Shown piece by piece: positions 1 to 64,000 of a stretch of DNA of 64,000 bases (positions within the stretch are counted from its first letter, which is position 1; each line of letters starts with the position of its first letter). The DNA comes from Dipteronia dyeriana (taxonomy: Eukaryota > Streptophyta > Magnoliopsida > Sapindales > Sapindaceae): assembly GCA_032871835.1 (NCBI GenBank), contig CM065295.1:68380687-68444686 (forward strand), given 5' to 3'. The notes below the pieces were generated by a model. It was given only the letters and a program-made list of their open reading frames with translations. It searched no databases and was not told where the DNA came from. A program made the position numbers and the translations under genes.

Positions 1-904
1 GCCAATTCCAAATGAAAGATTTGGGAGAGACGAGTTATGTTCTAGGGATGCAACTTATAAGGGATCGTAAGAACAAACTCATAGCACTTTCTTAGGCATT
101 ATATATCGACAAGATTCTTATGTGATTTTCGATGCAAAACTTTAAGAAAGGTAATTTACCTTCTAGGCATGGGGTTCACTTGTCTAAGGAATAGTGTCCT
201 TAAACACCTCAAGAAGTTGAGGATAACATCGGCAATAGGTAGTCTCATGTATGCTATGTTATGCACGAGACCGGACATCTGCTATGCAGTGGGAGTAGTC
301 AGCAGATACCAGTTCAATCCAGGATTGGATCATTGGGTTGTTATCAAGACAATTCTCAAGTATCTTCGGAGAACGAGATACTATATGCTAGTGTATTCCG
401 GATAAAATTTCATCCCGTTAGGATACACGGATTCTGATTTTCAGTCAGATAGAGATTCTAGGAAATCCACGTCTGGTTCAGTATTTACCCTGGGTGGTGG
501 AGCCATTGTGTGGAGAAGTATCAATCAATCTTGCATTGCTGATTCCACCATGGAAGCAGAATATGTAGCCGGTTGTGAAGCTGCTAAAGAGGTTGTTTGG
601 CTACGAAAGTTCTTAAGTGATCTGGAAGTTGTTCCAGATTTGGATATGCCTATCACACTTTATTGTGATAACAGTGGTGTTGAGGCTAATTCCAAAGAAC
701 CAAGAAACCATAAGAGAGGGAAGCATATAGAGAGAAAGTATCATCTCATTAGAGAGATAGTGTAGAGAGGAGATGTGATCTTCACCAAAATAGCCTCACA
801 AGACAATCATGCTGATCCATTTACGAAAACCTTACCGGCTAAAGTGTTTTTGGGTCACCTAGCTGGTCTAGAAATACGAGACATGCCTCATGCTTTAGTG
901 TAAG
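1..904 (+). pseudogene. Ty1/copia pol remnant: end of RT and RNase H
   Basis: This is the 3' end of a copia polyprotein. The end of the reverse transcriptase is recognisable by the segments MKDLGE, YVLGMQL, SAIGSLMYAMLCTRPDI and LKYLRRTR. It is followed by the copia RNase H with YTDSDF, TSGS, ADSTMEAEY, YCDNSG, NHKRGKHIERKYHLIREIV and DPFTKTLP. The reading frame is broken repeatedly. TAG at 93-95 and 763-765 stand where the family has Gln, TGA at about 123 where it has Arg, further stops lie near 180, and there is at least one frameshift near 220. The 5' part of the element is outside the window; the same sequence in copy B shows what precedes it. Not functional. Confidence 0.93.
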
Positions 905-912
905 TGAGAGAT

Positions 913-2314
913 TGTTGGGGTTTATGCCCTAAAGATGTAATTTGTAAATGGATTTATGAAATAAATAAAAGGAAAAGTTCAATTCATTCTTGTTGTGTTG
1001 TTTATTATATAACTTGTGCATATATTTAACATCCAAGATTGCCGGATGTAATCTCGAACTGTGTATATGAGTGTCATATACATATGGATATAGTAAGAGA
1101 CGTGCAATCTAAAGAGTCTATAGATAGCAAATAAAGCTGGGTACTTTATTTGTGGTTAATCTATAGCTGCGGTCCATTCAGTAATGTACGGTGATTCTAT
1201 TCCGAATCATTCATATGAGATATGGGAATGGAGGCACCATGTATGATGTAATCATATAGGACTGGGCCATGATCTATATAAATCTCTCACCAAGATCCAA
1301 TTACCGATGAGATTCATATATATCAACTAATTATGGCTATATGTGGGTGATCTTAATCCCGAGTGTCTTATCAACTCCTTCAGGTTATATCGTGGTCTTT
1401 GATATACCATGGGTGAGGTCAGATGCATTTCCTGATCAATAGGCTCCGTATGTTGGGATTACGGTTTGACTTGTGGTTAGGAAGGTTTGTACACAATAGT
1501 GGAATCCACTCCTTCTTGTGAGAAGTAAACGATAGTTCCCTTAAGGGTTGATTCAGAGCTTGGACAATATGAGTGCTCTCCTAATTTCATGAGGAAATAG
1601 GATTTATTATCCATTAGAGAATCAATGGTACTTAAAAGATATATGTAATCAGAGGGGTATAACAGATATTATGACTCAACTCTAATTATGAACTATTGTG
1701 GGGGATCACACTATGTGTAATAGCTATATCGATGGACACCGAGTTGTATTGGTCTGTTTAAAAGCGTCTATAGTTGAGAGAGTGCAACTTCGGGTTTTTA
1801 GTGGAATAACACCGGAGTTAATAATAAAGGAATATTAATTAAAGAGTTTAATTAATGATTCCGAGGATTATTGGAGCTCAAAATACTGTGGGTCCATTAG
1901 GGTCATGGTTAATTAACTGGATTGTCCAATTAATTGTATTTATTCGGAAATTAATTGAATAATGAGATTATTTAATTAATGAATGTTAATAGTTAAATTA
2001 ATTAAATAATTAGATTATTTAATTATATTGATAATTATGAATTATGAATTAACTATTAATTGGAGGGTGTTAGTTGATATATGGATTTAGGCGTATTTTT
2101 ACTAAATCATTTATCTAAGTATTTGAATTTAAGTTTAAATTTAAAATACTTATTATCACTTTTAATATATTAGATATATTTGAAAAGGATAATTAAAATA
2201 TATATATCAATTAATAACACAAGAGGTTACATTGGATGCAAATTGGTGTGTACACATGAAACAATAGTCAAAAGAAGAATTTGCATATGATACAAATACT
2301 TGATACACACATAT

Positions 2315-2354
<40 letters not shown>

Positions 2355-2976
2355 AAAAGAATTAGAGGCGTTATAGATATATATTTGGCAGAGGCGTGAT
2401 AGATATATATAATTTTGGCAGAGGCGTGATATATATATATATATACATATTTGCAGATGCGTGAAAGATAGATTTGTGAAAGAAAAAAAAAGAAAGTTTT
2501 TTTTGTTTGGTGCACATATCGAGACGAAAAAAAAGAAAAAAAAAATACATTGTGCTTTGTGTGCAGTGAACAAAGATATATAGATATATATATTGTTTCA
2601 TGCTTTGTGTGTTTTTGAAACACATAGAAGAAAGAGTTTCTTCAATTTCTCTACATCCTCCATTCAAGTTCTTGAGACCGTGACACACCCACACGCAGTT
2701 ACCAGTCCCGAGAGATAACGAGGAAGATCGATGATTCAGACATGAGCACATCGTAAAGTGAAGGAGCCTCCAAACGTTGGTAAGACTTTCTGCTTATTAT
2801 TATAATGATTACAATTTCCTGTGTATACATATATTTTATTATTGTAATAATTTTATATGTATTAGTTTCAAAAATAATTACGATCCAAAGTTCACTGGTC
2901 CCAGATACAGGTTATGATCTGTATAAAAATTTTAAAACCTAGTTCCGCTGCGTGACTGGTAAATAGGGTTCCAACA
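913..2976 (+). mobile_element. Copia 3' LTR, about 2.06 kb
   Basis: The LTR starts TGTTGG directly after the pol stop and a purine-rich AGTGAGAGAT. It ends CCAACA, so the ends form the expected TG...CA inverted repeat. A TATA-like ctatataaat at about 1274-1283 and an AT-rich 3' half are present. A (TA)n run (2319-2351) and a degenerate minisatellite of about 30 bp containing GCAGAGGCGTGATA (2355-2465) lie inside. The length is long for a copia LTR. No second LTR is visible in copy A because the element enters from outside the window. Confidence 0.85.
2319..2351. repeat. (TA)n microsatellite in copia LTR
   Basis: Uninterrupted TA dinucleotides. The copy B equivalent at 38309-38341 has the same length. 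Confidence 0.95.
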
Positions 2977-3715
2977 AAAAGCCGGGATCTGTTTAGGACC
3001 AAAATGAACAAAAACATATGAACTAACGTATATTAAGTTGTGTTATGTGTGAGGCATATTGTCTTGATTTACTGCAACGGTGAATAGTTCAAGATCATCT
3101 ATATCCACTGCGTCACCAAGTAAATCCGATATGTTTTCACTAAGGTAAGTTCAAGTCCCAAAGACACTTCTCGCGATGCGTAACACTTGTGTTCCCATCA
3201 AATGCATTCACTTAGTAGTCTAAGGTCGTAGCATAAGTATAAAATCTTAAATTTCGATTCAAATATAGGGTATTGTTGGAATTTTGAATAGAATTCAAGA
3301 GTCATGTCTATTCATTAGAAAATTGTGTCTCTTCATCAAGAGACGCAACTCTTCCAAAAGATGTGTGTTAACCAAGAGACACATTTGAGTTTATAAATTA
3401 GAATGAAATTCATTCCAAAATACAAGAGTTTTAATAAGAATTTGATAGAAGTTCCAAAATACAAAAGTCGAAATGACTTAGGCTACCGCTTTGATAAAAA
3501 TCTCTTTCCCTCTCGTAGAGAACAACCCTTCTTTCCAACTGGAAACCTTTTTCTAGACCCTCTCTTTATTCTCATTAAAAATCTTCCTTTTATTCCTTCC
3601 TACCATTATTGGAGAGACCCAAATACTTATCACCGGATTGGGCAATCTTCAAATCAAACAACCCTAAAATATCTTTCTTCAAGCTATCACAAACATTTGG
3701 ACCGAAAGTTGTTGA
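2977..3715. other. Unannotated segment between copia LTR and the next element
   Basis: AT-rich sequence. It has an open frame of 132 codons at 3403-3801, but that frame overlaps the start of the next LTR and shows no family motif. I would not call it a gene. No repeat structure or RNA gene is recognised. Confidence 0.5.
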
Positions 3716-4671
3716 CGGTGATTTTTGGATCTTTGAAAAGTCAATCGTTAAACATTAACACGCAAGTAGATCGAAGTTTTAATCAGTCTAGGGTTGAATA
3801 ACCAAAGCCTTTTTCTCCACGTGGATGTGATAAGATTTGCTCATATTTGTGAATGATAATGTAGAAAAGTAGAAAATAAAAGATAAATCAAGCATAACAC
3901 GTATTTTACGTAGTAAAACCCCAAGGCGAAATAACATTCACGGTAGTTGGTGACAGCGAAAAGAAATTCATTATGAATAAAATGATTACACATTCAATCT
4001 CTCATTCTCTCTTGCTATTGCTATGTTTTTTTACGTATAGATCGATACCTAGATCGTTAGATTTTCTGACACCTAGATCGTTAGATCTCTCTCTTAAATA
4101 TAATGAGAATATGAGTCTATTTACATATGCATAGAACCCTGATCTTTATTGAACAACTAAGGAAAAATGGTAGTGTTTAACTAGAACTTGTTACTTATTG
4201 AAGTCGTATTTAACTCCTTTCTTATTTCGGAGATCTTGCACATTGAATTAGAATCTTTGTAGTACTTATAGTTGAGTAGTCCGTTTAGGACTTATTTCCT
4301 ATGTACAATCTTCTAGAAGAGCAGCGTTATTGTTTGATCTGGACTCTTTGATATGCAAGAGGAAATAATAATATTTCATTATTGGAATATGGTTCTAGAT
4401 TCCTTGTTTAGGTAGGATTCTTCTTTATATTTGAGTTGTAGTTAAACTTGTGTCACTATCTTAACTGGGCATCTCTTAGCCAATCGTTTCCCAACCTGAC
4501 CGGGTCCTCTTTCACCGATCAGTTTTGCTACCTGATCGGGTTTAGACCTATCTTGACCGATCGGTTTAGCTTGACCACCCAGTCCAGTAACATCAACTTT
4601 GACTTGGGTGAATGTTGATCGGTTGACTTTCCCGACCGTGCCTATTTTACCAAATCGATTCACTATACTCA
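3716..4671 (-). repeat. Left LTR-like repeat of the LARD-like element
   Basis: Aligns along its length with 11984-12967. Shared landmarks are ggtgatttttggatc, gtctagggttgaata, gataaatcaagcataacacg, a tagatcgttagat tandem motif, gagtagtccgtttaggact and catcaactttgacttgg. It has two units of a 24-bp repeat (4044-4091) where the right repeat has three. If the element reads minus, this is the 3' LTR. Confidence 0.75.
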
Positions 4672-5410
4672 ACGAAAGGGATTTGAATAGTTTTTCCTTT
4701 GCTTTTTTTTTACGCTCGGATCCTCTCGCTCATCTAGGCGAACTTGAGACTTATTTTTAGCGTTGTTTATCTTTACTTGAATCCATCTTTGAGCGGATCT
4801 TACTGGTGTTCGGATCCTCTTTTATCCTAGTTTGGCTTCGCTTTGATCCATTTTTGAGCGGATCTGACTAGCACTCGAATCTTTTTTCACCTTTTCTTGA
4901 ATCTATCTTTGAACATATCTTACTAAGGCTCAAATCCTTTCTAGACGGGGTGTCTTAGCCTGATCTTGTCTACCCGAAACATCTTTTCTTTCTCCGTACA
5001 GTACTTTGTCAACTAAAGCTTTTATCGCTGCGTATAAGATTTCCTTTAAAGGCAAGTTTTGACAATCTTTTGAAGTTTTAGTGCTTGAGACAACTTGAAA
5101 ATTTCAAAGTTGAAGACCATAAGAAGAACTGATTAAGGTTTCCCTGAGTAACGTCTTTCCTTACAAGCTGAGAAAAATGTAGTAGATGTAGTTGCTCTTA
5201 GAAAAGTAAGATGGCGCTCAATCGAGATTTTGTTTCTTAGCATCCACCCCCTAAGGCCACTGCCGTATATATACATGTTCATGGCGAGTTCGAGGCTCTT
5301 GTTCTCCGGGTGTTCATATTGCTCGAAATCTACCCCTGACATCGTTTTTCATTTAGAAGTTGATGTCGATGTGCAAAGTAAGAACCATACTTTAGGCACA
5401 TTAGTTGCCA

Positions 5411-5439
5411 CCCCCCCCCCCCCCCCCCCCCCCCCCCCC
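5411..5439. repeat. Poly-C run, 29 C
   Basis: 29 consecutive C followed by tt and more C. The copy B equivalent (41401-41455) is 55 long with one A near its start. It lies inside the LARD-like element. Confidence 0.95.
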
Positions 5440-6239
5440 TTCCCCCCATCCCCCTTTTTTGATCCGAGTAGACTTTCTACCATGTTTGTTGGCTCTTAGA
5501 CTCTATCTTTAGCTGATCAGAAACTCTAACCAATCGGATTCTATCTTTGACCGACCAGAATCTTTAGCCGAACAAGTTCTATCTTTTGGTCAAACAAATT
5601 TTATCTTTCACGGAACATATTCTTCCTTTTGGTCAATCTTTCTTATAGATCGATCTATGTTTTTATCGATCCTTTTTGTGGATCGATCTTTTTTTTTCCG
5701 ACCTTCCGGCTACTATTTCTGTAAAAGAAAAAGATATTTTATGTTTATGAATACAATTTAGACTTTTGACTTACTTGTATTCAATTTTGACTATTATTGG
5801 CTCTTCTACAATTGTTCCCTGGTTTTTACACTTCTTGTAAATTGTTCTAAAGGCTCGGTCGCCCGATAGATAAGGATTTAGGCTTTCTGGCTCAGGGCAA
5901 CCTGAAAACTTATTTTGTGCCGTGAAGGGTCTTGACTCACCATATCTAAGTTTTCACCCACCTTATGGGGTTCTTAATTGATTTTAAGCCAACTTTAAGG
6001 CATTCAGATCATGTTGCCCAGATCTAGCTTTTGAAAACCTCCTGGCTGTTTTTCTTTTTGTGCGATTGTCCATTGGAGTCTTGTATCTGCACATTTTAAA
6101 CTTAACAAAAATATAACTTAAGTAGAAAAAATCTTTACCCTATTTTCTTTTCAGAATGCTAGATCGTTAACAGTACTTTATTTGCACTCTGTCAGTTTTA
6201 GAGCTGATATTGCTTTATCTGTATCTAGTCAGTTTCCTT

Positions 6240-7620
6240 TCCAGCCGATCTTTCTCAATATGATAAAATATCTCATTGGACTCGATCATCTAAGTATCCC
6301 ATTAGACTCATTATTCTAACCAATTATCTTATTAAAACTAATCATATGAGGCTGATCAATTATCTTATTGAACCGATCAGTGTGCTTTGACGGATGATTG
6401 GTATTTAAGTTTGTCTGCTCGAGCTTGCTCACGATGAAAACATGATCAGGTATTGACCGATTGTTTGGCTGACTTTTGGTGACATTGCACACTTAGTTAC
6501 CGATACTCTAGTAACAATGCTGGCTTCTCAGCCGACATATCTTTACCAATAACGATACCTTCTTAAATGCTTGAGCTGAGCATCTTGATATACTTTTTGA
6601 AAGGATTTGCTCGGTGAGCTGTTGAGCATATTATCGACTTTTGTTTCAAGCTGAGTAGCTCACTTAACTTAATTGGAACAAGTACTGAACCGATTTTAAG
6701 TCTGAGTAGCCCATTGGCTTAGTCAATTTGTACGCTTTATTATACTTGATCGATTTGCCCAAGTATCTCGTTACCTTGTAACAAGCGAAATCTTAGCCAA
6801 GAATCTCTCCAATTGATTTTAATACCCTAGTCTGACCAAGTATCTTTATTACACTGGTCACTTCTAGATCTGATAAGTTACCTTGTCGAGTTGATCGTTG
6901 TGGATCTGATCAGTTATCTTTATTGAACTGATGACCTTCGGACCGATCAAATATCTCATTATATTGATCATTTTATAACTGATCAGTTATCTCCGCTCTG
7001 GTCAATGGTTCCAATTGATTCGCTCGGGTCGCTTTTGATCAGTCTTCATTTGCCAAGTAGTTTTTTTTGCTTGCCTAAGTTGAGTATCTCATTTGACTTA
7101 ATTGAACCAAATGTCACATGGATTGGTTTTAAGTCCGAGTAACCCATTCACTTAGTTAACTGGTTTGCTCGAGTGCCTATTTACCCCGTAACAAACTGTA
7201 TTCCTAACCAAGTATTTTGATATGTTTTTATATCGAGTATCTAATTACCTTAATCTGATCAAGTATTTTATTATGTTGATCAGTTTTGTGGCCAGTCAGT
7301 TATCTTTTTGGCTGACCATTTTTTATATAATCAACTATCTTATTTGCTGATCGTTTTTGACCCGATCAACTATTTTATTAGCTGACCATCTTTGATCTTG
7401 ATCAATTATCTTATTAGCTTATTTGTCTTTGACCCGATTAGTTATCTTATTAACTGTCGAACTTGGTCTGATCAGTTATCTTATTAACTTACCATCTTTG
7501 ATTTGATCAGTTATCTTATTAACTGATCATTTTTTACCCGATCAGTTGTCTCATTAATTGATCAAATTTGGTCTGACCTAATCATTTATCTTGTTAACTG
7601 ATCATCTCTAGCTGGTTGTG
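6240..7620. repeat. Degenerate tandem repeat array in the LARD-like element
   Basis: Dozens of diverged units around GATCAGTTATCTTATTA, alternating with an AACTGATCATCTTTGACCC-like half; the period is about 35 bp in the clearest part (7280-7620). Looser relatives such as ccgagtatctcattgac extend leftward. The array has no coding signature. The same motif reappears at 9000-9190. Confidence 0.75.
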
Positions 7621-8942
7621 TGAAGAATCTTTGACCTTGCTTGTTTTGGCTACTCACGATCAATCCTAATATTTACCAAGTAGTGTTCTTTGGGACCATT
7701 TTCATGGTATCTAATTTATAGACACTTGACTTTTGTCTGGCAACTAGGTTACTAAGACGTCTCTCAGTAGTCTGTTACTCAAGATTCGTTACGATGGGGA
7801 TGATTTTCATCTCATTTGCTTAACTTATCTTAGCCGAGTATCTGGTTAACTGGCATTGAGTATGAGAATTTCATTACCCCATCCAACTTTCTACGCATCC
7901 CATAAGGTATCTAATCATCTGAATGTGCTCTAATAGTGCTTTTAATGCACCCATTTAGTTTCGATGAGTATGCAATATCCTTTTTTTGGACTTTACTTTT
8001 GGCCCTCTCACTTGGCTCCCCGAGCACCCTTTGCCTAAGCAAACTCGGGTGTTCGGGCATGTCTCTGTGTGACGGAGATAAATTTTGAACACTTTTACTT
8101 GGATTTTGTCTAGCGAATTTCTCTTTTAATGATCTTTTGAGTTTTTTGACGTTTAGCCAGACTTGGTCCGATCTAATGGTCTTTTGAGATTTTAGACGTT
8201 TAGTCGGACTTGGTCTGATCTTTAACACTTCATTGAGTGCGAACGCCTTGTTTAAGCAATCTCTATCTCTTTGTGCTGAGCATGTTAGTAACATTTGCAT
8301 AAATAAGAAACATATATAAATGTTGAACATGAATAGTTAGATCCATGCCTCGTACCGCCTACGATTGTTGTTTATGATATAGTACCCATGAATTCTTCAT
8401 AAAGGGTGATTTGTATGAAAAACATACGGTATGAATTTTGTAAAATATTTGTGTTTGTAACATCTATCATGCAATTGATAATCACACTATGGCAATATAT
8501 GTATGCATGATCTAATGTTAGGAGAAATATGCAAAAACTACATATGTTGCATATCACGTTAGAAACATAGTATAGATGAATAAGAGTGAAGACAGTGTTT
8601 CACAATCTTTTACCTCCCCATTATCGTTATTCGGCTATGTAGTCTAAAGAATCTTGACCCTTCTGTGTAGTGGGTATTTCTATCTCTGTTGTAGAGTTAT
8701 GATGCCCTGAATATTGTCAAACATTCCATAATTTGGTGATCTTAGGACCTTCCATGAATTACAATGATCTATCTAATTCCATTTTTTTACAAGGAATGAA
8801 TGGATTTTTGACCACGAGCAATCCTCTGATCAAACCGTCGAGATTGAGATGGTCTGTTGCTACTCAACTTTTTGCATGTGCTATGAGGTGGTGATTGATC
8901 TACAAGCTTTCATCTTATACTTCCACTTCCGTTTTAGTCTAT

Positions 8943-8945
<3 letters not shown>

Positions 8946-8994
<49 letters not shown>
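8946..8994. repeat. (TA)n microsatellite
   Basis: About 24 TA units between two blocks of the GATCAGTTATCTTATTA repeat. Copy B (44962-45012) is one unit longer. Confidence 0.95.
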
Positions 8995-8996
<2 letters not shown>

Positions 8997-8999
8997 TTT

Positions 9000-9190
9000 A
9001 TCTTATTACACTGATTACTTTACGACTGAACAGTTATCTTATAACATTGATCAGTTATCTTTGATCTTGAAAAACTATCTTATTAGCTGGTCAACTTTGG
9101 CCCGATCAGTTATCTTATTACACTAATCAACTTTGGTCTGATCAGTTATCTTATTACAATGATCAACTTTAGACCGATCTGTTATATTTT
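9000..9190. repeat. Second block of the GATCAGTTATCTTATTA repeat
   Basis: About five units of the repeat seen at 6240-7620, with a period near 36 bp (for example tatcttattacactaatcaa and tatcttattacaatgatcaa). Still inside the LARD-like element. Confidence 0.75.
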
Positions 9191-11983
9191 TTTATCCATC
9201 AGCCGAATCATCTGGTTACAGAAGTGACTTTGCTAAAAACTGCTTTGCAACTGTGATTTTTTTTTTAACGTAGCATGCTCATTTGCTGTGATGTGCTACC
9301 CCTATCCCCCTATTAGTTGTTAAAGTAGGTTTAATTTGAATAGAGTGCTTTTAACCTCACATCTTTTTTTAATGCTTTACTGAGTAACCAGTTGGGGTAT
9401 CTGACAGAATGGTGAGCTGAAATATCTGCAATGGCTGAATACCTCTAGTGAAACTGAGCAGTTGTGATGAGTTGAGTAGTTCTACCAAACTGAACATCTA
9501 TGGCAAACCAAATAGGTTAACACTTAGGTTTTGCTGCATCGTTCGCCGGTTGTATGTGGTAGAGTTCTTTCAAAATAATCTTGGTGAGGCTAAGAAAGTG
9601 AAATATTATCAACTTATAATTGCCGCACATGTGGTCCTGATCTACTGATTATATTGCCACTCATTTGAGAGACCCAGAGCCAGTGTAAGGTTTCTATAAA
9701 GCCATTTCATGCTTCCGACAGTCGATTGCCCACCATTTAGTTGATGTTTGCTTTGATATGATCATAGTTTGGATTCTTTATCGATATATTAAAGCTAGAA
9801 AGCCTTTAGGAATCCATCTTTTCCGAGTTGAATCTGATGAACCTCTCACGGCCCTAAAGTCTAGTTGTTTATCCAGTAAATTCTTCAGTTGTTATCGGTT
9901 CAGCTGATAACAGATAGCTTATTTGACTCAACTGACAATCGGATTGTGATATTTTCTACATCGAGGTGAACTTTTCTTTAAGTGCATCTTGCACTTTTTT
10001 TTTACCAAACTCTGTTTGCAAATTCGCTTTCTTGTGTATCTCCTAACATTGATACAATAGATAATCCTCCCCCTAACACCTTTTTTCTTATCGGGCTTGC
10101 TATTATCTTGGTGCTTCATCTGTTTATGCTGTAGTCGTAGGGATGATCTAGATTTTTATGGATGTGACCCATTGTAGTAACTCCATTAAGATCTGACCTC
10201 TCGTCTTGGTTTATCTTTTTTAATAGACCATACCACCTTTTTTCAACCGAAATTTTTGATAGACCAGACTTTATCCTTGGTTGACCAGAAACTTTAATCG
10301 ACCAAATTCTATTTTTTGCCAACTAGAATCTTTGACCAAGCAGATTATATCTTTGGCAGCCGATAGCGTGGTGCCGTATAGTAATTGATGATTGCAATCA
10401 CGGTTAGGAGTTTTGTTGACATGTCCGATCAAGATACTTTCAGAAAGTAACATTATCCGAGTCAAACTTGTTTATCGGATTGTTTTAAAGCATCTGGCGG
10501 GCTCCAGTTATGATTATGGAGTGTAAATAATAAGATATACTTTCTCAGAGAATAAAAGATAATGGTTAGTCATAAACAAGTTTTATTCGTATGGCATAAC
10601 ATGTCTGATAGAATAGAATCTTTATATTAATAGGAAATATCAAACCCGGATTGATAAAGGTAGTTATTAGCAATAAGAGGCCAATGCTACTCTTCCATAT
10701 CTGACCGGGATACTAAGGTCATATGTTCTGTCGTTTGTTGAAACCTTTAAGCGCAACGAGATGAAATTTGATTCCCGCTTGCCGAGGCAAGACTTAATTC
10801 TTGAGCTAGCATTTTCAAATTGTTTTCTATACCAAGCATGTGAGTAGTGTTCGCACAAGTAATAATAATCATGTACTTAATGAGACCAAATATTTGGGAG
10901 CGATTAACTCATGCATGGTACTGTTAATGATTATTGTCGAAATTTGATGCCTATAAATCTATGATAGACAACATTCGTGTAAGGGCTGTAAAAGTTGTTA
11001 GACATACTAATTAAGTATGCACTACATGTTCATAGACTTATGTACACGTATTATGTATTGTGTATGAGAAAAATATGCATGGATAAATATGTAAATCGAT
11101 AACATGCATTTATATTATGTCTGCAAAATATATTGATAAAACCATAAGATTAAACATATAAAAATCGACTTACCTCGGGTACTTACCGGATTCGGAGTCT
11201 AGTCATTTTATTCTTAGATCCTTCACAGTTGAATTGATAAAGAACTGAGTGGGTTCAGTTGAGAATTGACATTGGGTGTTCTATACCAAGATGGCTCAGT
11301 TTCTGACATATGTCAAGGTAAACTTGTCATCAGATCCCTATTTACACCATACCACAATGTTCTGGAGATTGTCAAATACTCATCGGGATGAATTGCATTA
11401 TGAATAATGTATCCTTAGAAATATCTATGTAACTAGTTTACAACAAAATCCACGGCTCGTGATTTTGACTTCTGTAGAGGGAGATATGCCTATATTAGTG
11501 TTTGCTAGTCAGATCAGAATTCTATCCATGATCTGTTTTCTTCAATATTACGGGAGCTACCAAAAATTGTTCGGATTGATCTAGGCTACAAACCATATAT
11601 TCTTGGAAAGCCTTGGATGTCTAGTTTCCAGTGGTTCTTACGGTTTATAAATCTGAGTTTTGTAGTGGAAGATATACTCATTTGATGCCCACAGGTCAAC
11701 AATTCTACAACATGCGACAACTCTCATCTTTTTTTTTTGTAAGTTGTTGGAATGGGAAAGCAATTCCTCAGACGAATTTTTGACACTAAGAAACTTCTTG
11801 AATCTTCTTCCTTCGAATCTAGTCACGACTGAGGCTCCTGCTTTGGGCTCCCTAACACTTACAATAGTGGTTTGATGGGGTGTTTCATATGTAAGATCCA
11901 TATCAGAATTCTTTATGTGGTCTATTCATGAGGGTTCCTCAAAGTTAAGTTCTTTCCCCTTCCTTCTAATGCCAATTTTTTTA

Positions 11984-12967
11984 TGGTGATTTTTGGATCG
12001 TTGAAAGCATCACCACCAAACATTAACATGTAAACAGATCGAAAATTTAACTAGTCTAGGGTTGAATAATCAAAGCCTCTTTCTCCATGTGGATGCGATA
12101 TGATTTTCTCGTATTTGTGAATGATAATGTAAAAAAGTAGGAAATAAAAGATAAATCAAGCATAACACGTATTTTACGTGGTAAAATCCCAAGGCGAGAA
12201 AACATCCACGGTTGCCAGTGACAATGAGAAGAAATTTACTATGAATAAAATTATTACACACTCAATCTCTCATTCTCTCTTGCCGTTGTTATGTTTTTTT
12301 ACGTATAGATCGATAGATAGATCGTTAGATCCTCTGATACCTAGATCGTTAGATCTCTTGATACTTAGATCGTTAGATCTCTCTCATTAATACAATGAGA
12401 ATATAGGTCTATTTATATGTGCATATAACCCTAATCCTTGTTGAATAAGTAAGGAAATGTGGTAGTGTTTAACTCAAACTTTTTACTTATTGAAGTCGTA
12501 TTTAACTCCGTTTTTGTTTCGAAGATCTTGCACATTGAATTAGAATCTTCATAGGACTTCTAGTTGAGTAGTCCGTTTAGGACTTATTTCTTGATTGGTG
12601 TGCAATCTTCTAGAAGAGTAGAGCTATTGCTTGATCTGGACTCTTTGATATGCATGAGGAAATAGTATTACTGCCTTATTGAAATATGGTTATAGATTCC
12701 TTGTTTAGGCAGGATTCTTCTTTGTATTTGAGTTATAGTTTTACTTGTGTCACTATCTTTACTGGGCATCTCTTGGCCGATCGTTTCCCAATCTGATCGG
12801 GTCCTCTTTCCCATATCGATTTTCTACCTGATCAGGTTTAGACATATCTTGGTCGATCGGTTTAGCTTGACCATCCTGTCTAGTAACATCAACTTTGACT
12901 TGGGCAAATGATGACCAGTTGACTTCTCGACAGTGCTTATTTTACCCGATCGATTTACTATACCCGA
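11984..12967 (-). repeat. Right LTR-like repeat of the LARD-like element
   Basis: Partner of 3716-4671. It contains three tandem 24-bp units built on tagatcgttagatc (12312-12384). On the minus strand a TATAAATA box lies at about 12410. Homology to the left repeat fades after ctatac at about 12965. Confidence 0.75.
12312..12384. repeat. Three tandem 24-bp units in the right LTR-like repeat
   Basis: Units beginning gatagatagatcgtt, gatacctagatcgtt and gatacttagatcgtt. The left LTR-like repeat has only two (4044-4091), so unit number changed after the two repeats separated. Confidence 0.85.
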
Positions 12968-13470
12968 TTAGGTCTATTTCGCCCGGTTGGTTCATCCAAA
13001 CGCTCACCAATCACTAGAGACTGTTTTTCTACTCTGGTGATATGGTCTGCCACATATTTATGATTATCCGCTATCTTTACTGACATGTCATGCTATTGAA
13101 AAATCTCTATAACAAAAGTAATATTCGATTTTTGCATATTATCCTGCTGCCTAGAAGCTTTACAGAAAAGCAGGTTGTGATCAGCGAAAAGAAGATGACT
13201 AAGGGCCAGTTTGGTATTGCATTTGAAAAGTTAAAATCAACTTATTTTATCACTTTGACCGAAAATGATGTTTGTTAAAACTTCCAAAACTGACTAACTG
13301 GTAATCTGATAAATTTTGACATTGATTTTGAGAAGTATGTGGGGGGTTACTTCTTGAAATTGATTATGAAATAATCTATTTAAGCAGAAAAAATTCATTT
13401 TCCTCATTCAGGTTTGTCATAATGAAAAGATCGGTCTCTCTAGTTTCAAAAATGGTCAGTCAACCCATTG
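12968..13470. other. Spacer between LARD-like and TIR elements
   Basis: No gene recognised. The motif aagggccagtttggtattgc at about 13200 resembles the start of many plant TIR elements, but no matching far end was found. Confidence 0.4.
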
Positions 13471-13703
13471 AAACCCAAAATATTGGTCAGCCTGCCCCGA
13501 CTGTTACCTTTTCCTTCCAAAAAACCTTTGACTGTTAAAAAAATGACATAAAAAGACATTTGTACCCTTCCAACAATTATTAAATAGAAAATAAAAAGTG
13601 ATGGATCTCAATCGTCCATCTTTGATATGGACTGTTGGGATCCATCTCTTTTTTTATTTTCTATTTAATAATTTGAAAAATGGGTTTTAAAAAATTAATG
13701 GAA

Positions 13704-13749
<46 letters not shown>

Positions 13750-14772
13750 TTAAATAGATATGCACCATCCATCTTTGGAGGCTAAAAGATAAAAGAAATA
13801 TAGCAAAAAATTAAAAAAGAAAACAAAAAGGAAAAAAAAAAAAGAAAAAGAAAAAAAAATGATGGTGGAGAACACAACCTAAACCTAACCAAACCCAGAA
13901 CCCCACCACCTCATGAACCAAACTCTTTCTCTCGAATCCCTCTCTCTTGAATCTCTCGAATCCCTCTTGAACCAAACACCATAGCTTGATTAATCCCTCT
14001 CCCTCTCGAATTCCTCTAAAATCTCTTTGTGAATTGAAACCATGTCAGAAAATCCTTCACGAATCTGTCAAATCTCTTTATGAATCGAAACCACACCATA
14101 AAATTCCTCTCTCAAATCTATCTCTCCTTTCCTTTTTTCTTCTAGAGAGAAGAACTGGTCTTCTTTACGTAGACGAGATCGACGCTATTGGTTTTAGTGG
14201 TCGTGTGGGTATTGGCGTGGGTGGGGTTTTTCAACAGGTGGTGGTGGTGGTTATGTGGTTGTTTATGAATAAAGAATCTAGAGACGGTGAACGAAAAATC
14301 TAGTGGTTGTCGGTGTGTAGGTATTGGTGAACAAAAAATCTAGAGAGACTTTTTTTTTAGATGATGGTGATGATGTGTTGAATGAAGAATTTGGAGACGA
14401 TGAGGGCCTTTTCAATTTCCTTTTTTGTTTCAATTACTGGTTTTGCTTTTTGGACAAAAAGAAATGGCATGATTGTTGATTTTTGGAGATGATTGTGGGA
14501 TTGGTTTAGTCTGAAGATTATGGTGGGGCGTTTGAATCTGATGAATCTGATGAACTGATGTTTTATTTATTTATTGATTTTTCCTTCTTTAATTTATGAT
14601 TTATGTCCACCGTTCATCTCAAAGATGGATGGTGGATAATCATTTATATGTTTTTTTTAACAAAAAAATATTTTTATAAAATTATTAACTGTGATAATAA
14701 GTTACAAAGGTCAAAGGATTTTTAGATGGAAAAGTTAATAGAAGGGGCAAGATGCCCAATATTTAGGATTTT
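13471..14772. mobile_element. 1.3-kb terminal-inverted-repeat element
   Basis: An arm of about 62 bp at 13471-13532 (aaacccaaaatattggtcag...cctttgac) is matched in reverse complement at 14710-14772 at roughly three quarters identity. A second nested palindrome lies at about 13578-13675 (attattaaatagaaaataaa against tttattttctatttaataat). The interior has a TA run, a purine-rich stretch and a CT-rich stretch with repeated tctcgaatccctc. No transposase is present, so the element is non-autonomous, plausibly Mutator-like. Exact ends and target-site duplication are not established because the right end runs into (GT)n-(G)n. Confidence 0.6.
13986..14303 (+). CDS. Doubtful ORF inside the TIR element
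   Basis: A 105-residue open frame. Residues around 56-66 read LLYVDEIDAIG, like the Walker B stretch of FtsH-type AAA proteases. The Arg-rich second region of homology that should follow is absent, and the rest is Pro/Ser/Lys-rich then Val/Gly-rich low complexity. It could be a captured gene fragment inside a non-autonomous element, or chance. There is no upstream P-loop, no splice evidence and no sign of selection. I would not treat it as a working gene. Confidence 0.15.
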   Translation: MINPSPSRIPLKSLCELKPCQKILHESVKSLYESKPHHKIPLSNLSLLSFFLLERRTGLLYVDEIDAIGFSGRVGIGVGGVFQQVVVVVMWLFMNKESRDGERKI

Positions 14773-14773
14773 A

Positions 14774-14781
14774 GTGTGTGT

Positions 14782-14852
<71 letters not shown>
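14774..14852. repeat. (GT)11 followed by 57 G
   Basis: GT units at 14774-14795 pass directly into 57 consecutive G (14796-14852). In copy B the G run is 32 and the GT run is slightly longer (50794-50851). The composite run marks the right edge of the TIR element. Confidence 0.95.
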
Positions 14853-14853
<1 letters not shown>

Positions 14854-15245
14854 ATCTCCCGGCATGGTTCCTTTTAGTTTCATGATTTATACACAATACA
14901 ACTTGACAATTGACATGGCAATAGTTCATTATCTTATTTCTAATGTAAACTTAACATTGTCACCTTACTGATTCTAATATAAGTTACTTAGTACATGAAG
15001 GATCAGAGAAATGAATGTTAAATGTTCACTCAGTCTAACAGAGATAGTTTCTCTTCTCTAAAATACCATCAAACATAATTTGATTACTATCAAAGTTTGA
15101 TTTTGCACCCACCCTAAAGTTCATCTCTTTGGCAATGCATACTATTTGGGTTAATTTTACTAAATTCAACACGTCAACATAAAACACGAGAATCAAAGGA
15201 CCAAATATCCACGACATTGGACCACGTCATCTTGACAGACCATGC

Positions 15246-15485
15246 ATGACAATAGCAAGATGGGAACAACTTGCCCCACAGAGTTACTCGTCGAATGACC
15301 GCCAATTAGGTGAATTGGCCAGAACTGCCCCACAGCAAACACGAGGTATCATTTATGAAACAAGATTGCGGTATATTTTCCATGAAGCTAATCTTATATT
15401 AGGCAAGGCAATCACCTACAATCCGGTGGTTGATAAATCCATCAATGAATACGAAGATCTGAAGAAACGTTCCTGCAAGGAATGA
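15246..15485 (+). CDS. Unidentified 79-codon coding-like ORF
   Basis: The predicted peptide starts MTIARWEQLAPQSY, passes through LGELARTAPQQTRGIIYETR and LRYIFHEANLILGKAI, and ends KKRSCKE. Composition is more balanced and less AT-biased than the surrounding DNA, and amphipathic stretches look protein-like. I do not recognise the family. No promoter, splice site or partner exon is evident. It lies just upstream of an LTR fragment and could be an exon or a fragment of a mobile-element gene. The frame is unchanged in copy B (51245-51484). Confidence 0.3.
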   Translation: MTIARWEQLAPQSYSSNDRQLGELARTAPQQTRGIIYETRLRYIFHEANLILGKAITYNPVVDKSINEYEDLKKRSCKE

Positions 15486-15609
15486 ATATCATAGTACCAT
15501 AAACGCACAAGGATTCGATTCGCCAAGAATCTCGACAAGATATGATCCCCTTTAGATCTCGCCTGATAATATTTCTTGCTTGCACAACAAAGACCCTTAT
15601 ATAAACATA

Positions 15610-15914
15610 GGGTTAAATCGTTAATATTAATGACCTTCTCACACCTTTGAACTGTTATTAGATGTCTTGATAAAAATGTTTTTATTTCAAAAACATCCAT
15701 TGTGGACTAACAAACAATATTTATTAAATGATTGAGTTTTGATATTAAAAGGTCATTTAAGTTTCAATTGTATAAATCGAACATTATACCATCTGACTTT
15801 TACCAAATAAAGTATTGTTTGTTAGTTCACAAGGGGTGTTTCTAAAATAAAAACATTTTTATTTAGAGATTCAATAATAGTTCAAAGGTGAGAGGATGTT
15901 TTTAATATTAAACC
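15610..15914. mobile_element. 305-bp foldback MITE, Mutator-like
   Basis: Long imperfect inverted repeats of about 105 bp each (15621-15727 against 15804-15910) share cctttgaac, aaaaatgtttttatt and actaacaaacaata. The ends are GGGTTAAAT...ATTAAACC. It is flanked by the 10-bp direct repeat tataaacata at 15600-15609 and 15915-15924. A 9-10 bp duplication with G-rich ends fits a Mutator-type MITE. The related LTR fragment at 31590-31915 lacks the insert and shows a single tataaacaca at this position, which confirms the boundaries. No coding capacity. Confidence 0.85.
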
Positions 15915-16240
15915 TATAAACATATGTATCAAGCAGAAGTAAAGAGAGAGCAACCACACGCAATTCATCACTTGTAATCGCAATTATCTTTTACATAGTA
16001 AAATCTCTTATCTATCGTTACAGCGACCGTGGTTTTTTTCTTGTATTAAGGGTTTTCCGTGTAAAAATACTTGTGTCCTTACTCTTTCTACACTTATCTA
16101 TATATGTTATACGTTCATCAAGTTTCTCACTTATCAAAGAAGCAACGTGATCTCATTTTATAGAATACCTTAGGTGTCGATCTACATATGTGTCACCGCT
16201 GACTAGATTTTCTAGAAATCGACGTCAATACATACAAACT
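15915..16240 (+). mobile_element. LTR fragment, dispersed family, interrupted by MITE
   Basis: Aligns with the reverse complement of 31590-31915 along about 325 bp at roughly 75% identity. Shared blocks are gcaattcatcacttgtaa, ttacatagt, gaccgtggttttt, taaaaatacttgt, actctttctacacttatct, catatgtgtcac and gactagattttt. A TATA-like cttatataaacata just upstream, now split from the rest by the MITE, suggests an LTR read on the plus strand. No internal domain is attached, so it may be a solo or fragmentary LTR. Confidence 0.6.
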
Positions 16241-16622
16241 ACAAAAGCCAAATTCATGTCCCAACAATTAATGCATATGTAATCATAAAAAATCATTTGA
16301 CCTATGGTTGGTTTTTCTTTTCATAAAAATGAACCGAAAGTAATAATAAAAAAGCATTGAAATAGTGAAAACTAGAACCCCCGCGAACATTAGAAGGCGA
16401 TGTATGAAATAAACTCTAATTTAAATAAAAATACACACGATTAAGTTTCAATAACATGAATGAAATTATAACATGAATTTAAAAACACAAAACCATAAAA
16501 TGTAGTACCACATAACTTAAAAAAATCGTCCAAAACATAACTCAAATGATGTGACTTTTTTTGTATGGCTAACATTACTCAATTCTATTACTATCAAAGG
16601 GATGCGCAAATCTAGATTTGGT
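16241..16622. other. Spacer 3' of the coiled-coil gene
   Basis: AT-rich, with no gene or repeat recognised. It would hold the 3' untranslated region of the minus-strand gene. Confidence 0.4.
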
Positions 16623-18572
16623 TTATTTGCCATGATCACTCAAAGATTTCTTCTTTGCCTCTAGTTCTTCTTTGTTCACATTGGAAACTCTAATTTCTTG
16701 AGCAATGCTACACATATTTTGTTTTGTGTTGGTCAATTAGGAATCCAACTCCGTTATTGCATTCATCTTCATCTCACTTTTCCTCTCCAACTCAAAACTA
16801 TGACTTTGAAGCCTTAAAATCTGATTATTTGTCTTTATGATTTCATGAGCATTTGCATCCATCTCAACTTGAAGACATGACACCGCTCTCTTCAAATCCT
16901 TGTATTCTTTATAGATCAAGGAGGATTTTTTTTAAGTTGGATTCCAGACTAGCCACAGAGTTTTCAACTTGTCTGGCAAACTCTTTTACTTGGAGAGTCT
17001 CTTCACTCAAGTGAGAAACCTCTTCGACAATCATCTTCAACATCGAAAGTTGATCAGAGTTCAAACTATTGTCATTGTGTAACAACTTTATTGCAAGATC
17101 TATAAGCTCATTTAACTTAGCAGAATCATCAGGTATGTGATCATCCATAGCGAGAAGAGAAGAGAGACTTTTTCGGGGATCCACAAGATCGATACCGGGA
17201 GGGGTTGGTTCTTTGTGGAGCTACAGAGAGTGAGGGTTGTGATTGGACCTATATATATATATATGAATATATATGTTAGAAGTTTAAAGTATTATAATAG
17301 ACTTGTTGGGACCTACCAAGATCAAATAGTTCGGATATCTACTTCCATAAATCGGGAGAAAACTCCCCATAAATACATTTAATATACGTATAGTGAGACT
17401 CAAACCCCTCACCATCAATATGGAAGGGAGATGCACTACCACATATGCTAAGAAGTGATGTGCATATGTTAGAAGTTTTAAAAATAAGGATGATTTATAT
17501 ATTAGTCAAAGCATGATATTTCCCCCTTTCAAAAACCAAATACAATATACAATTCTAAGCATGAATTTATTTATCTTGTGTGCAAATGGTTCAGATTTCA
17601 AGTCAAACATAATTAACTTAGTTAATAATCATCTTCGGCCAATAAAATTCACTATAATTGTGTAATTTATTTTTTCTCTTTTCAAATAAATGAAAACAAA
17701 AAATAAAAAAAACTAAATACGTAAGAGAAATTATGAGATAATAATCCAATATGGTTAAAGAAAGACAAATACCAAATCTAATATTAAAAGAGCACTATAA
17801 TCAATGGTTCTATGTCACTTAATTAATATTATTTTGTCACTAATTATAATTTTGGACAAATGAAAAATGACCGATATTAAATGAAGTTAAGACATTTAAT
17901 AACATATGGACTCGAGAAAAATAAAAAACATTTAATAATAAAAAGTTCAAAACTTAGATCTATTTTTTCTTTTTCGATTTGTTGTTGAATTTAGAGATTG
18001 TAATTTTAACGAGTCATGCATATAAGAAAAATAATTAGAATTTTAATGCAACAGATATTAAAATGTAAATTTAGTATTTCCTGAATTTGTTATCGAAATA
18101 AGATTTTGCACTTTTAATGACGCACAAAGACTATAACAATTATGAGAAATTAATTAAAACAAAAAATCCAATTCTAGTTTTTGTCGATTTCCTGCTGGAT
18201 TTAGATTTTGTACTTGTAAATATTTAGATCCAATCTTTTTGTTGTTTTTTCACTTATATGACTTATACAAATGTTTGTGTTCTCATATTCCTTTTTTAGT
18301 TTAACCAAAAAAAAAATCATAAGACAAAAATCACTTGGTACTCTCAATTAGTTCTCGTGTTAACACATGCATAAAAGCATTTTATTGTCTTTTATATTAT
18401 TGTTATAAAAAGAAAATTATTAAACTAAAAGATCTAAAGATTGGATAATATTAATAGAGATAGCTAGCTTACGTATTTGCTCAGTGAGTTGAGGACTAGG
18501 TGGTGGTTCAAGAAAATTGTTATTTTCGTTCACATCTCTTGCCCTCTTCATCTCCTTATGATAATCAACCAT
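16623..18572 (-). pseudogene. Two-exon coiled-coil protein gene, frame damaged
   Basis: Exon 1 (18572-18473) starts MVDYHKEMKRARD, includes EPPPSPQLTEQ, and ends at a consensus donor ATAC|GTAAGC. Exon 2 runs to a TAA at 16623. Its most plausible acceptor, after CACAAAG at about 17211, keeps the frame and reads QPTPPGIDLVDPRKSL. The pyrimidine-rich ctctctgtag ten bases upstream is a better splice site but shifts the frame. Exon 2 encodes a charged helical, coiled-coil-like chain with LNELIDLAIKLL and LSEETLQVKEFARQVENSVA. An A8 tract at 16926-16933 breaks the frame and A7 would restore it. An in-frame TAA at 16737-16739 follows ELDS; reading through it gives about 38 more residues ending SLSDHGK. 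The intron is about 1.26 kb. A TATA box sits about 80 bases upstream. Family not recognised. The frame breaks recur in copy B, so it is either a young pseudogene or shared sequencing error. Confidence 0.55.
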
Positions 18573-18650
18573 GTATAGAGCAATTCAAATTATAAAAAAA
18601 AAAATCAAAATAAAATCATTGTTTGGTTTTCTGGGTGTAGAGATTGTTAG

Positions 18651-18661
18651 TTATTTATATA
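18651..18661 (-). promoter_or_regulatory. TATA box for the coiled-coil gene
   Basis: TATATAAATAA on the minus strand, about 80 bases before the exon 1 ATG at 18572. Position and sequence suit a plant core promoter. Inference only; no transcript evidence. Confidence 0.45.
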
Positions 18662-19594
18662 TGTTGCATAGGAGGGTTGTAAGTTGTTGCATATTTGTAT
18701 TACATGTCCCATAATTAAGATTAATACAAGAAACAATTATTAGTTATTTTTTAAGGTATGAACTTTAACGTGTGTGAAATTAAACCTTTTTTTTAAAGAG
18801 TGTATGAAATTAACCTTATCTTGGAACATTTAATATATTTATTCTAAGAGCAAAATAAATTTTAGAGAAATAAGGTAATTGATGTTTTTCTATTTATGGC
18901 TCCTTTATATTAAGAGAAATTTAACTTATATACTGTGTTTGTTAGATAATGCTAGATTTGAATTGTATTATTTTAATCCTAAACCACTGTTTGACAAGGA
19001 AAAAGACCTGGTATTTTATCTCTCAACAACCCTCTAGTCCCGTCGATATGAAAGGGGACTAAATAAACCCATCTATATTCATGGGTTTATTATTACTGGA
19101 ATTGAAATGATGTTGCTTTTGTTTTTAATTTTATAATAATTTCATATATGAATTAAAATTTAATTTTATGTCAAATCTCATCTCAATTCGATCTAATTTC
19201 ATAAAATAGTTTAATCCAATATCTCACACCAAACAAGGTGTTACATTTTGAACATGACATTTTGAATCCTACATTAACATACATACAAGAATCAGATGTT
19301 ACATTTCATAACTCATAAATTAAGTTATACTACTCATAATCTCATTCATGAATACATGCATGCAAAGACAAAAGATTAACTCATTATAATAATAAAGAAT
19401 AAAACAGACCCAAATGAAATTATGAACAACCAATACATAATTAGCACTAATGTAGGTTTACAAATATCCCCTATTGAGGATTACACATCAAGATAAAGAA
19501 ATACAAAAAGAAGGGTAATTATATAAAATAGAAATACATATAGAAGAGTGATAAAAAAGACCCAAGTGATAGTCAAGAGTCCTCAAGCTTCCAT
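18662..19594. other. AT-rich intergenic DNA
   Basis: No gene recognised. Weak inverted similarity between about 18935 and 19240 (gtgtttgttagata against a segment with accaaaca) may be a decayed MITE but is not convincing. Confidence 0.4.
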
Positions 19595-19714
19595 TTATGC
19601 GCATATCCTCTTGGTCAAGAAAATTTTTCCTTTTCCCTTTGAATTTCCTCCAAAGATGGATAGAAGAAGTTCGAGGTGGTGGATGGTGAGGCATCCATGG
19701 AGGAAAACTTTCAT
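19595..19714 (-). CDS. Possible small-peptide ORF with its own promoter
   Basis: A 39-codon frame begins MKVFLHGCLTIHHLELLLSI and ends with a Lys-rich KGKGKIFLTKRICA. It lies about 110 bases downstream of a TATA box (minus strand, 19830-19823) with an A/C-rich leader between. An overlapping frame of 68 codons starts at 19694 (MPHHPPPRTSS...). The hydrophobic start might act as a signal or anchor, but neither frame matches a peptide family I know. The segment could equally be the R-U5 part of a minus-strand LTR. The sequence is identical in copy B. Confidence 0.2.
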   Translation of the reverse strand: MKVFLHGCLTIHHLELLLSIFGGNSKGKGKIFLTKRICA

Positions 19715-19822
19715 GAATTCCTTTGGAGCTTTTTTCTCTCTTGATTAGTGTTTAAAAACAAAAGGATGGTGTTGTATGGTCTTGGATGTGTTAGGTGTAT
19801 TTGATTTCATACCAAAGTGGGG

Positions 19823-19830
19823 TATTTATA
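19823..19830 (-). promoter_or_regulatory. TATA box upstream of small ORF
   Basis: CTATAAATACCCC on the minus strand, followed by an A/C-rich leader. It looks like a genuine plant core promoter, either of a small gene or of an LTR. Confidence 0.4.
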
Positions 19831-20880
19831 GAGTGGGAACTATTTTGTTTGAGTAAGTTGAGTTTGAAAATATGTAAATTATGGATGCACCTAAAAGTCT
19901 TTTGTTTAGTACATGAAAGATGACCTATGGTTAGTATCCATTTTTCTACAGCAACTACATAGAACTTAATAAGCACCTTTAAGGAAAGGCAACACATATT
20001 GGTTGTGCACATGCCAAATGTATAAATGGGTTACGCCAATATAGTGAGTGAAAACCGTCATGAAGTGTAAGAAAAAGGAAAAATCAAATAAGTGTTGAAA
20101 ATAAACAAAAAAAAATCTTTGATTAAGCTTCACAAGCTTAAAGGAGTATAATTTAAAATTGAGAATGCTTGGGTTGAAAAATAGAAATGGGTTGACGAGT
20201 CACATGCCCACACTCACTCATATGTTGAAACCTATTCTCTTAAAAGTAAAAATTTCGATGATAATCGGTTTGACATTGAATGGAAAAGCTTAAGATGAAT
20301 AGATATTGATATGGTTTGCATGATGATGATTCATTTACTTCTTACATATGCTTGAAACAAAAATTCACACACATACACTTGCTTTACTTAAATGTGTTTG
20401 ATGTACTAGCAATTATAGAAGAATTATGAGGAGATTGAAATATCGGTGTATCTCTCATAGTTTGTGAAGTTTATTTTGTTACATTTCTTTAAAATTGCTT
20501 GAGTATATGATTGTGTGGATATTATTATGAACAATATTCTATCTTGATCTTAGATAGAGCATTTTTTTAAAGAGGAGCATTGTATGCTAGGTTTTATTCT
20601 CTTTTATGATATGTTCACATGATTTGTTTTGATAAAAAAAAAGAAGGTATATTGTTTCTTTGATATCTTGAATCTTGAAAATGCATGATACTTATCTCAT
20701 ATCCTTTGCTATGATTGTGAGTCATTGTTTACTTGTATGTTTTCATATATACTTGTTTACTTGGTCACATTTATGATATTTTGAGACTAACTTTTTGTTT
20801 ATTCTACTCATGTTTGTTTTGTTTGTTCTATTCATTGTTTGTTTCTATGAAAAGATAACAATTTTGAGTGGGGTAGGTGT
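19831..20880. other. Low-complexity AT-rich retroelement leader-like DNA
   Basis: No gene recognised. Runs such as tgtttgttttgtttgttcta resemble the untranslated leaders of Athila-type gypsy elements, and an Athila-type ORF fragment follows directly. Confidence 0.35.
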
Positions 20881-20901
20881 GCTTTTATTTGTCAAACTGA
20901 G

Positions 20902-21236
20902 TTGACCAAAATTAGTGCCTTTTGGCATCACTTTTTTTGTGCAAATCTTATGCCTTCTACAAATGCTACCAAGTTAAACAAAGAGAAGGTCAAGATAGTA
21001 TATGCATTGGTCACCAACAAGCCTATAAACCTTGGAGAAATTATAATGCAACATATAGAGAGAGCTTGGCTTATTCAACTAGGTTGGATATAAAACTAGA
21101 TTATCCAGGGTTAATAACTCATCTGTGTATGGCCCTTGGAGCTGAAAAAATTGAACGAGATGTGCTTATACCACCATTGGAGAAGTTTAATGAAAAACGT
21201 GTCACATTATGTCATACAAAAACAAGGGTGGGCTAA
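20902..21236 (+). pseudogene. Athila-type gypsy ORF fragment (putative plant transposon domain)
   Basis: The translated text FFCANLMPSTNATKLNKEKV, then IVYALVTNKPINLGEIIMQH, then YPGLITHLCMALGA follows the pattern of the 'putative plant transposon protein' domain found in Athila-type Ty3/gypsy elements. The two halves lie in different frames (20902-21093 and 20922-21236), so at least one frameshift is present near 21075. Related non-coding remains continue to about 21600. It is a decayed fragment with no adjacent pol domains. Confidence 0.6.
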
Positions 21237-21725
21237 ATGATACTTTTAGACTTTTAGTGATATTCAAGAGTTTAGTAATGTGTTAAGCTCAAATTATCAT
21301 CTGGATTGGGCCTTACAAATGCAAGAGAGCTTGCAATGTCAGGGAAAAAGATGTAGAAGCTAAACCGAAAGTGGGACAACAAAATGAGAGATCAAGGGCT
21401 TGGGAAAAAGCATTTCTTCAAGTAAGGCAACCACCTCCAAGTGATATGTGAGATCAACACACCGGTCAAAGTTCTTTGATGGCACTAGTGGCTAGTGATC
21501 TCATATGTGATCTTGTGGTATTTAATCTTGTGGTATTTAATCTTTTCCTTTTGGCTTCAACTCATGTCAAAAAATGGGAGAAATATGATACATTATTTAG
21601 CTTCTTCTATGGACTTTTAAAAAAAAATAGTATCTAGTATATTTGTATTTGTGGAAACCTTGAACTAGTTTTTGTTGGTTGCTAACTTTAAACTTATTGT
21701 TGCATGTAATAACTTGGATGGGATT

Positions 21726-23320
21726 TGTTAACTGCCAAACCTAGCGACCAATCCAAAGAAGTATTTTCCATGCACCAAAGATGGAGCTGCAACGAGATCG
21801 GATCCTCATCGGAACCCGATTCTGATGGAGCCACGACAGGATCCGGTCCCCAATTGAACCCGATTCTTCTAGACCCCGATCCCAATAAAGTCCGACATAG
21901 TTTTCCCTACTGCTAAAGATAGAGCCCCAACAATATTCGGTCATCAACGAAACCTGTTCCTTCTTGAACCCGGTCTAGATTGAGCCAAGAAATGATCCAG
22001 TCCCCAATAGGACATGATCCTTCTAGATGCCGATCCCGATAAAGTCTAACTCCAATGCTGAGAGACCCGATTTATGCTAATGCCCAGTCACCAAGAGTAG
22101 CATGCTTCGAAGAACAAACCCGGACCAATTAGGACGAGCCTTCCCATTTTAAGGACCCACCACCAGGAAAGAAAACAGTAGATGGTTAAGAAATTAATGC
22201 TACAGAAGACATAGAGAAGGAAAGATAGAGAACTAACGGTCGGGATCCCTCCAAAGCCGCACTTCCCCAATAGTCAAATCTCATCCCACTTAAGCCCTAC
22301 TCGATTTCAACTATCCCATTCATAAAGAAGGAAGCTGCATTTCTCCAACAAAAAGGTTGTAAAAAGTCTCTTTCCGAATAGAGGAAAGCTTTGTGAAGAG
22401 TGCTTGATAGGTGTAGCGAGACAGGCGCTGACGATGTCTCCTACTAGGCAGAACAGTGAAAGCGACATGTCTCGCTAGCTATGAGCACCTCTAGCCAACC
22501 AAAGCGATGCAGACCACAACATAAATGCCACGTTGACACCACTAAAGTGCCCAAATCGCCATAGGGAATAAATGGATCAATCACAACCCTCATGGGCGTG
22601 TGCCACCCACAAACCTGACCTGATTGGAGCAGTGAGGATTTGTTGACAGCGCCTTTAAGTTAAAAAAAAAATCCTCACATACTCACTGAAGATCCAGGTG
22701 GATCAATCTAAACCTTCCAAAGCACACCACCCATACACACGATTCAAAGGGACGGTGAGGATCAGGTTAGGCATTTCCCGCCTAAAGGAATATCTCTCAC
22801 CTACCACCACCAAGTCACCCTATAAATATCCTATATCAAGGAGTGAAGAGGGTCGGAACTTCCAGCACCTAAAGAGAATTCAACTTGGGTATTACCCTCC
22901 TACAAATACCAACATATTGGTTATTCTACTTGGCTACTACCCTCCTAGAAACGTTTCCATATTGGTCACCCAATCGGGGTAATATCCTCATCCCTCCATG
23001 ATGCTCCATGGCATTTCCTAGAGATCTAGAAATTTGTACGCTTACGGTCAATATATGATGTTCTTTATATGTATGCTTAATAAAGGCTCTTTTCACTTGA
23101 TTATATTTCTCATCCTTGCCATCTCACACCACCTTCAGGACCAGTCTTGGATCCCAGCGTCGGTCCCGTTTAATCAGACGAGAGGAATCCCGGTAGTATC
23201 CCTCCCTCTTATGTGAAAAAATCGAGGAAACCTGTTACCCCAGTTCGAACCTACTGGGAAGCACTAGTACTCCGTGGCCATCTGGTGTCCCGAAGGTCAC
23301 ACTCGATTTTCAGGATAACA
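21726..23320 (+). mobile_element. Ty3/gypsy LTR, about 1.6 kb
   Basis: Starts TGTTAACTGCC and ends GGATAACA, giving TGTTA...TAACA inverted ends. TATAAATA at 22821-22828 and AATAAA at 23079-23084 are in the correct order for U3, R and U5. Immediately downstream lies a primer-binding-type sequence. GC content is distinctly higher than in the flanks. No second LTR of this element is visible. The Tat-type gag at 26.6 kb could belong to it if 24.0-26.6 kb is a later insertion. Confidence 0.65.
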
Positions 23321-23342
23321 ATTTTACGCTGTCTGTGGGAAA
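23321..23342 (+). promoter_or_regulatory. Degenerate primer-binding-site region
   Basis: ACGCTGTCTGTGGGAAA follows the LTR end directly. Many plant gypsy elements have TGGCGCCGTCTGTGGGAA here, so this looks like a decayed version. Confidence 0.55.
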
Positions 23343-23999
23343 TTCACTAGACCAACGTGCTTTCCCAATCTACTAAAGATCACCCTTTCATAAGAATTGT
23401 CACTCTTCGAACTTATTTGTCCAACAAAGAGGTTAAGGTCTTCTTAAAACAATTCGGACCTATCAAGACTTTGTTCTTATGTATCTACCCATGGGATTGT
23501 ATCACCCGGAAGCGCTTCAGTATAGCCTAGCCCTTCTCGGGTGATGAGACCACCGACGGTGCCAACCTCAACAGAAAGTTTCCTCCCGCATAGGTTGATT
23601 CATCATAATATGTTTCACCAGCATGTCACAACCTTTTTAGAAAAGCTCCGACAATATTTTCTTAGCCCCCACCCCAACAAGGCCGGGCCTAGGCAACATA
23701 ATACCGGTCTTCGAAAGATTGGGTACCTCCGTAGTCTGACTCAGACCCGTCACCTCAAAGCCGTGCATACTCGATCTGATTTAGAAGCTCCCTCCGCTTT
23801 GGTTGCCTCTTAGAATCCATGACTAGCAACGACAGAGTTGAAAGATCCGGGGACAGAACGAAACGAAGTGAACCCGTAACAAAAGCAGACACAAAGACGG
23901 GGTCAGACGCGATCGGGATTTGAGGCACGGTACTTCAACTTCATCCCGGATAACAGCAAGAGGAATGACTTGATCGTGCCCAAATTGTGTTACATTTTG
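23343..23999 (+). pseudogene. Gypsy internal leader / N-terminal gag remains
   Basis: GC-richer sequence following the primer site. A broken frame at 23541-23813 includes PPTVPTSTES and FLEKLRQYFLS, plausibly the N-terminal part of a gypsy ORF. No diagnostic domain is present. The right end, near gatcgtgcccaaattg, abuts different AT-rich DNA. Confidence 0.35.
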
Positions 24000-26590
24000 G
24001 CCCTCCATTCCTTTTACTTAGCTTGTTTTCGAGTGTGTTTTTGTGTATAATGGCTCTATTCTAATTCATTGCAGGCATTCAATGTATTTCGGGCATTGGA
24101 AATACAAAACGAGATTTTCGGGTACGAAACAAGTCAAAGTTCAAGAAATGAAGCCTAGTTCGTGGTCCCATCGTGGGTCCATACTAGTGTAATGCGGTAA
24201 GGACACTCGTAAACTGGCTCTCAGAAGATTGCAAAATGAAAGTGTATAGGTACTGCACGAGTGACTATACCCACGTATTTTCATCTGCGAAGAAGACTTA
24301 TATGGTCCACACTGGTGCACTACCCACGATAAAAGACCTGAAGATTGGAAGAAATTCCCAATACGCAGGTATATACCCGCACATCACCCGCAATCTGAGA
24401 CATAAAGATTGCAAGAAGAAGCCCAATACGTGAGTCTATTCTTACGCACTACCCGCGAACTGAGAGAAAGAGAAGAAGGCTAGAAGCCACTACGTGGGTC
24501 ACTGTGCGGGACCATACCCATGTATATCGAGTAACCCTAACCGTACACTGCACCAGATACGCTGACATCATTTTTTTCAGAATATACCTTCTTTTCTGAA
24601 ATCACACACACACCCTCACAACACTTCTCTCATCTTACATCACTCTTAGATCTAGGACCTCTACATCGCCCATTCAACCTCTACTTCACCAAAACCCAAT
24701 TACCCACTCAAGGAGCTTTGAATTTGCAATATTTAGAAGATAAGAGAATTGAAGAAAGAGGAATCTCAGCACTCCAATGGTTTTTCTTGACTCTTGATTC
24801 TTTACTTTTCCCTTGTATTCATATTATTAGTAACTAAACCGCCTATGTGGAAGATAATGTAATGAATCATGGATTGTAAGCTTTCCATCATATTTTGAGT
24901 ATTTAATCTTATTTAGTTCCATTCATTGTGCTTAATCGTGTTTAATATCTTCTAGAATTAAGTAGACACTCTAACTCTTAATTCATGAATGATGTTGAAC
25001 TTATTTGAGTTTTTGAATTTATAATTGTTATTAGGCACTCCAACTCTTAATCCATTTAGATGCTGAATTTGAGCTTATAATGCATTTGATGCTTCTCTTG
25101 GATTGAGTAGGCATTCCAACTCTCAATTCATATTAGATGTTAAATTGTAATGTCTTCTTGGTTGAGTAGGTGATCGTGCTATAAATGTTCACATTGTGCG
25201 CTCCCTTTACTTGGCTTTTGTTACCGTTTTTAGAGCATATTAGGTGTTTTAATGTTGTAAATAATTGTTTTCAGGTATTCTCAATGCTTCAAGGTCATTT
25301 ATTCCAAAATGGCAATAAGGAGACAAATGGATCAGGTTAGAGTGTTCAAACACTCCTCGGGAGTTCATACATTCTATCTCGTGGGAAAGAACTAATGGAA
25401 AGAAGCAGCGGGAAAGCTACATCAACCCAGCGAGTTCAAATCTTCTCCCCCGCGAGAAATATCCAGCGAAGGGAAAGTCACAGAGAAACTCAAGAAGATC
25501 CCTTGAGTTCAGTCCTTCTGTCTCGCGGGAATGTAGCAAAGGAAAAACTCAAGAAAGATTCCGTGAGTTCAGTCGTTCTGTCTCGCGAGAATAAAGTCGA
25601 AAAAGGAAGCTACATAGGAAGATCTTGTGAGTTTACTTGCCTGTTTCATGGGAATGAAGTCGCAGAAAGAGGTGATTAAGTTGTAGGATTGGTGCTTGTA
25701 ATTGCTTTAAGATGCATGCTTAGGATTATTGTGAATAAGTTTCATGAAAGAATGATTTTAACATTATGGTTGATACTTGAGTGCACATATTCCTTAACAA
25801 TTCATTAACCTAGTTTTAATCGATAATGTGTAGTTGTATTCTTAATTTTTGAGCATTCTTAGCATAACTTAAGTAATTTTCTAGTGTAAGTAACTTTGAT
25901 TTATAAGCTTTCTTTCTAATTAGATTGATTACTCTTTTCTCTGGGGAACAATACCCATACTTGTGCCCACTATTCGAGTTGAACGGCTCGTACACTTGCG
26001 ATGGGTGAAAGACTCGCACGCCCCATTAGTTAGCCATTGTAGTGTAATTTAGAATAGCGACATTTTAGTAGAACTGGTTTGGGTGTGTTAGTATGCACTT
26101 CAACTCTTAGCCCATGTTAGATGTATATTAATGACTTTAACCACATACACTTAAGGTGTTTTTAAACAAGCTCACTTGAATGGAAGTTATGGATTGTGAG
26201 CACTCCAATCCAAGTCATCCTGACTAATAAATCTATCGAGCATAATGAGGACTTTTCTCCACACTCAATTTAGCACTCCAATGGTGGTTGTGATGAGGAT
26301 TAAGTTGTTTTACAACCACACTTGTGGTATATTGGCCTTAAATAGATTGAATCGTTTTAAAAAAGACTGGATCATCCACCGTTCGTGTTTGAATTGCATT
26401 GACTCCCATACCTCTTACCATATCTTATCACTTCACATTCTCATTATCCTAGTTAAATTCTAGCTTTAGATTTAATTATAGTTTTGCCCTTACGGACGAT
26501 AACTCACTTGCCATTGTACTTATTTTGAAACATTGTGAATATATTTAAGGTCTATATAAATTTATTTTTGACATTAGCAATATCACAAAC
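24000..26590 (+). mobile_element. LTR-like non-coding retroelement region (Athila/gypsy type)
   Basis: It starts TGTTACATTTTGGCCC and has the character of Athila-type LTR and leader DNA. There are degenerate units around ccacgtgggtc/cgcactacccgc (24150-24560). Recurring units around cactccaactcttaattcat occur near 24965, 25030, 25110 and 26095. A segment near 25935 reads ggaacaatacccatacttgt and is followed by cgtacacttgcgatgggt, like the end of such LTRs. No gene is present. It may be an insertion into the gypsy element that starts at 21726. Its ends and duplicated target are unresolved. Confidence 0.4.
25320..25670 (+). repeat. Degenerate tandem repeat, about 60-bp unit
   Basis: Four to five units of ctcaagaagatcccttgagt followed by tcagtccttctgtctcgcgg and a gaat/aaagtcg tail. 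They happen to be open in one frame (94 codons, repeating SSVLLSRGN and SSVVLSREN), which is a by-product of the repeat and not a gene. Confidence 0.7.
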
Positions 26591-26599
26591 GACGCGTTG

Positions 26600-27321
26600 T
26601 CAGGAACCAATGCCTAATCCAAGGACAGAGAGTTCAACAGATGGAAGAATAGATAAAGAAAATGGAAAAGCGCCTGTAGAGTAAGAGAAGGATAAAGTGA
26701 AGTATCGAAGGATGAACAAAGACCTCTATGAAGAGATGAAAGCTTCTCTTTCAAGGAAGGTCAGGAAAGTTGTCCCCCACCCAAGTTCAAGATACCAGAG
26801 AATGTGTACTCTGGAGTGATAACCCCTTTAGCCATCTAGAGTTCCCTTTGTACAACAAATGGAAGTTCCAAACGCCTTTAGGAAAGCCATGTGTAGGATG
26901 TTTGCCTTACACCATCACCGACTTTGCCAAAACATGGTTCAGAAAGCTTCCAACGGGGGGATTGTTAACCTGGTTATTCGGGGAGTGAAGCCACCTCCTA
27001 AGGACCCATTCTGCTACAGTAATGTAGCACATGGGTGAGTAGAGTCACTTAAGTCCTACGCAAAGCGCTACCACAAAGAAATGATCCAAACAAGAGTAGT
27101 TGAGGAGAAATAGACACTTATGAATATCTAGAAGAATTTGTGGGTGGGAAAACTGTGGCGATCCATTAGTAAAGACAAGCTAGAGACATACCAAGAAGCA
27201 TACAGCCGGGCTCTAGAACACGTGCAGTTGGATGAGCAGCTCTGCATTAAGATGGAGCACGACGAAGCACGTTTTATCAAACATTTCAAGAAGGACCACC
27301 ACAAGGAAAAGAAAGAGACCC

Positions 27322-27360
<39 letters not shown>

Positions 27361-27860
27361 TGGCCCGAGAGACCCCTAAAACTCCTGACGGACCAGAGAA
27401 AAAGTACAAGTACTGTGACTTTCACGAGGACATGGGGCATAACAATTCAGAGTTTTACAGCAACCGCAATAGGATCGAAGGCATGGAGAGAAGCGGCCTG
27501 CTGATCGTATTTCTCCAACAGGTGAGGGATAGGATCAAGACTGGGAAACAAGTTCAGATAGAGCTATAAGAAGAAGAAGAAAGAAGAAAGAACCAATGCA
27601 AGGATCTGATGGAGCAAGTCAAGATCATAAACACCATCAGCGGGGCCCAACCCTCTGGAACGTCAAACAATTCAAGGAAGAATCAAGCTAGAAAGGTGCC
27701 CAAATACTCTGCATGAGGGTAGGTGATGAGGGTCATCAGAGAGACTATAGAAGGCCCTTCCTTCAGCCATATCATATTCATCGAGGAAGATGTCCTTAAC
27801 ACAGTCCAGCCTAATGACGACCCGATGGTGGTCACTGTCCATATCACAAACTGCACTGTC
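26600..27860 (+). pseudogene. Tat-type gypsy gag and start of protease, decayed
   Basis: Gag core motifs of Ty3/gypsy elements are visible across several frames: PKFK, NPFSHLE, TITDFAKTWFRKLPTG, then WRSISKDKLETYQEAYSRAL. A CX2H-like KYKYCDFHEDMGHNNSEFY follows a poly-Pro run. After about 100 codons the text SHIIFIEEDVLNTVQPNDD and PMVVTVHITNC matches the region just before the aspartic protease active site. The element stops at 27860, before the LVDNGSS-type active site. Against copy B this copy has several extra 1-2 base indels (26817, 26843, 26901, 26957, 27008) that break gag further. Confidence 0.8.
27323..27357. repeat. Poly-C run, 35 C, inside gag remnant
   Basis: 35 consecutive C, read as poly-proline, between gag and its zinc-binding tail. 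Copy B has 36 (63329-63364). Plant gypsy gags do not normally carry such a run, so it is a secondary expansion. Confidence 0.95.
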
Positions 27861-28127
27861 TGGACTTTTTCAAATAAAATATAAGGACATTTTTGTACTT
27901 TTCTCCACCCTAAGGCTTAGTTAATAGTTAATTGAGATGAAATCAACGATTGACGAGAGGTCGGATGCAATTAAGGTTATTAGTTAATAATTAATATTAA
28001 GCCTTTATGAAAAACTTCAGATATGTTGTGTTTCTTATATGAATGTATTTATTTATATATAAAGATAGATGATATAAAGATGGTGTTTTTGATTGTTGTT
28101 GTTTGAAGAAGAAACAGAAGAAAAAAA

Positions 28128-29067
28128 ATGGGGAGAGGTAGGGTTAAGTTGAAGTGGATAGAGAACAAGATCAACAGGCAAGTGACCTTTGCAAAGAGAG
28201 GAATGGGCTTTAAAGAAAGCATATGAGCTCTCAGTTCTTTGTGATGCTAAGGTTGCTCTCATCATCTTCTCTAATAGAGGAAAGCTGTACGAGTTTTGCA
28301 GTAGCTCAAGCATGCTCAAAACTCTGAAGAGGTCCATAAGTGCAACGAAGGAGCTCCAGAACCAAATGTGTTTGCAAGGAAGCCCCTGGTAGAGCTAAGT
28401 AACCAACATGAATATATGAAACTTAAAGCGCGATATGAATCATTGCAAAGATCCCAAAGAGATCTCCTCGGAGAGGAACTTGGTCCTCTGAGCAGCAATG
28501 AGCTTGAGTCCCTTGAAAGGTAGCTTGATATGTCATTGAAGCAAATCAGATCAACAAGGACCCAGTACATGCTGGTTCAACTCACTGATCGTCAACAAAA
28601 GGAACACTTGCTTAGTGAAGCAAATAAGACATTGAAACAAGGTTGATGGAAGGATACAAAGTAAGGTCACTCCAGTTGAATCCAACTGAAGAAGATGTCA
28701 GCTATGGCCGCCAACCACCTCAACCTTACGGTGATTCCTTCTTCCATCAACTGGATTGTGAGCCCACTTTGCAAATCGGATATCAGATTGATCAGATAGC
28801 AGTTCCTGTTTCAGCCATGGGCCCAAGTGTGAACAATTACATGCCAGGTTGGTTACGATAATGATGATAATAATAAGAGAGCAAGAGCACAACATGCATA
28901 AGCTCAGCAATGGAAGCAGGCATTTCCAGTTCATAAGATGATGATAAGTAGCAAATTTTTTGTCTTTGTAATTATCTTATTTGGTGAAAAATACTGAGAA
29001 CTACTACCTTGTTGCTGTTGTTATGTTATTTAATGACCGCAAACTCAGAGAAACTGAAAAAAAAAAA
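28128..29067 (+). pseudogene. SEPALLATA3/AGL9-like MADS-box processed pseudogene
   Basis: The sequence runs through a complete MIKC MADS-box cDNA with no introns. MADS domain: [43 protein letters not shown] and K domains: [46 protein letters not shown]3-clade C-terminus: GRQPPQP, CEPTLQIGYQ, GPSVNNYMPGWL. The 734-base span matches the usual SEP3 coding length, while genomic SEP genes have about seven introns. It is broken by a net 2-base loss near 28200, 1-base losses near 28336 and 28642, and TAG at 28521-28523 where the family has Gln. A 3'UTR-like tail ends in A11 (29057-29067), consistent with retroposition. No target-site duplication was found. Not functional as a MADS protein. Confidence 0.9.
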
Positions 29068-29671
29068 CAAATTGCAATTAAACCTATAAACCATGTGCTT
29101 GACAACATTTTTTTAGGGTCATTTATAAAATTTTCCTATAATAATACTGCACTTTCCAATTTTTTTTAAATAATAATAATAATACTGCATTTTCCAACTA
29201 TCATCCCAACATATTCATTCCAACTAATGTAACAATTTAATTAATGTTGCCACATTACTTGCATAACAAAATAAACTAAATATATGACTATTAATTTAGT
29301 TGTCATATCATTTGGAATGAAAATATTGAGATAGTAGTTCAAAAGTATTACTGGCTGTCGAAACAGTGTAGATAATAAGCACAAACATATTATCTTTCTA
29401 ATATCATCTCATCCCATAATGTAATGAACAATTAAAAAATGACCACATACACAGAGTTCATCCCTCATCGGTTTGGAACACTACCAATTAAAATATTAAA
29501 ATACTTAAACCAAAAAGTAAAATATGAGAGCAAATCCTTTAAACAAAAACTAAAATTGATCCACAAAGTCCACAACGTAATGTTAACACGCTAGTTTCAA
29601 AAATAGACCGAAAACACAGAGAGCTAGTTCGATAGAAAATTAGCTCAATATAGCAGCCCTTACAACATTCC
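29068..29671. other. AT-rich spacer 3' of TOM5
   Basis: No gene recognised. The part next to 29671 would be the 3' untranslated region of TOM5 on the minus strand. Confidence 0.4.
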
Positions 29672-31154
29672 TCAAATTGCCATTAGATCGCCATAATTGC
29701 GCATCAGAAAAATTGATCCTCCGAATAGGCCAGCAGCACGCAACAGTTTCTACAAGAAATGGGAAAACCATGAAACTGCAACTCACACGGAATCAAATGA
29801 ATTTTTTATCTACTTGAAATCTAATTAAAACAATATTTTGTATATAAATTCACTTCATCTGATGAAAACTACTAAAGTTCCTATTAATCAGGAAGAAGAA
29901 GCAGCAATTGCAATAACATTAAGCAACAGGAACTTTCACATCAAGCACTAAATTTAATCAGAGGTCCAGAGCTATGATCACTGATGGTCAACAAGGCATG
30001 CTAATTTACAAAATAGGACAATCATGAGCAAATGCAGAAGACAAAATGCATTGGCAGAGATTTATTCCCAATATCACATTCTAGATCCCCATTTCTCATT
30101 CCTAATTCACATAAATCCTGAACAGCCAACATCCTTATCTTGAAATCTAAGCTTCAACCAGGTATTTGAAGAGGAGACAGTTGTTCAGACTTAAGGTTAT
30201 CGGGAAAACTGGAACTGGGTCAGTCATGTGTAATGGAACAGGGTTTAAACTTATCCTTTTGATAACAATTTTTCCGTAAGCTTATAACCAGTTTCTCAAC
30301 ATCCAGTATCAGATTTTTAAACAATCAGAAGAAGTTGAAGAACCTGATAAGTGAACAAGTATCATATGTAACTCCAGTATTATAAAAATCAGTCCCGATT
30401 ATGGCCAAATCAGCCAGCCTAGGCGGGCCAAACGTGTCCAAGGCAGTGTTGACCGCCTAAAGTTATTTTTTTTTTCTTTTTTCATATATACAACCCAAAA
30501 CGACATTGCTTAGGGGTTTATTAAAAACCGACCCCAAAACAACATCGTTTTCGGAGTTGGTTTAAGAAACCCTAAACTTTCTTCTTCTCCTCCGTTCTCT
30601 CACCTCCGGCCTCCACCGAGGAATTGCCTAGGCACTAAGCGCCGGGCCACCGCTCAACTAGCACCTTTTACAACATAGTGTAACTCCACTACATAAGTAA
30701 TCGGAAAGGAAATACAATAATTTAAAATTCAGCTACTGAAATTAACAATTAACAATTATAATGTTGATTTCATTACTTGTTACCTAATTAACTTCCAAAA
30801 GTATTCCCTTAGTATCAAAACCTATGACCTCGGTATACATAATTGCACAAAGCAAAAAAAATATCCACATTGAAACATACAACTCCCAAAATAGTCAATT
30901 AAAAAGCTCCTCTTCTATCGAATAACAAAACAGATATATAACACTTATGCTGTTGAACCAGAGCAATAATGTAATTCTAGAAACAATTCAAATATAACGA
31001 CAATAATGACTATAATACCACAAACAAAACGAAAAATCTGTTAACGCGAAAGAGAGAGAGATGAGACCATGTTGGGCGCCCACTTCTCTTCGTCGTAAAC
31101 CTGAGAGCGGAAGAAGGATTTCAAATTGTCAAGTGAAATTTTGGAGTCTGCCAT
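29672..31154 (-). CDS. TOM5: TOM5, mitochondrial outer-membrane import receptor subunit
   Basis: Two exons encode 54 residues, the usual length of plant TOM5. Exon 1 (31154-31068, 29 codons) reads MADSKISLDNLKSFFRSQVY and continues DEEKWAPNM, ending in phase 0 at ATG|GTCTCA. Exon 2 (29749-29672) follows a good acceptor (tttcttgtag) and reads KLLRAAGLFGGSIFLM, then RNYGDLMAI and TGA. The first part is the acidic cytosolic segment. The hydrophobic stretch LLRAAGLFGGSIFLM is the single tail-anchor membrane span. TOM5 is a small subunit of the TOM complex that moves precursor proteins from receptors to the import channel. The intron is 1318 bases and holds repeat debris. A telo-box (AAACCCTAA) lies about 90 bases upstream. 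No frame damage, so I take it to be functional. Confidence 0.93.
30400..30670. repeat. Repeat debris in the TOM5 intron
   Basis: Two GC-rich ends (gccagcctaggcgggccaaa at about 30412 and ttgcctaggcactaagcgcc at about 30624) flank a T-rich and CT-rich middle. The shared cctaggc core suggests a small mobile-element remnant. Class not determined. Confidence 0.35.
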
Positions 31155-31239
31155 TGTTATGACTTATGCCCTGAGCGCTGAGAGAGAATTCAATTTCGAT
31201 GCAGCTGAGTGAGGATTTTTGCTTTCGCTTTCGCAGGGG

Positions 31240-31248
31240 TTAGGGTTT
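31240..31248 (-). promoter_or_regulatory. Telo-box upstream of TOM5
   Basis: AAACCCTAA on the minus strand, about 90 bases before the TOM5 ATG. Telo-boxes are common near the start of plant genes for translation and organelle biogenesis. Role here inferred. Confidence 0.4.
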
Positions 31249-31589
31249 TTATTACCCGTCATCATTCAAGTTACCAAAATACCCTTTTTTTACGCCCGCT
31301 TTTGAGTGCAAATATGTAACTACACTTCTTAATTTGTCTTGAGGGCAAATATGTAAAATCACTTATGATATTATAATATATTTTTTCTTTAACTACTACT
31401 ATAAATTCGATATTCTAGATTTCAAAATTTTTGATAGGATAGTTTTTCATATAAAATAATAAAATATATTTATAAACAAAAAATGAAATATACTTGTAAG
31501 TTGTAACTTAAGTTAGAATCTTTTTTAAACAAAAACACTAGAACTTTTTTTTTCTAATTTTGTGAATATTTAATAGTTTAAAACTTGTT

Positions 31590-31915
31590 GACGTCATTTT
31601 TAAAAAATCTAGTCGATAGTGACACATATGCAAACCGGCGTGTGAAGCCTCTGATGAAATGAGATCATGTGTGCCTTTCTAGTATGTGTTGTAAGTTGGT
31701 GATTAGATAAAGAATATAAGATAAGTGTAGAAAGAGTAAAGATACAAGTATTTTTACTTGGAAACCATTAACACAGGGAAAAACCACGGTCTTTGTGACA
31801 ATAGAAAAAGATTCTTCACTATGTAATAGATGATTATAGTTACAAGTGATGAATTGCTTGTGTGTTGGTTATTCTGATTCTTTCTACTTCTACTTGATAC
31901 ATGTGTTTATATAGG
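31590..31915 (-). mobile_element. LTR fragment, same family as 15915-16240
   Basis: Reverse-complement relative of the fragment at 15915-16240, here without the MITE insertion. On the minus strand it has ctatataaacacatgtatca at its start, a TATA-box-like promoter, and it ends near the gacgtcattt block. No coding region is attached. It lies about 430 bases upstream of TOM5. Confidence 0.6.
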
Positions 31916-31933
31916 GGTTAGGGTACTGCCCTA

Positions 31934-32130
31934 GCCCTTGGGGTGCGTTTGGTACGAAATGGACAGGACAAGGTGGAACTGAACTGCACAGGATAGGACA
32001 GAACATGTTGTTCTATGTTATGTTTAGAAGGCCTGGACAGAACTATAAACAGTATTGTTATCGTTTGGTATGGCGTGGAACAGAACGGAACAAGAGATTC
32101 AAATGACCAGAGTACCCCTCTTATATATAT
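31934..32130. mobile_element. Possible TIR-element end, cut by the gap
   Basis: Begins ggggtgcgtttggtacg, like the ends of many plant non-autonomous DNA transposons, and continues with repeated ggaacagaacgg/ggacaggaca motifs. The far end is lost in the N gap, so neither inverted repeat nor target duplication can be checked. Confidence 0.3.
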
Positions 32131-32230
32131 NNNNNNNNNNNNNNNNNNNNNNNNNNNNNNNNNNNNNNNNNNNNNNNNNNNNNNNNNNNNNNNNNNNNNN
32201 NNNNNNNNNNNNNNNNNNNNNNNNNNNNNN
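32131..32230. other. Assembly gap, 100 N
   Basis: Exactly 100 N, a placeholder length often used for unknown gap size. The left contig stops in a TA run (ttatatatat), a common place for assembly to fail. The right contig begins inside the untranslated leader of a copia element about 60 bases before its gag ATG, so the 5' LTR of that element is missing here. Confidence 0.97.
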
Positions 32231-32292
32231 CAAAGCACTCATACTTGTTTTAAATAAATGACTGAATTAATGTTTTATTTATTTCAGCAATT

Positions 32293-33126
32293 ATGTCTTC
32301 TGTATTATTTCAAATTCTTGGAAATGGAAAATTGACTGGTGATAACTACACTAAGTGGAAACTTAACATTAATGCAATATTGGTCACCAAAGACCTCAAA
32401 TTTGTGCTTACATAGGAATGTCCTCCAGCGCCTGCTGCCCATGCCACACGAACTGTTCGTGAGGCATACGAGTGATGGGTCTCATCTAATGAGAAGGCCC
32501 GAACATATCTGTTGGCTTTTATGACAGACGTGCTTGTCACAAAACATGAAGCAATGACTTTAGCATTCTAAATCATGGAGTCATTACAAGCTATGTTCGG
32601 GCAGCCCTCAGAGCAAAAGCGTCACGAAGCCATTCGTTCTGCTATGCTCGCTCAGATGAAGGAAGGAACGTCAGTTCGAGAACATATCTTGAGCATGATG
32701 TCCTACTTCAACACGGCAGAAGTCAATGGCGGGACCATTGACGAATCCAGTCAAGTGAGCATCATACTGACGACTCTTTCGAAGAGTTTCGATCAGTTTA
32801 AGAGCAACTACGGGATGAACAAGTTAAAGTTTAGTCTTACACAGTTGCTCAATGAGCTCACTACCTTTAAGTCATTGACTAAAGACAGTAAGGGAAAGAC
32901 CGGTGAGGCAAATGTTGTCGAACCATCTTCCGCCTCAAATACTAAAAAGAGGAAGAGGTTTGTTGGAAAGGTGAAAGGTAAACCCAAACCCAAGAAAGCC
33001 CAAAGCAAAAAGAAGGGCGCCTCCACCGACCAAGGTAAAGGAAAATGTTTCCATTGTGACAAGGTCGGGCACTGGAAGGGGAACTATCCTCAATATCTGG
33101 AGGAGGCAACCAAGAAGAAGAAATGA
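32293..33126 (+). pseudogene. Copia gag
   Basis: Starts MSSVLFQILGNGKLTGDNYT and continues through the copia gag fold (LQAMFGQPSEQKRHEAIRS, SMMSYFNTAEVNGG) to a basic tail and a zinc knuckle, CFHCDKVGHWKGNYP. Three in-frame stops break the first third (TAG 32413, TGA 32473, TAA 32569). The remaining 183 codons are open. The fourth zinc ligand, a Cys in the family, is Tyr here (codon 33085-33087), so the knuckle would not bind zinc normally. A 1-base frameshift near 33120 separates gag from protease. Confidence 0.88.
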
Positions 33127-34450
33127 AAGGTAAATATGATTTACTTGTTCTTGAATCTTGTTTAGTGGAAGATGATTCTTCAACCTAGATAGTTGATTCA
33201 GGGGCCACTAACCATGTCTGTTCTTCTTTGAGTGGACTGATTCTTGGACACAGCTAGAGGATAGAGTCTTCTCAATGCGTGTGGGGTCGGGGGATGTCGT
33301 ATCTGTAAAAGCAGTGGGAGCTATAAGATTGCAATTTTGTAATAATAATAGTTTATTATTATTGAATAATGTTTTTTATATTCCTGGATTTATATGGAAT
33401 TTGATTTTCGTTTCTAAATTGTTAGAACAATCGTATTCTGTTTCTTTGATAATAAGTCTGTTATTATTGGAAAGAATGGTCTGAATATTTGTTCAGGAAT
33501 TAATGAAAATAATTGGTATGTGTTAAGATCGTTAATACATACTACACTGCTCAACACTGAAATGTTTAAGGTTGAAAAACCAAAAACTAAACGACATAAG
33601 ATTTCTCCAGATAATGACACGTATCTCTAGCATATAAGGCTTGGTCATATCAACCTTGACCGGATAGACAGACTAGTAAAAAGAGGGCCTTTAAGTGAGT
33701 TAAAGGTTGACACGGTACCTGTCTGCGAATCTTGTCTGGAAGGTAAGATGACTAAGAGACCTTTTACTGGAAAATAGCTTAGAGCTAAAGAACCGCTAGA
33801 GCTTATACATACAGACATTTGCGGATCGATAAATGTTAAAACTAGGGGTGGTTATGAGTATTATGTCACCTTTATAGATGACTACTCAAGATACGGATAC
33901 TTCTACCTGATGCACGAAAGTAGGAAACATTTGAAAAGTTTAAAGAATTCCAAGCTGAAGTTGAGAATCAATTAGGTAGGACTATCAAGTCACTACAATT
34001 GGATCGTAGAGGTGAGTACCTTAACCAAGAGTTTGAAGACTTCATGGTGGAGCATGGGATAGTTTCCCAACTCACAGCTCCCGGTACACCTCAGCAAAAT
34101 GATGTAGCGGAGAGGAGAAATAGAAACCTAATGGAAATGGTGAGATCTATGATTAGTTTCTCATCATTACCAAATTCCTTCTGGGGATATGCGTTACAAA
34201 CAGCGACATACATTTTGAATGTGGTGCCATCCAAATATGTTCCTACGACTCCACTAGAGTTGTGGAATGGTCGTAAAGCTAGTTTGTGACATTTCCGCAT
34301 ATGAGGGTGTCCAGCACACGTGCTAAAGAACATAAGTGGAAAGCTAGACTCCAAGTCTTTGGTCTGTCTGTTTGTAGGATACTCTAAGGAGACCAGAGGT
34401 GGACATATATAATCCCGAAGATAACAAAGTATTTGTATCGACAAATGCAA
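33127..34450 (+). pseudogene. Copia protease and integrase
   Basis: The protease active site IVDSGATNHVC is present (Asp codon 33195-33197) but is preceded by a TAG where the family has Trp. The pre-integrase finger reads HIRLGHI...CESCLEGK. The integrase catalytic triad can be placed as HTDICG (Asp 33814), LDRRGEY (Asp 34002) and NDVAERRNR (Glu about 34106). Stops (near 33626 and 33775) and a frameshift near 33925 break the frame. The last part covers [14 protein letters not shown] and [12 protein letters not shown]. Inactive. Confidence 0.87.
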
Positions 34451-35066
34451 CGTTTCTTGAGGACAGTTATATTAGTGACCATAAACCTCGTTCTAAGATT
34501 GTATTGAATGAGTTGGAGCCTGGTGAGACTAGTGCTTCTTTAACAAGAGTTGTTGATCCACAAACATCTGAGAGTCAGATGGTTCCTGATCAGAATACAC
34601 TACCATCTAGATGTGGTGAGAGGGTTATGAGATAACCTGAACGCTATTTAGGTATATGTGAGGGACAAGGTGCTGTCTTTGCTGATAGTGTTGATGATCC
34701 ATTGACATTTAAGAATGCAATTGAAGATCCCGATGAAGAGGAATGACTTAAAGCCATGAATCTCGAGATGGAGTCCATATACTCTAACTCAGTCTGGATC
34801 TTGTAGACTTACCGGATGCGGTAAAACCTATAGGGTGTAAGTGGATCTACAAGAGAAAAAGAGGAGTAGATGGGAAGGTAGAGACCTTCAATGCAAGGCT
34901 AGTGGCCAAAAGTTATACCTAGAAAGAGGGGGTCGATTATGAATAGACCTTCTCACCAATAGCCATGTTTAAGTCTATTAGGATTCTCTTATCCATTGCT
35001 GCCTATTTTGATTATGAAATTTGACAAATGGATGTCAAGATTGCATTCTTACATGGCAATCTTGAT

Positions 35067-35693
35067 TAGGGATGCACATTTATCCCCGGGGCCCTAAATC
35101 CCCGCACCTTCCATCCCCACTTGGGGATTTATTTTTTTTGGGAAAAATGGGGAAATGGGGGGGGGGTGAGGATGATTTTTCATCCCCAAATTAAAATGGG
35201 GATGGGGGAGGAGTCCCCATTTTCCCATTTCCCCCACAATTAAATTGAAATGAGGATGGGGATGGAGATCCCCATTTCCCCATTTCCCCCAAAAGAATAT
35301 AAATATAATTATAATATATATTTGAATTATTTGAAACATTTTATGTTGAATTTGTAATGCATTGATATTTTTTTATTTGTAATGAAATATTTTTTAAATT
35401 TATTTTATAATTTTTAGTTAAATAGGGAAATGGAAAAATGGGGAAAATGGAGGACCGGGGGATATGAGAAAATAGGAAAAAATGGGGAAATGGGGAATTG
35501 GGGAATTGGGGATGGGGATGGGGATGGGGATGGGGGGACCTCCCCCCAAACATCCCCATCCCCATTTTCCTATTTTAGGAAAATTGGGGGGGGGGGGGGG
35601 GGGGGGGGGGGGATGGATGGGGAAGGGACTAGGAAGTGGGGATGGGGATGAGGGGACCTATATCCATCCCCATTCCCCAAACGTGCATCTCTA
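35067..35693. mobile_element. 627-bp hAT-type MITE inside copia RT
   Basis: Terminal inverted repeats are TAGGGATGCAC (35067-35077) and GTGCATCTCTA (35683-35693), 10 of 11 matched when reverse complemented. They are flanked by the 8-base direct repeat atcttgat at 35059-35066 and 35694-35701. An 8-base duplication with TA(G)GGATG ends is the signature of the hAT superfamily. The interior is made of GGGGATGGGG/CCCCATCCCC-type repeats with AT-rich filler and a G27 run. No transposase, so it is non-autonomous. Confidence 0.92.
35586..35612. repeat. Poly-G run, 27 G, inside the hAT MITE
   Basis: 27 consecutive G near the right end of the MITE. A shorter run of G lies at about 35157-35166. Confidence 0.93.
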
Positions 35694-36902
35694 ATCTTGA
35701 TGAGAGCATTTATATGATACAGCCAGATGGATTCGTGTCTCTAGATTAAGAGCAAAAGGTTTGCAAGCTGCAAAGGTCCATCTATGGACTTAAGCAAGCA
35801 TCTAGTTCTTGGAACATATGGTTTGATGATGTGATAAAAACCTATGGCTTCGAGCAGAATGTTGATGAGCCTTGTGTCTACAAGTGCATCATTGATAAGA
35901 AAGTAGTTTTCTTGGTCTTATACGTATATGATATCCTACTCATTGGGAATGATGTGGGAGTGTTGTCTGATGTAAAGGGCTAGCTGGCTAGCCAATTCCA
36001 AATGAAAGATTTGGGAGAGACGAGTTATGTTCTAGGGATGCAACTTATAAGGGATCGTAAGAACAAACTCATAGCACTTTCTTAGGCATTATATATCGAC
36101 AAGATTCTTATGTGATTTTCGATGCAAAACTTTAAGAAAGGTAATTTACCTTCTAGGCATGGGGTTCACTTGTCTAAGGAATAGTGTCCTTAAACACCTC
36201 AAGAAGTTGAGGATAACATCGGCAATAGGTAGTCTCATGTATGCTATGTTATGCACGAGACCGGACATCTGCTATGCAGTGGGAGTAGTCAGCAGATACC
36301 AGTTCAATCCAGGATTGGATCATTGGGTTGTTATCAAGACAATTCTCAAGTATCTTCGGAGAACGAGATACTATATGCTAGTGTATTCCGGATAAAATTT
36401 CATCCCGTTAGGATACACGGATTCTGATTTTCAGTCAGATAGAGATTCTAGGAAATCCACGTCTGGTTCAGTATTTACCCTGGGTGGTGGAGCCATTGTG
36501 TGGAGAAGTATCAATCAATCTTGCATTGCTGATTCCACCATGGAAGCAGAATATGTAGCCGGTTGTGAAGCTGCTAAAGAGGTTGTTTGGCTACGAAAGT
36601 TCTTAAGTGATCTGGAAGTTGTTCCAGATTTGGATATGCCTATCACACTTTATTGTGATAACAGTGGTGTTGAGGCTAATTCCAAAGAACCAAGAAACCA
36701 TAAGAGAGGGAAGCATATAGAGAGAAAGTATCATCTCATTAGAGAGATAGTGTAGAGAGGAGATGTGATCTTCACCAAAATAGCCTCACAAGACAATCAT
36801 GCTGATCCATTTACGAAAACCTTACCGGCTAAAGTGTTTTTGGGTCACCTAGCTGGTCTAGAAATACGAGACATGCCTCATGCTTTAGTGTAAGTGAGAG
36901 AT

Positions 36903-38304
36903 TGTTGGGGTTTATGCCCTAAAGATGTAATTTGTAAATGGATTTATGAAATAAATAAAAGGAAAAGTTCAATTCATTCTTGTTGTGTTGTTTATTATAT
37001 AACTTGTGCATATATTTAACATCCAAGATTGCCGGATGTAATCTCGAACTGTGTATATGAGTGTCATATACATATGGATATAGTAAGAGACGTGCAATCT
37101 AAAGAGTCTATAGATAGCAAATAAAGCTGGGTACTTTATTTGTGGTTAATCTATAGCTGCGGTCCATTCAGTAATGTACGGTGATTCTATTCCGAATCAT
37201 TCATATGAGATATGGGAATGGAGGCACCATGTATGATGTAATCATATAGGACTGGGCCATGATCTATATAAATCTCTCACCAAGATCCAATTACCGATGA
37301 GATTCATATATATCAACTAATTATGGCTATATGTGGGTGATCTTAATCCCGAGTGTCTTATCAACTCCTTCAGGTTATATCGTGGTCTTTGATATACCAT
37401 GGGTGAGGTCAGATGCATTTCCTGATCAATAGGCTCCGTATGTTGGGATTACGGTTTGACTTGTGGTTAGGAAGGTTTGTACACAATAGTGGAATCCACT
37501 CCTTCTTGTGAGAAGTAAACGATAGTTCCCTTAAGGGTTGATTCAGAGCTTGGACAATATGAGTGCTCTCCTAATTTCATGAGGAAATAGGATTTATTAT
37601 CCATTAGAGAATCAATGGTACTTAAAAGATATATGTAATCAGAGGGGTATAACAGATATTATGACTCAACTCTAATTATGAACTATTGTGGGGGATCACA
37701 CTATGTGTAATAGCTATATCGATGGACACCGAGTTGTATTGGTCTGTTTAAAAGCGTCTATAGTTGAGAGAGTGCAACTTCGGGTTTTTAGTGGAATAAC
37801 ACCGGAGTTAATAATAAAGGAATATTAATTAAAGAGTTTAATTAATGATTCCGAGGATTATTGGAGCTCAAAATACTGTGGGTCCATTAGGGTCATGGTT
37901 AATTAACTGGATTGTCCAATTAATTGTATTTATTCGGAAATTAATTGAATAATGAGATTATTTAATTAATGAATGTTAATAGTTAAATTAATTAAATAAT
38001 TAGATTATTTAATTATATTGATAATTATGAATTATGAATTAACTATTAATTGGAGGGTGTTAGTTGATATATGGATTTAGGCGTATTTTTACTAAATCAT
38101 TTATCTAAGTATTTGAATTTAAGTTTAAATTTAAAATACTTATTATCACTTTTAATATATTAGATATATTTGAAAAGGATAATTAAAATATATATATCAA
38201 TTAATAACACAAGAGGTTACATTGGATGCAAATTGGTGTGTACACATGAAACAATAGTCAAAAGAAGAATTTGCATATGATACAAATACTTGATACACAC
38301 ATAT

Positions 38305-38344
<40 letters not shown>

Positions 38345-38966
38345 AAAAGAATTAGAGGCGTTATAGATATATATTTGGCAGAGGCGTGATAGATATATAT
38401 AATTTTGGCAGAGGCGTGATATATATATATATATACATATTTGCAGATGCGTGAAAGATAGATTTGTGAAAGAAAAAAAAAGAAAGTTTTTTTTGTTTGG
38501 TGCACATATCGAGACGAAAAAAAAGAAAAAAAAAATACATTGTGCTTTGTGTGCAGTGAACAAAGATATATAGATATATATATTGTTTCATGCTTTGTGT
38601 GTTTTTGAAACACATAGAAGAAAGAGTTTCTTCAATTTCTCTACATCCTCCATTCAAGTTCTTGAGACCGTGACACACCCACACGCAGTTACCAGTCCCG
38701 AGAGATAACGAGGAAGATCGATGATTCAGACATGAGCACATCGTAAAGTGAAGGAGCCTCCAAACGTTGGTAAGACTTTCTGCTTATTATTATAATGATT
38801 ACAATTTCCTGTGTATACATATATTTTATTATTGTAATAATTTTATATGTATTAGTTTCAAAAATAATTACGATCCAAAGTTCACTGGTCCCAGATACAG
38901 GTTATGATCTGTATAAAAATTTTAAAACCTAGTTCCGCTGCGTGACTGGTAAATAGGGTTCCAACA
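36903..38966 (+). mobile_element. Copia 3' LTR (copy B)
   Basis: Same sequence as 913-2976, TGTTGG...CCAACA, with no difference noticed by eye. Here the body of the element is present upstream. Confidence 0.87.
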
Positions 38967-39705
38967 AAAAGCCGGGATCTGTTTAGGACCAAAATGAACA
39001 AAAACATATGAACTAACGTATATTAAGTTGTGTTATGTGTGAGGCATATTGTCTTGATTTACTGCAACGGTGAATAGTTCAAGATCATCTATATCCACTG
39101 CGTCACCAAGTAAATCCGATATGTTTTCACTAAGGTAAGTTCAAGTCCCAAAGACACTTCTCGCGATGCGTAACACTTGTGTTCCCATCAAATGCATTCA
39201 CTTAGTAGTCTAAGGTCGTAGCATAAGTATAAAATCTTAAATTTCGATTCAAATATAGGGTATTGTTGGAATTTTGAATAGAATTCAAGAGTCATGTCTA
39301 TTCATTAGAAAATTGTGTCTCTTCATCAAGAGACGCAACTCTTCCAAAAGATGTGTGTTAACCAAGAGACACATTTGAGTTTATAAATTAGAATGAAATT
39401 CATTCCAAAATACAAGAGTTTTAATAAGAATTTGATAGAAGTTCCAAAATACAAAAGTCGAAATGACTTAGGCTACCGCTTTGATAAAAATCTCTTTCCC
39501 TCTCGTAGAGAACAACCCTTCTTTCCAACTGGAAACCTTTTTCTAGACCCTCTCTTTATTCTCATTAAAAATCTTCCTTTTATTCCTTCCTACCATTATT
39601 GGAGAGACCCAAATACTTATCACCGGATTGGGCAATCTTCAAATCAAACAACCCTAAAATATCTTTCTTCAAGCTATCACAAACATTTGGACCGAAAGTT
39701 GTTGA

Positions 39706-41404
39706 CGGTGATTTTTGGATCTTTGAAAAGTCAATCGTTAAACATTAACACGCAAGTAGATCGAAGTTTTAATCAGTCTAGGGTTGAATAACCAAAGCCT
39801 TTTTCTCCACGTGGATGTGATAAGATTTGCTCATATTTGTGAATGATAATGTAGAAAAGTAGAAAATAAAAGATAAATCAAGCATAACACGTATTTTACG
39901 TAGTAAAACCCCAAGGCGAAATAACATTCACGGTAGTTGGTGACAGCGAAAAGAAATTCATTATGAATAAAATGATTACACATTCAATCTCTCATTCTCT
40001 CTTGCTATTGCTATGTTTTTTTACGTATAGATCGATACCTAGATCGTTAGATTTTCTGACACCTAGATCGTTAGATCTCTCTCTTAAATATAATGAGAAT
40101 ATGAGTCTATTTACATATGCATAGAACCCTGATCTTTATTGAACAACTAAGGAAAAATGGTAGTGTTTAACTAGAACTTGTTACTTATTGAAGTCGTATT
40201 TAACTCCTTTCTTATTTCGGAGATCTTGCACATTGAATTAGAATCTTTGTAGTACTTATAGTTGAGTAGTCCGTTTAGGACTTATTTCCTATGTACAATC
40301 TTCTAGAAGAGCAGCGTTATTGTTTGATCTGGACTCTTTGATATGCAAGAGGAAATAATAATATTTCATTATTGGAATATGGTTCTAGATTCCTTGTTTA
40401 GGTAGGATTCTTCTTTATATTTGAGTTGTAGTTAAACTTGTGTCACTATCTTAACTGGGCATCTCTTAGCCAATCGTTTCCCAACCTGACCGGGTCCTCT
40501 TTCACCGATCAGTTTTGCTACCTGATCGGGTTTAGACCTATCTTGACCGATCGGTTTAGCTTGACCACCCAGTCCAGTAACATCAACTTTGACTTGGGTG
40601 AATGTTGATCGGTTGACTTTCCCGACCGTGCCTATTTTACCAAATCGATTCACTATACTCAACGAAAGGGATTTGAATAGTTTTTCCTTTGCTTTTTTTT
40701 TACGCTCGGATCCTCTCGCTCATCTAGGCGAACTTGAGACTTATTTTTAGCGTTGTTTATCTTTACTTGAATCCATCTTTGAGCGGATCTTACTGGTGTT
40801 CGGATCCTCTTTTATCCTAGTTTGGCTTCGCTTTGATCCATTTTTGAGCGGATCTGACTAGCACTCGAATCTTTTTTCACCTTTTCTTGAATCTATCTTT
40901 GAACATATCTTACTAAGGCTCAAATCCTTTCTAGACGGGGTGTCTTAGCCTGATCTTGTCTACCCGAAACATCTTTTCTTTCTCCGTACAGTACTTTGTC
41001 AACTAAAGCTTTTATCGCTGCGTATAAGATTTCCTTTAAAGGCAAGTTTTGACAATCTTTTGAAGTTTTAGTGCTTGAGACAACTTGAAAATTTCAAAGT
41101 TGAAGACCATAAGAAGAACTGATTAAGGTTTCCCTGAGTAACGTCTTTCCTTACAAGCTGAGAAAAATGTAGTAGATGTAGTTGCTCTTAGAAAAGTAAG
41201 ATGGCGCTCAATCGAGATTTTGTTTCTTAGCATCCACCCCCTAAGGCCACTGCCGTATATATACATGTTCATGGCGAGTTCGAGGCTCTTGTTCTCCGGG
41301 TGTTCATATTGCTCGAAATCTACCCCTGACATCGTTTTTCATTTAGAAGTTGATGTCGATGTGCAAAGTAAGAACCATACTTTAGGCACATTAGTTGCCA
41401 CCCC

Positions 41405-41455
<51 letters not shown>

Positions 41456-44400
41456 TTCCCCCCATCCCCCTTTTTTGATCCGAGTAGACTTTCTACCATG
41501 TTTGTTGGCTCTTAGACTCTATCTTTAGCTGATCAGAAACTCTAACCAATCGGATTCTATCTTTGACCGACCAGAATCTTTAGCCGAACAAGTTCTATCT
41601 TTTGGTCAAACAAATTTTATCTTTCACGGAACATATTCTTCCTTTTGGTCAATCTTTCTTATAGATCGATCTATGTTTTTATCGATCCTTTTTGTGGATC
41701 GATCTTTTTTTTTCCGACCTTCCGGCTACTATTTCTGTAAAAGAAAAAGATATTTTATGTTTATGAATACAATTTAGACTTTTGACTTACTTGTATTCAA
41801 TTTTGACTATTATTGGCTCTTCTACAATTGTTCCCTGGTTTTTACACTTCTTGTAAATTGTTCTAAAGGCTCGGTCGCCCGATAGATAAGGATTTAGGCT
41901 TTCTGGCTCAGGGCAACCTGAAAACTTATTTTGTGCCGTGAAGGGTCTTGACTCACCATATCTAAGTTTTCACCCACCTTATGGGGTTCTTAATTGATTT
42001 TAAGCCAACTTTAAGGCATTCAGATCATGTTGCCCAGATCTAGCTTTTGAAAACCTCCTGGCTGTTTTTCTTTTTGTGCGATTGTCCATTGGAGTCTTGT
42101 ATCTGCACATTTTAAACTTAACAAAAATATAACTTAAGTAGAAAAAATCTTTACCCTATTTTCTTTTCAGAATGCTAGATCGTTAACAGTACTTTATTTG
42201 CACTCTGTCAGTTTTAGAGCTGATATTGCTTTATCTGTATCTAGTCAGTTTCCTTTCCAGCCGATCTTTCTCAATATGATAAAATATCTCATTGGACTCG
42301 ATCATCTAAGTATCCCATTAGACTCATTATTCTAACCAATTATCTTATTAAAACTAATCATATGAGGCTGATCAATTATCTTATTGAACCGATCAGTGTG
42401 CTTTGACGGATGATTGGTATTTAAGTTTGTCTGCTCGAGCTTGCTCACGATGAAAACATGATCAGGTATTGACCGATTGTTTGGCTGACTTTTGGTGACA
42501 TTGCACACTTAGTTACCGATACTCTAGTAACAATGCTGGCTTCTCAGCCGACATATCTTTACCAATAACGATACCTTCTTAAATGCTTGAGCTGAGCATC
42601 TTGATATACTTTTTGAAAGGATTTGCTCGGTGAGCTGTTGAGCATATTATCGACTTTTGTTTCAAGCTGAGTAGCTCACTTAACTTAATTGGAACAAGTA
42701 CTGAACCGATTTTAAGTCTGAGTAGCCCATTGGCTTAGTCAATTTGTACGCTTTATTATACTTGATCGATTTGCCCAAGTATCTCGTTACCTTGTAACAA
42801 GCGAAATCTTAGCCAAGAATCTCTCCAATTGATTTTAATACCCTAGTCTGACCAAGTATCTTTATTACACTGGTCACTTCTAGATCTGATAAGTTACCTT
42901 GTCGAGTTGATCGTTGTGGATCTGATCAGTTATCTTTATTGAACTGATGACCTTCGGACCGATCAAATATCTCATTATATTGATCATTTTATAACTGATC
43001 AGTTATCTCCGCTCTGGTCAATGGTTCCAATTGATTCGCTCGGGTCGCTTTTGATCAGTCTTCATTTGCCAAGTAGTTTTTTTTGCTTGCCTAAGTTGAG
43101 TATCTCATTTGACTTAATTGAACCAAATGTCACATGGATTGGTTTTAAGTCCGAGTAACCCATTCACTTAGTTAACTGGTTTGCTCGAGTGCCTATTTAC
43201 CCCGTAACAAACTGTATTCCTAACCAAGTATTTTGATATGTTTTTATATCGAGTATCTAATTACCTTAATCTGATCAAGTATTTTATTATGTTGATCAGT
43301 TTTGTGGCCAGTCAGTTATCTTTTTGGCTGACCATTTTTTATATAATCAACTATCTTATTTGCTGATCGTTTTTGACCCGATCAACTATTTTATTAGCTG
43401 ACCATCTTTGATCTTGATCAATTATCTTATTAGCTTATTTGTCTTTGACCCGATTAGTTATCTTATTAACTGTCGAACTTGGTCTGATCAGTTATCTTAT
43501 TAACTTACCATCTTTGATTTGATCAGTTATCTTATTAACTGATCATTTTTTACCCGATCAGTTGTCTCATTAATTGATCAAATTTGGTCTGACCTAATCA
43601 TTTATCTTGTTAACTGATCATCTCTAGCTGGTTGTGTGAAGAATCTTTGACCTTGCTTGTTTTGGCTACTCACGATCAATCCTAATATTTACCAAGTAGT
43701 GTTCTTTGGGACCATTTTCATGGTATCTAATTTATAGACACTTGACTTTTGTCTGGCAACTAGGTTACTAAGACGTCTCTCAGTAGTCTGTTACTCAAGA
43801 TTCGTTACGATGGGGATGATTTTCATCTCATTTGCTTAACTTATCTTAGCCGAGTATCTGGTTAACTGGCATTGAGTATGAGAATTTCATTACCCCATCC
43901 AACTTTCTACGCATCCCATAAGGTATCTAATCATCTGAATGTGCTCTAATAGTGCTTTTAATGCACCCATTTAGTTTCGATGAGTATGCAATATCCTTTT
44001 TTTGGACTTTACTTTTGGCCCTCTCACTTGGCTCCCCGAGCACCCTTTGCCTAAGCAAACTCGGGTGTTCGGGCATGTCTCTGTGTGACGGAGATAAATT
44101 TTGAACACTTTTACTTGGATTTTGTCTAGCGAATTTCTCTTTTAATGATCTTTTGAGTTTTTTGACGTTTAGCCAGACTTGGTCCGATCTAATGGTCTTT
44201 TGAGATTTTAGACGTTTAGTCGGACTTGGTCTGATCTTTAACACTTCATTGAGTGCGAACGCCTTGTTTAAGCAATCTCTATCTCTTTGTGCTGAGCATG
44301 TTAGTAACATTTGCATAAATAAGAAACATATATAAATGTTGAACATGAATAGTTAGATCCATGCCTCGTACCGCCTACGATTGTTGTTTATGATATAGTA

Positions 44401-44958
44401 CCCATGAATTCTTCATAAAGGGTGATTTGTATGAAAAACATACGGTATGAATTTTGTAAAATATTTGTGTTTGTAACATCTATCATGCAATTGATAATCA
44501 CACTATGGCAATATATGTATGCATGATCTAATGTTAGGAGAAATATGCAAAAACTACATATGTTGCATATCACGTTAGAAACATAGTATAGATGAATAAG
44601 AGTGAAGACAGTGTTTCACAATCTTTTACCTCCCCATTATCGTTATTCGGCTATGTAGTCTAAAGAATCTTGACCCTTCTGTGTAGTGGGTATTTCTATC
44701 TCTGTTGTAGAGTTATGATGCCCTGAATATTGTCAAACATTCCATAATTTGGTGATCTTAGGACCTTCCATGAATTACAATGATCTATCTAATTCCATTT
44801 TTTTACAAGGAATGAATGGATTTTTGACCACGAGCAATCCTCTGATCAAACCGTCGAGATTGAGATGGTCTGTTGCTACTCAACTTTTTGCATGTGCTAT
44901 GAGGTGGTGATTGATCTACAAGCTTTCATCTTATACTTCCACTTCCGTTTTAGTCTAT

Positions 44959-45014
<56 letters not shown>

Positions 45015-48000
45015 TTTATCTTATTACACTGATTACTTTACGACTGAACAGTTATCTTATAACATTGATCAGTTATCTTTGATCTTGAAAAACTATCTTA
45101 TTAGCTGGTCAACTTTGGCCCGATCAGTTATCTTATTACACTAATCAACTTTGGTCTGATCAGTTATCTTATTACAATGATCAACTTTAGACCGATCTGT
45201 TATATTTTTTTTATCCATCAGCCGAATCATCTGGTTACAGAAGTGACTTTGCTAAAAACTGCTTTGCAACTGTGATTTTTTTTTTAACGTAGCATGCTCA
45301 TTTGCTGTGATGTGCTACCCCTATCCCCCTATTAGTTGTTAAAGTAGGTTTAATTTGAATAGAGTGCTTTTAACCTCACATCTTTTTTTAATGCTTTACT
45401 GAGTAACCAGTTGGGGTATCTGACAGAATGGTGAGCTGAAATATCTGCAATGGCTGAATACCTCTAGTGAAACTGAGCAGTTGTGATGAGTTGAGTAGTT
45501 CTACCAAACTGAACATCTATGGCAAACCAAATAGGTTAACACTTAGGTTTTGCTGCATCGTTCGCCGGTTGTATGTGGTAGAGTTCTTTCAAAATAATCT
45601 TGGTGAGGCTAAGAAAGTGAAATATTATCAACTTATAATTGCCGCACATGTGGTCCTGATCTACTGATTATATTGCCACTCATTTGAGAGACCCAGAGCC
45701 AGTGTAAGGTTTCTATAAAGCCATTTCATGCTTCCGACAGTCGATTGCCCACCATTTAGTTGATGTTTGCTTTGATATGATCATAGTTTGGATTCTTTAT
45801 CGATATATTAAAGCTAGAAAGCCTTTAGGAATCCATCTTTTCCGAGTTGAATCTGATGAACCTCTCACGGCCCTAAAGTCTAGTTGTTTATCCAGTAAAT
45901 TCTTCAGTTGTTATCGGTTCAGCTGATAACAGATAGCTTATTTGACTCAACTGACAATCGGATTGTGATATTTTCTACATCGAGGTGAACTTTTCTTTAA
46001 GTGCATCTTGCACTTTTTTTTTACCAAACTCTGTTTGCAAATTCGCTTTCTTGTGTATCTCCTAACATTGATACAATAGATAATCCTCCCCCTAACACCT
46101 TTTTTCTTATCGGGCTTGCTATTATCTTGGTGCTTCATCTGTTTATGCTGTAGTCGTAGGGATGATCTAGATTTTTATGGATGTGACCCATTGTAGTAAC
46201 TCCATTAAGATCTGACCTCTCGTCTTGGTTTATCTTTTTTAATAGACCATACCACCTTTTTTCAACCGAAATTTTTGATAGACCAGACTTTATCCTTGGT
46301 TGACCAGAAACTTTAATCGACCAAATTCTATTTTTTGCCAACTAGAATCTTTGACCAAGCAGATTATATCTTTGGCAGCCGATAGCGTGGTGCCGTATAG
46401 TAATTGATGATTGCAATCACGGTTAGGAGTTTTGTTGACATGTCCGATCAAGATACTTTCAGAAAGTAACATTATCCGAGTCAAACTTGTTTATCGGATT
46501 GTTTTAAAGCATCTGGCGGGCTCCAGTTATGATTATGGAGTGTAAATAATAAGATATACTTTCTCAGAGAATAAAAGATAATGGTTAGTCATAAACAAGT
46601 TTTATTCGTATGGCATAACATGTCTGATAGAATAGAATCTTTATATTAATAGGAAATATCAAACCCGGATTGATAAAGGTAGTTATTAGCAATAAGAGGC
46701 CAATGCTACTCTTCCATATCTGACCGGGATACTAAGGTCATATGTTCTGTCGTTTGTTGAAACCTTTAAGCGCAACGAGATGAAATTTGATTCCCGCTTG
46801 CCGAGGCAAGACTTAATTCTTGAGCTAGCATTTTCAAATTGTTTTCTATACCAAGCATGTGAGTAGTGTTCGCACAAGTAATAATAATCATGTACTTAAT
46901 GAGACCAAATATTTGGGAGCGATTAACTCATGCATGGTACTGTTAATGATTATTGTCGAAATTTGATGCCTATAAATCTATGATAGACAACATTCGTGTA
47001 AGGGCTGTAAAAGTTGTTAGACATACTAATTAAGTATGCACTACATGTTCATAGACTTATGTACACGTATTATGTATTGTGTATGAGAAAAATATGCATG
47101 GATAAATATGTAAATCGATAACATGCATTTATATTATGTCTGCAAAATATATTGATAAAACCATAAGATTAAACATATAAAAATCGACTTACCTCGGGTA
47201 CTTACCGGATTCGGAGTCTAGTCATTTTATTCTTAGATCCTTCACAGTTGAATTGATAAAGAACTGAGTGGGTTCAGTTGAGAATTGACATTGGGTGTTC
47301 TATACCAAGATGGCTCAGTTTCTGACATATGTCAAGGTAAACTTGTCATCAGATCCCTATTTACACCATACCACAATGTTCTGGAGATTGTCAAATACTC
47401 ATCGGGATGAATTGCATTATGAATAATGTATCCTTAGAAATATCTATGTAACTAGTTTACAACAAAATCCACGGCTCGTGATTTTGACTTCTGTAGAGGG
47501 AGATATGCCTATATTAGTGTTTGCTAGTCAGATCAGAATTCTATCCATGATCTGTTTTCTTCAATATTACGGGAGCTACCAAAAATTGTTCGGATTGATC
47601 TAGGCTACAAACCATATATTCTTGGAAAGCCTTGGATGTCTAGTTTCCAGTGGTTCTTACGGTTTATAAATCTGAGTTTTGTAGTGGAAGATATACTCAT
47701 TTGATGCCCACAGGTCAACAATTCTACAACATGCGACAACTCTCATCTTTTTTTTTTGTAAGTTGTTGGAATGGGAAAGCAATTCCTCAGACGAATTTTT
47801 GACACTAAGAAACTTCTTGAATCTTCTTCCTTCGAATCTAGTCACGACTGAGGCTCCTGCTTTGGGCTCCCTAACACTTACAATAGTGGTTTGATGGGGT
47901 GTTTCATATGTAAGATCCATATCAGAATTCTTTATGTGGTCTATTCATGAGGGTTCCTCAAAGTTAAGTTCTTTCCCCTTCCTTCTAATGCCAATTTTTT

Positions 48001-48986
48001 TATGGTGATTTTTGGATCGTTGAAAGCATCACCACCAAACATTAACATGTAAACAGATCGAAAATTTAACTAGTCTAGGGTTGAATAATCAAAGCCTCTT
48101 TCTCCATGTGGATGCGATATGATTTTCTCGTATTTGTGAATGATAATGTAAAAAAGTAGGAAATAAAAGATAAATCAAGCATAACACGTATTTTACGTGG
48201 TAAAATCCCAAGGCGAGAAAACATCCACGGTTGCCAGTGACAATGAGAAGAAATTTACTATGAATAAAATTATTACACACTCAATCTCTCATTCTCTCTT
48301 GCCGTTGTTATGTTTTTTTACGTATAGATCGATAGATAGATCGTTAGATCCTCTGATACCTAGATCGTTAGATCTCTTGATACTTAGATCGTTAGATCTC
48401 TCTCATTAATACAATGAGAATATAGGTCTATTTATATGTGCATATAACCCTAATCCTTGTTGAATAAGTAAGGAAATGTGGTAGTGTTTAACTCAAACTT
48501 TTTACTTATTGAAGTCGTATTTAACTCCGTTTTTGTTTCGAAGATCTTGCACATTGAATTAGAATCTTCATAGGACTTCTAGTTGAGTAGTCCGTTTAGG
48601 ACTTATTTCTTGATTGGTGTGCAATCTTCTAGAAGAGTAGAGCTATTGCTTGATCTGGACTCTTTGATATGCATGAGGAAATAGTATTACTGCCTTATTG
48701 AAATATGGTTATAGATTCCTTGTTTAGGCAGGATTCTTCTTTGTATTTGAGTTATAGTTTTACTTGTGTCACTATCTTTACTGGGCATCTCTTGGCCGAT
48801 CGTTTCCCAATCTGATCGGGTCCTCTTTCCCATATCGATTTTCTACCTGATCAGGTTTAGACATATCTTGGTCGATCGGTTTAGCTTGACCATCCTGTCT
48901 AGTAACATCAACTTTGACTTGGGCAAATGATGACCAGTTGACTTCTCGACAGTGCTTATTTTACCCGATCGATTTACTATACCCGA
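39706..48986 (-). mobile_element. LARD-like element (copy B)
   Basis: Counterpart of 3716-12967, with LTR-like repeats at 39706-40661 and 48003-48986 and the GATCAGTTATCTTATTA arrays at about 42256-43636 and 45018-45209. It is 29 bases longer than copy A, almost entirely from the C run (41401-41455) and the TA run (44962-45012). Confidence 0.65.
41401..41455. repeat. Poly-C run, 55 positions (copy B)
   Basis: Four C, one A, then 50 C. Copy A has 29 C at 5411-5439. Confidence 0.95.
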
Positions 48987-49489
48987 TTAGGTCTATTTCG
49001 CCCGGTTGGTTCATCCAAACGCTCACCAATCACTAGAGACTGTTTTTCTACTCTGGTGATATGGTCTGCCACATATTTATGATTATCCGCTATCTTTACT
49101 GACATGTCATGCTATTGAAAAATCTCTATAACAAAAGTAATATTCGATTTTTGCATATTATCCTGCTGCCTAGAAGCTTTACAGAAAAGCAGGTTGTGAT
49201 CAGCGAAAAGAAGATGACTAAGGGCCAGTTTGGTATTGCATTTGAAAAGTTAAAATCAACTTATTTTATCACTTTGACCGAAAATGATGTTTGTTAAAAC
49301 TTCCAAAACTGACTAACTGGTAATCTGATAAATTTTGACATTGATTTTGAGAAGTATGTGGGGGGTTACTTCTTGAAATTGATTATGAAATAATCTATTT
49401 AAGCAGAAAAAATTCATTTTCCTCATTCAGGTTTGTCATAATGAAAAGATCGGTCTCTCTAGTTTCAAAAATGGTCAGTCAACCCATTG

Positions 49490-49722
49490 AAACCCAAAAT
49501 ATTGGTCAGCCTGCCCCGACTGTTACCTTTTCCTTCCAAAAAACCTTTGACTGTTAAAAAAATGACATAAAAAGACATTTGTACCCTTCCAACAATTATT
49601 AAATAGAAAATAAAAAGTGATGGATCTCAATCGTCCATCTTTGATATGGACTGTTGGGATCCATCTCTTTTTTTATTTTCTATTTAATAATTTGAAAAAT
49701 GGGTTTTAAAAAATTAATGGAA

Positions 49723-49770
<48 letters not shown>

Positions 49771-50789
49771 TTAAATAGATATGCACCATCCATCTTTGGA
49801 GGCTAAAAGATAAAAGAAATATAGCAAAAAATTAAAAAAGAAAACAAAAAGGAAAAAAAAAAAGAAAAAGAAAAAAAAATGATGGTGGAGAACACAACCT
49901 AAACCTAACCAAACCCAGAACCCCACCACCTCATGAACCAAACTCTTTCTCTCGAATCCCTCTCTCTTGAATCTCTCGAATCCCTCTTGAACCAAACACC
50001 ATAGCTTGATTAATCCCTCTCCCTCTCGAATTCCTCTAAAATCTCTTTGTGAATTGAAACCATGTCAGAAAATCCTTCACGAATCTGTCAAATCTCTTTA
50101 TGAATCGAAACCACACCATAAAATTCCTCTCTCAAATCTATCTCTCCTTTCCTTTTTTCTTCTAGAGAGAAGAACTGGTCTTCTTTACGTAGACGAGATC
50201 GACGCTATTGGTTTTAGTGGTCGTGTGGGTATTGGCGTGGGTGGGGTTTTTCAACAGGTGGTGGTGGTGGTTATGTGGTTGTTTATGAATAAAGAATCTA
50301 GAGACGGTGAACGAAAAATCTAGTGGTTGTCGGTGTGTAGGTATTGGTGAACAAAAAATCTAGAGAGACTTTTTTTTTAGATGATGGTGATGATGTGTTG
50401 AATGAAGAATTTGGAGACGATGAGGGCCTTTTCAATTTCCTTTTTTGTTTCAATTACTGGTTTTGCTTTTTGGACAAAAAGAAATGGCATGATTGTTGAT
50501 TTTTGGAGATGATTGTGGGATTGGTTTAGTCTGAAGATTATGGTGGGGCGTTTGAATCTGATGAATCTGATGAACTGATGTTTTATTTATTTATTGATTT
50601 TTCCTTCTTTAATTTATGATTTATGTCCACCGTTCATCTCAAAGATGGATGGTGGATAATCATTTATATGTTTTTTTTAACAAAAAAATATTTTTATAAA
50701 ATTATTAACTGTGATAATAAGTTACAAAGGTCAAAGGATTTTTAGATGGAAAAGTTAATAGAAGGGGCAAGATGCCCAATATTTAGGAT

Positions 50790-50792
<3 letters not shown>
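49490..50792. mobile_element. 1.3-kb TIR element (copy B)
   Basis: Counterpart of 13471-14772, with inverted arms at 49490-49551 and 50730-50792. One more base than copy A, in an AT- or A-rich run. Confidence 0.6.

Positions 50793-50793
<1 letters not shown>

Positions 50794-50851
<58 letters not shown>
50794..50851. repeat. (GT)13 followed by 32 G (copy B)
   Basis: The G run is 25 shorter than in copy A and the GT run about two units longer. This is the largest contraction between the copies. Confidence 0.95.
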
Positions 50852-50852
<1 letters not shown>

Positions 50853-51244
50853 ATCTCCCGGCATGGTTCCTTTTAGTTTCATGATTTATACACAATACAA
50901 CTTGACAATTGACATGGCAATAGTTCATTATCTTATTTCTAATGTAAACTTAACATTGTCACCTTACTGATTCTAATATAAGTTACTTAGTACATGAAGG
51001 ATCAGAGAAATGAATGTTAAATGTTCACTCAGTCTAACAGAGATAGTTTCTCTTCTCTAAAATACCATCAAACATAATTTGATTACTATCAAAGTTTGAT
51101 TTTGCACCCACCCTAAAGTTCATCTCTTTGGCAATGCATACTATTTGGGTTAATTTTACTAAATTCAACACGTCAACATAAAACACGAGAATCAAAGGAC
51201 CAAATATCCACGACATTGGACCACGTCATCTTGACAGACCATGC

Positions 51245-51484
51245 ATGACAATAGCAAGATGGGAACAACTTGCCCCACAGAGTTACTCGTCGAATGACCG
51301 CCAATTAGGTGAATTGGCCAGAACTGCCCCACAGCAAACACGAGGTATCATTTATGAAACAAGATTGCGGTATATTTTCCATGAAGCTAATCTTATATTA
51401 GGCAAGGCAATCACCTACAATCCGGTGGTTGATAAATCCATCAATGAATACGAAGATCTGAAGAAACGTTCCTGCAAGGAATGA
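51245..51484 (+). CDS. Unidentified 79-codon ORF (copy B)
   Basis: Identical in predicted sequence to 15246-15485. Function unknown. Confidence 0.3.
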   Translation: MTIARWEQLAPQSYSSNDRQLGELARTAPQQTRGIIYETRLRYIFHEANLILGKAITYNPVVDKSINEYEDLKKRSCKE

Positions 51485-51608
51485 ATATCATAGTACCATA
51501 AACGCACAAGGATTCGATTCGCCAAGAATCTCGACAAGATATGATCCCCTTTAGATCTCGCCTGATAATATTTCTTGCTTGCACAACAAAGACCCTTATA
51601 TAAACATA

Positions 51609-51913
51609 GGGTTAAATCGTTAATATTAATGACCTTCTCACACCTTTGAACTGTTATTAGATGTCTTGATAAAAATGTTTTTATTTCAAAAACATCCATT
51701 GTGGACTAACAAACAATATTTATTAAATGATTGAGTTTTGATATTAAAAGGTCATTTAAGTTTCAATTGTATAAATCGAACATTATACCATCTGACTTTT
51801 ACCAAATAAAGTATTGTTTGTTAGTTCACAAGGGGTGTTTCTAAAATAAAAACATTTTTATTTAGAGATTCAATAATAGTTCAAAGGTGAGAGGATGTTT
51901 TTAATATTAAACC
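51609..51913. mobile_element. Mutator-like MITE (copy B)
   Basis: Counterpart of 15610-15914 with the same flanking tataaacata repeats. The LTR fragment continues at 51914-52239. Confidence 0.85.
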
Positions 51914-52621
51914 TATAAACATATGTATCAAGCAGAAGTAAAGAGAGAGCAACCACACGCAATTCATCACTTGTAATCGCAATTATCTTTTACATAGTAA
52001 AATCTCTTATCTATCGTTACAGCGACCGTGGTTTTTTTCTTGTATTAAGGGTTTTCCGTGTAAAAATACTTGTGTCCTTACTCTTTCTACACTTATCTAT
52101 ATATGTTATACGTTCATCAAGTTTCTCACTTATCAAAGAAGCAACGTGATCTCATTTTATAGAATACCTTAGGTGTCGATCTACATATGTGTCACCGCTG
52201 ACTAGATTTTCTAGAAATCGACGTCAATACATACAAACTACAAAAGCCAAATTCATGTCCCAACAATTAATGCATATGTAATCATAAAAAATCATTTGAC
52301 CTATGGTTGGTTTTTCTTTTCATAAAAATGAACCGAAAGTAATAATAAAAAAGCATTGAAATAGTGAAAACTAGAACCCCCGCGAACATTAGAAGGCGAT
52401 GTATGAAATAAACTCTAATTTAAATAAAAATACACACGATTAAGTTTCAATAACATGAATGAAATTATAACATGAATTTAAAAACACAAAACCATAAAAT
52501 GTAGTACCACATAACTTAAAAAAATCGTCCAAAACATAACTCAAATGATGTGACTTTTTTTGTATGGCTAACATTACTCAATTCTATTACTATCAAAGGG
52601 ATGCGCAAATCTAGATTTGGT

Positions 52622-54572
52622 TTATTTGCCATGATCACTCAAAGATTTCTTCTTTGCCTCTAGTTCTTCTTTGTTCACATTGGAAACTCTAATTTCTTGA
52701 GCAATGCTACACATATTTTGTTTTGTGTTGGTCAATTAGGAATCCAACTCCGTTATTGCATTCATCTTCATCTCACTTTTCCTCTCCAACTCAAAACTAT
52801 GACTTTGAAGCCTTAAAATCTGATTATTTGTCTTTATGATTTCATGAGCATTTGCATCCATCTCAACTTGAAGACATGACACCGCTCTCTTCAAATCCTT
52901 GTATTCTTTATAGATCAAGGAGGATTTTTTTTAAGTTGGATTCCAGACTAGCCACAGAGTTTTCAACTTGTCTGGCAAACTCTTTTACTTGGAGAGTCTC
53001 TTCACTCAAGTGAGAAACCTCTTCGACAATCATCTTCAACATCGAAAGTTGATCAGAGTTCAAACTATTGTCATTGTGTAACAACTTTATTGCAAGATCT
53101 ATAAGCTCATTTAACTTAGCAGAATCATCAGGTATGTGATCATCCATAGCGAGAAGAGAAGAGAGACTTTTTCGGGGATCCACAAGATCGATACCGGGAG
53201 GGGTTGGTTCTTTTGTGGAGCTACAGAGAGTGAGGGTTGTGATTGGACCTATATATATATATATATGAATATATATGTTAGAAGTTTAAAGTATTATAAT
53301 AGACTTGTTGGGACCTACCAAGATCAAATAGTTCGGATATCTACTTCCATAAATCGGGAGAAAACTCCCCATAAATACATTTAATATACGTATAGTGAGA
53401 CTCAAACCCCTCACCATCAATATGGAAGGGAGATGCACTACCACATATGCTAAGAAGTGATGTGCATATGTTAGAAGTTTTAAAAATAAGGATGATTTAT
53501 ATATTAGTCAAAGCATGATATTTCCCCTTTCAAAAACCAAATACAATATACAATTCTAAGCATGAATTTATTTATCTTGTGTGCAAATGGTTCAGATTTC
53601 AAGTCAAACATAATTAACTTAGTTAATAATCATCTTCGGCCAATAAAATTCACTATAATTGTGTAATTTATTTTTTCTCTTTTCAAATAAATGAAAACAA
53701 AAAATAAAAAACTAAATACGTAAGAGAAATTATGAGATAATAATCCAATATGGTTAAAGAAAGACAAATACCAAATCTAATATTAAAAGAGCACTATAAT
53801 CAATGGTTCTATGTCACTTAATTAATATTATTTTGTCACTAATTATAATTTTGGACAAATGAAAAATGACCGATATTAAATGAAGTTAAGACATTTAATA
53901 ACATATGGACTCGAGAAAAATAAAAAACATTTAATAATAAAAAGTTCAAAACTTAGATCTATTTTTTCTTTTTCGATTTGTTGTTGAATTTAGAGATTGT
54001 AATTTTAACGAGTCATGCATATAAGAAAAATAATTAGAATTTTAATGCAACAGATATTAAAATGTAAATTTAGTATTTCCTGAATTTGTTATCGAAATAA
54101 GATTTTGCACTTTTAATGACGCACAAAGACTATAACAATTATGAGAAATTAATTAAAACAAAAAATCCAATTCTAGTTTTTTGTCGATTTCCTGCTGGAT
54201 TTAGATTTTGTACTTGTAAATATTTAGATCCAATCTTTTTGTTGTTTTTTCACTTATATGACTTATACAAATGTTTGTGTTCTCATATTCCTTTTTTAGT
54301 TTAACCAAAAAAAAAATCATAAGACAAAAATCACTTGGTACTCTCAATTAGTTCTCGTGTTAACACATGCATAAAAGCATTTTATTGTCTTTTATATTAT
54401 TGTTATAAAAAGAAAATTATTAAACTAAAAGATCTAAAGATTGGATAATATTAATAGAGATAGCTAGCTTACGTATTTGCTCAGTGAGTTGAGGACTAGG
54501 TGGTGGTTCAAGAAAATTGTTATTTTCGTTCACATCTCTTGCCCTCTTCATCTCCTTATGATAATCAACCAT
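52622..54572 (-). pseudogene. Two-exon coiled-coil gene (copy B)
   Basis: Exon 1 is 54572-54473; exon 2 runs to 52622. The A8 frameshift (52925-52932) and the TAA after ELDS are the same as in copy A. One extra A near the exon 2 acceptor (CACAAAAG at about 53212) does not alter the frame if the acceptor lies just after it, which favours that splice choice. TATA box at 54661-54651. Confidence 0.55.
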
Positions 54573-55594
54573 GTATAGAGCAATTCAAATTATAAAAAAA
54601 AAAATCAAAATAAAATCATTGTTTGGTTTTCTGGGTGTAGAGATTGTTAGTTATTTATATATGTTGCATAGGAGGGTTGTAATTTGTTGCATATTTGTAT
54701 TACATGTCCCATAATTAAGATTAATACAAGAAACAATTATTAGTTATTTTTTAAGGTATGAACTTTAACGTGTGTGAAATTAAACCTTTTTTTTAAAGAG
54801 TGTATGAAATTAACCTTATCTTGGAACATTTAATATATTTATTCTAAGAGCAAAATAAATTTTAGAGAAATAAGGTAATTGATGTTTTTCTATTTATGGC
54901 TCCTTTATATTAAGAGAAATTTAACTTATATACTGTGTTTGTTAGATAATGCTAGATTTGAATTGTATTATTTTAATCCTAAACCACTGTTTGACAAGGA
55001 AAAAGACCTGGTATTTTATCTCTCAACAACCCTCTAGTCCCGTCGATATGAAAGGGGACTAAATAAACCCATCTATATTCATGGGTTTATTATTACTGGA
55101 ATTGAAATGATGTTGCTTTTGTTTTTAATTTTATAATAATTTCATATATGAATTAAAATTTAATTTTATGTCAAATCTCATCTCAATTCGATCTAATTTC
55201 ATAAAATAGTTTAATCCAATATCTCACACCAAACAAGGTGTTACATTTTGAACATGACATTTTGAATCCTACATTAACATACATACAAGAATCAGATGTT
55301 ACATTTCATAACTCATAAATTAAGTTATACTACTCATAATCTCATTCATGAATACATGCATGCAAAGACAAAAGATTAACTCATTATAATAATAAAGAAT
55401 AAAACAGACCCAAATGAAATTATGAACAACCAATACATAATTAGCACTAATGTAGGTTTACAAATATCCCCTATTGAGGATTACACATCAAGATAAAGAA
55501 ATACAAAAAGAAGGGTAATTATATAAAATAGAAATACATATAGAAGAGTGATAAAAAAGACCCAAGTGATAGTCAAGAGTCCTCAAGCTTCCAT

Positions 55595-55714
55595 TTATGC
55601 GCATATCCTCTTGGTCAAGAAAATTTTTCCTTTTCCCTTTGAATTTCCTCCAAAGATGGATAGAAGAAGTTCGAGGTGGTGGATGGTGAGGCATCCATGG
55701 AGGAAAACTTTCAT
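55595..55714 (-). CDS. Possible small-peptide ORF (copy B)
   Basis: Same as 19595-19714, with the TATA box at 55830-55823. Confidence 0.2.
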   Translation of the reverse strand: MKVFLHGCLTIHHLELLLSIFGGNSKGKGKIFLTKRICA

Positions 55715-56902
55715 GAATTCCTTTGGAGCTTTTTTCTCTCTTGATTAGTGTTTAAAAACAAAAGGATGGTGTTGTATGGTCTTGGATGTGTTAGGTGTAT
55801 TTGATTTCATACCAAAGTGGGGTATTTATAGAGTGGGAACTATTTTGTTTGAGTAAGTTGAGTTTGAAAATATGTAAATTATGGATGCACCTAAAAGTCT
55901 TTTGTTTAGTACATGAAAGATGACCTATGGTTAGTATCCATTTTTCTACAGCAACTACATAGAACTTAATAAGCACCTTTAAGGAAAGGCAACACATATT
56001 GGTTGTGCACATGCCAAATGTATAAATGGGTTACGCCAATATAGTGAGTGAAAACCGTCATGAAGTGTAAGAAAAAGGAAAAATCAAATAAGTGTTGAAA
56101 ATAAACAAAAAAAAATCTTTGATTAAGCTTCACAAGCTTAAAGGAGTATAATTTAAAATTGAGAATGCTTGGGTTGAAAAATAGAAATGGGTTGACGAGT
56201 CACATGCCCACACTCACTCATATGTTGAAACCTATTCTCTTAAAAGTAAAAATTTCGGATGATAATCGGTTTGACATTGAATGGAAAAGCTTAAGATGAA
56301 TAGATATTGATATGGTTTGCATGATGATGATTCATTTACTTCTTACATATGCTTGAAACAAAAATTCACACACATACACTTGCTTTACTTAAATGTGTTT
56401 GATGTACTAGCAATTATAGAAGAATTATGAGGAGATTGAAATATCGGTGTATCTCTCATAGTTTGTGAAGTTTATTTTGTTACATTTCTTTAAAATTGCT
56501 TGAGTATATGATTGTGTGGATATTATTATGAACAATATTCTATCTTGATCTTAGATAGAGCATTTTTTTAAAGAGGAGCATTGTATGCTAGGTTTTATTC
56601 TCTTTTATGATATGTTCACATGATTTGTTTTGATAAAAAAAAAGAAGGTATATTGTTTCTTTGATATCTTGAATCTTGAAAATGCATGATACTTATCTCA
56701 TATCCTTTGCTATGATTGTGAGTCATTGTTTACTTGTATGTTTTCATATATACTTGTTTACTTGGTCACATTTATGATATTTTGAGACTAACTTTTTGTT
56801 TATTCTACTCATGTTTGTTTTGTTTGTTCTATTCATTGTTTGTTTCTATGAAAAGATAACAATTTTGAGTGGGGTAGGTGTGCTTTTATTTGTCAAACTG
56901 AG

Positions 56903-57237
56903 TTGACCAAAATTAGTGCCTTTTGGCATCACTTTTTTTGTGCAAATCTTATGCCTTCTACAAATGCTACCAAGTTAAACAAAGAGAAGGTCAAGATAGT
57001 ATATGCATTGGTCACCAACAAGCCTATAAACCTTGGAGAAATTATAATGCAACATATAGAGAGAGCTTGGCTTATTCAACTAGGTTGGATATAAAACTAG
57101 ATTATCCAGGGTTAATAACTCATCTGTGTATGGCCCTTGGAGCTGAAAAAATTGAACGAGATGTGCTTATACCACCATTGGAGAAGTTTAATGAAAAACG
57201 TGTCACATTATGTCATACAAAAACAAGGGTGGGCTAA
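56903..57237 (+). pseudogene. Athila-type gypsy ORF fragment (copy B)
   Basis: Same two-frame fragment as 20902-21236, including the internal frameshift. Confidence 0.6.
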
Positions 57238-57728
57238 ATGATACTTTTAGACTTTTTAGTGATATTCAAGAGTTTAGTAATGTGTTAAGCTCAAATTATC
57301 ATCTGGATTGGGCCTTACAAATGCAAGAGAGCTTGCAATGTCAGGGAAAAAGATGTAGAAGCTAAACCGAAAGTGGGACAACAAAATGAGAGATCAAGGG
57401 CTTGGGAAAAAGCATTTCTTCAAGTAAGGCAACCACCTCCAAGTGATATGTGAGATCAACACACCGGTCAAAGTTCTTTGATGGCACTAGTGGCTAGTGA
57501 TCTCATATGTGATCTTGTGGTATTTAATCTTGTGGTATTTAATCTTTTCCTTTTGGCTTCAACTCATGTCAAAAAATGGGAGAAATATGATACATTATTT
57601 TAGCTTCTTCTATGGACTTTTAAAAAAAAATAGTATCTAGTATATTTGTATTTGTGGAAACCTTGAACTAGTTTTTGTTGGTTTCTAACTTTAAACTTAT
57701 TGTTGCATGTAATAACTTGGATGGGATT

Positions 57729-59322
57729 TGTTAACTGCCAAACCTAGCGACCAATCCAAAGAAGTATTTTCCATGCACCAAAGATGGAGCTGCAACGAGA
57801 TCGGATCCTCATCGGAACCCGATTCTGATGGAGCCACGACAGGATCCGGTCCCCAATTGAACCCGATTCTTCTAGACCCCGATCCCAATAAAGTCCGACA
57901 TAGTTTTCCCTACTGCTAAAGATAGAGCCCCAACAATATTCGGTCATCAACGAAACCTGTTCCTTCTTGAACCCGGTCTAGATTGAGCCAAGAAATGATC
58001 CAGTCCCCAATAGGACATGATCCTTCTAGATGCCGATCCCGATAAAGTCTAACTCCAATGCTGAGAGACCCGATTTATGCTAATGCCCAGTCACCAAGAG
58101 TAGCATGCTTCGAAGAACAAACCCGGACCAATTAGGACGAGCCTTCCCATTTTAAGGACCCACCACCAGGAAAGAAAACAGTAGATGGTTAAGAAATTAA
58201 TGCTACAGAAGACATAGAGAAGGAAAGATAGAGAACTAACGGTCGGGATCCCTCCAAAGCCGCACTTCCCCAATAGTCAAATCTCATCCCACTTAAGCCC
58301 TACTCGATTTCAACTATCCCATTCATAAAGAAGGAAGCTGCATTTCTCCAACAAAAAGGTTGTAAAAAGTCTCTTTCCGAATAGAGGAAAGCTTTGTGAA
58401 GAGTGCTTGATAGGTGTAGCGAGACAGGCGCTGACGATGTCTCCTACTAGGCAGAACAGTGAAAGCGACATGTCTCGCTAGCTATGAGCACCTCTAGCCA
58501 ACCAAAGCGATGCAGACCACAACATAAATGCCACGTTGACACCACTAAAGTGCCCAAATCGCCATAGGGAATAAATGGATCAATCACAACCCTCATGGGC
58601 GTGTGCCACCCACAAACCTGACCTGATTGGAGCAGTGAGGATTTGTTGACAGCCCTTTAAGTTAAAAAAAAAATCCTCACATACTCACTGAAGATCCAGG
58701 TGGATCAATCTAAACCTTCCAAAGCACACCACCCATACACACGATTCAAAGGGACGGTGAGGATCAGGTTAGGCATTTCCCGCCTAAAGGAATATCTCTC
58801 ACCTACCACCACCAAGTCACCCTATAAATATCCTATATCAAGGAGTGAAGAGGGTCGGAACTTCCAGCACCTAAAGAGAATTCAACTTGGGTATTACCCT
58901 CCTACAAATACCAACATATTGGTTATTCTACTTGGCTACTACCCTCCTAGAAACGTTTCCATATTGGTCACCCAATCGGGGTAATATCCTCATCCCTCCA
59001 TGATGCTCCATGGCATTTCCTAGAGATCTAGAAATTTGTACGCTTACGGTCAATATATGATGTTTCTTTATATGTATGCTTAATAAAGGCTCTTTTCACT
59101 TGATTATATTTCTCATCCTTGCCATCTCACACCACCTTCAGGACCAGTCTTGGATCCCAGCGTCGGTCCCGTTTAATCAGACGAGAGGAATCCCGGTAGT
59201 ATCCCTCCCTCTTATGTGAAAAAATCGAGGAAACCTGTTACCCAGTTCGAACCTACTGGGAAGCACTAGTACTCCGTGGCCATCTGGTGTCCCGAAGGTC
59301 ACACTCGATTTTCAGGATAACA
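57729..59322 (+). mobile_element. Ty3/gypsy LTR (copy B)
   Basis: Counterpart of 21726-23320, TGTTA...TAACA, followed by the same ACGCTGTCTGTGGGAAA primer-site remnant. It differs by a few 1-base indels. Confidence 0.65.
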
Positions 59323-60000
59323 ATTTTACGCTGTCTGTGGGAAATTCACTAGACCAACGTGCTTTCCCAATCTACTAAAGATCACCCTTTCATAAGAATT
59401 GTCACTCTTCGAACTTATTTGTCCAACAAAGAGGTTAAGGTCTTCTTAAAACAATTCGGACCTATCAAGACTTTGTTCTTATGTATCTACCCATGGGATT
59501 GTATCACCCGGAAGCGCTTCAGTATAGCCTAGCCCTTCTCGGGTGATGAGACCACCGACGGTGCCAACCTCAACAGAAAGTTTCCTCCCGCATAGGTTGA
59601 TTCATCATAATATGTTTCACCAGCATGTCACAACCTTTTTAGAAAAGCTCCGACAATATTTTCTTAGCCCCCACCCCAACAAGGCCGGGCCTAGCAACAT
59701 AATACCGGTCTTCGAAAGATTGGGTACCTCCGTAGTCTGACTCAGACCCGTCACCTCAAAGCCGTGCATACTCGATCTGATTTAGAAGCTCCCTCCGCTT
59801 TGGTTGCCTCTTAGAATCCATGACTAGCAACGACAGAGTTGAAAGATCCGGGGACAGAACGAAACGAAGTGAACCCGTAACAAAAGCAGACACAAAGACG
59901 GGGTCAGACGCGATCGGGATTTGAGGCACGGTACTTCAACTTCATCCCGGATAACAGCAAGAGGAATGACTTGATCGTGCCCAAATTGTGTTACATTTTG

Positions 60001-62596
60001 GCCCTCCATTCCTTTTACTTAGCTTGTTTTCGAGTGTGTTTTTGTGTATAATGGCTCTATTCTAATTCATTGCAGGCATTCAATGTATTTCGGGCATTGG
60101 AAATACAAAACGAGATTTTCGGGTACGAAACAAGTCAAAGTTCAAGAAATGAAGCCTAGTTCGTTGGTCCCATCGTGGGTCCATACTAGTGTAATGCGGT
60201 AAGGACACTCGTAAACTGGCTCTCAGAAGATTGCAAAATGAAAGTGTATAGGTACTGCACGAGTGACTATACCCACGTATTTTCATCTGCGAAGAAGACT
60301 TATATGGTCCACACTGGTGCACTACCCACGAATAAAAGACCTGAAGATTGGAAGAAATTCCCAATACGCAGGTATATACCCGCACATCACCCGCAATCTG
60401 AGACATAAAGATTGCAAGAAGAAGCCCAATACGTGAGTCTATTCTTACGCACTACCCGCGAACTGAGAGAAAGAGAAGAAGGCTAGAAGCCACTACGTGG
60501 GTCACTGTGCGGGACCATACCCATGTATATCGAGTAACCCTAACCGTACACTGCACCAGATACGCTGACATCATTTTTTTCAGAATATACCTTCTTTTCT
60601 GAAATCACACACACACCCTCACAACACTTCTCTCATCTTACATCACTCTTAGATCTAGGACCTCTACATCGCCCATTCAACCTCTACTTCACCAAAACCC
60701 AATTACCCACTCAAGGAGCTTTGAATTTGCAATATTTAGAAGATAAGAGAATTGAAGAAAGAGGAATCTCAGCACTCCAATGGTTTTTTCTTGACTCTTG
60801 ATTCTTTACTTTTCCCTTGTATTCATATTATTAGTAACTAAACCGCCTATGTGGAAGATAATGTAATGAATCATGGATTGTAAGCTTTCCATCATATTTT
60901 GAGTATTTAATCTTATTTAGTTCCATTCATTGTGCTTAATCGTGTTTAATATCTTCTAGAATTAAGTAGACACTCTAACTCTTAATTCATGAATGATGTT
61001 GAACTTATTTGAGTTTTTGAATTTATAATTGTTATTAGGCACTCCAACTCTTAATCCATTTAGATGCTGAATTTGAGCTTATAATGCATTTGATGCTTCT
61101 CTTGGATTGAGTAGGCATTCCAACTCTCAATTCATATTAGATGTTAAATTGTAATGTCTTCTTGGGTTGAGTAGGTGATCGTGCTATAAATGTTCACATT
61201 GTGCGCTCCCTTTACTTGGCTTTTGTTACCGTTTTTAGAGCATATTAGGTGTTTTAATGTTGTAAATAATTGTTTTCAGGTATTCTCAATGCTTCAAGGT
61301 CATTTTATTCCAAAATGGCAATAAGGAGACAAATGGATCAGGTTAGAGTGTTCAAACACTCCTCGGGAGTTCATACATTCTATCTCGTGGGAAAGAACTA
61401 ATGGAAAGAAGCAGCGGGAAAGCTACATCAACCCAGCGAGTTCAAATCTTCTCCCCCGCGAGAAATATCCAGCGAAGGAAAGTCACAGAGAAACTCAAGG
61501 AAGATCCCTTGAGTTCAGTCCTTCTGTCTCGCGGGAATGTAGCAAAGGAAAAACTCAAGAAAGATTCCGTGAGTTCAGTCGTTCTGTCTCGCGAGAATAA
61601 AGTCGAAAAAGGAAGCTACATAGGAAGATCTTGTGAGTTTACTTGCCTGTTTCATGGGAATGAAGTCGCAGAAAGAGGTGATTAAGTTGTAGGATTGGTG
61701 CTTGTAATTGCTTTAAGATGCATGCTTAGGATTATTGTGAATAAGTTTCATGAAAGAATGATTTTACATTATGGTTGATACTTGAGTGCACATATTCCTT
61801 AACAATTCATTAACCTAGTTTTAATCGATAATGTGTAGTTGTATTCTTAATTTTTGAGCATCTTAGCATAACTTAAGTAATTTTCTAGTGTAAGTAACTT
61901 TGATTTATAAGCTTTCTTTCTAATTAGATTGATTACTCTTTTCTCTGTGGGAACAATACCCATACTTGTGCCCACTATTCGAGTTGAACGGCTCGTACAC
62001 TTGCGATGGGTGAAAGACTCGCACGCCCCATTAGTTAGCCATTGTAGTGTAATTTAGAATAGCGACATTTTAGTAGAACTGGTTTGGGTGTGTTAGTATG
62101 CACTTCAACTCTTAGCCCATGTTAGATGTATATTAATGACTTTTAACCACATACACTTAAGGTGTTTTTAAACAAGCTCACTTGAATGGAAGTTATGGAT
62201 TGTGAGCACTCCAATCCAAGTCATCCTGACTAATAAATCTATTCGAGCATAATGAGACTTTTCTCCACACTCAATTTAGCACTCCAATGGTGGTTGTGGA
62301 TGAGGATTAAGTTGTTTTACAACCACACTTGTGGGTATATTGGCCTTAAATAGATTGAATCGTTTTTAAAAAAGACTGGATCATCCACCGTTCGTGTTTG
62401 AATTGCATTGACTCCCATACCTCTTACCATATCTTATCACTTCACATTCTCATTATCCTAGTTAAATTCTAGCTTTAGATTTAATTATAGTTTGCCTTAC
62501 GGACGATAACTCACTTGCCATTGTACTTATTTTGAAAACATTGTGAATATATTTAAGGTCTATATAAATTTATTTTTGACATTAGCAATATCACAA
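60001..62596 (+). mobile_element. LTR-like non-coding region (copy B)
   Basis: Counterpart of 24000-26590, including the 60-bp tandem repeat (61325-61676). Many single-base indels separate the two copies here. Confidence 0.4.
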
Positions 62597-62605
62597 ACGA
62601 CGCGT

Positions 62606-63327
62606 TGTCAGGAACCAATGCCTAATCCAAGGACAGAGAGTTCAAACAGATGGAAGAATAGATAAAGAAAATGGAAAAGCGCCTGGTAGAGTAAGAGAAG
62701 GATAAAGTGAAGTATCGAAGGATGAACAAAGACCTCTATGAAGAGATGAAAGCTTCTCTTTCAAGGAAGGTCAGGAAAGTTGTCCCCCACCCAAGTTCAA
62801 GATACCAGAGAATGTGTACTCTGGAGTGGATAACCCCTTTAGCCATCTAGAGTCCTTTGTACAACAAATGGAAGTTCCAAACGCCTTTAGGAAAGCCATG
62901 TGTAGGATGTTGCCTTACACCATCACCGACTTTGCCAAAACATGGTTCAGAAAGCTTCCAACGGGGATTGTTAACCTGGTTATTCGGGGAGTGAAGCCAC
63001 CTCCTAAGGACCCAGTTCTGCTACAGTATGTAGCACATGGGTGAGTAGAGTCACTTAAGTCCTACGCAAAGCGCTACCACAAAGAAATGATCCAAACAAG
63101 AGTATTTGAGGAGAAATAGACACTTATGAATTTCTAGAAGAATTTGTGGGTGGGAAAACTGTGGCGATCCATTAGTAAAGACAAGCTAGAGACATACCAA
63201 GAAGCATACAGCCGGGCTCTAGAACACGTGCAGTTGGATGAGCAGCTCTGCATTAAGATGGAGCACGACGAAGCACGTTTTATCAAACATTTCAAGAAGG
63301 ACCACCACAAGGAAAAGAAAGAGACCC

Positions 63328-63367
<40 letters not shown>

Positions 63368-63867
63368 TGGCCCGAGAGACCCCTAAAACTCCTGACGGAC
63401 CAGAGAAAAAGTACAAGTACTGTGACTTTCACGAGGACATGGGGCATAACAATTCAGAGTTTTACAGCAACCGCAATAGGATCGAAGGCATGGAGAGAAG
63501 CGGCCTGCTGATCGTATTTCTCCAACAGGTGAGGGATAGGATCAAGACTGGGAAACAAGTTCAGATAGAGCTATAAGAAGAAGAAGAAAGAAGAAAGAAC
63601 CAATGCAAGGATCTGATGGAGCAAGTCAAGATCATAAACACCATCAGCGGGGCCCAACCCTCTGGAACGTCAAACAATTCAAGGAAGAATCAAGCTAGAA
63701 AGGTGCCCAAATACTCTGCATGAGGGTAGGTGATGAGGGTCATCAGAGAGACTATAGAAGGCCCTTCCTTCAGCCATATCATATTCATCGAGGAAGATGT
63801 CCTTAACACAGTCCAGCCTAATGACGACCCGATGGTGGTCACTGTCCATATCACAAACTGCACTGTC
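62606..63867 (+). pseudogene. Tat-type gypsy gag and protease start (copy B), better preserved
   Basis: The same element as 26600-27860, but the gag core is open from the start of the family region: PENVYSGVDNPFSHLESFVQ, then QMEVPNAFRKAMCRMLPY, then TWFRKLPTGIVNLVIRGVK. The open stretch ends with a TGA at 63042-63044. Further stops (near 63116, and 63136) and the C36 run follow. It ends before the protease active site. Copy A carries indels at each place where this copy keeps the expected gag frame. Confidence 0.82.
63329..63364. repeat. Poly-C run, 36 C (copy B)
   Basis: One base longer than copy A (27323-27357). Confidence 0.95.
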
Positions 63868-64000
63868 TGGACTTTTTCAAATAAAATATAAGGACATTTT
63901 TGTACTTTTCTCCACCCTAAGGCTTAGTTAATAGTTAATTGAGATGAAATCAACGATTGACGAGAGGTCGGATGCAATTAAGGTTATTAGTTAATAATTA

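Follow-up and report, generated by a model that had tools for sequence, protein, structure and literature searches.

A 28-kb direct repeat on either side of a scaffold gap in Dipteronia dyeriana, most likely an assembly artefact

Organization of the repeat, the gap and neighboring elements

The window analyzed here, a 64-kb stretch of Dipteronia dyeriana DNA, contains two copies of one sequence in the same direction. Alignment of the sequence on either side of the gap matched positions 1-27993 directly with 35991-64000 over 28,050 columns at 99.633% identity, and only one run of N was found, located between the two copies. These are exactly the coordinates that an earlier note on this DNA had given for the repeat and the gap. 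Assemblies often use 100 N to stand for a gap of unknown size. The window is laid out as follows.

1..27993, + strand: copy 1, the left member of the repeat as far as visible, on contig A, which ends at 32130
27994..32130, + strand: end of contig A, without a partner in the window, terminating in TA repeats
32131..32230, no strand: scaffold gap, exactly 100 N long, the sole N run in the window
32231..35990, + strand: start of contig B, copia element
35991..64000, + strand: copy 2, on contig B, which begins at 32231

The limits of the match, 1 and 64000, are the edges of the window itself, placing any breakpoint outside the view. Because the repeat is truncated by these edges, 28 kb is a lower limit on its length; the duplication of 28 kb reported earlier is thus present as a match, with its size to be read as a minimum. 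The DNA between the copies had also been called unique. The two segments concerned, 27994-32130 and 32231-35990, are indeed without a partner inside the window, which does not imply uniqueness beyond it, as any partner would lie outside. Copy 2 begins (at 35991) within the copia element, the upstream part of which is 32231-35990, and copy 1 begins at the matching point of the element, together with the window edge. Within the window sequence there is no sequenced junction between the copies, and the only unsequenced place is the gap; a junction could lie there or beyond the window edges.

At the start of contig B, a copia gag stretch (32293-33072) was aligned with 3 of its 110 homologues. Against the two closest of those used it needs no frameshift, with three stops for P0007 and two for P0008; P0014, a more distant homologue, gives three stops and one frameshift. 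The four best named relatives are Acer proteins, at 76-80%. The element is further interrupted (35059-35701) by a 627-bp insert at 35067-35693 with an 8-base flanking repeat, ATCTTGAT, near-matching ends (TAGGGATGCAC and GTGCATCTCTA) and a GGGGAT-type repeat inside; we take it to resemble a non-autonomous hAT-type transposon. Elsewhere, a direct pair of ~1 kb (3706-4668 and 11974-12963, 83.9% identity) perhaps represents the long terminal repeat pair of an old retrotransposon. An inverted pair (31588-31911 and 15915-16228, 74% identity) and the segment 15605-15927, which adjoins its second member and matches its own reverse complement, are perhaps small inverted-repeat transposons.

Two coding features lie in the end of contig A.

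28128..28855, + strand: SEP3-like coding sequence, intronless, interrupted by three frameshift steps and a single in-frame stop
31068..31154, - strand: short frame, putative TOM5 (a label from the earlier note), 29 codons from ATG, open

Compared with full-length SEP3-like proteins, the first is identical to P0117 at 203 of 239 codons and to the Xanthoceras protein P0119 at 202 of 237 codons; a Xanthoceras protein ranks third among the matches listed. The frameshift alignment used 4 of 120 proteins listed, and 435 were found at 1e-80 or better. Codon identity to SEP3-like proteins is ~85%, and an A11 run is located downstream at 29057. This sequence is probably a retrocopy. Two 9-base candidates for its target-site duplication were set aside, being at about chance level by our estimate.

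Type and placement of the differences between the copies

The alignment of the two copies contains 57 difference events, with rows 26485 and 26487, which may be one event, counted as two. If a long simple repeat is defined, by our own choice, as a homopolymer of at least 8 bases or a dinucleotide of at least 5 units, then 16 events fall in such repeats, half of them in a single GT/G tract (14778-14820), and 41 fall outside. The earlier description of the copies as differing almost only in simple-repeat length is therefore not borne out. The 41 non-repeat events comprise 36 indels (33 of one base and 3 of two bases) and 5 substitutions; of the single-base indels, 30 are located in runs of 2-6 bases. 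All are confined to one part of the repeat, which is followed by a short clean one.

17212..27126, + strand: stretch of copy 1 containing 41 of 41 non-repeat differences from copy 2
27127..27993, + strand: final 867 shared bases in the window, with zero non-repeat differences

Over the full-length alignment, positions 1-17211 showed no non-repeat difference, substitutions included. Counted per 2 kb, the events number 2, 2, 4, 4, 10 and 19 from 16 to 28 kb, and each of the eight earlier bins holds 0. An even spread of the 41 events is rejected (Kolmogorov-Smirnov p ~1e-16), and an exponential rise, doubling every 2.4 kb, is favored over a constant rate with a likelihood ratio of 90; a probability that the tail holds every event depends on a cut picked post hoc. 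Sequence content is not supported as a cause of this crowding: two-base runs occur at 131/kb in 1-17211 vs 137/kb in 17212-27993, frequencies of run lengths 3-6 are close, and GC is alike between the clean and the error-rich parts.

The letters present in copy 2 and absent from copy 1 are T in 12 cases, G in 8, A in 3 and C in 0, a strand asymmetry that is better fitted by read error than by mutation. For the 16 extra letters in copy 1, strand asymmetry was not significant (p 0.21). Within the otherwise clean 1-17211, six simple-repeat loci differ, one of them by 26 bases; these argue against strict identity of the copies and are possibly alleles. Long runs of G, C or dinucleotides are difficult to sequence accurately. 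Very long G/C runs occur at 14796-14852, 50820-50851, 5411-5447, 41401-41463, 27319-27357 and 35586-35612, and in two cases their lengths differ strongly between the copies (57 vs 32 G, and 37 vs 63 in a C-rich tract). Such runs may themselves be consensus artefacts.

The rise in events does not continue to the end of the visible match. At the level of 26001-27126, ~15 non-repeat events would be expected in 27127-27993, a stretch delimited after inspection of the data, and 0 were found; the lone difference there is the length of the C run at 27323. Thus, within view the poor stretch has cleaner sequence both before and after it, and there is no simple fall in quality toward 32130. Our guess is that contig A switches to another read or corrected segment near 27.1 kb, by the C run at 27319-27357. 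Extension of the exponential rise to the end of contig A, which predicts ~96 events in 27994-32130, was dropped in view of the clean 27127-27993 and of the SEP3-like sequence, which has only 3 frameshift steps vs ~9 extrapolated indels (chance of three or fewer, 0.024); at a flat rate, ~6 would be expected (0.14). Since the SEP3-like sequence lies beyond the clean 867 bases and carries fewer frameshifts than the trend, its frameshifts may stem from either sequencing error or decay.

Frameshifts in the gag stretch

The side on which the errors lie was examined in one short stretch, where a retrotransposon gag sequence is present in both copies.

26740..26985, + strand: gag stretch of copy 1, split across several frames; alignment to any of 3 homologues requires 5 frameshifts
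62742..63041, + strand: same gag stretch in copy 2, a single open frame of 100 codons, the aligned part requiring 1 frameshift with any of the same 3 homologues

Six gag homologues were found, three of them with a precomputed PF03732 gag domain. All six match copy 1 across two or three frames; copy 2 is matched in one piece by four of them, and by the other two with a second, upstream piece in another frame. Frameshift-aware alignment, for which we took three of the six (P0001, P0002 and P0003), gave the same counts with every homologue used, five frameshifts in copy 1 and one in copy 2. Stops are equal in number and at corresponding places in both copies with P0001 and P0002, and number two per copy with P0003. 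On this comparison, we read the decay common to both copies as biology and the surplus frameshifts as belonging to contig A. The converse, that the errors reside in copy 2, is unsupported within the gag stretch, where the surplus frameshifts fall in copy 1.

Open-frame totals did not help to show which side carries the errors. Between 17 and 28 kb, frames of at least 60 codons number 35 in copy 1 (2816 codons) vs 33 in copy 2 (2684 codons), so that copy 1 shows no deficit and is slightly higher; near the C run at 27323, the longer frame belongs to copy 1. A Pfam search returned no family for three gag pieces, and at 63138-63383 it returned only matches below the curated cut-off.

Origin of the repeat and its consequences

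Because the indels crowd into 17212-27126 and the gag frameshifts number five vs one, the differences between the copies look like consensus errors of the left contig rather than divergence. The earlier note had offered two overlapping contigs of one locus among its explanations, and this is the best fit to a first 17,211 bases that are clean, followed by frameshifting indels in the left copy. The repeat is probably a homotype false duplication, in which two overlapping contigs of one haplotype were scaffolded without being merged. A single genomic locus would then be written twice, the tail of contig A and the head of contig B being the same haplotype DNA, with an overlap of ~36 kb provided that it reaches both contig ends and with its continuation lying past both window edges. 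Read depth in the tail of contig A would have been low. The assembler would have retained this tail, with its poor consensus over 17.2-27.1 kb, alongside the better contig B, and the scaffolder would have set A ahead of B with a conventional 100-N gap and no merge.

Published descriptions of this kind of artefact provide a comparison. According to the VGP report (PMC8081667), homotype cases arise from contig-boundary sequence that overlaps the primary path; its subsequent scaffolding leaves tandem duplicated sequence with an intervening gap and copies of unequal consensus quality. The present locus resembles this in having same-direction copies on one scaffold, at contig boundaries and with a gap between them. 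The two copies lie on two contigs that flank the scaffold gap, and their consensus quality is unequal, as seen in the indel-rich 17212-27126 and the gag frameshifts of copy 1, though 27127-27993 is clean. It differs in that at least 28 kb is visible here, whereas that report gives the size as often that of a corrected read (PMC8081667), and in that the quality drop is not steady toward the contig end. The visible 28 kb or more would be a long stretch for contigs that overlap by about one read, which counts against contig overlap, and the clean 27127-27993 has lowered our confidence in this reading.

The earlier note also considered haplotigs, and we find it unlikely that both haplotypes of a diploid plant were placed in tandem in the primary assembly. 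Two haplotypes are expected to differ by substitutions throughout, and 17,211 bases show 0 substitutions outside simple repeats, an outcome with a chance of ~3e-8 at 0.1% heterozygosity (with a 20% indel share assumed). At 0.01%, under the same assumption, the chance is 0.18, and the argument does not reach a nearly homozygous region, which would look the same. Heterotype false duplications share with the present locus tandem copies with a gap and inflated gene counts (PMC8081667 and PMC9516828), and heterotype cases are named as the main source of false duplication in three vertebrate genomes (PMC9516828). The gap between our copies and the six differing simple-repeat loci of the clean part would also suit two haplotypes. 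However, the heterotype class requires haplotype differences; non-repeat differences in 1-17211 are 0, and the remainder, mostly single-base indels, are gathered in one stretch and within gag break copy 1 alone. Of the two artefacts proposed earlier, overlapping contigs thus fit best, and haplotigs fit poorly given the near absence of substitutions.

The rival raised by the earlier note, a real tandem duplication of very recent date, appears improbable. It would span ~36 kb or more, its junction would fall in or close to the gap, and part of the left copy would have a poor consensus. Direct, near-identical copies are what a recent tandem segmental duplication generally presents, and an offset of ~36 kb would put the partners of the flanks past the window edges. 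Assemblers break at long identical repeats, which likewise speaks for a real duplication. However, neither junction nor breakpoint is sequenced here, and the errors of copy 1 would demand a separate cause. With 0 events in 17,211 bases, divergence is at most ~1.7e-4 (95% limit), and the event would be at most some ten to fifty thousand years old by plant mutation rates. That a true tandem duplication has doubled the SEP3-like retrocopy and adjacent genes, leaving 17 kb with no non-repeat substitution, is unlikely.

We conclude that the 28-kb repeat is most likely an ordinary assembly artefact, with no gene duplication, and that unmerged contig overlap is its probable source. The type of difference, its placement and the side on which frameshifts fall can help to separate contig overlap, haplotigs and real duplication without recourse to reads. 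Contig B offers the better version of the shared sequence, and frames that are broken where contig A is rich in errors are not to be read as biology. Were it real, the event would have duplicated a floral-gene retrocopy very recently and would be of modest interest. If it is an artefact, gene and transposon counts are inflated at this locus, and a recent duplication is mimicked.
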